From: Paraburkholderia sp. ZP32-5
GTDB lineage: Bacteria > Pseudomonadota > Gammaproteobacteria > Burkholderiales > Burkholderiaceae
DNA length: 64,000 nucleotides
Assembly: GCF_021390495.1 (NCBI RefSeq)
Contig: NZ_JAJEJP010000001.1
Coordinates: 2,108,001-2,172,000, forward strand
Direction of reading: 5' to 3'
In this document: piece after piece, positions 1 through 64,000 of the stretch
Position numbering within the stretch: position 1 is the stretch's first letter
How the letters are laid out: each line of letters opens with the position of its first letter
Notes under the pieces: generated by a model
Told to the model about the DNA's origin: nothing
What the model saw: only the letters and a program-made list of their open reading frames with translations
Database searches by the model: none
Made by a program: the position numbers and the translations under genes

Positions 1-106
1 TCGATTTGCCGCTGCCATTCGGTCCGGTCACGACGGTGAGCGTCGTCAGCGGCACGATCAATTCGCGCAGTGAACGATATCCGGCAATCGCGAGTGTGGT
101 TAGCAT
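1..106 (-). CDS. AAA/SMC-type ATPase, N-terminal fragment (runs off window)
   Basis: The first 35 codons of a leftward gene are visible before the window edge. Read from the ATG at 106 the product ends in a Walker A P-loop, TGPNGSGKS, preceded by a short beta-strand pattern and GYRSLRE. This is the start typical of RecF/SMC-like AAA ATPases that bind ATP and often sit in DNA repair or defence proteins. A GTG in the same frame at 142 could add twelve residues. The rest of the gene is outside the window, so its subfamily cannot be told. Confidence 0.75.
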   Translation of the reverse strand, partial: MLTTLAIAGYRSLRELIVPLTTLTVVTGPNGSGKS

Positions 107-169
107 GTCAGGCTCTGGTGTCGATGGCGAATCAGGTGCCACACGATACCAAAGCCGACGCTGCTCGGA

Positions 170-1195
170 TCATGGGTTAGACGTTGCGCAGGTCACATCG
201 AGCGCCGAGTTATAGCGTGAGGCCAGCCCCAGATGTTCGAGCAGCCGGCCGAACTCGCCGAGCCGGTGCTTCACATAAGCGGGCACCTCGACGTCCGCGT
301 AATCGTAAAAGCCCTTGCCGGTGCGAATCCCGTCGCGCCCTTCGTCCATATGCCGCGTGATGATGCCGGCCGGTTCGAAGCGCGAATCGATCTCCTTCGC
401 GAGGTAGTGCGACGCGTAGTAGAGAATGTCGCAACCGCCCCAGTCGATAAATTCGAGCAGCCCAAGCACCGAGAAGCGCAGACCGAAGCCCGTTCTCACC
501 GCGGTATCGATGTCCTGCGCGCTCGCGACGCCCTCCTCGACCATGCGGGCCGCTTCGTTCATCACGAGCGCCTGCAGACGCGGCACGATGTACCCCGCCG
601 ATGGCGCGCATTCGACCGGCGCCTTGCCGATACGCCGCAGCAGTGCCTTCAGTCGCGCAAGCACCGAGGGATCGGTGCGGTCGTCGCGGCTGATCTCGAC
701 GAGTGGCATCAGATGCGCGGGATTGAGCCAGTGGGCGTTGACGAAGCGCCGCGGCTGCGTGACCAGCCGTTGCAGATCGGTGACGAGAAACGTCGACGTC
801 GTCGACGCGATCGTCGCGTCCGCGCTTACGTGCGCACACAGCCACGCGAATGCCTGCTGCTTGGCGGCCATCACTTCGGGGACTGCTTCGAATACGACCT
901 CGCAGTCGGGCAGCGCGGCCTCGGCGCCCGCGCGGTCGAGCACGTCGACACGCGCGAGCGCAACGGCAGCGTCGCGCGTATCGATGCGGCCGAAGTCGAC
1001 CTCGGTCTGCAACTGCCGATTGATTTCACCGAGCGCGGCCGCCGCAAATTCCGCACGCGCAGCCGCGTCACGCTGCTTGAAGTCGATCAACGTCACGCGC
1101 AGGCCGGCGAATGCGAACGCCAGCGCGATGCCCTGCCCCATGCGTCCCGCGCCGAGCACGTGAACGTGCTTCACATCGGCGGCGTCGTGCGTCAT
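170..1195 (-). CDS. 3-hydroxyacyl-CoA dehydrogenase family protein
   Basis: A 341-residue cytosolic NAD-dependent dehydrogenase of the 3-hydroxyacyl-CoA / L-gulonate / carnitine dehydrogenase superfamily. The N-terminus carries the Rossmann motif GAGRMGQGIA (about residues 15-24). A catalytic-region motif NAHWLNPAHLMPLVEI follows near residue 150, matching the His-Asn-Pro pattern of the family, and then an all-helical C-terminal domain. The length is that of a single-domain member, not a FadB fusion. The start overlaps the stop of the upstream dehydrogenase by 4 bp, so the two are co-translated. The substrate cannot be assigned; a hydroxyacid or hydroxyacyl-CoA is expected from the family. 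Confidence 0.85.
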   Translation of the reverse strand: MTHDAADVKHVHVLGAGRMGQGIALAFAFAGLRVTLIDFKQRDAAARAEFAAAALGEINRQLQTEVDFGRIDTRDAAVALARVDVLDRAGAEAALPDCEVVFEAVPEVMAAKQQAFAWLCAHVSADATIASTTSTFLVTDLQRLVTQPRRFVNAHWLNPAHLMPLVEISRDDRTDPSVLARLKALLRRIGKAPVECAPSAGYIVPRLQALVMNEAARMVEEGVASAQDIDTAVRTGFGLRFSVLGLLEFIDWGGCDILYYASHYLAKEIDSRFEPAGIITRHMDEGRDGIRTGKGFYDYADVEVPAYVKHRLGEFGRLLEHLGLASRYNSALDVTCATSNP

Positions 1196-2295
1196 GCGAG
1201 CCCCCGCGTCAGCAGATCATGCATGGCCTCGCGCGACAGCGCAGCGAGGCCGAGATTTTCGAGCGTGCGGCCTTCGCGATACAGATCGCGTTCCGACACC
1301 GCGCTCGCGATGCTCAAGAGCCCCTGCGCCACCGGCGTCGGCACGCCGGCCCAACGTCCGACCGATACGATCAACGACAAACCGAGCCGTGTATCTTCGA
1401 GCATATAGCGATGCGCCTTCAGGTCGATGTTCTCGCGCCAGTCGCCGCTGTCGGTCAGCTTGCCGTGCGCGCCGCGTCCATACATCCATTCATCGCCGTC
1501 GCTCGCGTAGTGATCGGCGAGCGGAAAATGCGGCGCGCGATAACCCAACGCTTCGCGCACGGCGATCCGCTCCGCGTCGAGCGCGCTCGTTACACGGCGA
1601 ATCGACGCCTGCGTGCCTTCGTTATGGATGTCCCAGGATTCGAAGTGTTCGAGCGGTCCGGCGTTCATCATGATCAGCGGCGGATGGATCATGGGCCCCG
1701 CGTTCATCAGCGCGCCGCTCAACGCATCCTCGATCGGCTCGACGCTCGGGTAGCCTTCCTTCAGCACGGGAAGCGCCCAGTCCGCCGCGCTGGCGGGCAG
1801 CACGCCGGTCGGCAGACGGGTCGCGTATGCGCTGATGACCACGTCGTTTTCGCCATGGCGCCGCACCAGATACGGCAACGTACCGGTTTCCGCGAATGCG
1901 ACGCGCGCGCGATTGCCCGCGTCGGCCATCGCCTTCGCGAACACATAGCTGCCGAACGTGCCGGGCGGCAGATAAACCACCTGGCCGTCGGCGAGATGCG
2001 GCGCGAGCTGCGCAGCGAGCGATTCGTGCGTCGTCGACGGCAGCGGAATCACGATGAGCCGCGCGTCGCGCACCGCGCTGCCGAGATCGTCGGCCAGATG
2101 GATTGCGCCGCGCGCGTCGCCCACCGGTACGCGTCGCGTGCCGCGCCAGTCCTTCACGTTCAGCTCGCCGAGTTCGCGTAGACGCGCGCAAGCCGCCGTA
2201 TCGCGTCGCCACCATGTAACGTCGTGGCCTTTTTCGAGCATGTCGATCGCCGCGGCGAAACAACCATGGCCGCCACCCAGTACGCTAACTTTCAT
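1192..2295 (-). CDS. NAD/NADP octopine/nopaline dehydrogenase family protein
   Basis: A 367-residue dehydrogenase with an N-terminal dinucleotide-binding motif (VSVLGGGHGCFAAA, residues 3-16) and a C-terminal helical domain of the opine dehydrogenase type. Visible family features are the NAGPMIHPPLIMMNAG stretch near residue 205 and a following conserved His region. Opine dehydrogenases couple an amino acid and a keto acid by reductive condensation or reverse this, but many bacterial members have unknown substrates. A strong Shine-Dalgarno GAGGAGG lies just upstream of the ATG. It overlaps the next gene by 4 bp, giving a two-gene operon. Confidence 0.8.
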   Translation of the reverse strand: MKVSVLGGGHGCFAAAIDMLEKGHDVTWWRRDTAACARLRELGELNVKDWRGTRRVPVGDARGAIHLADDLGSAVRDARLIVIPLPSTTHESLAAQLAPHLADGQVVYLPPGTFGSYVFAKAMADAGNRARVAFAETGTLPYLVRRHGENDVVISAYATRLPTGVLPASAADWALPVLKEGYPSVEPIEDALSGALMNAGPMIHPPLIMMNAGPLEHFESWDIHNEGTQASIRRVTSALDAERIAVREALGYRAPHFPLADHYASDGDEWMYGRGAHGKLTDSGDWRENIDLKAHRYMLEDTRLGLSLIVSVGRWAGVPTPVAQGLLSIASAVSERDLYREGRTLENLGLAALSREAMHDLLTRGLA

Positions 2296-2298
2296 TGT

Positions 2299-2335
2299 TC
2301 GCCTCCTCGTGCAATGTATGCAATGTGTGCAATGG
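2299..2335 (-). promoter_or_regulatory. Strong RBS plus three phased TGCAATG repeats
   Basis: Upstream of the opine-dehydrogenase-like gene the sequence TGCAATG occurs three times, at 2310, 2319 and 2329, at 9-10 bp spacing. The Shine-Dalgarno GAGGAGG lies between the repeats and the start codon. On the coding strand the repeats read CATTGCA. Roughly one-turn phasing suggests a protein-binding site or a small tandem duplication in the 5' leader. Confidence 0.45.
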
Positions 2336-2560
2336 CATCGAGATTAAGCGGACGGGCCGCGCGCCGCAGTTCGACACGCGCAGGCACTGTTCAACCCAGG
2401 CAACGCAATCGCCACTGAGCCACTGAACCACAAAGCACGCGCACGCATCCGCGTACGCAGCGGCATATGAGGGTGAATCCGTTCTTGCGCGGACTTATTG
2501 ACCAGCGGATCATGCACGCGAGGCTTTACGCCGTTTCTGTTTCTTCTAGAGCATTGAACG

Positions 2561-3556
2561 ATGGACATTGCGATTCCGCGCACACACAGCAACCGGCTCG
2601 GCGCATCCCGCGCGCGCGAGGACGTCCAGCGCGAAGTGGCGAAGCTGCTTTGCGAACATCGGATGGACGTCGCCGGCCATGAGCCGCTGAACGCCGCCGA
2701 ACTCTATGGCGTCGCGCTGCATCGCGCGAGCCTGCTCGAACTGAGTTATGGCCGCGCGACGCATATCGACGCGGCCGAACTCGACAATCATTTTCTGTTT
2801 CGCACGACGCTCGCCGGCCATTGCGAGCTGCAATCGGGCCGCGAGCGCGTGTCGCTGTCGGCGGGCAGTCTGAGTGTGTCGTCGCCGTCGCGCGAAAGCC
2901 GCCTCAGCACCGACACGGCCTGCCGCAGCCTGCTGTTGCGCATCGACCGCGCCGCGCTCGAACTGCGTCTGGCCGAAATGCTGCAAAGCTCGCTGCGCCG
3001 CCCGCTCGTGTTCGATCTCGAAGTGGGCCGCGCGCACGGCGGCGCCGCGGTGTTCCATTCGACGCTGCGCTATCTGTGCAGCCTGTGCGAGCAGATCGAC
3101 ACGAGCGCGCGAGCCAACGTGCTCGGTCCCGAACTCACGCAGTGGCTGGCCACACTGTTGCTGACGCAATTGCCGCATTCGTACAGCGAGACGCTCGCGC
3201 GCGGTGCGAAGCCTCCGCTGCCCGCGCACGTCAAACGCGCGCGCGAATATATCGACGCGCATCTGGGCGACACGCTCTCCGTTGCGACGCTCGCGCAAGC
3301 AGCGGGTGTGTCGCCGCGCACGTTGCAAAACGGCTTCAGCCAGTTTCTCGACGTATCGCCCGCCGAATACATCCGCGAGCGGCGCATCGAAGCGGTGCAT
3401 CGCACGCTGAAGGACGAGCCACAGCGCGGCGTCACCGACGTGCTGCTCGAACACGGCGTGCACAGCTTCGGCCATTTCGCGAAGGCGTATGCGCGCCGCT
3501 ACGGCTATCCGCCTTCGGCAACCGCGAAGCGCGCCACGCAACAGCGCTTTTCATGA
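2561..3556 (+). CDS. AraC-family transcriptional regulator
   Basis: A 331-residue regulator. An N-terminal cupin-like AraC ligand-binding domain (roughly residues 30-200) is followed by a double helix-turn-helix AraC domain (roughly 225-325). The recognition signatures are ATLAQAAGVSPRTLQNGFSQ and the C-terminal FGHFAKAYARRYGYPPS pattern typical of AraC proteins. The 3' end overlaps the start of a LysR regulator by 4 bp (ATGA), so two regulators of different families are made from one message. It is divergent from the two dehydrogenase genes, which are plausible targets. Confidence 0.9.
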   Translation: MDIAIPRTHSNRLGASRAREDVQREVAKLLCEHRMDVAGHEPLNAAELYGVALHRASLLELSYGRATHIDAAELDNHFLFRTTLAGHCELQSGRERVSLSAGSLSVSSPSRESRLSTDTACRSLLLRIDRAALELRLAEMLQSSLRRPLVFDLEVGRAHGGAAVFHSTLRYLCSLCEQIDTSARANVLGPELTQWLATLLLTQLPHSYSETLARGAKPPLPAHVKRAREYIDAHLGDTLSVATLAQAAGVSPRTLQNGFSQFLDVSPAEYIRERRIEAVHRTLKDEPQRGVTDVLLEHGVHSFGHFAKAYARRYGYPPSATAKRATQQRFS

Positions 3557-4578
3557 GCCATTCCAGCGATCTGACTCCGCCGCCCGGCGACGAATCGGCC
3601 GGCGCGCTGCGCGTACAGGACCTCGACCTGAATCTGCTGAAGACCTTCAACGCGGTCTACGCGGAGAAACACGTGGGGCGCGCCGCGCTGCGCCTCGGCA
3701 TCACGCAGCCGTCGGTGAGCCATGCGCTCGGGCGCCTGCGGCTGCTGTTTCACGATGCCCTCTTCGTGCGTACCGGCGGCGGCGTCGAGCCGACACCGCG
3801 CGCGCAGCGTCTGGCCGCGTCGATCGACCGCTCGCTGTCGATCCTGCAAGCGGTGCTCGACGAAGGCGCGCAGTTTTCGCCGGCCACGTCGCGTCGCACG
3901 TTTCGTCTCTATATGAGCGATTTCGCCGAAAGCGCGTTTCTGCCGACGCTGATGCGCGAACTCGACGAACGCGCGCCCGGCGTCGTGATCGAGACGCTGC
4001 ATATCGACGAAAGCCAGTTCAACGTCGCGATCGAATCCGGGCGGATCGACTTTGCGATGGGCAATTTTCCGCATGCGTTCAGCCACTTTCACCACTGCGA
4101 GCTGCTGCAGGAGCGCTATGTGCTGATGATGCCGCGCCGCGTGGCCGAGCGTTACTCGCTCGACGATCACTTCGTGCTGGACGGCGGCGCGCCGTGTGCG
4201 CTGCAGTTCATCGCGGTGAGTTCGCACCCGCAGGCGATGGCGCTGCTCGAACAGCACGGGCTCGCGGCGCGCGTGCGTGTCGCGGTGCCCAATTTCATGG
4301 TGGTGCCCGCGATACTTTATCGCTGCGATTACGCGTTGATCCTGCCGCGCACCGTGGCTCGCGCATTCGCGCCGCTCGGCGAGATGGCCGCGTTCGAGAT
4401 CGCCGGCGCGGCCACATGGCCTGTCAATGCGTACTGGCATCGGCGTTTCGATGCGGACCCTGGCCATCGCTGGCTGCGCGCGCTGCTGATGGAATTGTTC
4501 CGTATCGGCACGCAGGAGCCTTACGAGAGCTGGCTCGCGATTCCGCCTAATCTGAGGTCGCCCGCGCTCAACGTGTGA
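3553..4578 (+). CDS. LysR-family transcriptional regulator
   Basis: A 341-residue LTTR. The winged-HTH domain lies at about residues 25-85 (LNLLKTFNAVYAEKHVGRAA, then LGITQPSVSHALGRLRLLF), and a periplasmic-binding-protein-like effector domain fills the rest. The NodD/LinR-like subgroup is suggested by DPLFVR-type spacing and a C-terminal NAYWHRRFDADPGHRWLR motif. The chosen ATG overlaps the AraC stop. Together the pair probably controls the neighbouring dehydrogenases, porin or carriers; which one is not visible. Confidence 0.9.
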   Translation: MSHSSDLTPPPGDESAGALRVQDLDLNLLKTFNAVYAEKHVGRAALRLGITQPSVSHALGRLRLLFHDALFVRTGGGVEPTPRAQRLAASIDRSLSILQAVLDEGAQFSPATSRRTFRLYMSDFAESAFLPTLMRELDERAPGVVIETLHIDESQFNVAIESGRIDFAMGNFPHAFSHFHHCELLQERYVLMMPRRVAERYSLDDHFVLDGGAPCALQFIAVSSHPQAMALLEQHGLAARVRVAVPNFMVVPAILYRCDYALILPRTVARAFAPLGEMAAFEIAGAATWPVNAYWHRRFDADPGHRWLRALLMELFRIGTQEPYESWLAIPPNLRSPALNV

Positions 4579-4664
4579 ATGCGGGCGAGAACGACGACGA
4601 GCGCGAACGCGAGCGCGGGCGTTGTCACCCGCGTGCTCGCGTATCTGCTTGCGTGCCCACTTGT

Positions 4665-5768
4665 TCAGAACGACGTCAGAATGCCCGCCACCAGCGAACT
4701 CGCGGTGGCGCCAGGCTTGCCGACCGGCACCCCGCCGCCGCCCGCGCCGTTGATCGTGAACGCCGCATGCTCGCCGTTGCGCACCATCGCCGCGCCGGTA
4801 TAGAGCACCGTGCGCTTCGACAGCGGATAGTCGAGCCGCAGTCCGTACGAATCGGCGTTGCCCTCGCTGTCCGCGATCTTGCGATAGTGGCCGTAGCTGA
4901 CCAGCAGCGAAGCCTTGCCGATCGGCACCGTCGCATTCAGTTCGAAGAAGTCGTTGTGCGGATTCGAATAGGCGCTCGCGACCGCCGTCGGCACGTCCGG
5001 ACCGCCACGATGCCGCAGATAGATAAACGCCGGCTTGATGAAACCGAAGTCGTACGAGATTGCGCCGAGTGCATAGTTGCCGGTGCCGGTCGGACTCGTC
5101 GGCGACAGTGTCGCGGCCGTTGCGCTGCTGAACTTCTGCTGCATGTAGTCGACGTCGATCGACAGCGCACCGTTCGCGTAGTTGAGCCCGGCGCCGTAGG
5201 TGTCGCCGAGCGTCGACGGCACGTTGGTCGCGCCATTGGCGCCGCGCGAAGCGGTCGCGCGCAACAGTAGGCCGCCGATGCGCGGCGACGTATAGCGCAG
5301 CGTATTGCTGGTGCGCAGGAACGTGGGCAGCACGAAGTTGTTCGATGCATTGCCCCACGCGAGACCCGCGCCATAGCCAGGCAGGCTGTAGGTCACGAAC
5401 GATGTGTGCAGCACCGTATAGGTTTCGCCGGCCTGCAAGCCGCCAAACGGGCCGGTCAATCCGACCCAGGCCTCGCGGCCGAATAGCGCGCCGTTGCCAC
5501 TGATCGCGCCATTCGCTGAATTGAAGCCGTTTTCGAGCTTGAAGATCGTCGCATAGCCGCCGCCCAGATCCTCGACGCCCTTCAAACCCCATTGCGTTGC
5601 GAACAGATTGCCCGTGCCCATCCGCGCCACGTGGTTCGGCCCGAAGTTCGCATACTCGATCGACGTATCGATACGTCCATACAGCGTGATACCCGATTGC
5701 GCGAAGGCCGGCATCGCCGCCACGCCCACGAGTGAAATACACCACTTCCAGTTGGTCATCCCTGTCAT
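4665..5768 (-). CDS. Gram-negative trimeric porin (OmpC/Omp38 type)
   Basis: A 367-residue outer-membrane porin of the Burkholderia type. It begins with a Sec signal peptide ending in PAFAQS, continues with the first strand SGITLYGRIDTSIEY and the GLKGVEDLGGGYATIFKLE region of the constriction loop, and ends in a C-terminal Phe as required for Bam-dependent insertion. Porins of this kind admit small hydrophilic acids. A second in-frame ATG at 5759 is an alternative start. It is divergent from an MFS carrier, so the two could form a joint uptake route. Confidence 0.9.
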   Translation of the reverse strand: MTGMTNWKWCISLVGVAAMPAFAQSGITLYGRIDTSIEYANFGPNHVARMGTGNLFATQWGLKGVEDLGGGYATIFKLENGFNSANGAISGNGALFGREAWVGLTGPFGGLQAGETYTVLHTSFVTYSLPGYGAGLAWGNASNNFVLPTFLRTSNTLRYTSPRIGGLLLRATASRGANGATNVPSTLGDTYGAGLNYANGALSIDVDYMQQKFSSATAATLSPTSPTGTGNYALGAISYDFGFIKPAFIYLRHRGGPDVPTAVASAYSNPHNDFFELNATVPIGKASLLVSYGHYRKIADSEGNADSYGLRLDYPLSKRTVLYTGAAMVRNGEHAAFTINGAGGGGVPVGKPGATASSLVAGILTSF

Positions 5769-6173
5769 CCCGGCGAGAGAGTGGAGCGTCGCTTCGTCTG
5801 CAAGTGCTCGAAGCGCGTCATGTTGTTGAAGAACCGGGGCGAGTCTAGAAAGGCCAATATCGAACGTCGATCAAACCAGCCGCATATCACTTATAGATTC
5901 GATTCATGAGCGTCGGGGCGCGCGGCTAATACGGCCGCGAACCCGCATGCACGCTCGATTTGCGGGGATGCTCCTGGTAAATCCTTTAGGCCGCTCGGTA
6001 GTTGCCAGCAGATGTCTGGGGCATTGGAGCCTTGGTCGCGGAAATTTGTTTGCGTACGCTGGCTCGACTCACCCTCGTCCGCGTGCATGCGGCAGGCCAT
6101 GACTGCAACGACTGCAGCGACCGCAACGACCAAGTTCGCGCTCACAACACGATCGACCCATCGGAGAACCAGG
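5769..6173. promoter_or_regulatory. Divergent intergenic region, porin / MFS carrier
   Basis: A 405-bp stretch without a convincing gene. The right half contains the shared element described separately at 5971-6001. A candidate promoter follows at 6032 (TTGGTC) and 6055 (TACGCT) with 17 bp between. The left half is less GC-rich and probably holds the leftward porin promoter. Nothing else was recognised. Confidence 0.5.
5971..6001 (+). promoter_or_regulatory. Shared iac-type upstream element, copy A
   Basis: The core CTGGTAAATCCTTTAG (5974-5989) is followed by a GC-rich arm. The 31-bp block matches copy B upstream of iacG at 25 of 31 positions. CTTTAG starts at 5984 and the -10-like TACGCT starts at 6055, exactly 71 bp later. 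It lies about 170 bp before the MFS start and probably binds the same activator as the iac promoters. Confidence 0.55.
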
Positions 6174-7595
6174 ATGACCCCCAGCGTAACCCCCGCACGA
6201 CGCTATACGTACGAGTGGTACGTCGTGCTGATCTGCATGCTTGCCTATGTCTTTTCATTCGTCGACCGCCAGGTGCTCGCGCTGATGATCGAGCCGATCA
6301 AGCGCGATCTGCATCTGACCGACACGCAGTTCAGCCTGCTGCAAGGCTTCGCGTTCTCGCTGTTCTACGCGGTGATGGGCATCCCCCTCGCCTACCTCGC
6401 CGATCGCTTCGCGCGGCCGCGGATCATCGCGGCGGGCATCGCGCTATGGAGCGTCGCGACCGCGACCTGCGGAATCAGCCAGAACTTCGTGCACATGTTC
6501 GTTTCGCGGATGAGCGTCGGCGTGGGCGAAGCGTCGCTGTCGCCCGGCACTTACTCGATGCTCGCCGACTACTTCCCGAAGGAGAAACTCGGCCGCGCGG
6601 CCGGCGTCTATTCGCTCGGCTCGTTCATCGGCGGCGGCATTGCGTTTCTGATCGGCGGCTATGTGATTGCGCTGCTGAAGCAGGCTTCGATGATCACGCT
6701 GCCGCTCGTCGGCGCGGTGCATGGCTGGCAGGTCACGTTCTTTATCGTCGGGTTGCCGGGCCTTGCCGTCGCGCTGCTGTTTATCCTCACGGTGCGCGAT
6801 CCGCAGCGCAAGGGGCTCGTGCAGGACGCGAGCGGCAACGCGCGGCGCGTATCGCTCGCCGATTCCGCGCGCTTTATCCGCTCGCACGGCAAGACGTTTT
6901 TTTGCCACTACATCGGCTTTTCGTTCTACGCGATGACGCTGTTCTGCCTGATGAGCTGGACGCCCGCGTTCTATATCCGCCACTTCGGCATGTCGCCGGT
7001 GCAGGCGGGTTATACGCTCGGCACGATCCTGCTGGTCGCCAATACGACCGGCGTGTTCTGCGGCGGCTGGCTCAACGACTGGCTGCTGCGCCGCGGCCGC
7101 GCGGACGGTCCGATGCTCGCCGGCTGTATCGGCGCGGCGGCGATGGTGCTGCCGGCGGCCGCGTTCACGCAGGTCGACAGTCTCAGTCTGTCGCTGACGC
7201 TGCTGGTGATCGCGATGTTCTTCGCGTCGTTCCCGATGCCGACCTCGACCGCCGCAATGCAAACGCTCGCGCCGAATCAGATGCGAGCGCAGATTGCCGC
7301 GGTGTTTCTGCTGGTGTCGAACCTGATTGGTCTCGGCATCGGCACCACGCTCGTCGCGCTGCTGACGGACAAGGTCTTCGGCTCGCCGCTCGCGGTCGGT
7401 CATTCGATGTCGATCATCAGCCTGGCTGCCGCACTGCTCGCGACCGTGCTGCTGGGATTCGGCTGCCGTCAGTTCCGTTTGAGCATCGAGCGCGAGCAGC
7501 GTCACGCGCAGAGCGCTGATGCAAGCGGGCGCGCGCTGGGTGCGGCAGATGACGTCGATGCCGTGGATGCGGCACTGAACGCGACGCGCGCCTAA
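6174..7595 (+). CDS. MFS transporter (spinster/ACS-like)
   Basis: A 473-residue polytopic carrier with about twelve transmembrane segments. TM1 starts at YEWYVVLICMLAYVFSFVDR, and the RDLHLTDTQFSLLQGFAFSL pattern with loop motif LADRFARP marks the MFS family. The start at 6174 is preferred because GGAG lies 7 bp upstream and no conserved sequence precedes it; a longer in-frame reading back to 6012 lacks support. The upstream promoter shares the iac element, so the substrate may be IAA or a related indolic acid. That is inference from regulation, not from sequence family. Confidence 0.9.
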   Translation: MTPSVTPARRYTYEWYVVLICMLAYVFSFVDRQVLALMIEPIKRDLHLTDTQFSLLQGFAFSLFYAVMGIPLAYLADRFARPRIIAAGIALWSVATATCGISQNFVHMFVSRMSVGVGEASLSPGTYSMLADYFPKEKLGRAAGVYSLGSFIGGGIAFLIGGYVIALLKQASMITLPLVGAVHGWQVTFFIVGLPGLAVALLFILTVRDPQRKGLVQDASGNARRVSLADSARFIRSHGKTFFCHYIGFSFYAMTLFCLMSWTPAFYIRHFGMSPVQAGYTLGTILLVANTTGVFCGGWLNDWLLRRGRADGPMLAGCIGAAAMVLPAAAFTQVDSLSLSLTLLVIAMFFASFPMPTSTAAMQTLAPNQMRAQIAAVFLLVSNLIGLGIGTTLVALLTDKVFGSPLAVGHSMSIISLAAALLATVLLGFGCRQFRLSIEREQRHAQSADASGRALGAADDVDAVDAALNATRA

Positions 7596-7880
7596 GCGCG
7601 TGCCTTCAAGCATATGCACTGAGTGACTGCGCTGAGCATGCGATCCAGGCGCACCTCCTGAGCGCATCCCACGCTATGCCCAAGGGGGCATTTCGCGCCG
7701 GCCACGACCCGAGCGCGAGCCCCCTATCATGCAGCAGATTCATATCACCCATTTTTGGCCCGAATTTGACCCACGGTTTGACGGCTCATATCGTTGCCCC
7801 ATGCCGCGACGACGTGACGCAACCGCGTCGCCCGGCATCTCCACAGAGCGGACCCTTCAACTTCGTGCCTGGCCCTCACC

Positions 7881-9236
7881 ATGAACCCTGACGCCGTGAA
7901 TTCTCAACTGAGCGCTGCCGTCGCCACCCATCGGCTCGCCCGGCCGAGCAGCGCAGCCCGTCGAGCCGTGATCACGGCCGTGCTCGGGCAGATCCTCGAG
8001 TGGTACGACTTTTTTCTCTATGGCACCGCGGCTGCGCTGGTGTTCGGCAAGCTCTTTTTTCCGGTCGGCAACGATCCGTTGATCGGCACCATCGCGGCCT
8101 TCGGCGGCTTTACCGTGGGCTTTATCGCGCGGCCGATCGGCGGCGTGCTGTGCGGGCATCTGGGCGACCGCTACGGCCGCAAGGTCGTGATGATGCTCAC
8201 GATGCTGACGATGGGCACCGCGACCGTGCTGATGGGCGCACTGCCCACCTATCAGCAGATCGGCATCATGGCGCCGGTGCTGCTCGTGATCCTGCGCATT
8301 CTGCAGGGTCTCGCGGCGGGCGGCGAATGGAGCGGCAGCATCCTGATGATTCACGAAAGCGCGCCGGCCTCGCGGCGCGGCGCGTTGGCCGCATGGAGCC
8401 CGAGCGGCGCCGCGTTCGGCTTCGTGCTGTCCACGGCAGCCTTCATGCTCGCGCAGCACCTGTCGCACGACGATTTCCTTAGCTGGGGCTGGCGCGTGCC
8501 GTTTCTCGGCAGCGCGGCGCTCGTCGTGCTCGGTTTGTGGATGCGCCGCTCGGTCAGCGAAAGTGCCGCCTTCGCGGAGGTCAAAGCAACGCGCAACGAA
8601 AGCCGCATGCCGGTGATCGACGTGCTGCGGCAGTGTCCGCGCGAGGTGCTGACCGTGTTCGGTCTGCGCTTCGGCGAAGGTGGCGCGTCCTACATCTTCT
8701 TCGCGTTTTCGCTGGCGTATGGCCAGTTCATCGGAATCAAATCGTCGTGGATTCTCGGCGGACTCACGCTGTCGATGTTTCTGATGATCCCCGTGTCGCT
8801 GCTGGTCGGACACATCACCGACAAGGTCGGCCGCAAGCCGGTGTATCTGGTCGGCGCGATCGCGATGGTGCTGGTCGCGTGGCCTTTCTTCGCGCTGCTC
8901 GGCTCGGGCGAGTACTGGAAAGTGATGACCGCGCTGCTGCTCGCGAACAGCCTGACGCTCGGCATTCTCGAAGGCGCGCAACCCGCCTTTATCAGCGAGC
9001 TGCTGCCGGTGCATCTGCGTTATTCGGGGCTCGGTATCGGGCGAGAGATTTCCTCGGTGCTCGGCGGCGGCCTGTCGCCGATGATCGCCACCGGCCTGCT
9101 TGCGTATTACCGAAGCGCGGCACCCGTCGCGATCTATCTCGGCGCGCTCGGCCTGACTACCGTGATCGCCACCTGCTGCGCCCGCGAAACCTGGCCCAAG
9201 GCGTTGCGCGACGCGGCACGCCAGCAAGCCGAATGA
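7881..9236 (+). CDS. MHS-family MFS transporter (ProP/ShiA-like)
   Basis: A 451-residue metabolite:H+ symporter with about twelve TM helices. Family signatures are the N-terminal GQILEWYDFFLYGTAAAL, the loop GHLGDRYGRKVVMM and the GLAAGGEWSGS motif of TM4-5. This family imports carboxylates such as shikimate, citrate, alpha-ketoglutarate or aromatic acids. It is 58 bp upstream of the IacA-like oxygenase gene and probably in its operon, which suggests an aromatic or indolic acid substrate. It closely resembles the carrier at 21511 in the iac cluster. The 285 bp before it hold no supported gene. Confidence 0.9.
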   Translation: MNPDAVNSQLSAAVATHRLARPSSAARRAVITAVLGQILEWYDFFLYGTAAALVFGKLFFPVGNDPLIGTIAAFGGFTVGFIARPIGGVLCGHLGDRYGRKVVMMLTMLTMGTATVLMGALPTYQQIGIMAPVLLVILRILQGLAAGGEWSGSILMIHESAPASRRGALAAWSPSGAAFGFVLSTAAFMLAQHLSHDDFLSWGWRVPFLGSAALVVLGLWMRRSVSESAAFAEVKATRNESRMPVIDVLRQCPREVLTVFGLRFGEGGASYIFFAFSLAYGQFIGIKSSWILGGLTLSMFLMIPVSLLVGHITDKVGRKPVYLVGAIAMVLVAWPFFALLGSGEYWKVMTALLLANSLTLGILEGAQPAFISELLPVHLRYSGLGIGREISSVLGGGLSPMIATGLLAYYRSAAPVAIYLGALGLTTVIATCCARETWPKALRDAARQQAE

Positions 9237-9294
9237 AGTCTTCGGTCGGGCACCCACGTCCGACCCGTTTCAAATTTTTCCAGAGGTAATCCGT

Positions 9295-10512
9295 ATGCAT
9301 GCCCTGCAAACCGCCAGCACCGATGCCTGTGGCTCCGATCTGCGGATCATCGCCGCGCAGGACGACTATCCCGAGTACTCCGGGCCGCTTTCGCTCGACG
9401 CGCTGGTCGCCGAGGTCGAGCGCCGCCGCGATGACTTCGACGCACTGTCGCACGTGCCTCGCGACATGGTCGCGAAAATGAAGCGCGCGGGGATTTTCCG
9501 GGCCAGCACGCCGAAGCGCTTCGGCGGCGATCCGCTGCCGCCGCACCAGTTTCTCGCGATGCTCGAACGCATTGCGATTGCCGACGGCTCGACCGCGTGG
9601 GTCGCCGCGTTCGGCTCGGCGAACACCTACCTGGCAGCATTGCCGCTCGACACGCAGGAAAAACTCTACGAGAACGGACCCGACCAGGTGTTCGCCGGCG
9701 GCCTTTATCCGCTGCAAAAAGCGCAGCGCGCACCGGGCGGCTTCCGGGTCAGCGGGCAATGGCGCTTTGCGAGCGGCTGCAAGGGCGCGGACTGGATCGG
9801 CGTGGGCATCGGCGGCACGCCCGCCAATGCCGGCGAGCCGAACGCCGGCAAGCCGTTCACGGCCGTGTTTCCGGCGAGCGAAGTCGAAATCGTCGACAAC
9901 TGGAAGGTGGTTGGCATGCAAGGCACCGGCAGCCACGACCTGCGACTGAAGGACAAATTCGTCGACGAGGCCTGGACCTTCGTGCGCGGTGGCGCCGCAC
10001 TGATCGACGAACCGCTCTATCGCTACCCGGCCGTCGCCTATCAGGCGCAGGTGCATGCGAGCGTGAACATCGGTCTCGCGCGCGCCGCGCTCGATCTGCT
10101 CGCGGGCATGTCGGGTGTCACGCAAACCACCACCGGCGCACCGCGTCTCGCCGATCGCGCCTACTACCGCTCGGGCCTCGCGCAAGCCGAGGCGCGTCTG
10201 CGCAGTGCGCGCGCGTTCTTCTTCGAGTCCGCCGAAGCGGCATGGCAAACGATTCTCGCCGGTGACCCGATCGCACCGGCCGAGGCGAATATTCTGCGCC
10301 TGAGCGCGACGCACGCCGCGCACACCTGCGCGGATGTCGTGATGGACGCCTACAAGATGGCGGGCATCGGCGCGATCTATCAGGAAAGCCGCTTGCAACG
10401 GCTCGTTCGCGATTCGATCGTCGTGACGCAGCACGCGTTTCTCGGCGAAGGCACCTATGACGCGTCCGGTGCATTGTTCGTCGGCATTGCGCCGGTGACG
10501 CCCTACCCTTGA
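9295..10512 (+). CDS. IacA-like flavin-dependent oxygenase (acyl-CoA dehydrogenase fold)
   Basis: A 405-residue protein of the acyl-CoA-dehydrogenase-fold, two-component flavin monooxygenase group (HpaB/HsaA/IacA type). It aligns along its whole length with the iac-cluster protein at 24701. Shared motifs include LSHVPRD, TPKRFGGD, IADGSTAWVA, FASGCKGADW, GMQGTGSHDL and TQHAFLGEG. Enzymes of this type hydroxylate an aromatic or indole ring using reduced flavin supplied by a partner reductase. A flavin reductase follows 18 bp downstream. A good RBS (AGAGGTAA) precedes the ATG. The substrate is unknown, but close similarity to IacA suggests an indolic or related acid. Confidence 0.88.
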   Translation: MHALQTASTDACGSDLRIIAAQDDYPEYSGPLSLDALVAEVERRRDDFDALSHVPRDMVAKMKRAGIFRASTPKRFGGDPLPPHQFLAMLERIAIADGSTAWVAAFGSANTYLAALPLDTQEKLYENGPDQVFAGGLYPLQKAQRAPGGFRVSGQWRFASGCKGADWIGVGIGGTPANAGEPNAGKPFTAVFPASEVEIVDNWKVVGMQGTGSHDLRLKDKFVDEAWTFVRGGAALIDEPLYRYPAVAYQAQVHASVNIGLARAALDLLAGMSGVTQTTTGAPRLADRAYYRSGLAQAEARLRSARAFFFESAEAAWQTILAGDPIAPAEANILRLSATHAAHTCADVVMDAYKMAGIGAIYQESRLQRLVRDSIVVTQHAFLGEGTYDASGALFVGIAPVTPYP

Positions 10513-10530
10513 GCGAGGAGTCCCGCTGCG

Positions 10531-11049
10531 ATGACCGACGATCAAACGCGACTGAGCTTTCGCAACGCCATGGCCTCGCTCGCGGCGGCCGTCAACGTGA
10601 TCACCACCGACGGCCCGCGCGGACGCTGCGGCATCACCGCCAGCGCGGTCTGCTCGGTGACCGATACACCGCCGACGATGCTCGTCTGCGTCAATCAGTC
10701 GAGCTATGTGCATGACGTGTTGCGCGATAACCGGCAACTGTGCATCAACGTGCTCGGTGCGCAAGGCCAGGAACTGGCGCGCGTTTTCGCGGGCATGACC
10801 GGTTGCTCGATGGCTGAGCGCTTCGAGCGCTGCGAGTGGCAGCCGGGCCGGCTGGCGATGCCGGTGCTCGCCGATGCGATCGCGAGTCTCGAAGGCACGG
10901 TGTGCGAAAACAGAACGGTGGGCTCGCACTCGGTGTTCTTCGTGAGGATCGAGCACATCGCGTTGCGCGACGAAGGCGACGGTCTGATCTATTTCGACCG
11001 GCAATTTCACCGGCTCGCGCGCGCGGCCGTGACTTCGGTGGCGGGGTGA
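10531..11049 (+). CDS. Flavin reductase (HpaC/IacG-like)
   Basis: A 172-residue NAD(P)H:flavin oxidoreductase of the FMN-binding split-barrel family. Typical motifs are MASLAAAVNVITTDGP, CGITASAVCSVTDTPPTMLV and a C-terminal GSHSVFFVRIEHI...YFDRQFHRL. It would supply reduced flavin to the oxygenase encoded immediately upstream. A GAGGAG Shine-Dalgarno lies upstream of the ATG. It is a clear paralogue of the protein at 29962 (IacG), so the window holds two oxygenase/reductase pairs. Confidence 0.9.
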   Translation: MTDDQTRLSFRNAMASLAAAVNVITTDGPRGRCGITASAVCSVTDTPPTMLVCVNQSSYVHDVLRDNRQLCINVLGAQGQELARVFAGMTGCSMAERFERCEWQPGRLAMPVLADAIASLEGTVCENRTVGSHSVFFVRIEHIALRDEGDGLIYFDRQFHRLARAAVTSVAG

Positions 11050-11051
11050 GC

Positions 11052-11753
11052 ATGCAGGTCTGTCTGTTTCTCGAAGCGACGGCCGGTGCCGAATCGCCGC
11101 TCGATGCCTGCGCGCTGATGCACGCCGCGAGCGATATCGCGGGGCTGGCTCAACTGATCGTGCACGAGCCGGTATCGCATCAGCATGGTGCGGATACGGC
11201 ACGAGACCCAGCGACGCCGTCGTGCATGCTGCAATGGTATTTCGATGACCTCGACGCGCTGGAACGCGCGCTCGCACCATCAGGCAGCGTCGATCGCGCA
11301 CTGCGGCGCGCCGCGTTCGCGACGCTCGACGAATCCACGTTCTCGCAGCAGGTGATGGCCGTGCGCAAGCTCTCGCCGCCCGAGGCGATGCCGATGAACG
11401 GTTGCGAGCAGCGATGCACGTATATGGTCGCTTACGAAGGCCCCGCCGACGATTTCGATGCGTGGCTCACGCATTATTTGCGGCATCATCCGCCGTTGAT
11501 GCTGCAATTGCCGGCGCTGCGCGAGCTGGAAATCTACACGCGCATGGACTATTGCAGCGGCCTGCCCTTCGCGCGCACCAACCCGATGCAGCGCAATAAG
11601 GTCGTATTCGACGATGCACGCGCGCTCGCGGATGCACTCGCGTCACCGGTGCGGGACGCGATGCGTCGCGACTTCCACGCGCTGCCGCCGTATAGCGGTG
11701 CAACTCCGCATTACCCAATGCGCAGCATTTACGGTAAATTCGCGGGACCGTGA
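11052..11753 (+). CDS. EthD-like dimeric alpha/beta-barrel protein
   Basis: A 233-residue protein starting 2 bp after the flavin reductase stop, so translationally coupled. The C-terminal half (about residues 125-230) has the EthD/dimeric alpha-beta-barrel pattern: a YMVAYEGPADDFDAWLTHYL strand-helix, HHPPLMLQLPALRELEIYTR, and an RNKVVFDD region. The N-terminal half looks like a weaker, diverged copy of the same fold. EthD-type proteins accompany oxygenases and may handle reactive products. Its function here is unproven, and the assignment rests on pattern and context. Confidence 0.7.
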   Translation: MQVCLFLEATAGAESPLDACALMHAASDIAGLAQLIVHEPVSHQHGADTARDPATPSCMLQWYFDDLDALERALAPSGSVDRALRRAAFATLDESTFSQQVMAVRKLSPPEAMPMNGCEQRCTYMVAYEGPADDFDAWLTHYLRHHPPLMLQLPALRELEIYTRMDYCSGLPFARTNPMQRNKVVFDDARALADALASPVRDAMRRDFHALPPYSGATPHYPMRSIYGKFAGP

Positions 11754-11870
11754 CCGGCCCTGGTATTGACGCCGACTTGCCGCCGACTTGCCGTCGATGC
11801 ATGGGCAAACGCCGCATGATTGCCTCAAGCGCCCCGGCACGGGCATCGCTCCCCGTTCGAGACGCAGTGC

Positions 11871-12791
11871 ATGAGCCAACCCAACCTTGCCGGCACCGAT
11901 CTGAACCTGTTGCGGGTCTTCCTCGCAATCTGGGATCTGCGCAGCCTGACCGCCGCCGGAGAGCGGCTGGCGATCACGCAACCCGCGGTCAGTCATGCAC
12001 TGCGGCGGCTGCGCACACTGTTCGAAGATCCGCTGTTCGTGCGCACGCCCAACGGCATGGTGCCCACCGATGCCGCGTTTCGTCTGTATCCGCCGCTCGC
12101 GCAGGCGTTCGCGATCATCAGCGACGCCGTCCAGCAACTGGCGAAATTCGATGCCGCCACCGCGCAGCGCGTGTTCCGCATCTCGATGTCGGACATGTCG
12201 GAGTTCTACTTTCTGCCGCCGCTGCTCGCGATGCTCGACCGCGACACGCGCGGCATTCGCATCGAAGTGACCAATGTGCCGGTGGAATCGGTGAGCGCCG
12301 CGATGCGCGCCGGCGAGATCGATCTCGCGCTCGGCTATGTGCCGGGGCTCGACGCCGGTTGCGTGACGCAAACGCTATTCATCGACGAGCATGTGTGCGT
12401 GGTGCGCGCCGGCCATCCGCTGCGAAAAACCAAACCGACCCGCGAGGACCTGGCGGCATTGCGCTATGTGTATGCGAGCACCAATGCGACCGGTCACCGG
12501 ATGGTCGAACAGTGGCTCGACGAGTTGAATCTGAAGCGCGAAGTGGTGCTCAGGCTGCCTCATTTCGTTGTCGCGCCCGAGATCGTCATGCATACCGATC
12601 TGGCGATCATCTTCCCGAAGAGCATTGCGCGCCGTTTCAATCGCGGCAAGGCGTTTCGCATTCTGCCGCTGCCGTTCAAGCTGCCGCCTATCGAGATCCA
12701 GGTGCACACGCATACGCAATTCGCGGCCGATCCGGGCATCGCGTGGTTGCGGCGAACGCTCTATGACATGTTTCATCAGCCGCAGCGCTAG
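11871..12791 (+). CDS. LysR-family transcriptional regulator
   Basis: A 306-residue LTTR with the HTH at about residues 10-70 (LNLLRVFLAIWDLRSLTAAG, then LAITQPAVSHALRRLRTLF, DPLFVRT) and an effector-binding domain after it. It belongs to the same NodD-like subgroup as the regulators at 3553 and 18094. It follows the second oxygenase operon on the same strand and is its likely regulator. The ATG at 11871 is chosen because the LTTR domain starts nine residues later; an upstream in-frame ATG at 11820 lacks support. Confidence 0.9.
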   Translation: MSQPNLAGTDLNLLRVFLAIWDLRSLTAAGERLAITQPAVSHALRRLRTLFEDPLFVRTPNGMVPTDAAFRLYPPLAQAFAIISDAVQQLAKFDAATAQRVFRISMSDMSEFYFLPPLLAMLDRDTRGIRIEVTNVPVESVSAAMRAGEIDLALGYVPGLDAGCVTQTLFIDEHVCVVRAGHPLRKTKPTREDLAALRYVYASTNATGHRMVEQWLDELNLKREVVLRLPHFVVAPEIVMHTDLAIIFPKSIARRFNRGKAFRILPLPFKLPPIEIQVHTHTQFAADPGIAWLRRTLYDMFHQPQR

Positions 12792-12964
12792 TCACAGAGA
12801 AGTCATCAACAATTCAGCTCTCGACCCCGTGATGAGCCTTGTTTTGCTGGCCCAGAAAATGCGAGGGTTGCGCCGAGCGACGAAGTAGTTCATGGTCAAG
12901 CCTTGCGTGAACCTCATACGGCTTGCAACCCATGCACGACTGACCCGACTGAAGGAGATCGACC

Positions 12965-13849
12965 ATGCGCGATAGCGTCGCCAGCACCGAGTCCCACTCC
13001 CCCAGCAAATCTCACAGTTCGCATTTCGCCGTAGTCGATCATTACGCCCGGGCCGCGCAGCGCAGGCTCAGCAATTTCAGCGTGATGAACGTGCTGCGCA
13101 GTTTCCCGCAGTTCATTCCGAATAGCGAAGGAAGCTATAAGGCCCGAGCGAAGCTCACGGTCGATGCGATCAACCAGACGCTTCCTCTCTTGAGCGAGCT
13201 GGCGGCTTCGGTCGGAAGGCCGCGGGCGCCCGTCATCGAAATCGCCGACTTTCCGGCCAATGACGAACAACGGCAGGCCGCGGCTGCGCTGAAGGAGTAC
13301 CTCGACGCTCGAGGCAGCGACAAGTCGAGCTATCACAGCTATCACCATCTGTACGGTGCGATCCTTGCGGATCGCGAGGCCATGCGCTCGGTGATCGAAA
13401 TCGGCATAGGCACGCATCATTCCGACACCGTTTCGTACATGGTCAGAGGCGAGGCTGGCGGATCGCTCAGGGCGTTCAGGGATTTTCTGCCTTTCGCGCA
13501 GATTCATGGAGCGGACATCGACCGCCGGGTTCTCTTCGAGGAAGAGCGCATCAAGACGTTCTTCGTCGACCAGACCGATCCAGCCGCTTTCGAGCAGCTC
13601 GCGAGGTCAGTGCCCGGCGAATGCGATCTCATCATCGACGATGGTCTGCACTCTCCGCACGCCAACATCCAGACGCTGATCTTCGGGTTGAAAAAAGTGA
13701 GGCTCGGCGGCTGGGTCGTGGTGGAAGACATCGCACATGACGCGCTGCCCGTTTGGCACGCCGTCAACGCGTTGCTTCCCAACCGCTATCAGACGTATAT
13801 CGTCAACGAGCAGCACGCGCTGTTGTTCGCGGTGAAGCGCGTCGAATGA
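12965..13849 (+). CDS. MycE/CmcI-like SAM-dependent methyltransferase
   Basis: A 294-residue class I methyltransferase. The region LDARGSDKSSYHSYHHLYGA (from about residue 116) resembles the N-terminal motif of macrolide sugar O-methyltransferases such as MycE. It is followed by the SAM-binding SVIEIGIGTH motif, an acidic strand end HGADIDRR, and the metal/active-site-like LIIDDGLHSPHAN. Such enzymes methylate sugar hydroxyls in a metal-dependent way. A strong RBS (AAGGAG) precedes the ATG. It stands alone between a LysR gene and a convergent flavoprotein gene, with no glycosyltransferase or antibiotic genes nearby, so the substrate is unknown. Confidence 0.75.
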   Translation: MRDSVASTESHSPSKSHSSHFAVVDHYARAAQRRLSNFSVMNVLRSFPQFIPNSEGSYKARAKLTVDAINQTLPLLSELAASVGRPRAPVIEIADFPANDEQRQAAAALKEYLDARGSDKSSYHSYHHLYGAILADREAMRSVIEIGIGTHHSDTVSYMVRGEAGGSLRAFRDFLPFAQIHGADIDRRVLFEEERIKTFFVDQTDPAAFEQLARSVPGECDLIIDDGLHSPHANIQTLIFGLKKVRLGGWVVVEDIAHDALPVWHAVNALLPNRYQTYIVNEQHALLFAVKRVE

Positions 13850-13897
13850 TCGACACAGAGTGAGCACGCTTCGTGATCTGCTTTGGATCCGGGGCGC

Positions 13898-13929
13898 GCT
13901 CACTGCTACGCTCACTGTTGAGCTCACTG
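13898..13929. repeat. Three 12-bp tandem repeats (GCTCACTG)
   Basis: GCTCACTG occurs at 13898, 13910 and 13922, exactly 12 bp apart, in the short space between convergent genes. The inverse, AGTGAGC, lies upstream at 13859, so alternative hairpins can form with any copy. This could act as a bidirectional terminator-like structure, or simply be a small tandem duplication. Confidence 0.5.
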
Positions 13930-13935
13930 CCGCGA

Positions 13936-15051
13936 TCAGGAAGCCAACTGTATCGCGAGTTCGTCGTCCTTGATGCTGGCGATGGGCTGCAGGATCGAGC
14001 TATCGAATTTCCTCGGTTCGCGCCCGTTTGCGAGAAGCATCGGCAGATCGGGGTTCGCGAGCGCGCCTCGCCCAACGGTGACGATGTCCGCGCCGGACGC
14101 CAGCATGTGGGCGATACGCTCCGCCGTATGCAGGCCGCCGTTCGCGGTGATCGTCACGTTCGGCGCGTACCGGCGCGCGAGTGCGACGAGGCTGTCACGC
14201 GTGCTTTCGAATGCGGGCTGCCACGCTTCGTGCTCGGTGACGTGGATGAAATCCACGCCTGCGTCGCCAAGTGTGCCGAAGATCACTTCGGCGTCCGCCT
14301 CGCCGCCTGGCCACTTTGACGTGAAGTCGTTGACCTTGCCCTGCGAGATGCGAATACCGACTGGTGCTGCATTGCCGATGCCGCGCCGTACCGAATTCAC
14401 GACATCGACGAGCAGTTGCACTCGCGCCCGCGTGCTGCCACCCCAACGGTCGGTTCTGAGATTGGTGTGCGCGCCCAGAAACTGGTCGAGCAGATAGCCA
14501 TTCGCGCCGTGGATCTCCACACCGCTGAATCCCGCGATGTTGACCGCGCGATGCGCGGCCTGCACGAAGCCTTGTATCGCCTCGTCGATCTCGGCATCGG
14601 TCATCTGCCGCGGTTCCGGATACGGCCCATCGCCATAATAAAATGCCATCTGTTCACCCTTGGGCCGAACGGCCGACGGCGCGACGGTGTGCGTGCGATA
14701 AACATTGCCCTGACTCAGCGCGCCTGCATGCATCAGTTGTGCGAACACGCGCGCGCCATGTGCGTGCATGTCGCGATTGAACTCGCTCCACGCCCGCGCC
14801 TGTTCGTCATCGGCGAGGCCCGGTTGAAATCGGTATCCTTGCGAGAACGCCTTGTCGGTATAGATTCCTTCTGTCGTGACGAGACCGAAGCCGCCCTTCG
14901 CGAAACGCGCGTAGTAATCGAACATCGTCTGTGTCGGGTGACCGTATTCCGTGGCGGTGATGCGTGTCATCGGGGCGACTGCGACGCGGTTGCGTACCGC
15001 GATACCGTTGCCGTTGTAGGGAGAAAGGATCTGCGAGTTAAAGTCGGTCAT
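13936..15051 (-). CDS. NADH:flavin oxidoreductase, old yellow enzyme family
   Basis: A 371-residue FMN-dependent TIM-barrel ene-reductase. Supporting motifs are NRVAVAPMTR near residue 20, the substrate-binding HGANGYLLDQFL (His and Asn of the OYE active site, about residue 175), and a C-terminal phosphate-binding GADIVTVGRGALANP. OYE proteins reduce activated C=C bonds of enones and related compounds. The ATG at 15051 gives the usual family length; an ATG at 15087 would add 12 residues. It is divergent from a LysR gene 107 bp away that likely controls it. Confidence 0.9.
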   Translation of the reverse strand: MTDFNSQILSPYNGNGIAVRNRVAVAPMTRITATEYGHPTQTMFDYYARFAKGGFGLVTTEGIYTDKAFSQGYRFQPGLADDEQARAWSEFNRDMHAHGARVFAQLMHAGALSQGNVYRTHTVAPSAVRPKGEQMAFYYGDGPYPEPRQMTDAEIDEAIQGFVQAAHRAVNIAGFSGVEIHGANGYLLDQFLGAHTNLRTDRWGGSTRARVQLLVDVVNSVRRGIGNAAPVGIRISQGKVNDFTSKWPGGEADAEVIFGTLGDAGVDFIHVTEHEAWQPAFESTRDSLVALARRYAPNVTITANGGLHTAERIAHMLASGADIVTVGRGALANPDLPMLLANGREPRKFDSSILQPIASIKDDELAIQLAS

Positions 15052-15158
15052 TTCGCGGCTCGTCAAGAAAGAGGAAAGTGACTTCATCGTAGGCCGCGGA
15101 AGAGCGGAGAAACAGACATCGGAAGGTGAAGCCGTCGTAACACAATTGGATATAAACC

Positions 15159-16055
15159 ATGTTCCTTCCAGACGTTCGAACTTTCCTCGCGGTTGCGTCG
15201 GCAGGCAGTCTTTCCGCCGCCGCACGGCAGCTCAACGTCGTTCCGATGCAGGTGTCGCGGCGCATCGCCGCGCTGGAAGAAGATCTCGGCGTGCGGCTCT
15301 TTCATCGAACGACCCGATCGCTCACGCTGACCGCCGAAGGTGAGGCCTTCGTGTCTTTTGCCACCGCGATGGCCGATGCGGAGTCCGGTGCGCGCGCCGA
15401 GCTCAGCCCGTCGCAGGGGAAGGCGTCGGGGATACTTCGTGTGACGGCGCCAAGTGGGTTCGGACAATCCGTCGTGTTGCCCATGCTTGCAAGTTTGCTC
15501 GAAGCCAATCCCGAGCTTCGTATCGACCTCGACCTTTCCGATCGTCAGGTCGATATCGTCGGGCAAGGCCTCGACGTGGCCTTGCGGATTGCGCCGCTGG
15601 AGGACTCCGAGCTGGTGGCGAAGAAGATGGTTTCCAATCCTCGTCTCATTTGCGCCGCGCCAGCTTATCTGAAGAAGCACGGACGTCCTTCGACCGTTGC
15701 CGACCTCGACGATCACGCCTGTATCCGGCTGAGTGCGGTAAGACGGTGGCCGCTTATCGTCGACGGCGCGTTGATCCGCAAACAGGTGGATGCCCGCCTC
15801 ACCACGACCAGCGTCGAAGCGGCGCGGACCGCCGCCATGCAAGGTCTTGGACTCGCGCAATTGACGTATTGGGATGTGTTCCGGCAGTTAGCCGACAATT
15901 CGCTGGTACAGGTTCATCTGCAGGACGCGGCCATGGAGGATTTGTCGGTCTGGGCCGTGATGCCGAGCAGGCGCTACGTACCGAACAGGGTGAATGTCTT
16001 TCTCGGCGCGCTTCAGACTCAAATCGCCGAACTCAGTGAAAGGCATCGCCGCTGA
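15159..16055 (+). CDS. LysR-family transcriptional regulator
   Basis: A 298-residue LTTR of the CrgA/DmlR-like group. The HTH spans residues 1-60 (VRTFLAVASAGSLSAAARQL, then VSRRIAALEEDLGVRLFHRT), followed by the substrate domain with the typical GxLRVTAPSGFG start. Divergent orientation and a 107-bp gap from the OYE gene make that gene the probable target. The reading frame ends 171 bp before iacF, to which it need not be related. Confidence 0.9.
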   Translation: MFLPDVRTFLAVASAGSLSAAARQLNVVPMQVSRRIAALEEDLGVRLFHRTTRSLTLTAEGEAFVSFATAMADAESGARAELSPSQGKASGILRVTAPSGFGQSVVLPMLASLLEANPELRIDLDLSDRQVDIVGQGLDVALRIAPLEDSELVAKKMVSNPRLICAAPAYLKKHGRPSTVADLDDHACIRLSAVRRWPLIVDGALIRKQVDARLTTTSVEAARTAAMQGLGLAQLTYWDVFRQLADNSLVQVHLQDAAMEDLSVWAVMPSRRYVPNRVNVFLGALQTQIAELSERHRR

Positions 16056-16226
16056 CAACGCGTCTCTCCCTTTCCGATTATCAATGGCACTTATTCATCC
16101 AGCCATTTTTTATCGATTTGCCTGATCCAACGGATCGCCGTATGCTCGGTCCCAGTCTCCTCGCGCAGCGTGCGCGATCGTTATATCAAGTCCAGCATCC
16201 AGCCATTTCAGCGATCGGGTCTCACC

Positions 16227-17198
16227 ATGCAAGCCACTCCCTTCAAGGTTCGCGTCGACGCGTTGCGTGACGAAGCACACGGCATTCGCTCGTTCAGCAT
16301 CACCCGGCTCGACGGCAAACCGTTCGATGCCTATGAGCCAGGCGCGCATATCGATGTCACCGCACCGTCCGGCATCACGCGTCAGTACTCGCTGTGCGGC
16401 GACCCCGACCAGCGCGATGCGCAGTTGTTCGCGGTCAAGCGCGAGAGCACGTCGCGCGGCGGTTCGAGCTCGCTGCATGACGACGTGATGGTGGGCACCG
16501 AACTCTCGGTCGGCGCGCCGCGCAACCTGTTCCAGCTCGCTCCGGGTGCGCAGCGTCATGTACTGGTCGGCGCGGGCATCGGCATCACGCCGCTGCTGTC
16601 GATGGCTTATCGCCTCATCAAGCAGAGCGCGCCGTTCGAACTGCACTACTTCGCGCGCAGCGAGGAACACGCGGCGTTCCTGCCGCTGCTCGCGCGCGCA
16701 CCGTTTGCGGCCTATGTGAAGCTGCATTTCGGTGGGGAGCCGGATGCGCTCGACGGCGTGCTGGCCACGTGTCTCGCCGATGTATCGGCCGGCACGCACG
16801 TTTATACCTGCGGGCCTTCGGCATTTATGGAGCGCGTGGTGGCGGCGGCAGAAAAGCGCCTGCCCGAAGACGCGATTCATCTCGAACGCTTCGCGGCGGA
16901 GCCGGTACAGCCCGATAGCAACGCATCGCTCGATGAGTTCGACGTGCAGGTTGCGAGCACGGGGCAAACCGTGCGCGTCGAAAAGAACACGTCGATCGTC
17001 GATGCGCTTGCATCGATCGGCATCGAGGTCGATACGTCGTGTGGCGAAGGCGTGTGCGGGACCTGCATGGTCGATGTCGTGACCGGTGAGCCGGAACATC
17101 GCGATCACTGTCTCAGCAAGGCCGAGCGCGCGAGTAATAAGGTGATCTGCTGCTGTATTTCGCGTTCGCGGTCGGCGGTGCTTGTGCTTGATCTTTGA
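16227..17198 (+). CDS. iacF: Rieske oxygenase reductase component (IacF-like, PDR type)
   Basis: A 323-residue phthalate-dioxygenase-reductase-type protein. An N-terminal FMN/FAD-binding barrel (RQYSLCGDP near residue 55) leads into an NAD-binding domain (VGAGIGITPLLSMAYRL, then YTCGPSAFM). The C-terminal plant-type [2Fe-2S] ferredoxin has Cys in CGEGVCGTC and a fourth in DHCLS. It passes electrons from NADH to a Rieske dioxygenase, here most likely IacCD encoded 2 kb away. The start at 16227 is preferred to an upstream in-frame ATG at 16170 because homology begins there. The TA pair lies between it and the rest of the iac genes. Confidence 0.88.
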   Translation: MQATPFKVRVDALRDEAHGIRSFSITRLDGKPFDAYEPGAHIDVTAPSGITRQYSLCGDPDQRDAQLFAVKRESTSRGGSSSLHDDVMVGTELSVGAPRNLFQLAPGAQRHVLVGAGIGITPLLSMAYRLIKQSAPFELHYFARSEEHAAFLPLLARAPFAAYVKLHFGGEPDALDGVLATCLADVSAGTHVYTCGPSAFMERVVAAAEKRLPEDAIHLERFAAEPVQPDSNASLDEFDVQVASTGQTVRVEKNTSIVDALASIGIEVDTSCGEGVCGTCMVDVVTGEPEHRDHCLSKAERASNKVICCCISRSRSAVLVLDL

Positions 17199-17273
17199 GC
17201 GATAGCGCGAAGGCTGTTCGACTTAGCGCTGATAGATGCGAAGGCTGCTAAATTTCCGCCGACTCCAATTCGG

Positions 17274-17660
17274 TCACGACTGTGCCCCATCGACGTCGTG
17301 ACCGTCATCGGCTGCGTCTTCGCACGCGTTGGGTAGCTGTTGCAGCAGTTGCGGGAGAGCCGTCTGCACGGTATCCCATACGACATCGAGGTTAATGTCG
17401 AAGTAGCCGTGAGCAATACGGTTGCGCATGCCGCGCATACTGCGCCACGGTATTTCGGGGTGTGCTTGCGCGAACGCGGCGTAGCCATCCATCACCTTCG
17501 TGGCTGCCTCGCCAATGATGATGAGGCTCATGACGACTGCCTGCTGGGTGCGCTTGTCGACAAGAAAGTCGTCCTTGCCCTGGTCTTCCACGAAACTGCA
17601 CGCGTTCGCCGCGGCCTGTTGCATGTGGTCGAGATAATCAGAAAGCCGATTCTCGCTCAT
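17274..17660 (-). CDS. hepT: HepT-like ribonuclease toxin
   Basis: A 128-residue HEPN-family protein. The RX4HXY ribonuclease motif is present as RNRIAHGY near residue 82, after the helical SLIIIGEAATKVMDGY segment typical of HepT/DUF86. In the characterised HepT-MntA systems this is the toxin, and the cognate MntA modifies the motif Tyr by AMPylation. Its start overlaps the stop of the mntA-like gene by 4 bp, the usual arrangement of the pair. Confidence 0.9.
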   Translation of the reverse strand: MSENRLSDYLDHMQQAAANACSFVEDQGKDDFLVDKRTQQAVVMSLIIIGEAATKVMDGYAAFAQAHPEIPWRSMRGMRNRIAHGYFDINLDVVWDTVQTALPQLLQQLPNACEDAADDGHDVDGAQS

Positions 17661-17947
17661 ACAGGCCGTGCCTCCGCGAGTACCTTGGCCCGAAACTTTG
17701 GCGGCAAGTCTGCCGGCGTGAGCACATCGACGTGAACGCCAAGCAGCGATTCCAGTTCGTCCTGCAGTCCGCCGAGGTCAAACAGCGTCGCGCCGGGTAG
17801 CGCATCGACCAGCAGATCGAGGTCGCTGCCGTCCCGGTCGGTGCCATGCAGCACTGAACCGAAGACGCGCGGATTCGCCGCGCGAAAGCGGCCCGTCAGC
17901 TCGCGCACGGCGTTCCGCTTCATATCGAGCACGACGGACGGTCGCAT
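17657..17947 (-). CDS. mntA: MntA-like nucleotidyltransferase antitoxin
   Basis: A 96-residue minimal nucleotidyltransferase with the GSX10DXD active-site pattern (GSVLHGTDRDGSDLD). Family knowledge: MntA neutralises HepT by transferring AMP to its active-site Tyr. The ATG at 17947 is favoured because AAAGGGA lies 6 bp upstream; ATGs at 17953 and 17986 are in frame. The pair is wedged between iacF and iacR1 and reads leftward, opposite to iacF. Confidence 0.88.
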   Translation of the reverse strand: MRPSVVLDMKRNAVRELTGRFRAANPRVFGSVLHGTDRDGSDLDLLVDALPGATLFDLGGLQDELESLLGVHVDVLTPADLPPKFRAKVLAEARPV

Positions 17948-18093
17948 GGGCATTCCCTTTGATCGAAATGGATTGATGATATTCAATCAGGAATAGCGTT
18001 TCAAGAACTGTTTCCGAAATCGCCAGGACCTGATTTCCGTGTCGTGCCGCACGCGCAAAATGGCTTTACGAGCCTATTTCAAGGCCATGCCAC

Positions 18094-19020
18094 TCAAGGC
18101 ATCGAACTATCGAACCGCTCCATGATCCCCTGAATCAGCCCGCGCATCCACGCGATCCCCTCATCCTCGTGAAAATGCTCGTGCCAGTGCATCGTCACCG
18201 CGGCCACCGGCAGCGGCACGGGCAGCGCATAGATCTGGAAGCGCTTGTCGAGATTGAACAGATGCGCGAGACGGCGCGGCAGCGTCGCATACAGATCCGT
18301 CACGGCCAGCACGTTCGGTAGCGCGACGAAGTGCGGCAATTCGAGCGCGATATTCCTTCCGACGCCCTGCGAGCGCAGCGCGTCGTCGAGCGCATGGTGA
18401 CTGTGCTCGACCGATCTCACCTGCACATGCGACGCCTCGACGAATTGCGCGAGGCTGAACGTATCGCCGCGCGGCAAGCCGCGGCGCCGCCGCGTCATGC
18501 ATACATAGGTTTCCTCGAACAGCAACTGGTGCCGCGTGCGCGACGTCAGTTCGGGCAGATTGCCGATCGCGAAATCGAGCCGGCTCGCGCGTAGCGCATC
18601 CTCGATCGCCTCGACCGGCAGCGGCTCGACACACACCTTGATATGCGGCGCCTCGCGATGAAGCGCCTCGCAGATCGGCGGCAAATACGCCATCTCCCCC
18701 GCATCCGACAACGACATCCTGAACGTGCGCGCGCTGACCGCCGGGTCGAAGCGCTCGGCGTAGCGCAGCGCCTCGCGCACGGTGTCGAGCGCGCGGCCGA
18801 CGATCGGCGCGATTTCCAGCGCGACCGGCGTGGGCTGCATGCCCGCGCGCGTGCGGATAAAGAGCGGATCGTCGAACAGCGAGCGCAGCCGCGACAGCGA
18901 ATAGCTGATCGCGGGCTGCGATAGCGCGAGCCGTTCGCCCGCCTTCGTCAGGCTGCGCTCCTCGACGATGGCCTGAAAAACCCGCAGCAGATTGAGATCG
19001 ACGTGATCGAGTGACGGCAT
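18094..19020 (-). CDS. iacR1: LysR-family regulator of iacCD (IacR1-like)
   Basis: A 308-residue LTTR with HTH at residues 5-65 (LNLLRVFQAIVEERSLTKAG, then LALSQPAISYSLSRLRSLF, DPLFIRT) and an effector domain with the C-terminal AVTMHWHEHFHEDEGIAWMR motif. It is divergent from the Rieske genes. In P. phytofirmans a LysR-type regulator responding to dioxindole-3-acetate takes part in iac control, and this gene fits that role by position. The symbol is by context and recall. The ATG at 19020 is chosen because the DNA-binding domain starts directly after it. Confidence 0.82.
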   Translation of the reverse strand: MPSLDHVDLNLLRVFQAIVEERSLTKAGERLALSQPAISYSLSRLRSLFDDPLFIRTRAGMQPTPVALEIAPIVGRALDTVREALRYAERFDPAVSARTFRMSLSDAGEMAYLPPICEALHREAPHIKVCVEPLPVEAIEDALRASRLDFAIGNLPELTSRTRHQLLFEETYVCMTRRRRGLPRGDTFSLAQFVEASHVQVRSVEHSHHALDDALRSQGVGRNIALELPHFVALPNVLAVTDLYATLPRRLAHLFNLDKRFQIYALPVPLPVAAVTMHWHEHFHEDEGIAWMRGLIQGIMERFDSSMP

Positions 19021-19181
19021 GGCTCGTGGACCTTTATCAGTCGTATTTATGTGAGGATCAATTTTAGATCGATTTGACGCATGAAGCACCACGGACGAGA
19101 CTTCCATCAACGCAGCGGCGACATCGCTCGCTGTGATCTACCCACTCGCGACACGTCGCGACCACCCCGATACCGAACACC
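19021..19181. promoter_or_regulatory. iacR1-iacC divergent promoter region with 11-bp tandem repeats
   Basis: The 161-bp region between the divergent genes is locally AT-rich at 19030-19077. Two 11-bp units stand in tandem at 19056 (GATCAATTTTA) and 19067 (GATCGATTTGA), matching at 9 of 11 positions and spaced by one helical turn. They overlap an imperfect palindrome ATC-N11-GAT at 19058-19074. This suits a LysR-type binding site controlling iacCD and the regulator itself. Confidence 0.5.
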
Positions 19182-20459
19182 ATGAGCGATACCTGGCAGA
19201 CCATCGACACGAGTACGCTGCACGGCCGCGTACAGGCCGACCGCATCGCGCCTTCGCTGTACTACGATCCGGCGCTGTTCGAAGAGGAACTCGAACGCAT
19301 TTTCTACAAGACGTGGATCTGGGTCGCGCACGAAAGCGAACTGCCCAAGCCGGGAGATTTCCGCACCACCACGATCGGCCGCCAGCCGGTGATCGTCGTG
19401 CGCGACAAGAACGGCACGGTCAACGTGCTGCAAAACCGCTGCCGCCATCGCGGCGCGACCGTGTGCGAAGAGCACAAGGGCAATGCGAAGGGTTTCACCT
19501 GCCCGTACCACAGCTGGTCGTACGCGCTCGACGGCACGCTGCGCGCACTGCCCTACGGCGACGGCTACGAAGGCGTCTGCGAAAAGGGCGACCTGCCGCT
19601 CGAAAAGCTGCGCGTCGGCATTTACCAGGGGCTCATCTTCGCGAGCTTCAACCAGGACATCGAGCCGCTCGAAGATTTTCTCGGCGGAGCGAAGCCGTGG
19701 ATCGACCTGTTCATGAAACAGGGCGCGGGCTATCCGGTGAAGGCCAACGGCGAGCACAAGTTCAAGTTCAAGGGCAACTGGAAGATCCAGCTCGAAAACA
19801 CCACGGATCTGTATCACTTCCCGGTCGTGCACAAATCGTGGATGAAGTCGATCGACGACGAAACCGCCGCGGCCATCACCAGCTTCATGACGAGCGATAA
19901 AGCGTTCTGCCGCTCGCTCGGCAACGGTCACAGCCTCGCGGTGCTGGTGCCCGAACTCGTCGATCTCGATCAGGACGACGGCGCGCCGCTGCCCGAGCGC
20001 TTCCAGCAACTGGCCGCGCAGCTCGCCGAGCGCCATACGCCCGAGGAAGTGCGCCGCATCGTGCGCTCGCTGATGGGCGTCGGCTTCAACCTGAACCTGT
20101 TCCCGAACCTCGCGCTGTCGATGGCGTTTTTCCGCGTGCTGCGGCCGATTTCCGCCGAGGAAACCGAAATTCGTCACGTTGCGCTCGCAATGGACGGCGG
20201 CCCGGACGAAGCCAACCGCGTGCGTCTGCGCATCCATGAACACTTCCAGGGCCCGTTCGGTTTCGGCAGCCCCGACGACGCCGAAGCGTGGGAGCGCGTG
20301 CAACGCGGCTCGCACGCGGGCCCCGATATTCCGATCCTCGTGAATCGCGGCCTGAACCGCGAAACGACCGCACCGAACGGCGAAAAAACCGCGCACGCAA
20401 CCGACGAAACCGGCATGCGCGAAGCGTACGCGCAGTGGCGCGCGATGATGGAGGCATGA
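19182..20459 (+). CDS. iacC: Rieske non-heme iron dioxygenase, large subunit (IacC-like)
   Basis: A 425-residue alpha subunit of an aromatic-ring dioxygenase. The Rieske [2Fe-2S] ligands are seen as C87-R-H89 and C107-P-Y-H110. The mononuclear iron site is in ENTTDLYHFPVVH, with H212 and H217 as ligands and the bridging Asp209; a C-terminal Asp-rich helix would give the third ligand. Length and position match IacC, proposed to act on an oxidised indole-acetate intermediate en route to catechol. The beta subunit overlaps its stop by 4 bp. Electrons should come from IacF at 16227. Confidence 0.9.
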   Translation: MSDTWQTIDTSTLHGRVQADRIAPSLYYDPALFEEELERIFYKTWIWVAHESELPKPGDFRTTTIGRQPVIVVRDKNGTVNVLQNRCRHRGATVCEEHKGNAKGFTCPYHSWSYALDGTLRALPYGDGYEGVCEKGDLPLEKLRVGIYQGLIFASFNQDIEPLEDFLGGAKPWIDLFMKQGAGYPVKANGEHKFKFKGNWKIQLENTTDLYHFPVVHKSWMKSIDDETAAAITSFMTSDKAFCRSLGNGHSLAVLVPELVDLDQDDGAPLPERFQQLAAQLAERHTPEEVRRIVRSLMGVGFNLNLFPNLALSMAFFRVLRPISAEETEIRHVALAMDGGPDEANRVRLRIHEHFQGPFGFGSPDDAEAWERVQRGSHAGPDIPILVNRGLNRETTAPNGEKTAHATDETGMREAYAQWRAMMEA

Positions 20460-20956
20460 TGGACGACCGAAACGCACTCAACTCGCAACAGATCTTCGAC
20501 CGCGCGGTGCAATTCATCTGGCGCGAAGCCGAAATGCTCGACCGCCGCGAATACAGCGCATGGCTCGACCTGTGGGACCCGGAAGGCCACTACGTGGTGC
20601 CGATCGATCCGCATACGACCGACTTCGCCGCGACGCTGAACTATGCGTACGACGACCAGCATATGCGTGAGATGCGCGTGCAGCGCATGACCTCCGGCTA
20701 TTCGGCATCGGCCACCGATGCGGCGCGCACGGTACGCACGGTGTCGCGTTTCACGCTGTCGAGCGACGCGGCCGATACGGTCGAAGTGAAGTCCGCGCAG
20801 ATCATCGTTGCGTACAAGCGCGGCACGAACACGATCTTCGCGGCGGACCTCACGCATCGCATCAGTTTCGCGAGCGGCGAGCCGAAGCTGCAACAGAAAG
20901 TGATCCGTCTGATCGATTCGACCGAAGCGCTGAGCGCGATCGGTTTCCTGCTCTAA
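20456..20956 (+). CDS. iacD: Aromatic-ring dioxygenase small subunit (IacD-like)
   Basis: A 166-residue beta subunit with the SnoaL/NTF2-like fold typical of ring-hydroxylating dioxygenases. Motifs are FIWREAEMLDRREYSAWLDL and the YVVPIDP strand, ending in the IRLIDSTEAL pattern. It starts inside the stop of the alpha gene (ATGA), ensuring equimolar synthesis. Such subunits are structural, forming alpha3beta3 assemblies. A rho-independent terminator follows 7 bp after the stop, separating it from the tautomerase gene. Confidence 0.9.
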   Translation: MMDDRNALNSQQIFDRAVQFIWREAEMLDRREYSAWLDLWDPEGHYVVPIDPHTTDFAATLNYAYDDQHMREMRVQRMTSGYSASATDAARTVRTVSRFTLSSDAADTVEVKSAQIIVAYKRGTNTIFAADLTHRISFASGEPKLQQKVIRLIDSTEALSAIGFLL

Positions 20957-20962
20957 AAACAG

Positions 20963-20992
20963 GGGCGCGCGAGAAAACCCGCGCGCCCTTTT
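20963..20992 (+). terminator. Rho-independent terminator after iacCD
   Basis: A perfect 9-bp stem GGGCGCGCG / CGCGCGCCC (20963-20971 and 20980-20988) with an 8-nt A-rich loop is followed by TTTT. It would stop or attenuate transcription between iacD and the tautomerase gene. Confidence 0.8.
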
Positions 20993-21004
20993 GCGATTCG
21001 AATC

Positions 21005-21391
21005 ATGCCCACACTCGAAGTCTATTTACCCGCGGGACACGCGGAAGCACGCAAGGCGTCGCTGATCGGACGGCTTACCGATGCGACGGTCGAGGCGATC
21101 GGCGCGCCCGCGGCGTCCGTGCGCATTCTGCTGAGCGAACTCGCCGCAACGCATTACGGCATCGGCGGCAAGCGGGCCGCTGACGGTGCGCCGCCCGCGT
21201 TGCCGGTGATCGTCGCGATCCTGATTGCCGGGCGCACGCTCGAACAGAAAGCCGCGCTGATCGAAGCGCTGGCGAAGACGAGCGCCGACGTGCTCGATTC
21301 GCCGCTCGACGCAACGCGCGTGATCATCAAGGACATTCCGAATACCGATTTCGGTCTTGGCGGTGAGACCGCGAAATCACTCGGGCGCTAG
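21005..21391 (+). CDS. Fused double-domain tautomerase (4-OT superfamily)
   Basis: A 128-residue protein of the tautomerase superfamily. It starts Met-Pro, so a catalytic Pro1 is exposed after Met removal. A first beta-alpha-beta unit runs to about residue 60 and a second, similar unit begins near LPVIVAILIAGRTLEQKAAL, each the size of a 4-oxalocrotonate tautomerase subunit. In P. phytofirmans PsJN a tautomerase-superfamily gene and an MFS gene in the iac region help remove dioxindole-3-acetate, and this gene and the next fit that pair. I recall the name iacY for the tautomerase but am not certain. A terminator precedes it, and its RBS is weak. Confidence 0.82.
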   Translation: MPTLEVYLPAGHAEARKASLIGRLTDATVEAIGAPAASVRILLSELAATHYGIGGKRAADGAPPALPVIVAILIAGRTLEQKAALIEALAKTSADVLDSPLDATRVIIKDIPNTDFGLGGETAKSLGR

Positions 21392-21510
21392 CGCCCTTTT
21401 GCGTTTTTGCGGATTCACGTTTTTCGGCTTCACACTTTTTACCCCTGCTTTTTCACCCACGATACGCGCGAAGTCCCCACCTGATCCGCGCGACACCAGC
21501 GAGCACAACG

Positions 21511-22848
21511 ATGCAACACGACACGCTTTCTCCCTCGGCCAAAGCGCCTCCCGCATCCGCGTCACCGGCTGCGTCGCAGACTACGCAAAGCTCGCGCACA
21601 TTGCGACGGATCATCGTCGCGTCGGTGCTCGGCAACGCGCTCGAATGGTATGACTTCTTCCTGTACGGCACCGCGGCCGCGCTGATCTTCGGTCCGCTGT
21701 TCTTTCCGCTGCACGGCGATCCGTTGCTCGGCACGCTTGCCGCTTTCGCGGGCTTCGCGATCGGCTTTCTCGCGCGACCGATCGGCGGCATCGTGTTCGG
21801 CCATATCGGCGACAGACATGGCCGCAAGCGCGCGCTGGTCGTCACGCTGATGATGATGGGCGTCGCGACCTTCGGTATCGGTCTGCTGCCGACCTTCTCG
21901 CAAGCCGGCTTCCTCGCGCCGATCGCGCTGGTGTGTCTGCGCGTCGTGCAAGGCATCGCGTCCGGCGGCGAATGGGGCGGTGGCGTGCTGCTGATCAGCG
22001 AGACCGCGCCGGCTCATCGTCGCGGCTACTACGCGTCGTTCAGCCAGCTAGGCGTCGCGGGCGGCTTCGTGCTGTCGGCGGCGGCCTTCTATCTGGTGCA
22101 GCGTCTGCCGCTCGAAAGCTTCATGTCGTGGGGCTGGCGCGTGCCGTTCCTCGCGAGCGTATTGATCTTCGGCGTGGGCGTGTATATCCGCCGGCGCTTG
22201 CCGGAGAGCCGCGAATTCTCGGCCGCGCGTCCGAAGCACATGCCGGTGCTGACGGTGCTGCGCAACCATCCGAAGCAGGTGCTGCAGGCGATGGGGCTGC
22301 GCGTCGCCGAAAACGGCGGCACCTATATTTTTCTGTCGTTCGTGCTGGTGTATGGCAAGGCCGTGGGTGTGCCGGTGTCGGTGATGCTCGGCGGCGTGAT
22401 GACCGCGATGCTGCTCGAACTCGTCACGATCGTGATGTGGGGCCGTCTGTCGGATTCGATCGGACGACGCCCCGTCTATATGATCGGCGCGCTCGGCCTC
22501 GTGGTGATCGCGTTTCCGGCCTTCTGGCTGATCGATACGCATCAGCCGATGTACGTGTTTTTGTCGCTCGCGCTCGGCTTGCCGTTCTGCCACGGCGCGA
22601 TGATCGGCACGCAGCCCGCGCTGATGGGCGAACTCTTTCCGACCGAAGTCCGCTATTCGGGCATGGCGCTCGGCCATGAAATCGCGTCGGTGTTTTCCGG
22701 CGGACTCGCGCCGCTGGTGGCAACCGCGTTGTACGCGAAGGTGCGCGAACCGTGGCCGGTCGCGTTGATGCTGATCGCCTTCGGGCTGATCACCGCGATC
22801 ACGCTCGCGACCATTCCGCGCAACACGCATGTGATGACGGATGATTGA
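21511..22848 (+). CDS. MHS-family MFS transporter of the iac region
   Basis: A 445-residue metabolite:H+ symporter with about twelve TM helices. Signatures are GNALEWYDFFLYGTAAALIF, the loop GHIGDRHGRKRALV and VQGIASGGEWGGGV. It is close in sequence to the carrier at 7881. It lies 119 bp downstream of the tautomerase and corresponds by position to the MFS gene reported to act in dioxindole-3-acetate removal in P. phytofirmans. Import of an indolic acid is the likely role. The start lacks a strong Shine-Dalgarno. Confidence 0.88.
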   Translation: MQHDTLSPSAKAPPASASPAASQTTQSSRTLRRIIVASVLGNALEWYDFFLYGTAAALIFGPLFFPLHGDPLLGTLAAFAGFAIGFLARPIGGIVFGHIGDRHGRKRALVVTLMMMGVATFGIGLLPTFSQAGFLAPIALVCLRVVQGIASGGEWGGGVLLISETAPAHRRGYYASFSQLGVAGGFVLSAAAFYLVQRLPLESFMSWGWRVPFLASVLIFGVGVYIRRRLPESREFSAARPKHMPVLTVLRNHPKQVLQAMGLRVAENGGTYIFLSFVLVYGKAVGVPVSVMLGGVMTAMLLELVTIVMWGRLSDSIGRRPVYMIGALGLVVIAFPAFWLIDTHQPMYVFLSLALGLPFCHGAMIGTQPALMGELFPTEVRYSGMALGHEIASVFSGGLAPLVATALYAKVREPWPVALMLIAFGLITAITLATIPRNTHVMTDD

Positions 22849-22914
22849 CGGATGAGCCGCGTGCCTGCCACCTGCGGCTCAATCCGGCGCTCAGCCTGCT
22901 GCCTGGTTCGGTGC

Positions 22915-24471
22915 TCAACCCGGCGGTTGGCCCGCGCCCGCGAGCGGCAGCGAGAAGCTGCATTCGAGGCCCCGGTTCGGCGCAGGCGTGGCCCAGATTT
23001 CGCCGCCATGCCGCGTGACGATGTTCTTGCACAACGACAGGCCGATGCCGTTGCCGCCCGCCTTCGACGACGAAAAGCCGTCGAACAGCCGGCCATGCGC
23101 GTCGATGGGCACGCCCGGGCCGTTGTCGATGACCTGCACCACCGCATGCGCGTCGCGCAGGCTCGTGACGAGCCGCAGTTCGCGGCGGCGCGGTCGCGTT
23201 GGACGTCCCGCGCCGGTCTGCGTGACGGTGGCGTGCTTATCGGCGGCATCGACCGTCTGCGCCATTTCCGCGGCCAATGCATCGATCGCATTGAACGCGA
23301 GGTTCAGCACCACCTGACCGATCAGCACGCGTTCGACGAACACCGGCAGCGGTGCACTCGCCTGCTCGATCGTCACCGTCACGTCCGCTTCGCGCGCGCG
23401 CAATTCGATGAAATACGCGGCGTCCGCGAGCACGTCGCGCAAGTCGGCGTGGGTCTCGCTCGGCTCGCGTTTGACGATGTATTCGCGCACGCTCTTGATG
23501 ATGTGCGCCGCGTGTTCCGCCTGGCGTTCGGCGCTACGCAGGCCCCAGATCGTGTCTTCGACCGGCGCCTGCTGTTCGAGACGCCGGATCGCCCCTTCCA
23601 GAAAATTGCGCACGGCCGCGAGCGGCTGGCTCAGTTCGTGTGCAATCGCCGTGGCCATCTCGCCCATTGCGTTGTAACGCCCTGCGTATTCGAGCATGCG
23701 CGCTTCGGTGCGGCGCGCTTCCTCGATGCCGACTTCGTCGGAGATATCGCGAAAGTGGATCAGCAACCCATCGAGATCGTCTTCGATCACGAGCCGCCGG
23801 CAAGTGATGCGCAGCCAGCATGCGCTGCCGTCGCGCCGGATCATCCGGTAGCGGCGCGGCGACGACGGGTGCTGCGGCGGTGCGCTGCCGAGCTGTTCGG
23901 CGAGCAGTTCGCGACTGCGCTCGCCGCAGTAATCGAATATCGAGCCGGGCGTGTGATGTGCGGCGAGACCCAGCAGGCGGCGCCCCGAATCGCTGATGAA
24001 CTCGACCGCGCCCGCATGCGTGAGCACCGCGACACCTTCGCTCAGATCCTGCATGAACTCGCGCAGCCGTGTTTCATAGCGCCGCAGCGCCTGGCGCACC
24101 GATTCCTCCGCGCTGATGTCGCGAAACTGCACCATCACGACCGCGCGCTCACGCAGCGGCACATAGGTCGCGATCGCCTCGGACAGCATGTCCTGCCCGG
24201 TGCGCGAGCGATAACACCATTCGTAGCCTTGCGGCCCGTCGGTGATCGATCGGTCCATTGCCGCCACCGCGATTTCGCGCTGATATTTCGGCTCCGGGCG
24301 GGTCATGTCGCGCGCCTTCAGCGGCAGCAGTTCCTCGATCGAAAACCCGAGCGCGATACACGCGGCGCGATTGGCCCAGACGATCGCTTTCGTGTCCGCA
24401 TCGTGCAGCAGCACACACATCGTCAACGCATCGAGCAGGCGGCGGAAATCGTCTTCGGTGGGGTACGTCAT
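22915..24471 (-). CDS. iacS: PAS-domain sensor histidine kinase (IacS-like)
   Basis: A 518-residue soluble sensor kinase with no TM segment. There are two PAS domains (about residues 5-120 and 130-250), a dimerisation domain with the H-box AHELSQPL (His278), an N-box NLAFNAID (about 389-396), and G-boxes DNGPGVP (449) and NGIGLSL (474). The domain order resembles FixL/StyS-type kinases sensing cytoplasmic ligands. It is divergent from iacA, while the only response regulator nearby is at the other end of the iacABIHE operon. The two thus bracket the operon they probably control in response to IAA. Confidence 0.88.
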   Translation of the reverse strand: MTYPTEDDFRRLLDALTMCVLLHDADTKAIVWANRAACIALGFSIEELLPLKARDMTRPEPKYQREIAVAAMDRSITDGPQGYEWCYRSRTGQDMLSEAIATYVPLRERAVVMVQFRDISAEESVRQALRRYETRLREFMQDLSEGVAVLTHAGAVEFISDSGRRLLGLAAHHTPGSIFDYCGERSRELLAEQLGSAPPQHPSSPRRYRMIRRDGSACWLRITCRRLVIEDDLDGLLIHFRDISDEVGIEEARRTEARMLEYAGRYNAMGEMATAIAHELSQPLAAVRNFLEGAIRRLEQQAPVEDTIWGLRSAERQAEHAAHIIKSVREYIVKREPSETHADLRDVLADAAYFIELRAREADVTVTIEQASAPLPVFVERVLIGQVVLNLAFNAIDALAAEMAQTVDAADKHATVTQTGAGRPTRPRRRELRLVTSLRDAHAVVQVIDNGPGVPIDAHGRLFDGFSSSKAGGNGIGLSLCKNIVTRHGGEIWATPAPNRGLECSFSLPLAGAGQPPG

Positions 24472-24700
24472 GATCCGATCTGAGCAGAAGCTAGGTCCAC
24501 GAACGATAGCATCCGCGCCCCGCGCGGCGATACTGAAGATTTCTTTAGACGCGCGGGGAACGCTACTTAAAAATGCGCGCGGCGTCCCAATTGATGCCGT
24601 TTTGTGGCTTTCTTAGACTGGGTTCCAGACTGGACGGACGCGGGCAAACGCGCCGTCCAACAACCCAAACCATGCGGTTCAGGAACTCAGGAGACACACC
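24472..24700. promoter_or_regulatory. iacS-iacA intergenic region with iacA promoter (copy D element)
   Basis: On the + strand a diverged copy of the shared element occurs at 24533-24560 with CTTTAG at 24543. The hexamers TTGATG (24591) and TAGACT (24614) are separated by 17 bp and form the best sigma70-like promoter in the set. The distance from CTTTAG to the -10 start is 71 bp, the same as at the other three promoters. AGGAG precedes the iacA ATG. Confidence 0.6.
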
Positions 24701-25909
24701 ATGCCATCAGTTGCGACCGCCGTCGCGCCCTTCAGCGACTCTTGCGTCGATACTTACGTCACACCGCCGGCCGGCCGTCTGTCGCTCGATGAAGTCATCG
24801 ACGTGGTGGCCGCGCGCCGCGAAGAATTCGAGCGGCTTTCGCACGTGCCGCGCGACGTGATCGAGCTGTTCAAGCGCGCGGGCATCTACCGTGCCGCGAC
24901 ACCGAAGCGCTTTGGCGGCGACGCGCGCGCGCCGGGCGAATTTCTCGAGATGATCGAGCGCATCGCGGTGGCCGACGGCTCCGCCGCGTGGGTCGCGAGC
25001 TTCGGTTCGGCCAACGTGTACCTCGCCGCGCTGCCGCTCGAAACGCAGGCGCAAATCTATGCAGGCGGTCCGGATCAGGTGTTCGCGGGTGGCCTGTTTC
25101 CGGTGCAAGCGGTGCAGGCCGTCGAAGGCGGCTGGCGCGTGAACGGCACATGGAAGTTCGCGAGCGGCTGCAAGGGCGCCGACTGGCTCGGCGTCGGCAT
25201 CAGCACCGGCGATGCCGCGAATGGCGGTGGGAACAGCGGTGCCAACAAGCCGCGCACCGCGGTGTTTCGCCCCGAGCAGGTCGAGATCGTCGAGAACTGG
25301 AACGTGGTCGGCATGCAAGGTACCGGCAGTCACGACCTGCGCATGACCGAGCAGATCGTCAGCGACGACTGGACCTTCGTGCGCGGCGGCACGCCGTGCG
25401 TCGACGAGCCGTTGTATCGCTATCCGACCGTCGCCTACGCGGCCCAGGTGCTCGCGGTCGTGAACCTCGGCCTCGCGCGCGCCGCGCTCGACGTCGCGAA
25501 CCATATGTCGGGTGGCCGCCGCACGACGACTGGCGCACCGCAACTCGCGGACCGCGCGTACTACCGGATCGAACTCGCGAAGGCCGAGGCGCAGTTGCGT
25601 TCGGCGCGCGCGTTCTTCTACGAATCGACCGACAGCGTGTGGCAGTCGATCCTCGCCGGCAACCCGGTCACGCCCGAGCAGGTCAGCCTGCTGCGCCTCG
25701 CCGCGACGCAGATCGCGCGCGAAGGCGCCGACGTCGTGCAGCGCGCGTATCGTCTCGGCGGCACGATGGCGATCTATCGCACGCATCCGCTGCAGCGCCT
25801 CGTGCGCGACTCGATGGTGGTCACGCAGCATGCGTTCCTCGGCGAAGGCAATTTCGACGGCGCCGGCGCGGTATTCGTCGGTGTGCCGCCCATTCCCGGT
25901 TATCTGTAA
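24701..25909 (+). CDS. iacA: IAA-oxidising flavin-dependent oxygenase (IacA)
   Basis: A 402-residue flavoprotein with the acyl-CoA dehydrogenase fold, of the two-component monooxygenase type. Motifs are LSHVPRDVIELFKRAG, TPKRFGGD, VADGSAAWVA, FASGCKGADW, GMQGTGSHDL and TQHAFLGEG. IacA in Pseudomonas putida 1290 and P. phytofirmans catalyses the first oxidation of indole-3-acetic acid using reduced flavin, with IacG as partner. The gene heads iacA-B-I-H-E, a conserved order that makes the identification strong. The start has a clear AGGAG. The protein at 9295 is a paralogue. Confidence 0.92.
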   Translation: MPSVATAVAPFSDSCVDTYVTPPAGRLSLDEVIDVVAARREEFERLSHVPRDVIELFKRAGIYRAATPKRFGGDARAPGEFLEMIERIAVADGSAAWVASFGSANVYLAALPLETQAQIYAGGPDQVFAGGLFPVQAVQAVEGGWRVNGTWKFASGCKGADWLGVGISTGDAANGGGNSGANKPRTAVFRPEQVEIVENWNVVGMQGTGSHDLRMTEQIVSDDWTFVRGGTPCVDEPLYRYPTVAYAAQVLAVVNLGLARAALDVANHMSGGRRTTTGAPQLADRAYYRIELAKAEAQLRSARAFFYESTDSVWQSILAGNPVTPEQVSLLRLAATQIAREGADVVQRAYRLGGTMAIYRTHPLQRLVRDSMVVTQHAFLGEGNFDGAGAVFVGVPPIPGYL

Positions 25910-25938
25910 CCACAACCACTTTTCAAGGAATCCATCAC

Positions 25939-26343
25939 ATGTCGGATACTTCCGCGAACCCGTCCCTGCCGCTGCGCGTGCTGTTCTGCTGCGGCGTCAC
26001 GCAAAACTTCTTCGATCTGCCGCGCGAGAAGATCGGCGAAGTGTGGCAGGCGTACGGCAAGATGCTGGCCGCGATCGAAGCGATGGACGGCGTCAAGGTG
26101 CTCGGCATCATGGACGATGACCGCCTCGTGGTCGGCCAGGCAAGCGGCGCACCGTGGACCTTCTACATCATGGCCGACGTCGCGGACTTCGACACCACGG
26201 TGGCGGTCTGCAATCTGTACCGTACGACGCCGGTCGGCGAGTACAACCTGTGGCGCTACGGCAAGATCGAAGCGCGCGTGGGACGCGCGCTCGCCGTGCC
26301 GCCCGCAGTGCCGGCTGCGGTGTCGTCTGCCGCGAATGCGTGA
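25939..26343 (+). CDS. iacB: IacB-like small protein
   Basis: A 134-residue cytosolic protein of unclear biochemical role. Visible features are an N-terminal VLFCCGVTQNFF strand with two Cys, a helix LPREKIGEVWQAYGKML, and a WTFYIMADVADFDTTVAVCN strand-helix. These suggest a compact alpha/beta (ferredoxin-like) fold. The RBS AAGGAA lies 8 bp before the ATG and the gene follows iacA by 29 bp. The position directly after iacA is that of IacB in iac operons; the C-terminal tail is Ala/Pro-rich and probably disordered. Confidence 0.8.
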   Translation: MSDTSANPSLPLRVLFCCGVTQNFFDLPREKIGEVWQAYGKMLAAIEAMDGVKVLGIMDDDRLVVGQASGAPWTFYIMADVADFDTTVAVCNLYRTTPVGEYNLWRYGKIEARVGRALAVPPAVPAAVSSAANA

Positions 26344-26347
26344 CGCC

Positions 26348-26887
26348 ATGACGACCACCGACGCAACGCGCACGATTGCCGCGCTCGAAGCGCGCCTCGC
26401 CGCACTCGAAGGTGCCGCGGCCGCACGCCGCACGATGGCGCGCTACATGGCGCTGTGCGACGTGCCGAGCGGCGCGCTCGACGGCGAAGCGCTCGAACGC
26501 CTGTTCACCGCCGACGCGGTGTGGGAAGGCATCGGCCCGCAATACACGAGCAAGTTCGGGCGGCTCGAAGGACGCGAGGCGATCGTCGCGATGCTCGCGC
26601 GCTATCTGCCGCCCACGCCGCACTTCGCGACCAACGTGCATTTCCTGACGTCCGAGAGCATCGATATGCCGAGTCCGACGCATGCGAAGGGACGCTGGAT
26701 CATGTTGCAGGCGTCTGGCTATGTCGATGAGCGCGCAGAGCTGATCGGCGCGCGGCTGGAGGTCGATTTCGTGCCCGCGCCCAATGCATCCGATACGTCG
26801 GAATGGCTGATCGCGCACTTTCGCACCGAGCGTCTGTTCGATGCGCCGTGGCGCGTGTCGCCGCGCCCTGCTCCGCTGTCCGAATGA
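26348..26887 (+). CDS. iacI: IacI-like SnoaL/NTF2-fold protein
   Basis: A 179-residue SnoaL-like protein. It opens with a long helix (TIAALEARLAALEGAAAARR), then RYMALCDVPSGALDGEALER and the strand-rich ADAVWEGIGPQY, LEGREAIVAMLARYL and HFLTSESIDM parts of an NTF2 fold. The fold is shared with small enzymes and dioxygenase beta subunits. Its exact step in IAA breakdown is not evident from sequence; the name rests on operon position between iacB and iacH. An alternative ATG at 26336 would overlap iacB. Confidence 0.8.
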   Translation: MTTTDATRTIAALEARLAALEGAAAARRTMARYMALCDVPSGALDGEALERLFTADAVWEGIGPQYTSKFGRLEGREAIVAMLARYLPPTPHFATNVHFLTSESIDMPSPTHAKGRWIMLQASGYVDERAELIGARLEVDFVPAPNASDTSEWLIAHFRTERLFDAPWRVSPRPAPLSE

Positions 26888-26927
26888 CCCGTCTCACGGA
26901 ACCCAAGGAACCAAAGGAACCGAATCG

Positions 26928-28052
26928 ATGAGCGCTTTGATCAGTAGTTTCTCGCTTGGCGGCGACGGCCCCACGATCGCCATCAAGGACACCATCGACA
27001 TTGCCGGCATGCGCACGACCGGTGCCAGCCGCGCGCTCGCCGATGCCGCGCCCGCGCAACAGCATGCGCAAGTCGTGCAGTTGCTGCTCGACGCGAACTG
27101 GCGGATCGTCGGCAAGGCCAACATGCACGAACTCGCGTTCGGCATGACCGGCATCAACGACTACACCGGCACGCCGGTCAATCCGCAGGACGCGACGCGC
27201 ATTCCGGGCGGCTCATCCAGCGGCTCGGCTTCGGCAGTCGGCCTCGGGCTCGCGGATGCGGCGCTCGGCACCGATACCGGAGGCTCGATTCGCGGCCCCG
27301 CCGCGTGCTGCGGCGTGACCGGCCTGAAGCCGACGTTCGGTCGCGTGTCGCGGCGCGGCGTCGCGCCCGCTGAATCGACGCTCGATTGCGTCGGTCCATT
27401 CGCGCGCGAGATGCGGATGATCGTCGACACGATGGCCGTGATCGCGCCGGGATTCGATCGCGACGCCGCGTTGAAACAGGTGGCGACATGCCGCGTCGGC
27501 GTCGCGAATGTCGATGCGCAAGCGGCTTTGCTCACCGCGGTCGCACGCGCGCCGCAGCGCGCGGGTTTTACGTCACAGGCCATCGAACTCACGGGCCTCA
27601 TCGAGGCATTCCAGGCGGGCATCGCGATCATCAACGCGGAAACGTATGCCGCGTTCGGTCATCTCGTCGATAGCGGCAAGCTCGGCGCCGATCTCGACGC
27701 GCGTTTGCGCGCCGCTTTGGCGACGACGCCGGAGCAGTTGAGCGCGGCCGAGCGCGTGCGCCGCAGCTTCACCGAGGCGGTCGATCGCGCGCTCGATAGT
27801 GTCGATGTGATCGTGATGCCGACGCTGCCCGCATTGCCGATCACGCTCGATGAAGCGCGGCGCGGCGTGCCGGTGATTGCGATGTCATCGCTGATTCGGC
27901 CGTTCAATCTCAGTGGTCATCCGGCGTTGAGCCTGCCGCTGCCGCTCGACGGTACGCCGTTGAAAGCCGGCCTGCAGATCATCGGACGCCATGGCGCCGA
28001 CGAGCAGGTGTGCGCGGCTGCGGCCGCGTTTGAAGCTGCGCTTGCTGGCTGA
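26928..28052 (+). CDS. iacH: Amidase-signature hydrolase (IacH-like)
   Basis: A 374-residue amidase-signature enzyme. The Ser-cisSer-Lys triad is apparent: Lys20 in AIKDTID, the Ser-rich loop PGGSSSGSASAV (residues 94-104), and the nucleophile Ser120 in GTDTGGSIRGPA. Such enzymes hydrolyse amide bonds, and IacH would act on an amide or lactam intermediate formed after indole ring oxidation. The start at 26928 is preferred because a strong RBS (AAAGGAAC) lies upstream and homology begins there. It is shorter than GatA-type amidases, as expected for IacH. Confidence 0.88.
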   Translation: MSALISSFSLGGDGPTIAIKDTIDIAGMRTTGASRALADAAPAQQHAQVVQLLLDANWRIVGKANMHELAFGMTGINDYTGTPVNPQDATRIPGGSSSGSASAVGLGLADAALGTDTGGSIRGPAACCGVTGLKPTFGRVSRRGVAPAESTLDCVGPFAREMRMIVDTMAVIAPGFDRDAALKQVATCRVGVANVDAQAALLTAVARAPQRAGFTSQAIELTGLIEAFQAGIAIINAETYAAFGHLVDSGKLGADLDARLRAALATTPEQLSAAERVRRSFTEAVDRALDSVDVIVMPTLPALPITLDEARRGVPVIAMSSLIRPFNLSGHPALSLPLPLDGTPLKAGLQIIGRHGADEQVCAAAAAFEAALAG

Positions 28053-28103
28053 ACCACGCGGCGGATCGAGTCCGCTGAAATTCTCCAAGGAATACACAAC
28101 CCT

Positions 28104-28847
28104 ATGTCCAGCAGAGTCGTTCTCGTTACCGGCGCGGCGCGCGGCCTCGGTGCCGTTATCGCCGCGCGTTTTCATGCAGCCGGCTACTGTGTCGCGCTCG
28201 GCGACATCGCCATCGAAGCGGCCAACGTAGTTGCGCGCGAGTTGAGCGCCGCCGGGTCGAGCGCGTTCGCGCTGAAGCTCGATGTCACGTCGAAGCAGGA
28301 TTTCGTCGATGCGCGCGATGCGATCGTCGCGCGCTGGGGCCGCATCGATGCGCTCGTCAACAACGCGGGGGCATCGAAAGTCGTGCCGGTGATGGACATC
28401 ACCGCCGAGCAGTTCGATCAGGTCATCGACGTCAACCTGCGCAGTGTGCTGTTCGGCTGCCAGGTCTTCGGCCGGCACTTCGCGAATCAGCGCGAAGGAC
28501 GCATCGTCAACATCGCGTCGCTTGCCGGCCAGAACGGCGGCTCCGCGACCGGCGCGCACTATGCGGCGGCCAAGGGCGGCGCGATTACGCTGACGAAGGT
28601 ATTCGCGCGAGACCTCGCCGCCTCGGGCGTGACGGTCAATGCGATCTCGCCGGGACCGCTCGATTTGCCGATCGTGCACGAAAGCGTGCCCGCGGAAAAA
28701 CTCGCGGCGGTAATCGCGAATATTCCAGCGGGACGTCTGGGTGCCGCCGATTACATCGCCGATGCCGCCGTTCTGCTCGCGTCAGGCAATGCGTATTTCG
28801 CCAACGGCGCGTGCTGGGACATCAATGGCGGCCTGTATATGCGGTAA
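28104..28847 (+). CDS. iacE: Short-chain dehydrogenase (IacE-like)
   Basis: A 247-residue classical SDR. The cofactor motif TGAARGLG is at residues 9-16, NNAG near 90, and the catalytic Ser-Tyr-Lys in NIASLAGQNGGSATGAHYAAAK. It would catalyse an NAD(P)-dependent oxidation or reduction of a hydroxylated indole-acetate intermediate. It is the last gene of the iacABIHE operon; a terminator stem follows 13 bp after the stop. The AAGGAA RBS is 14 bp before the ATG. Confidence 0.9.
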   Translation: MSSRVVLVTGAARGLGAVIAARFHAAGYCVALGDIAIEAANVVARELSAAGSSAFALKLDVTSKQDFVDARDAIVARWGRIDALVNNAGASKVVPVMDITAEQFDQVIDVNLRSVLFGCQVFGRHFANQREGRIVNIASLAGQNGGSATGAHYAAAKGGAITLTKVFARDLAASGVTVNAISPGPLDLPIVHESVPAEKLAAVIANIPAGRLGAADYIADAAVLLASGNAYFANGACWDINGGLYMR

Positions 28848-28860
28848 CGCGTGAGTTGCT

Positions 28861-28885
28861 GCCCGCGCGCTACGCGCGGGCCTTT
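28861..28885. terminator. Terminator between iacE and iacR2
   Basis: A 9-bp perfect stem GCCCGCGCG / CGCGCGGGC (28861-28869 and 28873-28881) with a 3-nt loop is followed by CTTT on the + strand. It sits between convergent genes and probably ends the iacABIHE transcript. Confidence 0.75.
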
Positions 28886-28951
28886 GATGCGACACGGCAC
28901 AAGCATCGCCGGTGCGCGTACGTCCATGGGCGCACGCGCATACACCCATTT

Positions 28952-29587
28952 TTACGGCGTATTCGTCGGCGCGTCCTGATCCCATACCGCCATCACGTCG
29001 CGCACGAGCGTCGCGATCGATGCGACGCCGAGCTTGTCCTTGATGCTCGCGCGATGCACGTCGACCGTCTTCACGCTGATATCGAGGTCCGCCGCGATGC
29101 GCTTGCTGCCCTTGCCGTCGATCACGCCACGCAGCACCTCGTTCTCGCGCGCGGTCAGCGAGTTGAGACGCTTGCGCAGATCGCGCCGCTTCTGGTCGGC
29201 CGCATGACGCTGCGTGGCGAGCTTCATCGCGCGTTGCACGCGATCGAGCATCTGCTGCGAGTTATAGGGCTTTTCGACGAAATCGATCGCGCCGTTCTGC
29301 AGCGCGCGCACCGACATCGGAATATCGCCGTGGCCGCTGACGAAAATGGTCGGCAACGTTGCGCCGCGACGGTTCAGTTCCGTCTGCACATCGAAGCCGC
29401 CTGTCTCCGGCATGCGCACGTCGAGCACCAGGCATGCGGGGATGTCCGGATCGAAGGCGCGCAGGAAGTCGCTTGCGCTGGCAAAGCCTTCCGACTTGAC
29501 GCCGACCGACTCCAGCAACCATGCCAACGAGGTGCGCATGCCGTTGTCGTCGTCGACGATATAGACGACCGGCGCGGGTAAAGTCAC
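28952..29587 (-). CDS. iacR2: FixJ/NarL-type response regulator (IacR2-like)
   Basis: A 211-residue response regulator. The receiver domain has the acidic pocket VDDD (residues 11-14), the phosphoacceptor Asp56 in LVLDVRMP, and the switch Lys in VEKPY. The C-terminal LuxR-type HTH has LTARENEVLRGVIDGKGSKR and VKTVDVHRASIKDKL. The GTG at 29587 is preferred because GGAG lies upstream at good distance and the receiver starts right after it; an in-frame ATG at 29650 would add 21 unconserved residues. It is the probable partner of IacS and the candidate protein for the shared upstream element. Confidence 0.88.
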   Translation of the reverse strand: MTLPAPVVYIVDDDNGMRTSLAWLLESVGVKSEGFASASDFLRAFDPDIPACLVLDVRMPETGGFDVQTELNRRGATLPTIFVSGHGDIPMSVRALQNGAIDFVEKPYNSQQMLDRVQRAMKLATQRHAADQKRRDLRKRLNSLTARENEVLRGVIDGKGSKRIAADLDISVKTVDVHRASIKDKLGVASIATLVRDVMAVWDQDAPTNTP

Positions 29588-29961
29588 TTGCTCTGTCTCC
29601 GTTCTGGTTATGTGCAAAATGCGTGCGAAACACGTGCGAGACACGTACAAAACGCGCGCGAGACGAGCGTTGTGCAGCCTCGTTTGATCGTCGCGTTATC
29701 GCAGTTTAAATTTAATCATAACCAGGCGAAAAAGCCCTGAAAAGCGGTGCCGCGTAGTATTTGCGCGGTAATTTCCCCAGGCGTGTCCGCGGTGCTCGCG
29801 TGCCTCCTGGTGAAACCTTTAGACGACTCGGGAGCGACGCCAGCGCGCGGGCGATTCGCGACAATTTTTTTCGCGCGATGCTTGCCGTACGCTTGAATCA
29901 TCGTTGGCGCGGCTCACGAAGTGTCTGTGATGTGAGACGAACGCCGATATCCAGGAAGGCA
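29588..29961. promoter_or_regulatory. iacR2-iacG divergent region
   Basis: A 374-bp region between divergent genes. The left third is AT-rich and probably holds the iacR2 promoter. The right part contains copy B of the shared element (29804-29834) and a TACGCT -10-like box at 29888. No further gene is supported. Confidence 0.5.
29804..29834 (+). promoter_or_regulatory. Shared iac-type upstream element, copy B
   Basis: The core CTGGTGAAACCTTTAG (29807-29822) includes the short inverted repeat GGT-GAA-ACC. CTTTAG starts at 29817 and TACGCT at 29888, 71 bp later. It lies about 130-160 bp upstream of iacG and is 25/31 identical to copy A. Confidence 0.6.
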
Positions 29962-30519
29962 ATGCCACTGCACGGAACAACACCCATGTCCAATTCATCT
30001 AGTGCGACCCCGCTTCCGGTGAGCGATGAGCGCAAGCAATTTCGCCAGGCGATGGCGCATCTGTCGGCGGCCGTCAACGTGATCACGACAGCCGGGCCGT
30101 TCGGCCGTTGCGGCATTACCGCAAGCGCCGTGTGTTCGGTGACGGATTCGCCGCCGACGCTGCTGGTTTGCCTGAACCGTTCCAGCGCGATGCACACCGT
30201 GTTCGCGGGCAATCGCCACATCTGCGTGAACGTGCTGCCCGGCGAACACGAACTGCTCGCGAAGCACTTTGCGGGGCTCACGCAACTGCCGATGGACGCG
30301 CGCTTCGATCTGCCGGTGTGGGACGAAGGCGAACACGGCGTGCCGGTGCTGCGCGATGCGCTCGCGAGCTTGCAGGGAGAGATCGTCGAGTGCAAGGACG
30401 TCGGCTCGCACTCGGTCATCTTCGTGGAGGCTACGCAGATTCGCGTGCGCAGCGATGGCGATGGGCTCGTGTACTTCGATCGCAATTTCCATCGGCTCGC
30501 GCGGCTGTGCGCTGCGTAG
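29962..30519 (+). CDS. iacG: Flavin reductase for IacA (IacG)
   Basis: A 185-residue split-barrel flavin reductase with MAHLSAAVNVITTAGPFG, CGITASAVCSVTDSPPTLLV and a C-terminal YFDRNFHRLARL. It would supply reduced flavin to the IacA oxygenase. The ATG at 29962 has AGGA 5 bp upstream; a second ATG at 29986 gives a 177-residue form closer in length to its paralogue at 10531. It is transcribed from its own promoter carrying the shared element, apart from iacA, so the two components appear to be co-regulated in trans. Confidence 0.9.
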   Translation: MPLHGTTPMSNSSSATPLPVSDERKQFRQAMAHLSAAVNVITTAGPFGRCGITASAVCSVTDSPPTLLVCLNRSSAMHTVFAGNRHICVNVLPGEHELLAKHFAGLTQLPMDARFDLPVWDEGEHGVPVLRDALASLQGEIVECKDVGSHSVIFVEATQIRVRSDGDGLVYFDRNFHRLARLCAA

Positions 30520-30919
30520 ACGTGAAGCCTCGCGCGTGCTGGTGAAACCTTTAGTTCGATGAGGACATTCACTATTCACGCTACCGCTCGCACGCATGGT
30601 TTGCTCGCGCGCTCACGGGTACCCTGCTCCTGAAGTGCTATGCGTCACATACGCTGTCGGGCAGCGAAGTCTGGGTGATTCGTCAGAAGAAAAAGCGCTT
30701 CATAGCAGGCTTCACGAGCGAAAAGCCGCCGGCGGTGCCGCTCGATATAGGTCGAAAAACCACAAGGAGACATCCCCCGCCGGCAAGCCAGGGCCATCCC
30801 CGACTTGCCAACCGGCATGGCGCGCTGCATCCTTCGCAGCAAATTAACCGACTCACTGGTCGGTGAAAAGAGGCCAGGCTTCACGCCCCCCGATCGATTT
30901 CGCGATTTATCCCACCAGC
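30520..30919 (+). promoter_or_regulatory. Long leader before the AraC gene, with element copy C and an orphan RBS
   Basis: This 400-bp region carries copy C of the shared element (CTGGTGAAACCTTTAG at 30539-30554), with a -10-like TACCCT at 30620, again 71 bp after the CTTTAG start. About 145 bp further on a strong Shine-Dalgarno-like AAGGAGA (30761-30767) is followed by no start codon at useful distance. This may mark the front end of a lost gene. No intact gene was found. Confidence 0.45.
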
Positions 30920-31858
30920 ATGCAGCTCGAGAATCACACCCTTACCGACGCCGGCGAACACGCGGCGCTGCTTTCCGGCTGGGAACAGCAGTATTTTCAG
31001 CTCGACTGCGGGCAATTTCATGGTCGGCTTCAGCAAATCGGCGTGGACGGCATCCACGTGTTTTATGAATCGGTGAATCGCCGTATCGTGCAACAGGGCA
31101 GCACGCCGAGCGACATGCTGGTGTTCGGCGTCGTGCTCGATGCGAACTCGCCGGTGACTTTCGCGGACCGTTCCGTCACTGCCGATTCGATGATCTGCGC
31201 GCGAGCCAACCGCGAGTTCGTGCTGCATTTCCCGGGCGAAACCGCGTTGCTCGGCGTCGGCGTGAGGCAGCCGTTCCTCGACGAACATCCGGAACTGGCT
31301 GCGCGTCTCGAAAGCTACATATCGGGCAAGAGCTCGGTGATTCCACTCGCGCTCAGCGCGCGCGAACAGTTCATCGCGCTGTGGCGCCACGTTACCGACG
31401 AAGCGTTTGCGCTGAACCAGTTCGCGCAGCCGGATCTCGCGCAGCGCTGCGTATCGGCGCAGATTCTCGACATGCTCGACTCGCTGGTCGAGAGCGACAG
31501 CCGCGACGCAAAGGCCGACATCACGTGGATGTCGCATAGCGACGTGGTGGCACGCGCCCACGACATGATCGTCGCGCGGCCGCTGGAACCGGTGACCGTG
31601 CAGGAACTGTGCGAAGCGCTGCGAATCAGCCGCCGCACCGTGCAGACGAGTTTCCGTCTCGTGACCGGCAAATCGCCGGTCGAATATATGCGCGCGATCC
31701 GTCTGAATCACGTGCGCCAGTTGCTGCGCAAATCGCCGTCCACCGAGCTGACCGTGCGCGATGCGGCGCAACGGTGGGGCTTTTTTCACTCGGGGCACTT
31801 TACGCAGGACTATCGGGATCTGTTCGATGCGATGCCGTCGGATAATCGGCCGCGGTGA
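30920..31858 (+). CDS. AraC-family regulator (EutR-like)
   Basis: A 312-residue regulator. The N-terminal half resembles the EutR-type sensor region (YFQLDCGQFHGRLQQIGVDG near the start). A C-terminal double HTH follows, with VTVQELCEALRISRRTVQTS and the terminal AQRWGFFHSGHFTQDYRDLF. The ATG at 30920 is chosen where homology should begin; a GTG in frame at 30863 would add 19 residues. Its promoter region carries the iac-type element, so it may be a downstream member of the IAA regulon. Its own target could equally be the amine-catabolism operon beyond the Rhs genes. Confidence 0.82.
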   Translation: MQLENHTLTDAGEHAALLSGWEQQYFQLDCGQFHGRLQQIGVDGIHVFYESVNRRIVQQGSTPSDMLVFGVVLDANSPVTFADRSVTADSMICARANREFVLHFPGETALLGVGVRQPFLDEHPELAARLESYISGKSSVIPLALSAREQFIALWRHVTDEAFALNQFAQPDLAQRCVSAQILDMLDSLVESDSRDAKADITWMSHSDVVARAHDMIVARPLEPVTVQELCEALRISRRTVQTSFRLVTGKSPVEYMRAIRLNHVRQLLRKSPSTELTVRDAAQRWGFFHSGHFTQDYRDLFDAMPSDNRPR

Positions 31859-31879
31859 TGGGGTGGGTTGTTGTGCGTG

Positions 31880-32023
31880 CGGATCAAGTCCTAACGGGTC
31901 GATTCAAGCGACCGGATTGGGTGCATACGCATAAACGTTAATCCCACCCGCCAGCCCGATCGGATCGCGACTGATGAACCACCCGAATTGAGGATTGTGG
32001 TACCGCCGCAGGTTGTAATGCCA
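31880..32023 (-). pseudogene. Rhs core remnant, third copy, with nonsense codon
   Basis: Leftward reading gives a decayed Rhs hinge: HYNLRRYHNPQ, then WFISRDPIGLAGGINVYAYA and IDPLGLDP. It corresponds to the end of the large Rhs protein. A TGA interrupts it where the core has Trp (PNPVT-W), and TAG closes the frame on the upstream side. No toxin domain follows; the AraC gene begins on the other strand. It is the left end of an array of displaced Rhs tails. Confidence 0.8.
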
Positions 32024-32043
32024 CTACGTCTCAAATGCGTCGC

Positions 32044-32244
32044 TCAGCGAGTGAGCACTACAAGCAACCTCCTCCGCGTCGAATGATTGCTCCTCAGTAT
32101 GTTGTCCGCGTTCGCTGTAATAGACCAACCAACATAGTTTTCCACGAGGCAAAGAGCTTCGTCCTTGTCACTTTCAACGCAATAACTGTCCCGTGGGGCG
32201 GACAGCGAATCTAGTACGTTCTGCAGTTCTTGCCTATTCAGCAC
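32044..32244 (-). CDS. Orphan immunity-like small protein (candidate Imm3)
   Basis: A 66-residue acidic protein with low-GC codon use compared with its surroundings. The first half (QELQNVLDSL, then EALCLVENYVGWSI) looks like a small alpha/beta immunity protein, while the last 15 residues are Ser/Arg-rich and may follow a frameshift. It lies between displaced Rhs fragments with no toxin domain directly before it, so it is probably left over from a lost toxin-immunity pair. No family was recognised. Confidence 0.45.
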   Translation of the reverse strand: MLNRQELQNVLDSLSAPRDSYCVESDKDEALCLVENYVGWSITANADNILRSNHSTRRRLLVVLTR

Positions 32245-32399
32245 ACGTCCTTTTTAAATGACTCGCTTCTACTAAGCTACCGACGGACCTAGCCACTATG
32301 TCGCGAGCGCAGTGCACTTTGTGAGCCGCAAGGGGGCAATCCATCACGTGGGATTGGGCGCATGAGCATACAAAGGGCCTCGTTGCATAGCAGCCCTCG

Positions 32400-32729
32400 T
32401 TAGTTCTCGCCTTTGATACGAAACGCCTCTTTGAGCGTTACTTCATCGTCAATATCCCCATCTTCGAAACATCTGACTGGCCTACCTTCCAGTGCGTCCT
32501 GCAACAAGCGATACAAACATGGCGATCTAAAATTAACCTTCAGCCACAACGACTTCTCGTCTTCCTGCATCAAGCAGGCGTCATACTCTGCCGAGCTTTT
32601 AAGCTCGCTATCCTTTAAACATATCTCTTGTCCTTGCCCCCTAATGCATGCAGCACTTGCTCTCAATACATCCATAACATGCCGCGCTGAAGACACATCA
32701 GTAAATATCAACCGATATTCGTAGCTCAT
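32400..32729 (-). CDS. Candidate immunity protein 2 (for displaced Rhs-CT2)
   Basis: A 109-residue acidic soluble protein (MSYEYRLIFTDVSSARHVMD, later CFEDGDIDDEVTLKEAF) whose start overlaps the stop of the displaced Rhs toxin module by 4 bp. Tight coupling after an Rhs C-terminal domain, small size, acidity and low GC are the hallmarks of Rhs immunity genes. No named family was recognised. Confidence 0.7.
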   Translation of the reverse strand: MSYEYRLIFTDVSSARHVMDVLRASAACIRGQGQEICLKDSELKSSAEYDACLMQEDEKSLWLKVNFRSPCLYRLLQDALEGRPVRCFEDGDIDDEVTLKEAFRIKGEN

Positions 32730-33214
32730 GATCCGTGTGGCCTTCCTCGAACTGCTGGTAGATCCGCAGGGTTTCGGATGCCGATGTGCGTTTCATTCGG
32801 ATCTAACGACACTATCCCTCGATCATTAAGCTGATTTCCTGAGGGATCCTCTTTGTGAACATATGCATTATTGCCAGATTTGTACGAGCACGGGTGCTTG
32901 TTTCCATACTTGTGCACCCGGACCTCTGAGCTATCGGCATGTTTCCACGTCTGGTTCACACTATTGTCTTTTGTTTTCGAAAAACCGCCATCGATCAATA
33001 CTGACCCTACCCCTAAAACACTTTGACCTTTCACACGCGGCAAATCTGAGGCTGCTGACAATCCGAGCGGGTCGATCCATTCGATAGGATTCAGCGCATA
33101 CGCATAGCCGTTAATCCCACCCGCCAGCCCGATCGGATTCCTGCTGATAAACCTTCCAGCATCGGGATCATGGTACCGATGCCGGTTGTAATGCAGCGCC
33201 GTCTCGCGATACAG
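32726..33214 (-). pseudogene. Displaced Rhs C-terminal toxin module (CT2)
   Basis: After an in-frame TAG the leftward frame reads a truncated Rhs core (YRETALHYNRHRYHDPDAG, then FISRNPIGLAGGINGYAYA and WIDPLGL). A different C-terminal domain of about 110 residues follows. That domain has HKYGNKHPCSYKSGNNAYVH, LNDRGIVSLDPNETHIGIRN and a final RGRPHGS, rich in His, Asn and Lys as in nuclease toxins. A gene caller may start it at the internal ATG at 33061. Without the Rhs shell it should not be delivered, but it can be recombined onto the intact gene through the shared core. Confidence 0.8.
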
Positions 33215-33251
33215 CTAGATAAGCGAGCAACACCAACGTATTTCTATCCAG

Positions 33252-33512
33252 TCAATTGTTGTCCAACTTAACTTTCTCTTGATTGATCGCGATTACATCG
33301 ACGTGGTTTTTATACGAGAAGTTCGCAATCGAATCTTGAAGATGCATGTGTTCAACATCGTTAGCATCCATTTCGTAAGCCGCATTAATCAAAAAAACTC
33401 CGAGTGCGCGGATGACCTCAGCATTCGCAAGGATGGAAATTTCATCCAGCTTCAGCGATTTATCACTACCTTCGGTCGTTCCCCAAATCTTCAATTCACC
33501 AAGTTCTGTCAT
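33252..33512 (-). CDS. Candidate immunity protein 1 (for intact Rhs toxin)
   Basis: An 86-residue acidic protein (MTELGELKIWGTTEGSDKSL, then EISILANAEVIRALGVFLIN) whose start overlaps the Rhs stop by 4 bp. By position it protects the producer against the C-terminal domain of the adjacent Rhs protein. Low GC compared with the Rhs core supports separate acquisition together with the toxin tip. No named immunity family was assigned. Confidence 0.75.
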   Translation of the reverse strand: MTELGELKIWGTTEGSDKSLKLDEISILANAEVIRALGVFLINAAYEMDANDVEHMHLQDSIANFSYKNHVDVIAINQEKVKLDNN

Positions 33513-36500
33513 AGATCGAATCCTTTGTCACGCAAGTAGTCTTTCTCTGTTCGCGTCAGTCCGGAGACATCTCCGCGTGATCCGTGGCTCTGGCTACCAT
33601 CCTTGTTTACAACGATCTCCTGCTTTCGAGATTTACATTGGCAATGAGCGTGGACCTGTTGGTTAGTATTTTCCACGTGTGGCGGATCAATTCTTATCTG
33701 ACCGTTTCCGACGTCAGTCCACTGTCCAGACCGAGCCAGTCCGAGCGGATCGACCCAAGTAACCGGGTTCGGCGCATACGCATAAACATTAATCCCACCT
33801 GCCAGCCCGATAGGATCCCTGCTGATGAACCGCCCGGCGTCCGGATCATAGTACCGATGCCGGTTATAGTGCAGTCCCGTCTCTTCATCATAATACTGCC
33901 CCTGAAACCGGATCGGGTTGACCGTCCTGCCCGGGTTGGGCTTCTCCTGCCAGACCTTCGTCCCTTTCTTCACCGCCCCCCAGGCCCTGTACCGCCCGAT
34001 CCACACCACCTTGCCTGAATCATTGACGATCTCCTGCGGTGTCCCGAGATGATCGTTCAGATAGAACAGCGTCGTGTGTGTAGTCTTCGCCGGCACCCGC
34101 ACCGCGCGGCCATCGGTACCCGTTGCCAGATACGCGGGCTCGACCAGCTTTTCGTCGAGACGCGCGAGCGGCACGAACGTGCCCGGCTCGTGCAGGTAGA
34201 GCGACACGCCCTGCCATGCGACATCCAGCGCATGCGCGCGCTGCGCCACCGGCAGCGAATACGCGTCTTCCGGATCCTCCCGCACCATCGACGCGAGTGC
34301 CGGTTCGGGCGCCACCGGACGCGACCACGCCGGTTTCTGCGGCGTACGGGTAAAACGCTCCTCGATCAGCAGCACATCGCCGTCCCACACGAACACCGTG
34401 ATGTCCGTGTTGCCATCGGGCTGCATCACCTCCTTGACCGTGCGACGGCCGAATGCGTCGTACCGGTATGTCGCCGTCAGCTCGGGAACCGTTCTGCCGA
34501 TGTATGTCCGGTGGCGGTGGTGCGCATCCGTGCCGTGCTGGTCCGTCGTATCCTCGGGCGTCTTCGCATAGCGACTCGCCTCGACGAGCCGGTTCGACAG
34601 GTCGTAGCGATAGACCCACGTCGGTCCACCCCAGTCGATCCGGCGGATCAGGTTGCCCCGCTCGTCGTAGTGATAGCGCGTGTGCTCCAGTTCCTTCAGC
34701 AGGTTATCGAGGCACTTCGGCAGCCTGCGTTCGTACTCCGCCATCAGCGCGTCTTCACGGTTCGCGCGTTCGTCCGGACGGGTTCCCATGTAGTACTGCC
34801 GGCCCGGATTGGCCGCTTCCCACTGCGCCTGCTCGCGGGTGTGACGCGCGACGCGTTCGGCGAACGTCTCCACTTCGGGTCTTACCGGCACCTTCTCCGG
34901 ATCAACACGGTTGCCGGCCCGGTCGTAGGCGAACGTCTCCGTCAGGTCAGGCGTTACCGCTTCCAGCAGACGGCCCACCGGGTCATAACCGTACGACGTC
35001 GCGCCGCGCAGATCATCGTCGATATGTGTCAGGTGGCCCTGCGGGCCATAGCGATAGCGGCGCCCGGACAGACGCGTGGGAGTCTCCGTTGCAGCTGGCT
35101 GTGAGTGCGACTGCGCCTGTGGTTGCGACAGCGATGGCGAAGGCGATGGCGCCAGTTGCGCGATCTGCTTCAGCAGCCGCCCGGCCGGATCGTATTCCCG
35201 CCGGGCGCTGAACGCCCGGTGCGTCCGCGTGGTCTCGCGATGCAGCCTGTCTCGCTCAAAGTCGAGCAGCGGCTCGCCATTGACCATCACGCCATGCACG
35301 TGCCCCGAACCATAGCGTAGCCAGTCGATCTTCAGCGTGTTCGGCAGTTGCGTGCGGGTCCGGTTGCCCAGCGCGTCATACCCATGCCGCGTCACGACCA
35401 CGTACGGACCAGCGGATTCAGTCCGCAGATGCTGTTCTTCGGCAATCAGGTTGCCGGCGTCGTCGTAATGGAACACCACCCGGCTGCCAGACGTCTGCGC
35501 CGCCGTGAGCCGTCCGTGCAGGTCGTAGTAGAACTGCTCGTGGCAGTCCGCGTGCTCCACGCCTGCTTTACGGACGATGCGCTCCTTCAGCCGCCCCAAG
35601 GCGTCGCGGGTAAAAAGCGTTTCGACGTCACCTTCGCGCGAGGCGATACGGAACCCCGCCTCATCGTATTCGTGCCGTACCGTCTTCCCGTCGAAGCCGG
35701 TCTGCTCAATGAGTTGCCCGATCGCGTCGTATTTAAAACTCGTGGCGCTGCCGTTCTCGTTGATGAGCTTCACCAGTCGCCACTGATCGTCGTACCGGTA
35801 CATCACCGTATGGCCGGCCGCGTCCTCGCGTGAGACCGGATGCCTGTCCATCTTCCAGGCAAAGCGGGTGACCTGCATCGCGCCATCGATATGCGCCACC
35901 ACGTTGCCTTCGCCGTCGTACTGGAAGGATTCCGCTGTGCCATCCGGATAGGTCACCTTCACGAGCCGCCCCAGCGCATCGTGCTGGTAGGCCGTTTCCG
36001 CGTCTTCGGCGTCGATCCGCCTGAGCAGGTGGCCGAGCGCGTCGTACTGATAGCGGGTCGCATACCCGGAGCAGTCAGTAGCCTGCAGCAGACGCCCGGC
36101 TGCATCGTACGAGAAGCGCCGCACACCGCCTTTGGGATCGGTCAGCGAAACAAGGCGTCCGGCGTCGTTCCACGCGTACTGCGTGGTCCGGCCGGCTTCG
36201 TCTGTCACCGACACCGGTCGACCCAGCGGATCGTAGGCGGTGATGGTGGTCTGTCCGGCTGGCCCGGTCACCTTCACCGGCAGACCGTGCGCATCGTATT
36301 CGGTAAGTGTTTTGCGGCCCACCGCATCCGTCTCGGCGACGATGCGCCCCTGCGCGTCGTAGTCGAAACGGCGCATGCGGCCCGCCGCATCGCGGATGCC
36401 AGTGATGTTGTGGTTCGCGTCCCACTCGTACGATTCGCCCGTGCCGTCCGCGCGCTCGACCCGCACGATCCGGTTGTCGCGGTCGTAGCGGTAGAACGTC

Positions 36501-38362
36501 ACGTTGCCCGCGGCATCGGTGACCTTCGTGAACCAGTGCTCACGGTGGTACTCGAAGCGCGTTTCCTCGAGGATTTTGCGGCTGTTCAGGCGATCCGCGC
36601 CGGGGTAACGGATGTATGTGCGCACGCATTGCGCGCTGGCAGGGGCAGCCAGCCCGTCCGGTTTGCCCGGCCAGTGCCAGTCGAGATGCACGGCGTAACT
36701 GTTGAAGTCCGTATAGCGCGTGAGCAGGTGATCGCGATAGTCGTAGCCGCGCACCTGGTCCAGCGCGTCGTGATGGGCGAGCAGATCGCCGGTGTCGTCA
36801 TAGCGGTACGTCGCGAGCAGGCTGGAGTTCCGGCCCTGGCCGTCGATGCGGTGGATTGCACTCACGCGGCCATTGCGGTAGGTCAGGCGGATCGATGTAT
36901 CGTGGCCGTCACTGATGGAAACGAGCTGACCCGCTTCGTTATAGGCAAGGGTATGACCAAGGCCATCGCGCCCGAGCCGGCACTGCAGCCGGTAGCGTGG
37001 GCCCGCGAGGACATAGGTTTCGCGGCTGCCGTCCGGATAGCCGAGGAAGATCGTCTTTGCATCCGGCCGCGCCACTGAAAAGTGCTCGGTGGGCACGTCA
37101 ACCGCTTCGCCCACCGCAACAGCCGGCAGCGGCACCGCGCGGTTCTCCGCATCGAAGAAGACCAGCGTCCCGTCCCCACGCACTTCGAGCGACAGGTGAA
37201 ACGCACTGCTCCAACGCGCACCGAGCGGACTGGTGTCGTACGCATCGAGGCTTGAGCGGTACAGCCGCGACCACACGATCGGCACGATGCCGTCGACGAC
37301 GAAATCGGTCTGCGCCAGGTTCTCGTCGCCTGTCGCGTAGTCGATCGGCCGCTCGCTGATCCGGTTTGCCGATGGCAGCAGACAGTGGCAGGCAGCGGGT
37401 AACTGGCTTGCCTGGGCACCCGTCTGGTAGTGCCCGATATGCGCGGCGCCCTTGACATCCGGCTCATGCGCCGGCCCCGGGCCGCGTTCGACAACGTGCG
37501 ACGCGTGATGACGCCGCGCCTCGAATGCCCGCGCGATCTGCGCGGCCATGGCCAGCAGCGTGCCGGTCTGCTCCGCGGCGCCGAACGCCTGATCCAGCAT
37601 TCCATTACTGTCGCGCTCGAACTGCGCGAGCCATCCCAGCAGCACGTCGCGCACCGGCTCGTCGCTGCCGGGCAGCGTGACGGCCAGCAGTTCGTCCACC
37701 GCATGGACCATGACGGTCTCGCCATCGGGCAGCCAAGACCAGAACCCCTGATCCTTCTTTCCTTCGATCGCGCGTTGCTGGGCCAGAACGCCAGGCGGAT
37801 TCGCGATGAAGGAACGTAACCCCTGGACCGTCTGTGACACCCATCTGCGGATATCGTCCTTCCGGCGCGCCATGTGCTGGTCGAGCTGCGTCAGATAGTC
37901 CTTTGCGTTGCCCTGGGCGGCGCCCCACAGCATGTCGAGCGCGGTCGCCGGAATCATGCCTTTCACGAAACCGATCGCAATGTCCTTCATCACGGTGCGC
38001 ACCGGCACGGGCACCTCATTGCCACCCGGCACCACGCCGATCGCATCGATCGCGAGGATCATCCAGTTCGACACATCGGTTGCAGCGCCCTGCACCGAGC
38101 AGATGCGGTACAGATCGATCGCGACGTCCCTGAGCGAGAGCGCATTACCGACGCCTGGCACCATGTACAGGCATTGCACGAAGACTTCGAGGCCGTGGTT
38201 CTCGACCGCGTCGATGCCTTTCTGGATGACGAGGCGTGCCGTAGACGGTTGGCCCGGCACACTGCTCTGTACAAGGCGCCGGTTCTGCGCGTTGAGTCTG
38301 ACCGCGGCGGGGGACTGGACAATCAGCGCACCATGCTGCGCGGGCGTGGTTTCAGAAGTCAT
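33509..38362 (-). CDS. Rhs polymorphic toxin with variable C-terminal domain
   Basis: A 1617-residue Rhs protein. The N-terminal ~330 residues include hydrophobic helices (LEVFVQCLYMVPGVGNALSL, then WMILAIDAIGVV). A DUF6531-like start (ERPIDYATGDENLAQTDFVV) follows, then a long YD-repeat shell (GRLTAAQ..., YRYDAFGRR, YDALGNRTR). The conserved hinge is HYNRHRYYDPDAGRFISRDP, ending in VDPLGLA. The last 74 residues are the variable toxin tip, with IRIDPPH, a QQVHAHCQCKSRKQE segment and SHGSRGDVSGLTRTEKDYL; the His/Lys pattern suggests a nuclease but no family was assigned. Rhs proteins are usually type VI secretion cargo; no VgrG or PAAR gene is in the window. Confidence 0.92.
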   Translation of the reverse strand: MTSETTPAQHGALIVQSPAAVRLNAQNRRLVQSSVPGQPSTARLVIQKGIDAVENHGLEVFVQCLYMVPGVGNALSLRDVAIDLYRICSVQGAATDVSNWMILAIDAIGVVPGGNEVPVPVRTVMKDIAIGFVKGMIPATALDMLWGAAQGNAKDYLTQLDQHMARRKDDIRRWVSQTVQGLRSFIANPPGVLAQQRAIEGKKDQGFWSWLPDGETVMVHAVDELLAVTLPGSDEPVRDVLLGWLAQFERDSNGMLDQAFGAAEQTGTLLAMAAQIARAFEARRHHASHVVERGPGPAHEPDVKGAAHIGHYQTGAQASQLPAACHCLLPSANRISERPIDYATGDENLAQTDFVVDGIVPIVWSRLYRSSLDAYDTSPLGARWSSAFHLSLEVRGDGTLVFFDAENRAVPLPAVAVGEAVDVPTEHFSVARPDAKTIFLGYPDGSRETYVLAGPRYRLQCRLGRDGLGHTLAYNEAGQLVSISDGHDTSIRLTYRNGRVSAIHRIDGQGRNSSLLATYRYDDTGDLLAHHDALDQVRGYDYRDHLLTRYTDFNSYAVHLDWHWPGKPDGLAAPASAQCVRTYIRYPGADRLNSRKILEETRFEYHREHWFTKVTDAAGNVTFYRYDRDNRIVRVERADGTGESYEWDANHNITGIRDAAGRMRRFDYDAQGRIVAETDAVGRKTLTEYDAHGLPVKVTGPAGQTTITAYDPLGRPVSVTDEAGRTTQYAWNDAGRLVSLTDPKGGVRRFSYDAAGRLLQATDCSGYATRYQYDALGHLLRRIDAEDAETAYQHDALGRLVKVTYPDGTAESFQYDGEGNVVAHIDGAMQVTRFAWKMDRHPVSREDAAGHTVMYRYDDQWRLVKLINENGSATSFKYDAIGQLIEQTGFDGKTVRHEYDEAGFRIASREGDVETLFTRDALGRLKERIVRKAGVEHADCHEQFYYDLHGRLTAAQTSGSRVVFHYDDAGNLIAEEQHLRTESAGPYVVVTRHGYDALGNRTRTQLPNTLKIDWLRYGSGHVHGVMVNGEPLLDFERDRLHRETTRTHRAFSARREYDPAGRLLKQIAQLAPSPSPSLSQPQAQSHSQPAATETPTRLSGRRYRYGPQGHLTHIDDDLRGATSYGYDPVGRLLEAVTPDLTETFAYDRAGNRVDPEKVPVRPEVETFAERVARHTREQAQWEAANPGRQYYMGTRPDERANREDALMAEYERRLPKCLDNLLKELEHTRYHYDERGNLIRRIDWGGPTWVYRYDLSNRLVEASRYAKTPEDTTDQHGTDAHHRHRTYIGRTVPELTATYRYDAFGRRTVKEVMQPDGNTDITVFVWDGDVLLIEERFTRTPQKPAWSRPVAPEPALASMVREDPEDAYSLPVAQRAHALDVAWQGVSLYLHEPGTFVPLARLDEKLVEPAYLATGTDGRAVRVPAKTTHTTLFYLNDHLGTPQEIVNDSGKVVWIGRYRAWGAVKKGTKVWQEKPNPGRTVNPIRFQGQYYDEETGLHYNRHRYYDPDAGRFISRDPIGLAGGINVYAYAPNPVTWVDPLGLARSGQWTDVGNGQIRIDPPHVENTNQQVHAHCQCKSRKQEIVVNKDGSQSHGSRGDVSGLTRTEKDYLRDKGFDL

Positions 38363-38379
38363 CAGGCAAAGAGGTTCTG

Positions 38380-38550
38380 TTATTCGAAGGACTGGGCAAC
38401 AGTCGCGGCAATCGCACCATCACTCATGCTCGGCACGGATGCACTGGACGCACCGGACACATCAGCGCTCTGCGTGCTCATCGCACTATTGGCCGGATCC
38501 TTGAACCACCACCAGGCGTGAACAGATGTCACAGGCCCAGCATTTTCAGA
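38380..38550 (-). pseudogene. Possible C-terminal remnant of a gene upstream of rhs
   Basis: Between an in-frame TGA (38551-38553) and a TAA 17 bp before the rhs start, a leftward frame of 56 codons reads HAWWWFKDPANSAMSTQSAD and ends VAQSFE. It has no proper start near its left limit apart from an internal ATG after the WWW motif. It could be the tail of a deleted rhs partner (VgrG or adaptor) or a short leader peptide. Support is positional only. Confidence 0.3.
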
Positions 38551-38553
38551 TCA

Positions 38554-38794
38554 GATCTCGCGTATCAAATCCAGCAGGTCCCGCCTTCCATGAGCAACCA
38601 CGAGCTGATCGACCCGACCATTCAGCCAGCAGTGTTCAACAGAATTAAATTGAGACGTGCAAATCTTGACAAGAAATAACCTTCGCTTCGCCTTTTTACT
38701 TTTATTCATTTTCAAGACAATCGATCAGGTAATAAAAAACGGCATTAAGCCAGAGCGCACCCTGCCCTAACGCCGCTTCTCAACACCCCCACAC
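38554..38794. other. AT-rich spacer without gene
   Basis: About 240 bp separate the Rhs region from the phosphotransferase stop. The part from 38640 to 38750 is strikingly AT-rich compared with the rest of the window. No gene, hairpin terminator or mobile-element end was recognised. It may be the Rhs promoter region or a recombination junction. Confidence 0.4.
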
Positions 38795-39721
38795 TCACCG
38801 ACTCCCCAAATACTCCTCAACCGCCGACACCGCATAATCGATCAGCACCGGCGTCAGCGTCTTCGCCGTATCCGTATGCTTTCTCCGATGCACCCACCCA
38901 AGATAGGTCGTGCCGCGCGCGGCCATAAAAAGTGGTAGACGTCGCAACTGCGCGTCACCAAGCGGACGATGCTCGCGATAGCCGGTAACGAATGCCTCCA
39001 TCGCCGTATCGAAGTACGGTTCGCCGCGGATGAAATAAAGCGACGTCGCGACGTCGAACAGATGCCAGCCGAAGCCCGCGTCATCGAAATCGATCACGCG
39101 CACGCTTCCTCCGTCCACCAGCACGTTTTCCGGCACCAGGTCCGCGTGGATCAGCCCGAACTGCGCGCTGTCCTTGCCATACGCGGCGAGGTCGCTCCGG
39201 ATCGCGTCGCGGGCCCGCTCGAACAGGCGCCGTTGCGACACACTCAATGGCTCGAGCTCCCAGAAACGCCCCCACAACGGCTCGTCGCCCGCGAGGCCCT
39301 GCTCGCACCAGCTATGCCGCTGGAACCCCTCAGGCGCCCGCCACGTGCTCGTATGGTTGTGCATCCGCGCCGCGATACCGCCCAACGTGCAGTAACGCTG
39401 CGCGATATCGCCGTCGCCGCCGTCGAGTCCCGATTCGAGCGCGCCGAGCTGACGCCCGTCGATCCATTCGAGCACATCGATCTGCCGCCCCGCCGGCAGC
39501 TCATCTGTGTGCACGCGCTCGAATGGGTGCCCTGCCCGCGACTTCATCACGCGTGGCACCTCGATGCCGGCGCCCGCGAGCGCATGCATCCATTCGAATT
39601 CCGAGTGCAGCGCCGCGTCGTCGTGATAGCCGAGCCGGTGAATACGCAGTACCGCGCGCCGACCGTCGCGCGTATCCACGCGAAACACCGCGTTCTCGCG
39701 AATCTTGATCGGCGCGATCAT
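38795..39721 (-). CDS. APH-type phosphotransferase (hydroxylysine-kinase-like), start frameshifted
   Basis: 308 codons are open from the ATG at 39721 and include all catalytic motifs: RENAVFRV, the Brenner motif LIHADLVPENVL, and the metal-binding VIDFDDAGFGWHLFDVA. The family includes homoserine- and hydroxylysine-kinase-like enzymes. Upstream, the same frame continues as EDAFALHRLAREALALW back to a TAG at 39803-39805. An ATG at 39815 with RBS AAAGGA, 10 bp after the aminotransferase stop, reads MPDIEDAR in the neighbouring frame. A 1-base indel in the CG run at 39791-39797 would join them. So either the gene is broken at its start, or the sequence has an error, or the shorter form is used. 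Confidence 0.75.
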   Translation of the reverse strand: MIAPIKIRENAVFRVDTRDGRRAVLRIHRLGYHDDAALHSEFEWMHALAGAGIEVPRVMKSRAGHPFERVHTDELPAGRQIDVLEWIDGRQLGALESGLDGGDGDIAQRYCTLGGIAARMHNHTSTWRAPEGFQRHSWCEQGLAGDEPLWGRFWELEPLSVSQRRLFERARDAIRSDLAAYGKDSAQFGLIHADLVPENVLVDGGSVRVIDFDDAGFGWHLFDVATSLYFIRGEPYFDTAMEAFVTGYREHRPLGDAQLRRLPLFMAARGTTYLGWVHRRKHTDTAKTLTPVLIDYAVSAVEEYLGSR

Positions 39722-39825
39722 CGGGTCGCCGAGGTCCCACAGCGCCAGCGCCTCGCGGGCGAGACGGTGCAGCGCGAACGCGTCCTCCGACGCGCGCGTC
39801 TTCTATATCGGGCATCGCAGTCCTT

Positions 39826-41109
39826 TCAGAGGGCGTTGAGTACGCCGTCGAGCGTGTCGATCAACTGATCGGCGTTGGCGCTCGAAAACGGCATCGGCGG
39901 GCGGATCTTCAGGATGTTGTCGTGGATGCCGATCCGGCTGATCAGCACGCCGCGCTCGCGCATCGCATTGACGACGCGGCGCGCGACACTGCCGGCAGGC
40001 GTCTTGCTGGCCCGGTCCTCGACCATTTCGACCGCGAAAAAGAGGCCGCTGCCACGCAAATCGCCGATCGCCGAGTGCCTGGCCGCGAGCGCGCGCAGAC
40101 TATCGAGCACATACTGCCCAACGGTTTGCGCGTTCTGCTGCAAGCCTTCGTCGGCGATCACGTCGAGCACCGCCATGCCCGCCGCGCACGACACCGGATT
40201 ACCGGCGAACGTGTTGAAGTACATCGGATTGCGTTCGGCGAAATCTTCGATCAGTTCGCGGCGCGCGACCACGCCGCCAAGCGGATGGCCGTTGCCCATC
40301 GGCTTGCCCATCGTCACGATGTCGGGTGTCACGCCGAGCTTCTGATGCCCCCAGAAATGCGAGCCGAACCGGCCGAAACCGCCCTGCACTTCATCCGAGA
40401 TATAGACGCCGCCCGCGCGCCGCACCTTCTCCACCGCGCGCGCGAGATAACCCGCGGGCACGTCGGGCAAGCCTTCGCACGACAGTCCCGAGCACATCAG
40501 CAATCCCGCGACGCGCACGCCGTCGGCCTCGAACGCGTCGATCGCCGCCTGCACCTCATCGGCATAGCGGCTCGCGAGTTCATCGTCGCTGAGATCGCCG
40601 CGCTCGCGATACGGATCGATGACGGGAATCGTACGCACATAACGGCCGCGCTGCGCTTCGCCCGACAGAAACGAGCTGGCCTGCACGACCGCCGCCGTAT
40701 TGCCGTGATACGAATGCGCGGTGCAGATAATGCCCATATTGCCGGTGCATTCGCGCGCGATACGCAACGCAAGTTCGTTTGCCTCGCTGCCGGTGCAGCA
40801 GAACATCACCATCGGCAGCGATGCGTCAAAAGTCGACACGAGCCGCTCGCCATACGCAACGATATTCTCGTGCAGATAGCGCGTGCTGGTGTTCAGCTGC
40901 GCCGCCTGTTTCGCGATCGCATCGCTCACGCGCGGATGGCAATGGCCGACATGCGGCACGTTGTTATACGCATCGAGATAGCGCCGCCCATCGGCGTCGT
41001 ACAGCCACACGCCCTCGCCGCGCACGATATGCAGCGGCTCGTCGTAGAACAGCGGCGCACGCTTGCCGAGCACACGGTAGCGGCGTTGCAACAGATCCTG
41101 ATCAGACAT
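39826..41109 (-). CDS. Class III aminotransferase / amino-alcohol-phosphate phospho-lyase-like
   Basis: A 427-residue PLP enzyme of fold type I. The cofactor Lys lies in VTMGKPMGNGHPLGGV, the variant typical of ethanolamine-phosphate and phosphohydroxylysine phospho-lyases. Other family motifs are FCCTGSEANELALRIAR, TAHSYHGNT, and YISDEVQGGFGRFG. These enzymes eliminate phosphate and ammonia from an O-phosphorylated amino alcohol, giving an aldehyde. The kinase-like gene downstream and the aldehyde dehydrogenase upstream fit such a pathway; an ordinary transaminase role remains possible. The start at 41109 overlaps the MFS stop by 8 bp. Confidence 0.85.
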   Translation of the reverse strand: MSDQDLLQRRYRVLGKRAPLFYDEPLHIVRGEGVWLYDADGRRYLDAYNNVPHVGHCHPRVSDAIAKQAAQLNTSTRYLHENIVAYGERLVSTFDASLPMVMFCCTGSEANELALRIARECTGNMGIICTAHSYHGNTAAVVQASSFLSGEAQRGRYVRTIPVIDPYRERGDLSDDELASRYADEVQAAIDAFEADGVRVAGLLMCSGLSCEGLPDVPAGYLARAVEKVRRAGGVYISDEVQGGFGRFGSHFWGHQKLGVTPDIVTMGKPMGNGHPLGGVVARRELIEDFAERNPMYFNTFAGNPVSCAAGMAVLDVIADEGLQQNAQTVGQYVLDSLRALAARHSAIGDLRGSGLFFAVEMVEDRASKTPAGSVARRVVNAMRERGVLISRIGIHDNILKIRPPMPFSSANADQLIDTLDGVLNAL

Positions 41110-42325
41110 CGAACGTCTCCGAAGCCGGTACAGCATGCGCGCGGCGCAGCAAGGCCGCGTGCCGCCGTACCGGGAAATGGATAAGGAACCAGCTTGCGAC
41201 GAACAGCGCGACACCCGCGCCGATCACCTTCGCGTAGCTGCCGGAGCTCATCACCCAGGCGGCGAGCGCGGGACCGGACGCGAGGCCGATCATCTGCATC
41301 GCGGTCGCGGCGAGCACCATGCGCCCGCGCCGGTCGAACACGGCCATCGCCGACAGCAATGCCGGCTGCGCGACGTTCCAGAAGAAGTTGTAGACGCACA
41401 CGACGAGCGCGAACATCGCGAACGTCGTATGCGCGGTCAGCACAAGCAGGCACAGCGAGCCGCCGAGCACGCTGACCGTCAACGCGCGCGAGCGGCCGAT
41501 GCGCGCGCCGCACGCACCGAACGTCCATGCGCCGAGCACGCCCATGAATTGCGACAGTGTCAGCGCATTGGCAACCTGTTGCTCGCCGAGGCCATCGTCG
41601 GTGCCCATCAGGAACAGATAGGCCCACACGATCCCTTGCGCGACGAAATACAGCAGCATCGCCAGCAACGCGGACGCTTTCGCGAGCGTGGGCAACTCGA
41701 TTGCGTTCGCATCGGTTTGCGGCGCGCTTTCGCCACCGCGCGGCAGCAAATGAACGAACGGCAACAGCAGCAGCGGAAATGCCGCAAAGAAAAACAGCAG
41801 CAGTTTGATGCCGCCGAGTGCGAACGCGCTCGGCACGAGCCATAACCCGAGCGCGCCGTAGATCATCACCCACATGACCAGATAGCCGAAGTTGCGCTCC
41901 GGATTCGCGCTCAAACCGACCGCCGCGAAGCTCAGCGACACGAGACCGCCCGCGCCGATACCGACGAGGAATCGCAGCACCAGAAATACATCGTGCGAGG
42001 ATGCGAACGCGGAGGCCGCGTTGCCGAATGCCATCAGCAGCACCGACAGCACGATCACCGCGCGCCAGTTCAGACGCTTCGCGAACAGCGGCAGCAGGAT
42101 CGAGCTGAGCGCGATGCCCCATACCTCGACCGACGCGGCGTAGCCCGCCGCGACCGGGTCGAAGCCGAGATACCGGACGAAGCCCTCGACGACCGCCGGC
42201 TGGACGATGAACACCTCCGGGCCGATTACACCCGCGAGTATCGCCACCCACAAACGCGCGCGGGAATGCGTGTCCATCTGTTCGCGCATGGCGCTCTCCT
42301 GCGGATCTGCGAGTGACGTATTCAT
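41102..42325 (-). CDS. MFS transporter in the amine operon
   Basis: A 407-residue carrier with about twelve TM helices. It has the TM1 region LWVAILAGVIGPEVFIVQPA, the GIALSSILLPLFAKRLNWRA loop (degenerate motif A), and C-terminal helices ending at WFLIHFPVRRHAALL. It is not close to the MHS carriers elsewhere in the window. It follows the aldehyde dehydrogenase by 24 bp and overlaps the aminotransferase gene, so it should import the amine or amino alcohol that this operon degrades. Confidence 0.85.
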   Translation of the reverse strand: MNTSLADPQESAMREQMDTHSRARLWVAILAGVIGPEVFIVQPAVVEGFVRYLGFDPVAAGYAASVEVWGIALSSILLPLFAKRLNWRAVIVLSVLLMAFGNAASAFASSHDVFLVLRFLVGIGAGGLVSLSFAAVGLSANPERNFGYLVMWVMIYGALGLWLVPSAFALGGIKLLLFFFAAFPLLLLPFVHLLPRGGESAPQTDANAIELPTLAKASALLAMLLYFVAQGIVWAYLFLMGTDDGLGEQQVANALTLSQFMGVLGAWTFGACGARIGRSRALTVSVLGGSLCLLVLTAHTTFAMFALVVCVYNFFWNVAQPALLSAMAVFDRRGRMVLAATAMQMIGLASGPALAAWVMSSGSYAKVIGAGVALFVASWFLIHFPVRRHAALLRRAHAVPASETFDV

Positions 42326-42349
42326 GGTGTGTCGATTCCTGGGTAGGCG

Positions 42350-43828
42350 TCAATAAGCGAAGCAGACCGACTTCGTCTCGGTGTAGGCATCGATGATCGC
42401 GCGGCCATGCTCGCGTCCGACGCCCGACGACTTGAAACCGCCGAACGGCAAGGCCGGATCGACCATGTTGTGCGAATTGACCCAGACGGTGCCCGCTTCC
42501 ATCCGGTCCACGACACGCAGCGCTTTATCGAGCTGATTCGTCCATACGCTTGCGCCAAGGCCGTATTCGCTCGAATTCGCCGCGCTGATCGCTTCTTCGA
42601 GATCGTCGTAAGGCATCGCGACCAGCACCGGGCCGAACACTTCCTCGTTGACCAGCGACAGCGGCTTGCGTGCTTCGTTGGCGACCACGGTCGGGCGCAC
42701 GAAGTAGCCGGCGCCGTCACGCGCGGCGCCACCTGCGACGATTTCTCCGCCTTGCGAACGGCCTTCCGCGATCATGCCGACGACCTTGTCGCGATGACGT
42801 GCCGATACGAGCGGCCCCATCTGCGTCTTTTCGTCGAAACCGGAACCGAGCACGAGGCTGTTGGCAACCTGCGCGACCCCGTCGACGATCTGCGCGTACA
42901 TCGAGCGCGGCACGTACAGACGCGAACCCGCGGTGCACACCTGGCCGTGGTTGAAGAAGATCGCATTGGCCGCGCCTTCGATCGCCTTGCGCGGATCGCA
43001 GTCGTCGAGCACGATCACCGGGCTCTTGCCGCCCAGTTCGAGCGACACGCGGCGGATGTCGCGGCCGCATTGCGCGCCGATCAGACGGCCGACTTCGGTC
43101 GAGCCGGTGAACGTGACCTTATCGACGTCCGGATGACGCACCAGCGCCGCGCCCGCCGTTTCGCCGCGCCCCGTGACGACGTTGAACACGCCTGGCGGAA
43201 AACCCGCTTCAAGCGCCAATTCGGCCAGACGGATCGCGGTCAGCGGCGTTTCCTCGGCAGGCTTCAGCACTACCGTGCAGCCGCACGCGAGTGCCGGCGC
43301 GATCTTCCACACCGCCATCAGCAGCGGGAAATTCCACGGCACGATCGCGGCGACCACACCGGCCGGTACGCGCTGCGTCGATGCGCGGTACTGCACGCCC
43401 GGCGGAAAGCTCAACGACAGATCGACCGTGCTGCCTTCGATCTTGGTTGCCCAGCCGGCCATATAGCGCAGCCACTGCGCGCTGCCGCCCACTTCGAGCA
43501 TGCGCGAAAAGCCGAGCAGCTTGCCTTGATTCAGTGTTTCGAGCGCCGCCAGTTCGTCGCTATGACGCTCGACCAGATCGGCCAGCTTCAGCAGCAACTG
43601 TTCGCGCGCGGCCGGCGGCATGCGGCGCCATTCGTTCGATTCGAACGCGCTCTTCGCGACGGCCACCGCGGCGGCCACGTCCTGCGCGTCGCCGTCGGGC
43701 ACCTGCGCGATCTCGCGGCCGCTGGCCGGATCGTAGACCGCGAAGGTCTTGCCGCTACGCGCGGCCGTGGCATGCCCCCCAACGATCATCTGGGTATGGA
43801 GGTTCGCCAGCAAATTTTCGATATCCAT
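42350..43828 (-). CDS. Aldehyde dehydrogenase (phenylacetaldehyde dehydrogenase-like)
   Basis: A 492-residue NAD(P)-dependent aldehyde dehydrogenase. The catalytic Glu lies in LELGGKSP (about residue 260), the nucleophile Cys in FFNHGQVCTAGSRLYV (about 295), the Asn in PWNFPL, and the cofactor loop in FTGSTEVGRLIG. Length and motifs match FeaB/StyD-type enzymes that oxidise aryl-acetaldehydes. In an amine dehydrogenase operon it would convert the aldehyde product to the acid, for example indole-3-acetaldehyde to IAA. The substrate is inferred from context. AGGAG precedes the ATG. Confidence 0.9.
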   Translation of the reverse strand: MDIENLLANLHTQMIVGGHATAARSGKTFAVYDPASGREIAQVPDGDAQDVAAAVAVAKSAFESNEWRRMPPAAREQLLLKLADLVERHSDELAALETLNQGKLLGFSRMLEVGGSAQWLRYMAGWATKIEGSTVDLSLSFPPGVQYRASTQRVPAGVVAAIVPWNFPLLMAVWKIAPALACGCTVVLKPAEETPLTAIRLAELALEAGFPPGVFNVVTGRGETAGAALVRHPDVDKVTFTGSTEVGRLIGAQCGRDIRRVSLELGGKSPVIVLDDCDPRKAIEGAANAIFFNHGQVCTAGSRLYVPRSMYAQIVDGVAQVANSLVLGSGFDEKTQMGPLVSARHRDKVVGMIAEGRSQGGEIVAGGAARDGAGYFVRPTVVANEARKPLSLVNEEVFGPVLVAMPYDDLEEAISAANSSEYGLGASVWTNQLDKALRVVDRMEAGTVWVNSHNMVDPALPFGGFKSSGVGREHGRAIIDAYTETKSVCFAY

Positions 43829-43842
43829 GTCTGCTCCTGACT

Positions 43843-44862
43843 TTATTTGGCGAGTACGCCTTCTTTGGAAAACAGGACGGGCGAGCCGTCGTCGTTCAAT
43901 ACCAGCGCGGTCAGCGCGTCGCGGCCCGGCAACTGCTTCGCGACGAAATCGTGCTGTCCCGCCTGCTTGCGCGTCACATAACCGTCGAGCGCGACGGCCG
44001 CGACCGTACCCGCGTTTGCGACCAGATCGGTAATCGAACCGCTGGCGCCGGACGGCACTGCTTGCCACGTCTGGCCGTCGTCGCCGCTTGCGAACAGATT
44101 GCCGCGCAGGCCGCCGACGTAGATCGTGTGATCCGCGGCGACCACGCCGCTCCACAGCGTGCCCTTGTAGCCGGTGTGCAGGGTCTGCCAGCTCGCGCCG
44201 TCGTCGTTCGAGCGCAGCACGGTGCCCTGCTCGGCCGCGATATAGACGTCCTTGTCCGGTCCCGCGAACACCGAGAAGAAATTCAGGCCGCTCTTGCCGG
44301 CACCGGCGCTCGGGTCGACCTGTTGCGTCTTCCACGTGATGCCGCCGTCGTCGGTGGTGACGAGCAGCGACCACAGGCCGACGGCCCAGCCGTGTTTGTC
44401 GTCGCGAAACGCGATCGAAAAGAGCGGCTGGTCGACGCTCGTGTCCGTGCGTTGCACGCGCCAGTTCTCGCCGCCGTCGTCGGTGCGCAGCACGACGCCC
44501 CAGTGTCCGGCTGCCCAGCCATGCTGTGCATCGGCGAAAGTCACAGCATTGAGCGTTGCGTTGGCCGGCACGTTGTGCGCCTGACGAAAATGCGCGCCGT
44601 GGTCGTCCGACAGCAGGATCACGCCATGCTCGCCGACCGCGACGATGCGGCTGCCCGCGAGCGTCGCGCCGAGAATCATCGAATGGTCGGCGCCGACGCG
44701 ATGCTTCGCGGCTGAAAGCGCGATCTGCGTGCTGGTGGCGGAATTGGCTGCGGCATTGGCGGCCGCGTCGGGCGCGTCAGCGGCGCGTGTGGGCTGCGCG
44801 ACGTAGAGGCTCGCGAGCATCGCAAGCACTGCGCCGGCGATCGATCGGTGGATCTTGTGCAT
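43843..44862 (-). CDS. YCF48/BNR-type beta-propeller periplasmic protein
   Basis: A 339-residue exported protein with a Sec signal peptide (AGAVLAMLASLYVAQPTRAA). It then has repeated blades of the form LLSDDHGAHFRQ, LRTDDGGENWRVQ, VTTDDGGITWKTQ, LRSNDDGASWQTL and ASGDDGQTWQAV, a seven-bladed propeller of the photosystem II assembly factor YCF48 type. In non-photosynthetic bacteria this family sits next to RND/MMPL and DUF1302/DUF1329 genes, as here, and is thought to be a periplasmic component of that system. Its biochemical role is unknown. Confidence 0.88.
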   Translation of the reverse strand: MHKIHRSIAGAVLAMLASLYVAQPTRAADAPDAAANAAANSATSTQIALSAAKHRVGADHSMILGATLAGSRIVAVGEHGVILLSDDHGAHFRQAHNVPANATLNAVTFADAQHGWAAGHWGVVLRTDDGGENWRVQRTDTSVDQPLFSIAFRDDKHGWAVGLWSLLVTTDDGGITWKTQQVDPSAGAGKSGLNFFSVFAGPDKDVYIAAEQGTVLRSNDDGASWQTLHTGYKGTLWSGVVAADHTIYVGGLRGNLFASGDDGQTWQAVPSGASGSITDLVANAGTVAAVALDGYVTRKQAGQHDFVAKQLPGRDALTALVLNDDGSPVLFSKEGVLAK

Positions 44863-44883
44863 ATAGTTTGTCCTCGTGGCGCG

Positions 44884-47313
44884 CTAGTGAGACAGGAAGC
44901 TCGAACCGCGCACCGCCGAGCGGCGCGGAAAGAGCCGCGTGAGCCAGACCGCGAGCGCGGGCAGCGCGGTCATTGCCATCACGAGATTCACGATAAACAT
45001 GAACGCAAGCAGCTTGCCCATGTCCGCCTGGAACTTGAGCGCCGAAAAACTCCATGTCGCGACGCCGAGCGCGAGCGTGATCGCGGTGAAGATCGTCGCC
45101 ACGCCCACTTCGAGAATCGACTGTTCGACGGCCTTGACGATCGGCACGTCATGCGAAAGATGCAACTGCAAGCGGTTGTAGATATAGAACGCGTAATCGA
45201 CGCCGATGCCGACCGCGAGCACCATCACCGGCAACGTCGCAACCGTCAGACCGATCTGCAATTGCTTCATGAACCAGTAGCCGATGAAAGTCGCGACCGT
45301 CAGCGGCAGACAGCATGCAATCACCGCGCGGAAATCGCGATACGCGAGCAGCACGAGTATCACGATGGCCGCATACACGTAGAGCATCATCGGCAGTTCG
45401 CTGCGCGCGACTTCGTCATTGGTCGCGGCAAGCACACCGGCGTTGCCGGCGGCGAGGCGAATCGTTACGCCATCCAGATGGTTCTGCGCGCGGTATGTTT
45501 TCACCGCATCGATCACATGATTGATCGTCGAGGCCTTGTGATCGGACAGGAACAGATGCACCGCGCTCATCTTGCAGTCCTTCGTCATATAGCCGCGCAC
45601 GCGGTTGATCTCGGCGCTCAGTGCCGCGTAGTTGGTCGGATCGATCGGCACGACCGACATCTTCGGATTGCCTTCGTTGTAGCCCTCGTTGTAAGTGCGC
45701 AGCATCTGCGAATAGGAACTCACCGACACGACGCCGGGCACGCGATTCATCGACGCGACAAAGTCGTCCTCGAAGATGCCGAGCCGGGGATCGGTGCAAT
45801 CGCTCGCGTTTGGCGTTTCGAACACGACCGTCAGCCAGTCGAGGCCGACGTCGTAGCTGCCGGCAATCGCGACGGCGTCCTGGTTGAAGCGCGAATCGGC
45901 GCGCAGCTCCGGCGCGCCCGGCTGCAACGTACCGACTACGCGATCGCGGCTTTGCCATACCGCGACGCCGAAAATCAGCGCGGTCACGCCAAGCGCAATC
46001 GCGGCGTTGCGCGGCTCGGCCACGCGGGCGAGCAAGCGCAGCCAGTGCGCGCGCCGCTCGCGCGCGGCGTGCGCGCTGTCCGCGTAGGCTTTCGTGAAAT
46101 GCAGGTACGACGCGACGAGCGGCAGCATCACGAGATTGGTCACGATCTTGTAGCCGACGCCGAGCGATGCGGTGATCGCGAGTTCGCGCACCATCGGAAT
46201 CGGAATCAGCAGCAGCGTGATGAATGACACCAATGCGGTGACGAGCGCGAGCGTGCCTGGGATCAGCAGGCCGCTGAAGCTGTGACGCGCGGCCTCCATC
46301 GGGCTGCGTCCGTGCGACAGTTCGCGCACGATGAAGTTGATCTGCTGGATGCCGTGCGACACGCCGATCGCGAACACGAGAAACGGCACCAGCACCGCGA
46401 GCGGATCGAGCCCGAAGCCGAGAATGCGCAGCGTGCCGAACTGCCAGATCAGCGACGTCAGCGAACACGCGATCGGCAAGATCGTGAAGCGCAGCGAACG
46501 GCTATACCAGTACACGGCGAGCGCGGTCAGCACCAGCGCGAGCGCGCAGAACACCAGCACGCCGGACGCGCCGTCGGCGATATCGCCGATCTGCTTCGCG
46601 AAGCCGATGATCTGCACCTCGTAGTCGCCGTTTTCATACGGCTTGCGCAGCTTCTCTTCGAGAATGTGGTTAAAGGCAACGTAGTCGAGCGCGTTGCCGT
46701 TCGCGTCGCGCTCGTTCAATTCGGCCGTGATCATCGCGCTCGTCTGGTCGCGCGACACCAGTACGCCGACATAGCCGCCCGCTGACGTCGACTGGCGAAT
46801 CGCGGCGATTTTCTCCGGCGTCAAACTCTCCGGCGTGATCGTGCCGTCGATCAGCGGATCGGCGCGAAAACCGTCCTCGGTAATTTCGTTGACGAACGAA
46901 TTGGGGGTCCACAGCGATTGCACACCGCCGCGATCGACATCCGGCAGATAGGCGACGGCCTGCGTGATCTGATAGAGCCGCGTCAGGCCTTCGCGCGTCC
47001 AGATCGTGCCGTTGCGTGCCTTCAGCACGACGGTGATCCGGTTCGCGCCGAGCAGATCGTTGCGGTATTGCCGGAACGTCTTTACATATTCGTGTTGTGT
47101 CGGGATCTGCTTTTCGAATCCCGCATCCATGCGCAACTGCAATGCGAACACGGCCATCACGGCCGTGAAGATCGCGATCACGCCAAGCGTGATCGCGCGA
47201 TGCCCGAACAGGAACGCCTCGAGCTTGCCTACCAGACGATTCAACACATTGCGCCCCTCAAAGTCTGCTGCTGATTCAGAGCGCGCGCCTACGAAAGGCG
47301 CGCGCTTATCCAT
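44884..47313 (-). CDS. RND/MMPL-superfamily transporter
   Basis: An 809-residue inner-membrane protein with two repeats of the MMPL/SSD architecture. It has TM1 near residues 40-60 (AITLGVIAIFTAVMAVFALQ), a first periplasmic domain, and TM2-6 at about 265-420 with FLVFAIGVSHGIQQINFIVR. TM7 lies near 450, with a second periplasmic domain and TM8-12 at about 650-790 (VGIGVDYAFYIYNRLQL). It lies 14 bp after the DUF1302 gene. Related proteins move hydrophobic molecules such as hopanoids or lipids with proton motive force. No adaptor or TolC partner is encoded, which fits lipid-type rather than drug-type RND proteins. Confidence 0.9.
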   Translation of the reverse strand: MDKRAPFVGARSESAADFEGRNVLNRLVGKLEAFLFGHRAITLGVIAIFTAVMAVFALQLRMDAGFEKQIPTQHEYVKTFRQYRNDLLGANRITVVLKARNGTIWTREGLTRLYQITQAVAYLPDVDRGGVQSLWTPNSFVNEITEDGFRADPLIDGTITPESLTPEKIAAIRQSTSAGGYVGVLVSRDQTSAMITAELNERDANGNALDYVAFNHILEEKLRKPYENGDYEVQIIGFAKQIGDIADGASGVLVFCALALVLTALAVYWYSRSLRFTILPIACSLTSLIWQFGTLRILGFGLDPLAVLVPFLVFAIGVSHGIQQINFIVRELSHGRSPMEAARHSFSGLLIPGTLALVTALVSFITLLLIPIPMVRELAITASLGVGYKIVTNLVMLPLVASYLHFTKAYADSAHAARERRAHWLRLLARVAEPRNAAIALGVTALIFGVAVWQSRDRVVGTLQPGAPELRADSRFNQDAVAIAGSYDVGLDWLTVVFETPNASDCTDPRLGIFEDDFVASMNRVPGVVSVSSYSQMLRTYNEGYNEGNPKMSVVPIDPTNYAALSAEINRVRGYMTKDCKMSAVHLFLSDHKASTINHVIDAVKTYRAQNHLDGVTIRLAAGNAGVLAATNDEVARSELPMMLYVYAAIVILVLLAYRDFRAVIACCLPLTVATFIGYWFMKQLQIGLTVATLPVMVLAVGIGVDYAFYIYNRLQLHLSHDVPIVKAVEQSILEVGVATIFTAITLALGVATWSFSALKFQADMGKLLAFMFIVNLVMAMTALPALAVWLTRLFPRRSAVRGSSFLSH

Positions 47314-47327
47314 CCAAAACCTGCTGC

Positions 47328-49148
47328 TTAAAAATTACGTGTCGCGAACATGCCGACGAAATTGCGGTCGGCGTACGGCTGACCGACGGTGTTGTGACCA
47401 CCGAAGAACGCCGTGAAGTTGATACCCGCCTGCCATACCGCCGGGTTCTGGTTGAACAGCAGATACACGTTGACCGACTTCGCACCCTGCATGTAATTCG
47501 CGGTGAACGTCGGCGTGTAGCCGTACAGCGCATCGGTGAACGTGATGCCAGGCGTCAACTGCCAGCCCGGAATGACGGTGCCGTCATAGGTCCAGTTGAA
47601 GTCGATCGTCGCGCCGACTGAACTTGCCGTACCTTGCGCAGCCGTGATCGGATAGCCGAGCCCCGAGTTGTTGTTCAGCCACGTGAAGTAGCCGGCGGCG
47701 GGCGCCTGCGTGATCTGCTGACCGTCGACCGTGCGCGTCACGCCGTTCGAATTGAGGCCCGGGTAGTAGATCCACGCGAGCTCCATCGTCAGCATCGCCA
47801 TATCGGCGTGAATCAGCTTCAGGAACGGATACTCGCTTTGCGTGAGGCTCAACTGGCCGTTGATCAGGTACTGCAGTTTCTTGCGGTCTTCCCACTGGTT
47901 GCAGGTAATGCCCGCTACGCCGTTCGTATTGAAGTCGAACGGACCGCCCGCGCCGAAGCAGCCGGACAGCGCGACCGCGTCGTGCGGACGATACGACAGC
48001 TCGGTGCCGATCGCCCAGTCGCCGACCCCGAAGTTCGCGCTCGCGCCGAACAGTTGCCGGTTCTCGAGGTACTGGAAGCGCATCGTGCCGTCCGGCTGCG
48101 ACGACGCGACCGGCGACTTGTCGGTGTAGTTCTCGTAGTAGAAACCGAAGTTGACGTCGACGCTCTTCGGCTTGTAATTGAACTTGATACCGAATTGCGG
48201 CCGGTATTTGTTCGGCAACACGGTCGACGTCGGCACGCCGATCGAGTTGAACGGCGGCCCCGCGAACTGGCCGTTGACCAGACCGTTGGTGATGCCCCCC
48301 ACGACATTCGGGTTACCGGCGTTCGGCCCCGCGATGCTGCCCGCGTCGAAGCCGCCGAGGTTGCCGTTGAGCGTGCTGATGCTCACCGGGCCCGAGCCGC
48401 GTCCGAAGATATCGCCGACCGACCAGTACGAACCGACCGGCGGATAACGGTTGCTTTCCCAACTGAACTGGTAATAGGCCTCGGTACTGAGTCCCGACGT
48501 GATACCGCTCGCGAAGCTGATCATCGGCTCGGGCAGCAGCGCCTGCTTGAGCTGGGTGCCCGGAATTAGCAGCTTCTGGATATCGACCGCGTTGGTCGCG
48601 TTGATGCCGTTGGTCGCAAAGAAGCTCTCGCCCCAGTTGATCACCTGGTTACCAACCCGCACGTGCGCGGTCTTCTCGTTCAGCGTGAAGTCCTTCTGCA
48701 CCCACAGATCGAGCAGATCGACCGGATAGACGATCTGCGAAGCCGCCGTGCTCGACAGGTCCGTTCGGTTGGTGTTCTTCGCCATGAAGTCGTACATGCC
48801 GGTGCCGCGCACCATGAACTTCACGCCTTCGCCCGGCATCGTCAGCAGCAGCTCGCTGGTCGCGCTGAGGTACGTGCTGAACGGCTGCCCCTTGCGATAG
48901 TTCAGATTGCCGTCGTCGCCGTTGGACCACTGCGCGGTGTTGGCACCCGCGCCGCAGCCATACATGTTTGGATCGCCGGTCAGCGAGCAGCTCGGATTTT
49001 TCAGGCGGATGCCACCGCCCGCGGTCAGGTTCGTGACCCACGATCCGTTGATCGCCCCGTCGTCGAGCGTGAATTCATACGCGTGGGCGCCCTGTGCCGC
49101 CACCAGCAAACCGAATGAAATCGCCGCGCTATATCTTGTTTTCGACAT
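47328..49148 (-). CDS. DUF1302 family outer-membrane protein
   Basis: A 606-residue exported protein with a signal peptide ending in AQGAHA. Alternating aromatic beta-strand patterns run throughout, and the terminal residue is Phe (FVGMFATRNF), as in outer-membrane barrels. Typical DUF1302 features include the N-terminal FTLDDGAINGSWVTNLTAGG and VNWGESFFATNGIN. Family members co-occur with DUF1329 and MMPL genes near catabolic genes for hydrophobic compounds, suggesting a channel or receptor for such substrates. Its function is unproven. Confidence 0.88.
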   Translation of the reverse strand: MSKTRYSAAISFGLLVAAQGAHAYEFTLDDGAINGSWVTNLTAGGGIRLKNPSCSLTGDPNMYGCGAGANTAQWSNGDDGNLNYRKGQPFSTYLSATSELLLTMPGEGVKFMVRGTGMYDFMAKNTNRTDLSSTAASQIVYPVDLLDLWVQKDFTLNEKTAHVRVGNQVINWGESFFATNGINATNAVDIQKLLIPGTQLKQALLPEPMISFASGITSGLSTEAYYQFSWESNRYPPVGSYWSVGDIFGRGSGPVSISTLNGNLGGFDAGSIAGPNAGNPNVVGGITNGLVNGQFAGPPFNSIGVPTSTVLPNKYRPQFGIKFNYKPKSVDVNFGFYYENYTDKSPVASSQPDGTMRFQYLENRQLFGASANFGVGDWAIGTELSYRPHDAVALSGCFGAGGPFDFNTNGVAGITCNQWEDRKKLQYLINGQLSLTQSEYPFLKLIHADMAMLTMELAWIYYPGLNSNGVTRTVDGQQITQAPAAGYFTWLNNNSGLGYPITAAQGTASSVGATIDFNWTYDGTVIPGWQLTPGITFTDALYGYTPTFTANYMQGAKSVNVYLLFNQNPAVWQAGINFTAFFGGHNTVGQPYADRNFVGMFATRNF

Positions 49149-49235
49149 TACGCTTTCCCATGCCTGATTTTTTCAGGTCGAATATGAAGAGTGGCGACGC
49201 GCTGTCCGAGCGCGCCGCGTTCGCTGGAGCCGGGG

Positions 49236-50609
49236 TTATCGTTCGCTGACCGCGCGCAGGTTTTCGGACGAATAGAAATCGTCCTTGAAACGCGCATCGT
49301 TCGAGTCTTCGTACCAGCGGATGTCGGTATTCGTGCCGATGGTCGACTGGTCGGTCACATAACGGCCGTTGCTCAGGTCGTACTGCACGAACGGCTCGAC
49401 GTCGCACGCGCCGTGCAGCTCGTACACCGGAATCGGATAGGCTTCCTTGACCTTCCACAGCTTGCCCTGCGCGTCGTAATCCTCGCCGGCCACTGCAAGA
49501 CCGCTGTCCTCGTCGATATAGAAGACCTTCTTCGACGCCACGTGCCGCACGCCCGATTTCACCGTCGCCTCGACCACGTACACGCGATGCAGCTCATAGC
49601 GGCGCGCATCGGGGCTCACGCCATCCGGCTTGAACACGTCGTCGAACTTGTCCTTGAAGTTGAACATGCCGAAGTCGTCGTACGGGATATACATGTCCTT
49701 CTTGCCGACCAGCTTCCAGTTGAAGCGGTCGAGCTGGCCGTTGAACAGCCACGGCTCGTCGACCGTGTACTGGTTCTCGAAGCCGATCTGCGGCGCGTCG
49801 TATGAGTACGCCGGCATACGGCGCACACGGCGCTGACCGGTGAAGTAGTAGTACGTGTCGTTGCCCTTATCGAAGTAGTCGCGTTGCACGAGGCCCTGGC
49901 CCGCGAGCGCGGCCGGCGTCTCATACGCGAAGTAGATCGCGTACAGCATGTCGCCGGCCTGCTGCGGCGAGGTCGCGCCCTTCTTGCCCCAGGGGAAGAA
50001 CAGCGTCTGCTTCGATTCGGCCTTGATCCATTCGGTGCTACCCGGCCGCGGCGATGCCGCCGTGACCGACTTCTGCCATTCCGCGCCGATGCCGCGATAG
50101 CGCGCGAGGTGATCCCACATCGCTTCGGCGCCGGTCTTCGGCGCCGGGAACGGCATACCCGGCAAGCTCGCGCTCTGCAGATTCTCGCCGCTTGCATCCA
50201 TCTTCGCCTGCGTTGCGTTGAGCTTCGTGTTGGCCTGCACGAAGTCCGGCGCGCCGCATTCGCGGTGCGACGGGTACACGTCCATCCGATAACCCTTCTT
50301 CTGCTTGATCAGCTCGATCTGGCCGGGCGTCAGGTTCTCCGCGTATTTCTCGACGTTGCTCGCGTCGATCGAAAACAGCGGCTTTTCGCCCTTGTGCTTC
50401 CAGTAGTCGCCGCGCAACTTGCCGTACGACCAGTCGGCCGGTGTGGCCTGCGGGCCCGCGTATGCGGGAATGCGGCCATCCGCGCTCGCGCCCTTGTCCA
50501 TGCCCGCCGTGGCGGCCGTGTCCGCCAGCGCGGCGCTCGCGAGCGCGCCCAGTGCGGCGGCCAACACCGCTGCCGAACACATCGCTGCTATTTGCGTCTT
50601 CCCTTTCAT
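49236..50609 (-). CDS. DUF1329 family periplasmic protein
   Basis: A 457-residue exported protein with a signal peptide (AVLAAALGALASAALAD) and no lipobox Cys. DUF1329 proteins have a LolA/LolB-like half-barrel suited to carrying hydrophobic molecules. Visible parts include the AYAGPQATPADWSYGKLRGD start, YFYTGQRRVRRMPAYSYD-like central region (YYYFTGQRRVRRMP) and RYELHRVYVVEATVKSG. It lies 87 bp upstream of the DUF1302 gene. A periplasmic shuttle between the outer-membrane DUF1302 protein and the MMPL protein is a reasonable model. Confidence 0.88.
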   Translation of the reverse strand: MKGKTQIAAMCSAAVLAAALGALASAALADTAATAGMDKGASADGRIPAYAGPQATPADWSYGKLRGDYWKHKGEKPLFSIDASNVEKYAENLTPGQIELIKQKKGYRMDVYPSHRECGAPDFVQANTKLNATQAKMDASGENLQSASLPGMPFPAPKTGAEAMWDHLARYRGIGAEWQKSVTAASPRPGSTEWIKAESKQTLFFPWGKKGATSPQQAGDMLYAIYFAYETPAALAGQGLVQRDYFDKGNDTYYYFTGQRRVRRMPAYSYDAPQIGFENQYTVDEPWLFNGQLDRFNWKLVGKKDMYIPYDDFGMFNFKDKFDDVFKPDGVSPDARRYELHRVYVVEATVKSGVRHVASKKVFYIDEDSGLAVAGEDYDAQGKLWKVKEAYPIPVYELHGACDVEPFVQYDLSNGRYVTDQSTIGTNTDIRWYEDSNDARFKDDFYSSENLRAVSER

Positions 50610-50676
50610 CGTCTCGTCTCCTGATACCTGTTGAATCGCACGGCCGTCGTCGCGGCCATCCTTTAGTACGGTTTTT

Positions 50677-51144
50677 TTAGTACTGTTTTGCCACGGCCGT
50701 GTCGCCGTTTCTGCGCAGACTGTCGATCAGCGCCGCGCGATGTTTCGCGACATCGGTGAGCGCGGGCCGGCGCTTTGCAGCGACTTCCTGCGCGGTATAA
50801 GGCTTGAAATCCGCGGGCTTGGTGTCCGCATTGCGCGTGTCGATCAGCCAGTTCAGAACGTTCGCGAGCTCCGCGTCGGAGAGCGACGAGTTCGACGCGC
50901 CCGGCACGCGCATCACGAATTCGCGCCCCTCGGCGATGCGCACGAAGTGCCCTAGCTCACCGGTCAGCGGCGGCACCTTGCCAGGGATGCCGTGCGCGTC
51001 GCCGGTGTGGCAGCCCATGCAGTTCAGCGTCCATGCTTCGCGCGCGGTGGCGGCGTCGTAGGCGGCCCCCTGCGCGTGCACACCTGCATTCGCGCCGATA
51101 GCCAGCCATGTCGCCAACAGCACGCGCGTCCACCGCATGCTCAT
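50677..51144 (-). CDS. Periplasmic c-type cytochrome 1
   Basis: A 155-residue protein with a signal peptide (ATWLAIGANAGVHAQ) and one haem-binding motif C42-M-G-C-H46. A Met in the FVMRVPGASNSSLSD region is the probable axial ligand. The C-terminal tail PYTAQEVAAKRRPALTD followed by HRAAL resembles that of the neighbouring cytochrome, suggesting tandem duplication. The start overlaps the other cytochrome's stop by 4 bp. It probably takes electrons from the amine dehydrogenase. Confidence 0.9.
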   Translation of the reverse strand: MSMRWTRVLLATWLAIGANAGVHAQGAAYDAATAREAWTLNCMGCHTGDAHGIPGKVPPLTGELGHFVRIAEGREFVMRVPGASNSSLSDAELANVLNWLIDTRNADTKPADFKPYTAQEVAAKRRPALTDVAKHRAALIDSLRRNGDTAVAKQY

Positions 51145-51656
51145 AGCCCGAGGCTCTTCAGCGCCGCGTCGCGATGCGCGCGCACCTGCGCGCCATCCAT
51201 TTCCGTCGCGCGCAGTGCCTTCACTTCGGCCGCGGTAAATGGCTTCGCGCCGGCATGCTTCGCGTTCACGTCGAACACGAGGTAATTGAGCACGCTGGCG
51301 AGATCCTCATCGGATTCGCCCCTGAAGCTCGGCATCTTGAAGTTGTAGCTTTTGTCCTTGATCGTGATCGTGCCGAACATGCCGTTGAGCACGGTGAGGC
51401 CGAGCTGCGTGCGTCCCTGCGCGTTCGCCGCGTAACGGCCCGGCAATTCGGTGAGCGGCGGCGCAAGACCGTCCTGCCCCTTGCCGCCCGCCTGATGGCA
51501 GACCACGCACTTCGTATCGAAGAACGCTTTGCCCGCTGCGTACTGCGCGCCTGCCACGCTTTGCGCGAAGGCGGTGCTCGTGAGTAGCGCCGCGGCCGTC
51601 ACGCACATCGTCGCGGCGCGCTTCGCGAGGCGCCGGCTGGAAATCGTCGGGATCAT
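51141..51656 (-). CDS. Periplasmic c-type cytochrome 2
   Basis: A 171-residue exported class I cytochrome with haem motif C50-V-V-C-H54, a Met ligand probably in NFKMPSFRGE, and a C-terminal KPFTAAEVKALRATEMD extension with the HRDAAL motif shared with cytochrome 1. It starts inside the stop of the amine dehydrogenase light-chain gene (4-bp overlap). A small c-type cytochrome gene also follows the structural genes in described amine dehydrogenase clusters. It is a likely electron acceptor, since no amicyanin or azurin gene is present. Confidence 0.9.
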   Translation of the reverse strand: MIPTISSRRLAKRAATMCVTAAALLTSTAFAQSVAGAQYAAGKAFFDTKCVVCHQAGGKGQDGLAPPLTELPGRYAANAQGRTQLGLTVLNGMFGTITIKDKSYNFKMPSFRGESDEDLASVLNYLVFDVNAKHAGAKPFTAAEVKALRATEMDGAQVRAHRDAALKSLGL

Positions 51657-52216
51657 TGCTGCGCCACTCCGAGTAAGGCAGATACAGAGCAGTGGTAGTT
51701 CGCGTTGCCGCTTGCCATGCACCAGTTGATGTCGTTGTTCAGCGACAGCTTGTAGAGCGGCTTCTCGCGTTCGTTGCGATTGCAGAAGCAACGTCCGCAC
51801 GAGGTTTTGCCGCAGCAGTCGTTGTAGGACACGATGTAGTCGGTGCCGTCGTGCGGATTGCGGCAGGTGCCGATCCACGTGATCGGCGACGGTGTCGTGC
51901 CCGGCGGGCAACTGCTCGACGTGCCGCCGCAGCAGCTACAGAGCCACCCGTCGATCGCGCAATAGCGCCAGTAATCGCAGCTATACGGGTCGTCGCTTTT
52001 GCCGGCGGCGGGCGCACTCGCCGCGCCGGACGCGGATGCGCTCGCCACGCCAGGGGCGGATGCGTTATCCGCCGCGAACGTGCGATCCACCGGCAACAGC
52101 GGCACCAGCGCCGAGCCGACCAGCACGCGGCCGAGCGTCGCCATCGCGCTGCGCCGCGAGCTGTGCTGCGCGACATTGCGCGCCTTCAGCTCGAAGAATG
52201 AGTCGAACCATTTCAT
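51653..52216 (-). CDS. mauA: TTQ amine dehydrogenase light chain (MauA/AauA)
   Basis: A 187-residue precursor with a twin-arginine-like leader (SSRRSAMATLGRVLVG) and a Cys-rich mature part. The TTQ residues are identifiable: W114 in PITWIGTC and W165 in NDINWC are 51 apart, as are Trp57 and Trp108 of methylamine dehydrogenase. The catalytic Asp equivalents fall at D89 (CAIDGW) and D133 (YNDCC), keeping the offsets of Asp32 and Asp76. The cofactor oxidises primary amines to aldehydes in the periplasm. Methylamine or aromatic amine (aau) specificity cannot be read from this chain; the aryl-acetaldehyde-type ALDH downstream favours aromatic amines. Confidence 0.93.
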   Translation of the reverse strand: MKWFDSFFELKARNVAQHSSRRSAMATLGRVLVGSALVPLLPVDRTFAADNASAPGVASASASGAASAPAAGKSDDPYSCDYWRYCAIDGWLCSCCGGTSSSCPPGTTPSPITWIGTCRNPHDGTDYIVSYNDCCGKTSCGRCFCNRNEREKPLYKLSLNNDINWCMASGNANYHCSVSALLGVAQQ

Positions 52217-52253
52217 GCTTGTCGTCCTGTTGTTCTGATAGGTGATGACGGGT

Positions 52254-52898
52254 TCAGGCGTGCTGCTGCGCGTGGTCGCGATGGTCCGAATGGTCCGAGT
52301 GTTCCGCATGCCCCGCGTGGACGAACTCCTGCAGCGATGCCACGCCGCGTTCTTTCGCTTCGAACAGGCTTTCGAGGTGTTCACGCGAATTGACCAGACC
52401 CTTCGCGCGAACCTTGCCCGTCTCATCGATCAACAGTGCGTAAGGCAGCTTGCCGATCTGGTACGCGAGACCCAGTTCCTGCGACAGCACGTACGGGAAC
52501 TGGCTCAGGCCCAGCTTCTTGTAGAAGGCCGCGTGTTCGGTGGTGTCGCCGTCGCTCGCGAGCACGATGTCGGTGGCGGTTTCGCGCGCCTGAATCGACG
52601 GCAGCAGCGGCAGCAGCTTCTTGCAGACCGGGCAGCTCGGCGACAGGAAGAACACCAGCGTGCTGCGGCCTTTCGCAGAGATACCGCCGACCTTGACCTG
52701 ACGGCCATCGAGCGCGCCCAGCTCGAACGACGGTCCGACCGTGCCGACCGCGGGCCCCTTGTCGATCATCAGCGCGCCGACCGGCATCAGCCGTTCGTAC
52801 AGGATGCCGATCTGGCGCACGAGTGCGAGTGAAATGGCGCCGAGCGCGAGTACGCCAACCCACAGCAAGGCGTTAGAGATCAACAGTGCGTTTTCCAT
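52254..52898 (-). CDS. mauD: Amine dehydrogenase maturation thioredoxin-like protein MauD
   Basis: A 214-residue protein with one N-terminal membrane anchor (LLWVGVLALGAISLALVRQI) and a periplasmic thioredoxin-like domain with the redox motif CPVC (LSPSCPVCKKLLP). The C-terminal tail is rich in His and Asp and could bind metal. MauD is needed to form the six disulfides of the light chain. It overlaps the mauE stop by 1 bp and precedes the light-chain gene by 37 bp. Confidence 0.9.
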   Translation of the reverse strand: MENALLISNALLWVGVLALGAISLALVRQIGILYERLMPVGALMIDKGPAVGTVGPSFELGALDGRQVKVGGISAKGRSTLVFFLSPSCPVCKKLLPLLPSIQARETATDIVLASDGDTTEHAAFYKKLGLSQFPYVLSQELGLAYQIGKLPYALLIDETGKVRAKGLVNSREHLESLFEAKERGVASLQEFVHAGHAEHSDHSDHRDHAQQHA

Positions 52899-53464
52899 TA
52901 CGAGTTCCTCAGGTGATTCAGCTTGGGACGGTTGTCGAGCAACACGTCCAGGGTAAAGAAAGCAGCCACGGCGACGAGCGTCGCGCCGAGCACGCTCAGA
53001 TAGTCGAACCAGACGACCGCGCGAGTGCTTTGCGGCACGCCGGCGAGCGCGGCCAGCGCAGCGAGCAGCAGCGTGCGCGCGACGTGTGCCCAGCCGATCG
53101 ACGGCGCCACCGCGCCACCGGACTGGCGAAAGCCGTTGCAGCCGCAATCGATATCGGTGCGTCCGCGTGCCACGTTGATACCGAGCGCGAGCGCAAACAG
53201 CATGAACAGCGCGGCGAGCGCGATGGCGCCAACCCCGCGCGTTGCCGGCAGCAGGCTCGCGAGCGTCGCGCTGATTTCGGCGAGCGGCAGAAACAGTGCG
53301 AACGGTGCGATCAACGCGTGCGGCAGCAACTGGAAGCCGGCCACCGTCTGCCTCAGTTCGGACTGGCGCGTGAGCTTTGGCAACGCGAGCGTCAATGTGA
53401 TGATCGAGGTCGCCGCGAGCGCGACGGTCGATACGACCGGATCGATGACGAGGGTGAAATTCAT
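52898..53464 (-). CDS. mauE: Amine dehydrogenase maturation membrane protein MauE
   Basis: A 188-residue inner-membrane protein with about five TM helices and a DIDCGCNG motif, whose two Cys lie in a loop as expected of a DoxX/MauE-type thiol redox protein. It probably works with MauD in disulfide formation for the light chain. It follows the heavy-chain gene by 13 bp. Confidence 0.9.
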   Translation of the reverse strand: MNFTLVIDPVVSTVALAATSIITLTLALPKLTRQSELRQTVAGFQLLPHALIAPFALFLPLAEISATLASLLPATRGVGAIALAALFMLFALALGINVARGRTDIDCGCNGFRQSGGAVAPSIGWAHVARTLLLAALAALAGVPQSTRAVVWFDYLSVLGATLVAVAAFFTLDVLLDNRPKLNHLRNS

Positions 53465-53477
53465 CGCCTATCCCTCG

Positions 53478-54626
53478 TTACGGATTGACCAGCAGCGACG
53501 CGGTCGTGCCGATCTGCTTGTGAACGTGCTGGAGCTTGCCGCTCGCCGCATCGGCGACGATCACATCCGAATTCACCGTGATGCCGTAGAACAGCGGGTG
53601 CGCGTCTTCGCTGACCTGAATCGACAGCAGCGGATCGATCTTCTGGTCCGCGAGCTTCCAGCGCGCGATGCGCTTATGCGTGTTCAGATCGAACACCCAC
53701 ACTTCGCTCGCGGGGTCCTTGTGCGAACCGTCGGCACCTTGATGCATCGCGACGAACAGACGCTGCGTCGGCACGTGCAGCGCGGTTTGCTGCAGGCCGC
53801 CCGGACGCCAGCCGGCCTTCGCTTCATCCGCGCTGACGAGCGCCCACGGTGTGCCGAATACCGGCGCGGCGCCGCTGAAATCGGCGCTGCGCACATGGCC
53901 GTTGAAGGTCGTGAACCAGTACGTATTGCCGCTGCGCGATGCATTGACGAAGGCCGGATCTTTTGCGACGTCGATGAACGCGTCCGACAGCTTGCGGCTC
54001 TTTTCCTTGCCGTTCGAGCCGAGTACGACGGTCAGCGCCTTGCCGCTTTCACACAGCGAAGTAACGCGGTCGTTGCCCGACGGATAGGCGAGCACGCAAC
54101 CATCGGTGTCGATTTCCGACGTGACCTGGTGCGTGGCCGTATTGACCACCGTGACCGACGTCGCGGGGGTGATGTTCGATACGTACAGCCACTTGCCGTC
54201 TTTCGATAGCGCCGTGTTGTACGGCGACGGCACGCTTTGCGCGTGCTTCGGCGGAATCACGACTTCGCCGGTGATCTGCAGCGTCGTGTTGTCGGTCGTT
54301 TCGACGACATCGGTGCGCGTGCCGTGCGAACCGCGCGCGAAATACGTCGTCGCGACATAGCTGGTCTTGTGGTCGGGGCTGATCGCGAGACCCGGCGCGA
54401 AGCCCGCATCGATCTGGCCGAGATAGCGGCTGTTGTCCCCGTCGATCACGTACGTACGCGCGTCCGTCATCGAGCTGAAATTCACGTCCATCACGTACAA
54501 CTGATGCGGGCTGTACGCCGGCATCTTCGCGATCGTCAGGTCCTCGGCCTTTTCGGCTGCAAGGACATGGGCCGATATCGCGGCACTGCTTGCCATCAGC
54601 AGCGCCAGTCTCCAATTTCGTAGCAT
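53478..54626 (-). CDS. mauB: TTQ amine dehydrogenase heavy chain (MauB/AauB)
   Basis: A 382-residue precursor with a Sec signal peptide (LALLMASSAAISAHVLA) and a seven-bladed beta-propeller. Typical MauB segments are YVMDVNFSSMTDARTYVIDG, FARGSHGTRTDVVETTDNTT, and the conserved GWRPGGLQQTALHVPTQRLF. The heavy chain forms an alpha2beta2 complex with the TTQ light chain in the periplasm. The ATG at 54626 is chosen because GGAGAAG lies directly upstream; an in-frame ATG at 54707 is unsupported. It is the first gene of the long leftward operon. Confidence 0.92.
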   Translation of the reverse strand: MLRNWRLALLMASSAAISAHVLAAEKAEDLTIAKMPAYSPHQLYVMDVNFSSMTDARTYVIDGDNSRYLGQIDAGFAPGLAISPDHKTSYVATTYFARGSHGTRTDVVETTDNTTLQITGEVVIPPKHAQSVPSPYNTALSKDGKWLYVSNITPATSVTVVNTATHQVTSEIDTDGCVLAYPSGNDRVTSLCESGKALTVVLGSNGKEKSRKLSDAFIDVAKDPAFVNASRSGNTYWFTTFNGHVRSADFSGAAPVFGTPWALVSADEAKAGWRPGGLQQTALHVPTQRLFVAMHQGADGSHKDPASEVWVFDLNTHKRIARWKLADQKIDPLLSIQVSEDAHPLFYGITVNSDVIVADAASGKLQHVHKQIGTTASLLVNP

Positions 54627-54884
54627 TTCTTCTCCGCAGGTACATTCGTTGTGGCCTTGCGGAAAATTAACCGTAGAAAAAGCTCGAAACAGCTCCCAAA
54701 TCGGCAAACGATACGTAGTTTTATTACGGGTATCTTACGAATTTACCGGTGGGCTTACAAAGCACCGCAACGCATTTTTCGTCGGCAATGAATAGCCGGG
54801 GTTGACCCGTATGCGCGAGCGAGTCGTTGCGGGCGAGCCGATGATCGGAGGGTATGGTGTGGGCAGCCGTGATTCAGCCGTGAT
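54627..54884 (-). promoter_or_regulatory. Promoter region of the amine dehydrogenase operon
   Basis: These 258 bp upstream of mauB are markedly AT-rich between 54660 and 54760, in contrast to the flanks. No regulator gene is adjacent. I could not assign a specific -35/-10 or operator. The nearest candidate regulators are the AraC at 30920 and genes outside the window. Confidence 0.4.
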
Positions 54885-55307
54885 TCACGCGTCGTGCGCG
54901 ATCGCTTCGTGAGCGGCCGGTTCGAGACCGGGCACGCAGGCTTCGAACTGATCGCGTGAACCGAACAGCCGGGTCGGCAGCAACACCGCTTCGGCCGCGT
55001 TGATCAACAGCAGCGCGACGTTGATGCGGCGATCCGTGTGACGCACGACCGCGAAGTGATGACACGGCAACTGACCGTTGAAACGCGGGTCGGCACTGAC
55101 GATATCTTCGTCATCGTGCAGCCCTTCGAGTCGCGCGCCGGGAACGATTCGCCAGTGCTCGGGCAGACGCACGAGCACGTCGGTCACGTCGCCGAAATCG
55201 GAAATGACTGCCGCGTGCGCATTGGGCGCGCGCCGGAACCACAACGGTTCATCGGCTGCTTCGACATGAAGCGCCGCGACCGGAAACAGGAGAAGGCCGT
55301 TTTCCAT
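54885..55307 (-). CDS. Hypothetical protein, 140 aa
   Basis: A 140-residue soluble protein with normal Burkholderia codon bias and no recognised family. Features are an N-terminal LLLFPVAALHV strand, PLWFRRAPNAHAAVISDFGD, a DVLVRLPEHWRIVPG strand, and an acidic His-rich stretch (LEGLHDDEDIVSADP). No signal peptide or membrane segment is apparent. The start lacks a good Shine-Dalgarno. It lies between two operons, both leftward, and could be independent. Confidence 0.5.
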   Translation of the reverse strand: MENGLLLFPVAALHVEAADEPLWFRRAPNAHAAVISDFGDVTDVLVRLPEHWRIVPGARLEGLHDDEDIVSADPRFNGQLPCHHFAVVRHTDRRINVALLLINAAEAVLLPTRLFGSRDQFEACVPGLEPAAHEAIAHDA

Positions 55308-55436
55308 GGAGAGTCAATAACATCGGAGCCCGCAATCTGATCGGCTCGGATGATCGCCTGAAAACGGCCGGCGCGGCTAGGTGACGGCGTGGGATTTGCC
55401 GATATTGGAGGTTGGTGCGGCGTGGGAAGTCGACAG

Positions 55437-55464
55437 GTCTTGCGGCTTTGAAGAGCCGCAAGAC
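55437..55464. terminator. Hairpin after the amidohydrolase gene
   Basis: A perfect 11-bp stem GTCTTGCGGCT / AGCCGCAAGAC with a 6-nt loop lies a few bases beyond the stop codon of the leftward operon. No T-run follows, so it may be an RNA 3'-end structure or a rho-dependent pause site rather than a classical intrinsic terminator. Confidence 0.6.
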
Positions 55465-55467
55465 TGA

Positions 55468-56289
55468 TCAGGCGGCCGATCCTTCGTCGTGCCAGCCGAA
55501 CAGCTTTGCCGGCGTTTCACTCAGCACGATGCGACGTTCCTGCTCATCAGGCAGCCAGCGATGCAACTGCTGGACGGTGTCGTCGTAACTGATCGTTTGT
55601 TCGAACATCGTATGAGGCCAGTCGCTGCCCCACACGAGCCGCTGCAGGCCGAATGCTTCACGCAGCAACGGCGTCGCGGCCATCGCAACCTGGTCGCCGT
55701 GCGGGCCATTGCGATACGCGCCCGACAGCTTGACCCACACGCGGCCCGAGCCCGCCAGCGACAGCAGATAGCGGAACCCCGCATCGTCGACACCCAGCTC
55801 CGGGTCCGGCCGACCGAAGTGATCGACGACGACCTTCACGCCCGCATCGAGAATCGCCGGCACGATCCGCTTCAGGTCGATCGCATGGCTGTGGATTTCG
55901 ATTTGCCAGTCGCGCGCGGCTACCGCGTCGAGCAGCGAGCGCCACGCGGGATCGCGCCAGTCCGGCAGCGGCCGGCCGATCAGATTGAGCCGAATGCCGA
56001 CGACACCATCCGCGGCCAGCTGATCGAGCACGTCGGCGGACACACCAGGCTCGACGACCGCGATGCCGCGCAGGCGGTCCGGATGCCGGCGCAGGCTCTC
56101 GACCATGAAGCTGTTATCGGTGCCGAGAAAACTCGGCTGCACCAGCACGCCGCGGCTGATGCCGTTGCGCGCCAGATTGTCGAGGTATTGCGTTTCGTCC
56201 GCATCGTAATCCACCGTATAGCGCCGCTCGGAGACGAACGACAGTGCTCGCGTAAAAACGTGTGCGTGACAATCAATGCTTGCCATCAA
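55468..56289 (-). CDS. Amidohydrolase_2 family lactonase/hydrolase
   Basis: A 273-residue metal-dependent hydrolase of the LigI / 2-pyrone-4,6-dicarboxylate lactonase group. The N-terminal metal motif is DCHAH, with strand-end residues in IEIHSHA, VVDHFGRP and WGSDWPH, and a TPAKLFGW C-terminus. Members open lactones of sugar acids or pyrone dicarboxylates. It is the last gene of the operon that also encodes a sugar-acid-type dehydratase, so a lactone precursor is plausible. The start overlaps the carrier stop by 4 bp; ATGs at 56289 and 56286 both fit. Confidence 0.85.
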   Translation of the reverse strand: MMASIDCHAHVFTRALSFVSERRYTVDYDADETQYLDNLARNGISRGVLVQPSFLGTDNSFMVESLRRHPDRLRGIAVVEPGVSADVLDQLAADGVVGIRLNLIGRPLPDWRDPAWRSLLDAVAARDWQIEIHSHAIDLKRIVPAILDAGVKVVVDHFGRPDPELGVDDAGFRYLLSLAGSGRVWVKLSGAYRNGPHGDQVAMAATPLLREAFGLQRLVWGSDWPHTMFEQTISYDDTVQQLHRWLPDEQERRIVLSETPAKLFGWHDEGSAA

Positions 56290-57644
56290 TGTTCCCGTTG
56301 ATAGTTCGGCTCGACGCCGACAGGCGCGGCCTGATGCCGGCGCGGCTCGAAGCGTCCGAGGATAAACGTGAGCAGCGCGGACACGAAAAACGCCGCCGCC
56401 ATCGCCCAGATGCCCGCCGCGAACGTGCCGTAAATCTGCTTGAGTTCGCCGACCATCACGGTGCCGACGAAGCCACCCAGCGTACCGATCGTATTGATCA
56501 GCGCAAGCCCGCCCGCCGCGGCCTTGCCGCCGAGGAAGCGGGTCGGAATGGCCCAGAACACCGCCCGCGCGGCGAACACCGCCAGCACCGCGAGGCTGAT
56601 ACCCGTCAGCTGAACGACGACGCCGAGCGACAACGCCGACACGATGAAGCCGATCGTGCCGACGACACAGATCATGCGCAGATGGAACGCATGCTGTCCG
56701 TCCTTATCGGCGAAACGCGCCCACACATAGGTGCCGACACAAGCAACCACGTACGGAATCGCGGACAGCATGCCGATTTTCAGCGCGCCGTAGCCGTATT
56801 CCTTCAGGATCAGCGGCAGCCACACGCCCACGCCATACGTGCCGATCACGAAGCCGAACTGGATCACGCCGAGCAGATAGATGCGAAAGTCCTTCAACGC
56901 GGCGAACGTGGTCTTGTGCGAATCGCGCGACTCGTTACTCAACTGCGCGTTCAACGCATCGCGTTCTTCGCTGGTGAGCCAGTGTGCCTCGGACGGATAG
57001 TCACGCACGACGAACAGAATCGCGATACCGATCAACACGGCAGGCAAGCCCTGCGCGATGAACATCCACTGCCAACCCTGCAGGCCGAGCACACCGTCGA
57101 GCTGGAACAACAAACCCGAAGTCGGACCGCCGATCACCGATGCGAGCGGCGCGCCGAGCATGAAGATCGCCAGAATCCGCGTGCGGTATTCGGCCGGAAA
57201 CCAGCAGGCGAGCAGGAAGGTCGCGCCGGGGAACAGACCCGCTTCAGCCGCGCCGAGGATCAGACGCAGCACGTAGAAACTGTGCGCGCCGGTCGCGAGC
57301 GCGGTCGCGGCAGTGGCAAGGCCCCACGTGACCATGATTCGCGCGAGCCAGCGCCGCGCGCCATAGCGATACAGCGCAAGGTTGCTCGGCACTTCGAGCG
57401 CGCAATAGCCGACGAACAGCAGACTCGCGCCGAAGCCGAATTGCGCGGTCGTCATGCCCAGATCGTGCGTCATCGTCAACGCGGCGAAGCCCGCGTTGTT
57501 CTTGTCGATGTAACTGAGGATCAGCGCCGCGATCATCAGCGGCAGAATTCGCCATGCGTTCTTGCGCTGCGCGCTATGCCATAGCTCGGTGCGCCGGCGG
57601 CTTGCTTCATCCTGTGCCGCGGGGGCATTGGAGTTCGCATACAT
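56286..57644 (-). CDS. ACS-family MFS transporter (organic anion importer)
   Basis: A 452-residue anion:cation symporter with about twelve TM helices. TM1 is LPLMIAALILSYIDKNNAGF. FVGYCALEVPSNLALYRYGA and the LGAAEAGLFPGATFLLACWF motif are typical of the tartrate/phthalate/glucarate carriers. The start at 57644 places the first conserved residues correctly; an ATG at 57722 is in frame but unsupported. It should import the acid that the surrounding genes degrade. Confidence 0.9.
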   Translation of the reverse strand: MYANSNAPAAQDEASRRRTELWHSAQRKNAWRILPLMIAALILSYIDKNNAGFAALTMTHDLGMTTAQFGFGASLLFVGYCALEVPSNLALYRYGARRWLARIMVTWGLATAATALATGAHSFYVLRLILGAAEAGLFPGATFLLACWFPAEYRTRILAIFMLGAPLASVIGGPTSGLLFQLDGVLGLQGWQWMFIAQGLPAVLIGIAILFVVRDYPSEAHWLTSEERDALNAQLSNESRDSHKTTFAALKDFRIYLLGVIQFGFVIGTYGVGVWLPLILKEYGYGALKIGMLSAIPYVVACVGTYVWARFADKDGQHAFHLRMICVVGTIGFIVSALSLGVVVQLTGISLAVLAVFAARAVFWAIPTRFLGGKAAAGGLALINTIGTLGGFVGTVMVGELKQIYGTFAAGIWAMAAAFFVSALLTFILGRFEPRRHQAAPVGVEPNYQREH

Positions 57645-57806
57645 GAGGGGTCTCTCTCCGTAGAGGGTGGTGTGCGGTGTTATCTCGTTGTCATGCGCGA
57701 CTGGTATCCGGCGCTTGCACAAGGGCGGCGATGGGCGGCAATGAAGCCGCGCACCGCCCCTGTGTTGCGCTCTCGTGTTGTGTTGCTGGATGCGTGTTGT
57801 GTCGCG

Positions 57807-59561
57807 TTACTTGCGCGGCACCGGACCGCGCGATTCGACAGCGCGCAGGAAGTCGAAATCGGCGCCCTTGTCCGCCTGCGTCACCGTGTCGAGGAACAGC
57901 TTCTGATAGCCGCGCGCGGCCGTCGGCGTGACGCTCGGCTTCAGTTCGGCGCGACGCTTCAACTCAGCGTCGTCGACCAGCAGCGTGATCTCGCGGTTCG
58001 CTACGCTCAGGCGGATGCGATCGCCGTTCTGCACATAAGCGAGCGGTCCACCGATCGCGGCTTCCGGCGTCACGTGCAACACGATCGTGCCGAACGCGGT
58101 GCCGCTCATGCGTCCGTCGGAGATGCGCACCATGTCTTTGACGCCGGCGCGCGCGAGCTTTTTCGGAATCGGGATATAGCCGGCTTCCGGCATCCCCGGC
58201 GCACCCTTCGGGCCGATGCGCTTGAGCACGATCACATCGTCGGCGGTGACGTCGAGATCGTCGGCGTCGATGCGCGCGGCCATATCCACCGCGTCTTCGA
58301 ACACGACTGCCCTGCCCTCGTGTTCCATCAAGGTCTGGCTGGCCGCCGACTGCTTGATGATCGCGCCTTCCGGCGCGAGGTTACCGCGCAACACCGCGAG
58401 ACCGCCTTGCGGGTAGATCGGATCGGCGATCGTGCGCACGACGTTTTGCTCGAAGCGCGGGCCGGCCGCTTCCATCTCTTCGCCGAGCGTGCGGCCCGTC
58501 ACGGTCATCGCATCGAGATGCAGCAGCGGCTTCAGTTCATGAAGCAGCGTTGCCATGCCGCCCGCGTGATGGAAGTCTTCCATGTAGTGCTCGCCCGACG
58601 GCTTCAGATTCAGCAGCACCGGCGTTTCGCGCCCCATGCGGTCGACCGCGTCGAGATCGATATCGAAGCCCATGCGTCCCGCGATCGCGGCCAGATGCAC
58701 GATGCCGTTGGTCGAACCGCCGATGGCGAGCAGCACACGCAGGCCGTTCTCGAACGATTCGGCGCTCAGCACCTTGTCGATCGTCAGACGCTTGCGTGCC
58801 ATCTCCACCGCCTGCACGCCGGTTTGTTCGGCGATACGCATACGGTCCGCGGTCACGGCCGGCGGCGATGCGCCACCCGGCACGGTCATGCCCATCGCTT
58901 CGGCGACGCAGGCCATCGTGCTGGCCGTGCCCATCACCGAACAGGTGCCGACGCTCGCGACCAGCTTGTCGTTGACCGCGACGATTTCTTCCTCGGTGAT
59001 TTCCTCGGCGCGGAACTTGCCCCAGTAGCGACGGCAATCGGTACAGGCGCCGACGCGCTCACCGCCATGCGAACCCGTCAGCATCGAGCCGGTGATCAAC
59101 TGGATCGCCGGAATGCCGGCCGACGCCGCGCCCATCAACTGCGCGGGCACCGTCTTGTCGCAGCCGCCGATCAGCACGACCGCGTCCATCGGTTGCGCGC
59201 GGATCATTTCCTCTGTGTCCATCGACATCAGATTGCGCATGAACATGCTGGTGGGTTGCGAGAAGCTCTCGTGAATCGAGATCGTCGGGAAATCCATCGG
59301 CAGGCCGCCGGCCATCAGAATGCCGCGCTTCAATGCTTCGATCAGCTGCGGCGCGTTGCCGTGACACGGGTTGTACGCGCTGCCGGTATTGGTGATGCCG
59401 ATCACCGGGCGATCCAGCGCGCTATCGGTATAGCCCGCGCCCTTGATGAACGCCTTGCGCAGAAACAGCGAAAAGCCGCTGTCGCCGTAGTTCGTCAGGC
59501 CGCGGCGAATGCCGGCCGCGGCGCCCAGATCGTTGTTATCAGCGGAAGTCTTCTTGGTCAT
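57807..59561 (-). CDS. IlvD/Edd-family dehydratase (sugar-acid type)
   Basis: A 584-residue Fe-S/Mg-dependent dehydratase. Cys residues for the cluster lie in NPCHGN, IGGCDKTVPA and VGTCSVMGTASTM, the last in the sugar-acid (arabonate/xylonate) variant. The extra motif GACTDCRRYWG also marks that subgroup, and the C-terminus has SDGRMSGTAFGT. It removes water from a 2,3-dihydroxy acid to give a 2-keto-3-deoxy acid. In this operon it probably acts on an aldonate or similar acid, not in branched-chain amino acid synthesis. Confidence 0.9.
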   Translation of the reverse strand: MTKKTSADNNDLGAAAGIRRGLTNYGDSGFSLFLRKAFIKGAGYTDSALDRPVIGITNTGSAYNPCHGNAPQLIEALKRGILMAGGLPMDFPTISIHESFSQPTSMFMRNLMSMDTEEMIRAQPMDAVVLIGGCDKTVPAQLMGAASAGIPAIQLITGSMLTGSHGGERVGACTDCRRYWGKFRAEEITEEEIVAVNDKLVASVGTCSVMGTASTMACVAEAMGMTVPGGASPPAVTADRMRIAEQTGVQAVEMARKRLTIDKVLSAESFENGLRVLLAIGGSTNGIVHLAAIAGRMGFDIDLDAVDRMGRETPVLLNLKPSGEHYMEDFHHAGGMATLLHELKPLLHLDAMTVTGRTLGEEMEAAGPRFEQNVVRTIADPIYPQGGLAVLRGNLAPEGAIIKQSAASQTLMEHEGRAVVFEDAVDMAARIDADDLDVTADDVIVLKRIGPKGAPGMPEAGYIPIPKKLARAGVKDMVRISDGRMSGTAFGTIVLHVTPEAAIGGPLAYVQNGDRIRLSVANREITLLVDDAELKRRAELKPSVTPTAARGYQKLFLDTVTQADKGADFDFLRAVESRGPVPRK

Positions 59562-59612
59562 AACTTAACTGCCTACGTCGAGAATAGATAAGAAAAGCGC
59601 GCGTGCCGCGGC

Positions 59613-60644
59613 TTACGACAACCGGCGAATCAACGCCTTCGAGAACTCCGCCGTCGATGCGCTGCCGCCGATGTCGCCAGTGCGCACGTTATCGTCGATC
59701 AGCGTGCCGCGAATGCCATCGACCAGACGCGTGGCGAGATCCTTGTGGCCGACGTGTTCGAGCATCAGCCCGGCGGCGAGCAGTTGCGAGACCGGATTCG
59801 CAATGCCCTTGCCCGCGATGTCCGGTGCCGAGCCGTGCACGGCTTCGAACAGCGCCGCGTGCGTACCGATATTCGATCCCGGCGCGAGCCCCAGACCACC
59901 GACCAGACCCGCCAGTTGATCGGACAGGATATCGCCGAACAGATTCGTGCACAGCAGCATGTCGAATTGCCACGGGTTGAGCACCAGTTGCATTGCGCAC
60001 GCATCGACGATGCGGTCGTCCAGCACGACACGGCCTTCGTACTCTTTCGCGACTTCACGCGCAGCTTGCAGGAAGATGCCGGTCAACGCCTTCAGGATGT
60101 TGGCCTTGTGCACGACGGTGATTTTCTTGCGGCCGTGCTTGACCGCGTATTCGAACGCGAAGCGCGCAATCCGCAGGCAGCCTTCGCGCGTATTCACGCC
60201 CTGCGACACCGCGACCGCGTGCGGATCGCCGCCGACCGGAATGTAGTGTTCGTGCGCGACATAAAAGCCTTCGATGTTCTCGCGCACCAGCACGATATCG
60301 ATGTCTTCATAGCGGCCCGGCACGATCGTTTTCGCCGGACGCACATTCGCGTACATGTCGAACACTTCGCGCAGACGCACATTGACCGAACGGAAGCCGC
60401 CGGCCGACGGCGTCGTCAACGGGCCTTTCAGACCGAGCCGCGTGCGTCGCAGGCTGTCGAGCGTTGCTTCGGGCAACGGGTCGCCGGTGGCTTCCAGCGC
60501 CGCCACGCCGCCCAGCTGAACGTCCCACTCGAACGGCGAGCCGAGCGCGTCGAGCGCATCGACCGTGACTTGCGTGATTTCGGGGCCGATGCCATCTCCA
60601 GGTATCAACGTTGCCTGAATACGCTCGTTTGAACGACTAGTCAC
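59613..60644 (-). CDS. Isocitrate/isopropylmalate-family dehydrogenase
   Basis: A 343-residue NAD-dependent beta-decarboxylating dehydrogenase. It opens with ATLIPGDGIGPEI, has substrate Arg residues in SVNVRLREVFDMYANVRP, the YVAHEH/Lys pair near 130-180, and the Asp-rich metal site DMLLCTNLFGDILSD followed by LAPGSNIG. The family covers isocitrate, isopropylmalate, D-malate and tartrate dehydrogenases. Being in a catabolic operon away from icd and leu genes, it likely oxidises a hydroxy-dicarboxylate or similar intermediate. Confidence 0.88.
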   Translation of the reverse strand: MTSRSNERIQATLIPGDGIGPEITQVTVDALDALGSPFEWDVQLGGVAALEATGDPLPEATLDSLRRTRLGLKGPLTTPSAGGFRSVNVRLREVFDMYANVRPAKTIVPGRYEDIDIVLVRENIEGFYVAHEHYIPVGGDPHAVAVSQGVNTREGCLRIARFAFEYAVKHGRKKITVVHKANILKALTGIFLQAAREVAKEYEGRVVLDDRIVDACAMQLVLNPWQFDMLLCTNLFGDILSDQLAGLVGGLGLAPGSNIGTHAALFEAVHGSAPDIAGKGIANPVSQLLAAGLMLEHVGHKDLATRLVDGIRGTLIDDNVRTGDIGGSASTAEFSKALIRRLS

Positions 60645-60797
60645 TTTCCGATCCTCTATGTATGGATGCTTCTGTTAAATCCCGCAGCGCTTCGTGCAAT
60701 GCTTCGCGCGGTGCCTTGTTGCCGCGTTGTTGCCACTTCGTTGCCCGTATTGGGCGCTGCTTTTATTGCTGAGTTATTACTGTCGCGATCGCCGCGC

Positions 60798-61577
60798 TTA
60801 TCGCCCTGCTTCCACGTGCACATCCAGTTCGCCGCCGGGAAACGCCGCGGCAATCCGGAACGCCTGATGATCGATGACGACCGGCTTCGCCGCCGCGCCG
60901 GTGAAAACGATTTCGCCGCGTCTTAGCGTGATGTCCCGTTCGCGTGCATGGTCGAGCAGATACTGCAGCGACAGCCACGGAGCGGACACATCGTCGCCGG
61001 TCAGGCCGCGTGCCGATTCGGCGCCATCGACGCTCACCACGACCTGCGCGGCAACCTCGCCGATGTCGCCGATAGCGATCTGCGGACCGAGCACGCACGC
61101 CTCGAAGCCCACGTTATCCGCGACGAAACTGGGCTGCCCGACGGCCCGGCGATCTACATAGCGCGACAACACGAATTCGAAGCCCACATGCGCGGCCTCG
61201 ACGATCCGCTCGATCGGCTTATCGCTATCGGGCGGCACATCGCAGCCAAGCACGAATACGATCTCGAACTCGACGGTCACCGGCCCCGCGCTCGAAATGC
61301 GCACGGCGTCGTGAGCGCTATAGCAGCGCGACGACAGCAGTTGCCCGATCAGCGGACGGCTCGCGCCGGCCGCGCGCATCGCCGCCGGGCTGCCGACGCC
61401 GAGCTTCCAGCCGGACACGAAGTCATCGGTGGTATCGATCAGGCGGTCCTGAATGCGGTATCCCTGTTCGAGGTCCGCGGGGCGCATTTCCGGCGGCAAT
61501 GCGTCGATCTGTTGCTGCTTGTCCCACGTCGCGAGCAACAGCCGTGCCGGCGGATTCGGATTGAAGGCTTCGCTCAT
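60798..61577 (-). CDS. FAH/MhpD-type 2-keto acid hydratase/decarboxylase
   Basis: A 259-residue protein of the fumarylacetoacetase-like superfamily, MhpD/DmpE branch. It begins with a helical region (DALPPEMRPADLEQGYRIQD) and SGWKLGVGSP, then has metal-binding Glu residues in VEFEIVFVLG and AAHVGFEFVLSRY, and ends with RRGEIVFTGAAAKP. Relatives hydrate 2-oxopent-4-enoate or decarboxylate 4-oxalocrotonate. It overlaps the upstream reductase gene by 4 bp. Its substrate here is probably a 2-keto-3-deoxy-type acid. Confidence 0.85.
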   Translation of the reverse strand: MSEAFNPNPPARLLLATWDKQQQIDALPPEMRPADLEQGYRIQDRLIDTTDDFVSGWKLGVGSPAAMRAAGASRPLIGQLLSSRCYSAHDAVRISSAGPVTVEFEIVFVLGCDVPPDSDKPIERIVEAAHVGFEFVLSRYVDRRAVGQPSFVADNVGFEACVLGPQIAIGDIGEVAAQVVVSVDGAESARGLTGDDVSAPWLSLQYLLDHARERDITLRRGEIVFTGAAAKPVVIDHQAFRIAAAFPGGELDVHVEAGR

Positions 61578-62494
61578 TGCGCTTCCGCACCGGTGGCATC
61601 GTGCGCGGCGGACGACGCACGGAATTCGACGTTGTTCAACTCTTCGAAGACCTTGATCATCGCGCCCTTGTCGAGCTTGCCGTAGCCCTTCAGCAGCGCG
61701 GTCTGATAGGTCGCGGTCGCGGCGGCCAGCACCGGCATCGGAATGGCATGACGGCCGCCGATCTCGGCGGCGCTCACGAGATCCTTGTAAGCGTGCTGCA
61801 GCGGATAGCCGGACGAGAAACTGCCCTTCAGGATCTGCGGGATGAAGAATTCCGACGCATAGCTGCGGCCGGTGCCGGAATTGACCACGCTGCCGATCTT
61901 TTCCGGATCGAGGCCGAGCCGCACCGCCATCGGCAACACCTCGGCCAGCCCCGCGACGTTGATATCGAACAGCAGCTGGTTGATCAGCTTGGTCAGCTGG
62001 CCGGCGCCGACTTCGCCCATCCACAGGATATTGTTCGCCATCGTCGCGAGGTAGGGCTCGACGCGCTGGAAGTCGTCCTGGGCGCCGCCGCACATCGCCG
62101 TCAGCGTGCCGTCGACCGCGCGGGCTTCCATCCCCGAGACCGGCGCGTCGACGAAATGAATGCCCTTGCTGGCGAGCGTCTGGGCAACATCCACCGTCAC
62201 CGAGTAGTTGATCGTGCTGGTATCGACGACGATCGTGCCGGCGCGCAAATGCGCGGCAATGCCGTCCTTGCCGAGCAGCACTTCACGCACCACGTCGCCG
62301 TTGGGCAGCGACAGAAAGACGATATCGGCGTCTGCCGCATCCGCGAGCTGCTGCGTCGTGCGCGCGCCGAGCCGCTCGAACTCCGGATAGCTCGACGTAT
62401 CGGCGGCTGCCACGATCAGGTTGGGGTGACGCTTGAGCAGGTTCAGCGCCATGGGCTTTCCCATCTGCCCAAGACCGATGAAGGCGATATTCAT
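61574..62494 (-). CDS. 3-hydroxyisobutyrate dehydrogenase / tartronate semialdehyde reductase family
   Basis: A 306-residue beta-hydroxyacid dehydrogenase. The NAD(P) motif IGLGQMGKPMA is at the N-terminus, the substrate motif DAPVSGMEARAVDGTL near 120-135, and the catalytic Lys in GAGQLTKLINQL (about 170). Members interconvert 3-hydroxyacids and semialdehydes. It is the first gene of the leftward operon and is divergent from a LysR gene 117 bp away. The start is set by the cofactor motif; an upstream in-frame ATG at 62689 would run into the LysR gene. Confidence 0.9.
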   Translation of the reverse strand: MNIAFIGLGQMGKPMALNLLKRHPNLIVAAADTSSYPEFERLGARTTQQLADAADADIVFLSLPNGDVVREVLLGKDGIAAHLRAGTIVVDTSTINYSVTVDVAQTLASKGIHFVDAPVSGMEARAVDGTLTAMCGGAQDDFQRVEPYLATMANNILWMGEVGAGQLTKLINQLLFDINVAGLAEVLPMAVRLGLDPEKIGSVVNSGTGRSYASEFFIPQILKGSFSSGYPLQHAYKDLVSAAEIGGRHAIPMPVLAAATATYQTALLKGYGKLDKGAMIKVFEELNNVEFRASSAAHDATGAEAQ

Positions 62495-62611
62495 GTTGTC
62501 CAGTATTCGTAGGGTTGGCGAGCCCGCAGCGCGAGCCGGTGCAGCAAAGTTTATTGACAAGGTTCTGGCGAGGGAAATACTGTTCGTGTATTCCCAGCAT
62601 TGATTTCGAAT

Positions 62612-63505
62612 ATGGACATCCGCGTTTTGCGCTACTGCGAGACGATCGCCCGACTTGGCAACATCACGCGCGCGGCCAGTGAGCTGCATGTTGCGCAGCC
62701 CGCGCTCAGCGTGGCAATCAGAAAACTCGAAGAGGAAGTAGGCGTTACGTTATTCACGCGCGGGCGCAATCGTCCGGTCACGCTGACGCCGGAAGGCGAA
62801 TTGCTGATGCGCCGCGCGCGGCGCATCTTTCACGAACTGGAGTCGGCCAGGCGCGAAATCGCCGATAACCAGCAGTTGCGCACCGGGGAAGTCCGCGTCG
62901 GCATGCCGCCGATGTACGGGCTGCAGTATTTCCCGTCGCTGATGCGCGCGTTTCACGCCGAATTTCCCGGCATCAGCGTGACGGCCCTGCAAGGCAGTGC
63001 CGGCGAAGTGCGCGCGATGCTCGATAACGACAAGATCGATCTCGCGGTGCTCGAAGGCCGCCGCATCGAGAAAGACTGGGCGCACGTGGTGCTGGACACG
63101 GAGGAGGTGGTGCTGTGTCTGAGCGACAAGCATCCGTTGGCGGCCAAGCAGGCGGTCGACGACAGCGACCTCGGCGATCTGCCGATGATCCTGCTGGACG
63201 GCAGCTTCCTGCAGCGCAACGTGCTCGATCAGCGCTGCCAGCAGGCCGGCGTCAACTACCGCGTCGTGATGCAGAGCAACTACGTGCCGCTGGTGTATCA
63301 GGCCGCGCGCGACGGGATTGGCGCCGCGACGCTGCTGCGCTCGATGGTGGCCGCGAAAAGCGGGCTCGCAGCGCTGTCGTTCAAGCCCGCCGAGCACTTC
63401 CAGTTCAATCTGTGCTGGCTCGATCAGCAGTATCTGTCGCGCGCGAACCGCGCGTTCATCGAGTTTGCGGAGCGCAGCCGGAGGGCGGCGGCGGCTGTTG
63501 TCTAG
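62612..63505 (+). CDS. LysR-family regulator of the sugar-acid operon
   Basis: A 297-residue LTTR of the CynR/CbbR-like group. The HTH is at residues 1-60 (LRYCETIARLGNITRAASEL, then AQPALSVAIRKLEEEVGVTL), followed by an effector domain with GEVRVGMPPMYGL. Divergent orientation makes it the probable activator of the operon starting at 62494. The ATG at 62612 is preferred over an in-frame TTG at 62600. Confidence 0.9.
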   Translation: MDIRVLRYCETIARLGNITRAASELHVAQPALSVAIRKLEEEVGVTLFTRGRNRPVTLTPEGELLMRRARRIFHELESARREIADNQQLRTGEVRVGMPPMYGLQYFPSLMRAFHAEFPGISVTALQGSAGEVRAMLDNDKIDLAVLEGRRIEKDWAHVVLDTEEVVLCLSDKHPLAAKQAVDDSDLGDLPMILLDGSFLQRNVLDQRCQQAGVNYRVVMQSNYVPLVYQAARDGIGAATLLRSMVAAKSGLAALSFKPAEHFQFNLCWLDQQYLSRANRAFIEFAERSRRAAAAVV

Positions 63506-63556
63506 CCGTTGTCTAGCGCGGGCCTCGCGCCACGCTAGTGCCTCTCTAATGCCGCG

Positions 63557-64000
63557 CTAGTGCCCGATCCGCAGTGCGACCAGAAAGCGCGACACCATGT
63601 TGTAAGCGGCGACCGTCGCGACCAGCTCCAACGTGACGGTCGGCCCGAAGCGCGCGTGTAGCGGATCGAAGATCGCGTCCGGCACTTCGATGTCGCGCGT
63701 CATCGCATCGACGAGCCGCAACACGTCGCGCGCATGGGTATCGACGCGCTCGATGCCGTCGATGCTGTCCGGCGGCACCTCATGCCTGAGCTGTTCGATT
63801 AGTGCGTCGTCGATGCCTGCCTGCCGCGCGTGGACCACGTGGGCGTCGAATTCATACGGCGCGTGATTGAGCACGGCCACGCGCAGGATCGTCATTTCTC
63901 GCAGCGCCGGGCTCACCGACGTATTCAGACGGATCGCGGTCAGCATCGCCTCCCAGCCATCGACGACCGGCGGGCTATTCAGCAGCACCTGATAGAGCGG
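63557..64000 (-). CDS. Carboxymuconolactone decarboxylase family protein (5' end outside window)
   Basis: 147 codons of a leftward gene are visible, ending at 63557. The frame stays open through the window edge (PLYQVLLNSPPVVDGWEAML), so the start lies beyond 64000; a GTG at 63988 is only an internal candidate. The pattern LREMTILRVAVLN and YEFDAHVVHARQAGIDD marks a CMD/AhpD-fold protein. The usual Cys of the CxxxH motif is absent here, replaced in DAHVVH, so peroxidase-type chemistry is unlikely. Its relation to the neighbouring operon is unknown. Confidence 0.8.
   Translation of the reverse strand, partial: PLYQVLLNSPPVVDGWEAMLTAIRLNTSVSPALREMTILRVAVLNHAPYEFDAHVVHARQAGIDDALIEQLRHEVPPDSIDGIERVDTHARDVLRLVDAMTRDIEVPDAIFDPLHARFGPTVTLELVATVAAYNMVSRFLVALRIGH

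Follow-up and report, generated by a model that had tools for sequence, protein, structure and literature searches.

A 16-bp operator at fixed distance from four promoters of an iac region in Paraburkholderia, probable target of an IacS-type kinase and a FixJ-type regulator

Which factor governs four promoters of Paraburkholderia sp. ZP32-5 that share a hexamer and its distance to a -10-like box? The initial annotation of the window (the whole stretch analyzed, 64,000 nucleotides long) reported CTTTAG with TAnnCT 71 bases further on in four promoters, and these pairs proved exact. CTTTAG occurs five times on the + strand (5984, 24543, 29817, 30549 and 50661), with no occurrence on the - strand of the window, and the first four copies have TACGCT, TAGACT, TACGCT and TACCCT, respectively, exactly 71 bases away. 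As a chance control, 200 dinucleotide-preserving shuffles of the window were scanned on both strands, and offsets 10 to 199 were compared. One shuffle gave one CTTTAG with a partner at +71 and the other 199 gave none; an offset of 10 to 199 common to two CTTTAG was not found in any of the 200. The four pairs are far above chance. The longer form CTGGTRAAWCCTTTAG is present at three sites, and the copies at 5984 and 29817 are identical at 25 of 31 bases, as had been described; the site at 24543 is the exception, where the CTGGTRAA extension is absent.

All four promoters read along the + strand; gene names were assigned by comparison with published iac clusters. The MFS-gene operator CTGGTAAATCCTTTAG (5974..5989; second box GGTAGT, 5997-6002) and its promoter (6032..6060; -35-like TTGGTC, 6032-6037; -10-like TACGCT, 6055-6060) precede an MFS carrier gene (6174..7595, +), which matches Pfam MFS_1 and, below cut-off, TIGR00893 as best NCBIfam model. 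The iacA operator CTGAAGATTTCTTTAG (24533..24548; second box GGGAAC, 24556-24561) and promoter (24591..24619; TTGATG, 24591-24596, a 17-bp spacer, and TAGACT, 24614-24619) precede iacA, which encodes a flavin-dependent oxygenase (24701..25909, +); downstream lie an iacI-like gene with a SnoaL domain (26117-26887), the amidase gene iacH (26841-28052) and the SDR gene iacE (28104-28847). The iacG operator CTGGTGAAACCTTTAG (29807..29822; second box GGGAGC, 29830-29835), with a T-run at the -35 position (29865-29870) and the -10-like TACGCT (29888..29893), precedes the flavin reductase gene iacG (29962..30519, +). The araC-gene operator CTGGTGAAACCTTTAG (30539..30554; poor second box AGGACA, 30562-30567) and the -10-like TACCCT (30620..30625) precede the gene of an AraC-family regulator (30920..31858, +), whose best NCBIfam model, EutR, is below cut-off.

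Judged from the aligned sites, the operator spans 16 bp and derives from a palindrome whose ideal form is CTAAAGA-TT-TCTTTAG; one class adds a second box. The iacA operator is a near-perfect 7-2-7 inverted repeat in which 6 of 7 half-site bases match, which makes it the most palindromic in the window; only 2 or 3 match in the other three. Counted from the C of CTTTAG, the second box begins 13 bases on. The left half is degenerate in most iacG and MFS promoters, where a similar box returns 21 bp downstream. When 133 unique sites were collapsed to 55 representatives, this 21-bp repeat reached an identity of 0.63, against a median of 0.24, in the class whose -10 is other than TAGACT, a value obtained with a regular expression that bars left halves starting with TA and thereby removed most 72-spaced iacG sites. 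No 21-bp repeat stood out in the iacA class of these representatives; the classes were set by the -10 box, so that a few iacA sites with TACACT fall in the second class. The operators may be of two designs, a strong single palindrome versus a weak site plus a helper half-box two turns closer to the promoter.

We read the TAnnCT boxes as weak -10 elements. The hexamers 17 bp upstream of them are TTGGTC (MFS gene), TTGATG (iacA), TTTTTT (iacG) and TGGTTT (araC), among which only TTGATG, and perhaps TTGGTC, looks -35-like. The operator centre lies 73.5 bp upstream of the -10 box, which, for a transcript beginning 7 bases past the -10, would place it at about -85. The spacing, proposed to be constant, is 71 throughout the window; relatives show 71 or 72, and in two of their iacA promoters it is 50, that is, two helical turns shorter than 71. 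This pair of values points to a constraint of helical phase.

Motif and spacing are conserved in orthologous promoters, the outcome on which the initial annotation had staked its proposal beforehand. The 80 named Burkholderiaceae loci contain 134 strict CTTTAG-71/72-TAnnCT combinations, every one of which precedes iacG (69), iacA (64) or araC (1), and control offsets gave 0.10 combinations each. Among the 79 of these loci that have iacG, the strict motif is found in 69 and absent in 10; under a loose rule, 18 of 90 iacG promoters from loci that hold both regulator genes lack the site, and both iacG and the MFS gene are without it in some lineages. A 16-bp pattern drawn from known sites, with at most one mismatch allowed, matched the 9.09-Mb genome at these four places only. 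With two mismatches, CTGGTRAAWCCTTTAG is matched at four further places in the genome, none of which has a partner at 50, 71 or 72. Matches to the motif across the family were followed as loci L038-L066: seven have a partner, all in regulator-positive genomes, and the rest, including a decayed araC copy (L060), have none.

Before the MFS orthologue, the operator with 71/72 spacing is present in 25 of 28 Paraburkholderia genomes, our own counted; the one regulator-less genome among them (85% complete) has an MFS promoter without the site. The operator is retained in relatives even where the MFS gene and the regulator sit on different contigs, and it is absent from the Caballeronia and Trinickia stretches and some other loci examined. 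Of the claim that a carrier 18 kb away and araC belong with IAA catabolism, the part on the carrier is thus upheld by its operator in relatives, and that on araC only where the gene exists. Membership of the regulon makes the MFS protein a candidate IAA uptake carrier. Five MFS loci show a further motif some 253 bases above the operator; on visual inspection it was taken for the ribosome-binding region of a porin gene and set aside. The MFS2/iacA2 module (7881-11049) has no operator in the window, nor do 11 iacA2 promoters; a twelfth, L073, was discounted as the edge of that genome's iacA, which recurs as iacA in L176.

The genes of a FixJ/StyR-type response regulator (28952..29602, -), the probable operator-binding activator, and of a PAS-PAS histidine kinase of IacS type (22915..24471, -), divergent from iacA, lie inside the iac cluster and are divergent from the target genes. 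The kinase, whose nearest solved chains include FixL kinase parts, had gone unmentioned and is the probable cognate partner. To follow both genes across loci, presence was set at thresholds of 58% for the regulator, 43% for the kinase and 50% for the LysR-type regulator LysR1, and identical upstream sequences were left out, as were matches shorter than 100 residues or less than 43% identical and loci offering fewer than 330 bases. Under the loose rule, the site was found in 87 of 87 iacA promoters with both genes in the locus and, at the thresholds used, in 0 of 8 with neither. Three of these eight carry regulator relatives, L197 and L204 elsewhere on the plasmid and L071 in the locus (51%), which leaves five clean negatives, plus G1050. 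The latter came from IacA searches in 300 genomes of the order (new: G454, G571) and 369 of the class (new: G1050); its genome lacks the regulator, and its iacA lacks the site. Neither regulator nor site was found in the G454 stretch, and regulator, kinase and site are all present in G571. Exact matches were found in 33 of the 37 Paraburkholderia genomes that have the regulator and in 1 of the 23 that lack it. L078 (G150) has the regulator and the palindrome before iacA, but its stretch holds no kinase, and a TAnnnT partner is missing at 50, 71 and 72. The NarL/FixJ-type regulator named at the outset as candidate activator tracks the operator, and the original interpretation is, with the refinements given here, supported by the comparisons.

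Could another protein bind the operator? The LysR-type regulator (iacR type; 18094..19110, -, divergent from iacC) is encoded in most of the same clusters, LysR sites often lie at about -65 with further contacts, and the T-N12-A frame of the palindrome resembles the T-N11-A LysR box. That it binds the operator and activates the iac genes is nevertheless exceedingly improbable. The operator does not track the LysR gene: where the fetched locus holds both regulator genes and lacks LysR1, all 16 iacA promoters have it, and five near-complete g3/g24 genomes without a LysR orthologue (best identity 38-40%) still have an operator, though a diverged one, ahead of iacA, its TAGACT at 71/72. Conversely, LysR1-bearing L071 has no operator before iacA, nor have LysR1-bearing L194 and L196 (iacA2 type only), and no strict combination precedes iacC, the gene divergent from LysR1, in the 80 named loci. 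As the operator persists without a LysR orthologue, LysR1 was rejected as a required factor.

We also hold it very unlikely that the AraC protein, or a factor encoded elsewhere, binds the operator. The copy in the araC promoter could reflect autoregulation, but only 2 of 16 genomes checked have an AraC orthologue, and genomes without one retain the iacA and iacG operators; an unlinked factor would need to co-occur with regulator and kinase across the sampled lineages. Little probability likewise attaches to the regulator binding mainly as a repressor, or to the conserved block marking shared promoter ancestry and not one regulator. For StyR, a relative, PMC2442086 reports that repression from other sites can occur, and the extended similarity of the iacG and MFS promoters fits shared ancestry. 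The iacA and iacG consensus sequences, however, have operator frame and spacing in common and flanks scarcely alike, and the upstream position, the phase at 50 and 71 and the weak core promoters suit activation. The araC type of site, with TACGCT at 71, recurs in L067 and L091; two species for which no araC orthologue turned up retain a decayed form, an operator without its -10.

Very probably, then, the four promoters form the regulon of the IacS-type kinase and the FixJ-type regulator, which would activate through the 16-bp operator; the site itself, its spacing, its conservation and its co-occurrence with the regulator are read directly from the aligned genomes. The kinase would perceive IAA or a related signal, and the regulator, presumably phosphorylated, would dimerize and bind. 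The usual class I activator position is near -64, and an operator centred at about -85 would lie two helical turns above it. At iacA the strong palindrome may suffice. In the other three promoters (iacG, MFS gene, araC) the palindrome is degenerate. At most iacG and MFS promoters a second subunit or dimer is probably held by the left half-box, repeated 21 bp closer to the promoter, and the helper box of araC is weak. Bound regulator would bring in sigma-70 polymerase where the promoter's -10 and -35 boxes are themselves weak, jointly switching on IAA oxidation (iacA operon), the flavin reductase (iacG), the candidate carrier and the AraC regulator.

NarL/NarP sites are 7-2-7 heptamers, an inverted repeat architecture like that of the iacA operator, with a different heptamer. 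The regulator combines a receiver domain with a GerE/LuxR-type helix-turn-helix, as in the StyR/TodT type. Its best solved relative is 1yio, presumably StyR, whose residues 175, 176 and 179 are K, V and H. PMC5874301 gives Lys175, Val176 and His179 as the StyR recognition residues; Asp, Val and Ala are aligned to them here. The same source has StyR-like regulators recognize ATAAACN4GTTTAT. The operators of StyR, TodT, TmoT and TutB are, like that of iacA, 6-N4-6 inverted repeats with a TAAA-N6-TTTA core at aromatic catabolic promoters, and these systems likewise pair, as PMC5874301 describes them, a NarL/FixJ-type regulator with a PAS kinase. That core is found in part of the iacA class, whereas the full consensus is not, the half-sites differing in their outer bases (CTAAAG here, ATAAAC there). 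The kinase is PAS-PAS-HK, unlike the seven-domain TodS type of PMC4321377. In iac clusters of Paraburkholderia phytofirmans PsJN and four Pseudomonas strains, PMC11630574 describes a LuxR-type regulator with IacS (a name also used in PMC7225977) as a putative two-component system, the same kind of gene pair for the same pathway. To that account, as far as the available part of the source goes, the window adds the operator, its spacing, the regulon, the distant carrier and araC. The same source has the iac operons of P. putida, Acinetobacter and Enterobacter controlled by the MarR-type IacR, a repressor of the same pathway in contrast to the activator proposed here; no site with a 50/71/72 partner is present in the Klebsiella loci L199 and L200, where a MarR gene is annotated. 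The operator is not described in the titles and abstract openings of the literature matches listed, and may have been published before.

IAA breakdown by bacteria can alter root growth, and the genes occur in many Burkholderiaceae. There is perhaps an even chance that the four sites are the complete auxin-sensing regulon of a dedicated two-component system, readable from sequence with very few false positives (four sites in 9 Mb, one rule set for the whole family) and in two operator designs. If it is true, the MFS gene, unlinked in several relatives, encodes a specific IAA uptake carrier. The fixed-geometry operator would offer a direct test of auxin sensing by these bacteria, predict an IAA-importing carrier, supply a promoter for auxin biosensors and provide a clean example, drawn from comparison, of how helical phase constrains an activator site. 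Weak related palindromes (scores 11.7-16.2) also lie beside iacA on Streptomyces and Rhodococcus plasmids that carry iac genes and regulator relatives; they point away from the gene and lack a 50/71/72 partner.

All five CTTTAG hexamers of the window are on the + strand, and four of them are followed by TAnnCT exactly 71 bp downstream. Among 200 dinucleotide shuffles, a partner at +71 occurred once, in a single shuffle, and no offset from 10 to 199 was common to two CTTTAG in any of them. The initial annotation had placed the four pairs before genes for a carrier (MFS), IacA, IacG and an AraC protein, and had counted 25 of 31 identical bases between the copies at 5984 and 29817; pairs, genes and identity were all confirmed. 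The operators, all + strand, lie at 5974-5989 (MFS gene, starting at 6174), 24533-24548 (iacA, 24701), 29807-29822 (iacG, 29962) and 30539-30554 (araC, 30920). Among the other genes of the cluster are a LysR regulator gene (18094-19110, - strand), iacC (19182), iacD (20288), a tautomerase (21005), a further MFS gene (21511), a PAS-PAS histidine kinase (22915-24471, - strand), iacI-like, iacH and iacE genes, and a FixJ-type regulator (28952-29602, - strand). By window gene order, a target gene is divergent from each of the kinase and the regulator. Such a pair is called LuxR and IacS in two papers (PMC11630574, PMC7225977).

Motif and spacing were then sought in relatives. A match to the regulator at E 1e-50 or better was obtained in 135 of 398 family genomes; an alignment of the regulator, searched in named genomes, gave 144 relatives, and the loci of the best 80 (1,567,470 bases) were scanned on both strands. 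In these best 80 of 144 loci, 134 of 242 CTTTAG had TAnnCT at +71 or +72, against an average of 0.10 combinations at 108 control offsets. Each of the 134 lay at most 450 bp upstream of iacG (69), iacA (64) or araC (1). The arrangement is conserved. Strict matches preceded iacG in 69 of the 79 loci with this gene (58 at 71, 11 at 72; TACGCT in 66 and TAATCT in 3) and iacA in 64 of 73 (60 at 71, 4 at 72; TAGACT in all 64). The nine strict misses at iacA are variants of operator or spacing: CTTTAT in fetched loci L116, L118 and L152, CCTTAC in L158, L159, L161 and L162, and a spacing of 50 in L160 and L163. The spacing, proposed as a constant 71, is 71 or 72 in relatives, with two iacA promoters at 50.

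Operators were divided into two classes by their -10 box. At iacA, the usual form is the 7-2-7 inverted repeat CTRAAGATTTCTTTAG, and 6 or 7 of 7 half-site bases match in 21 of 22 TAGACT representatives. The second class, defined by any other -10 (mainly iacG, MFS and araC, with a few iacA sites), keeps the right half CTTTAG; the left half is in most cases degenerate (CTGGTRAA, TAGGTAAA, CTGGGGAA), and in 27 of 33 no more than 2 or 3 of the 7 half-site bases match. The box at -8 to -3 repeats 21 bp downstream in this class, with an identity of 0.63 at that shift versus a median of 0.24. In the iacA class, the 21-bp shift does not reach the top five, so a second box is unsupported by this test. 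Palindrome plus TAGACT was looked for in 87 iacA promoters: the spacing was 71 in 74, 72 in 5 and 50 in 2 (L160 and L163), and six (L071, L074, L075, L078, L081, L118) lacked the pair under that rule. The difference between 71 and 50 is 21 bp, or two helix turns, and the 50-bp spacing sets the palindrome where the second box sits elsewhere. In the iacA promoter of the window, TTGATG lies 17 bp upstream of TAGACT. Read on the - strand, the palindrome of this promoter is also directed towards iacS, whose start is about 67 bp away, which raises the possibility that iacS is co-regulated or autoregulated.

Both the FixJ-type regulator, which the initial annotation favoured, and the LysR protein are encoded in the cluster. 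In work attributed to Donoso (2017), IAA is reportedly the signal for the PsJN regulator/kinase pair, and dioxindole acetate that for the LysR protein. Counting a regulator as present in a locus at 58% or more and a kinase at 43% or more, and calling operators by a loose rule, we found the operator in 87 of 87 iacA promoters with both genes, whether the LysR gene was there (71 of 71) or not (16 of 16). Where the two were not both in the locus, 2 of 11 had it, L117 with the regulator present and L176 with the regulator in the adjacent stretch L073. L078 has regulator and palindrome and lacks the partner. None of the eight iacA promoters with neither gene in the locus had the operator (L071, L175, L197-L201, L204). 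Three of these are not clean: the locus of L071 includes a 51% regulator relative, and L197 and L204 carry relatives on other parts of the plasmid. This leaves five, plus genome G1050, which lacks a regulator altogether and has no operator at iacA. The LysR orthologue is absent from G321, G087, G301, G370 and G286, all 99-100% complete (best identity 38-40%), and no copy was found in G394 (78% complete). In all six, iacA retains an operator, diverged in sequence, with a spacing of 71 or 72 to TAGACT. G571, from another family of the order, has a regulator 62% identical and a site before iacA with TACACT at 71. This co-occurrence points to the regulator at 28952 as the likely activator; the regulon reading rests on comparative sequence evidence throughout. 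Streptomyces and Rhodococcus linear plasmids (L253, L254, L204) carry iac genes with regulator relatives (62% and 46-48%). Weak related palindromes adjoin iacA there, and L253 and L254 also have PAS kinase relatives.

The closest solved chain to the regulator is 1yio, which we take to be StyR. At the places aligned with StyR K175, V176 and H179, the window regulator has D, V and A, which suits an operator related to the StyR type but different. StyR-like regulators recognise ATAAACN4GTTTAT, with these three residues as putative contacts, according to one paper (PMC5874301).

The distant carrier had been assigned to the same regulon, and its operator proved to be kept in most genus genomes with the gene. 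The MFS gene was found in 28 of 117 genus genomes, our own included, and 25 of the 28 have the operator at 71/72 spacing (loose rule). It is missing in L247 and L249, where the gene order differs (between another MFS gene and iacF), and in L232, from G1084; a regulator was found in all of the 28 genomes but this one (85% complete). In G1054, G1075, G1091, G1111 and G1113 (assemblies of 3 to 5 contigs), MFS gene and regulator are on separate contigs, which would mean control in trans. In G300 and G260 (taken as P. hiiakae and P. lycopersici) the gene adjoins iacF; in the window, an MFS2-iacA2-flavin reductase-LysR2 module and other genes separate the two. No operator precedes the MFS gene in the stretches of Caballeronia and Trinickia that were examined.

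The link to the AraC gene held wherever the gene was present. Orthologues turned up in 2 of 16 genomes searched (G374 and G300), both with the operator and TACGCT at 71. No orthologue was found in P. lycopersici or P. guartelaensis (taken as G260 and G189), where an operator copy without a -10 remains after iacG, mutated in P. guartelaensis; this is what decay following araC loss would look like.

Specificity was assessed genome-wide with a broad pattern built from known sites, CTRRWRAWWYCTTTAG. With at most one mismatch, it matches only the four window sites and the opposite strand of the iacA palindrome in the 9.09-Mb genome. Four more two-mismatch matches to CTGGTRAAWCCTTTAG there have no partner at 50, 71 or 72. 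Exact broad-pattern matches occur in 33 of 37 regulator-positive versus 1 of 23 regulator-negative Paraburkholderia genomes, the single one (G136) without a partner. The regulator-positive genomes without an exact match are G065, G150, G320 and G369; the iacA site reads CTAAAGAAATCCTTAC in G065 (L187) and G369 (L083), and CTAAAGCTTTCTTTAG in G150 (L078). Some exact matches in regulator-positive genomes are distant from the regulator gene (G157:C7:271491, G157:C10:189966, G1068:C2:129808, G1070:C2:3457473, G1091:C3:4590866), that of G1068 without a 50/71/72 partner; extra regulon members or chance are both possible.

Other features accompany the cluster. The second module (7881-12791: MFS2, an IacA paralogue 64% identical, flavin reductase, LysR) has no operator, and comes after iacG in P. 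nodosa, P. guartelaensis and P. lycopersici. A HepT-like ribonuclease and nucleotidyltransferase pair of toxin-antitoxin type (17274-17986, - strand) lies within the iac region, and an RHS-repeat protein of 1617 residues (33509-38362, - strand) is encoded just past the regulon.
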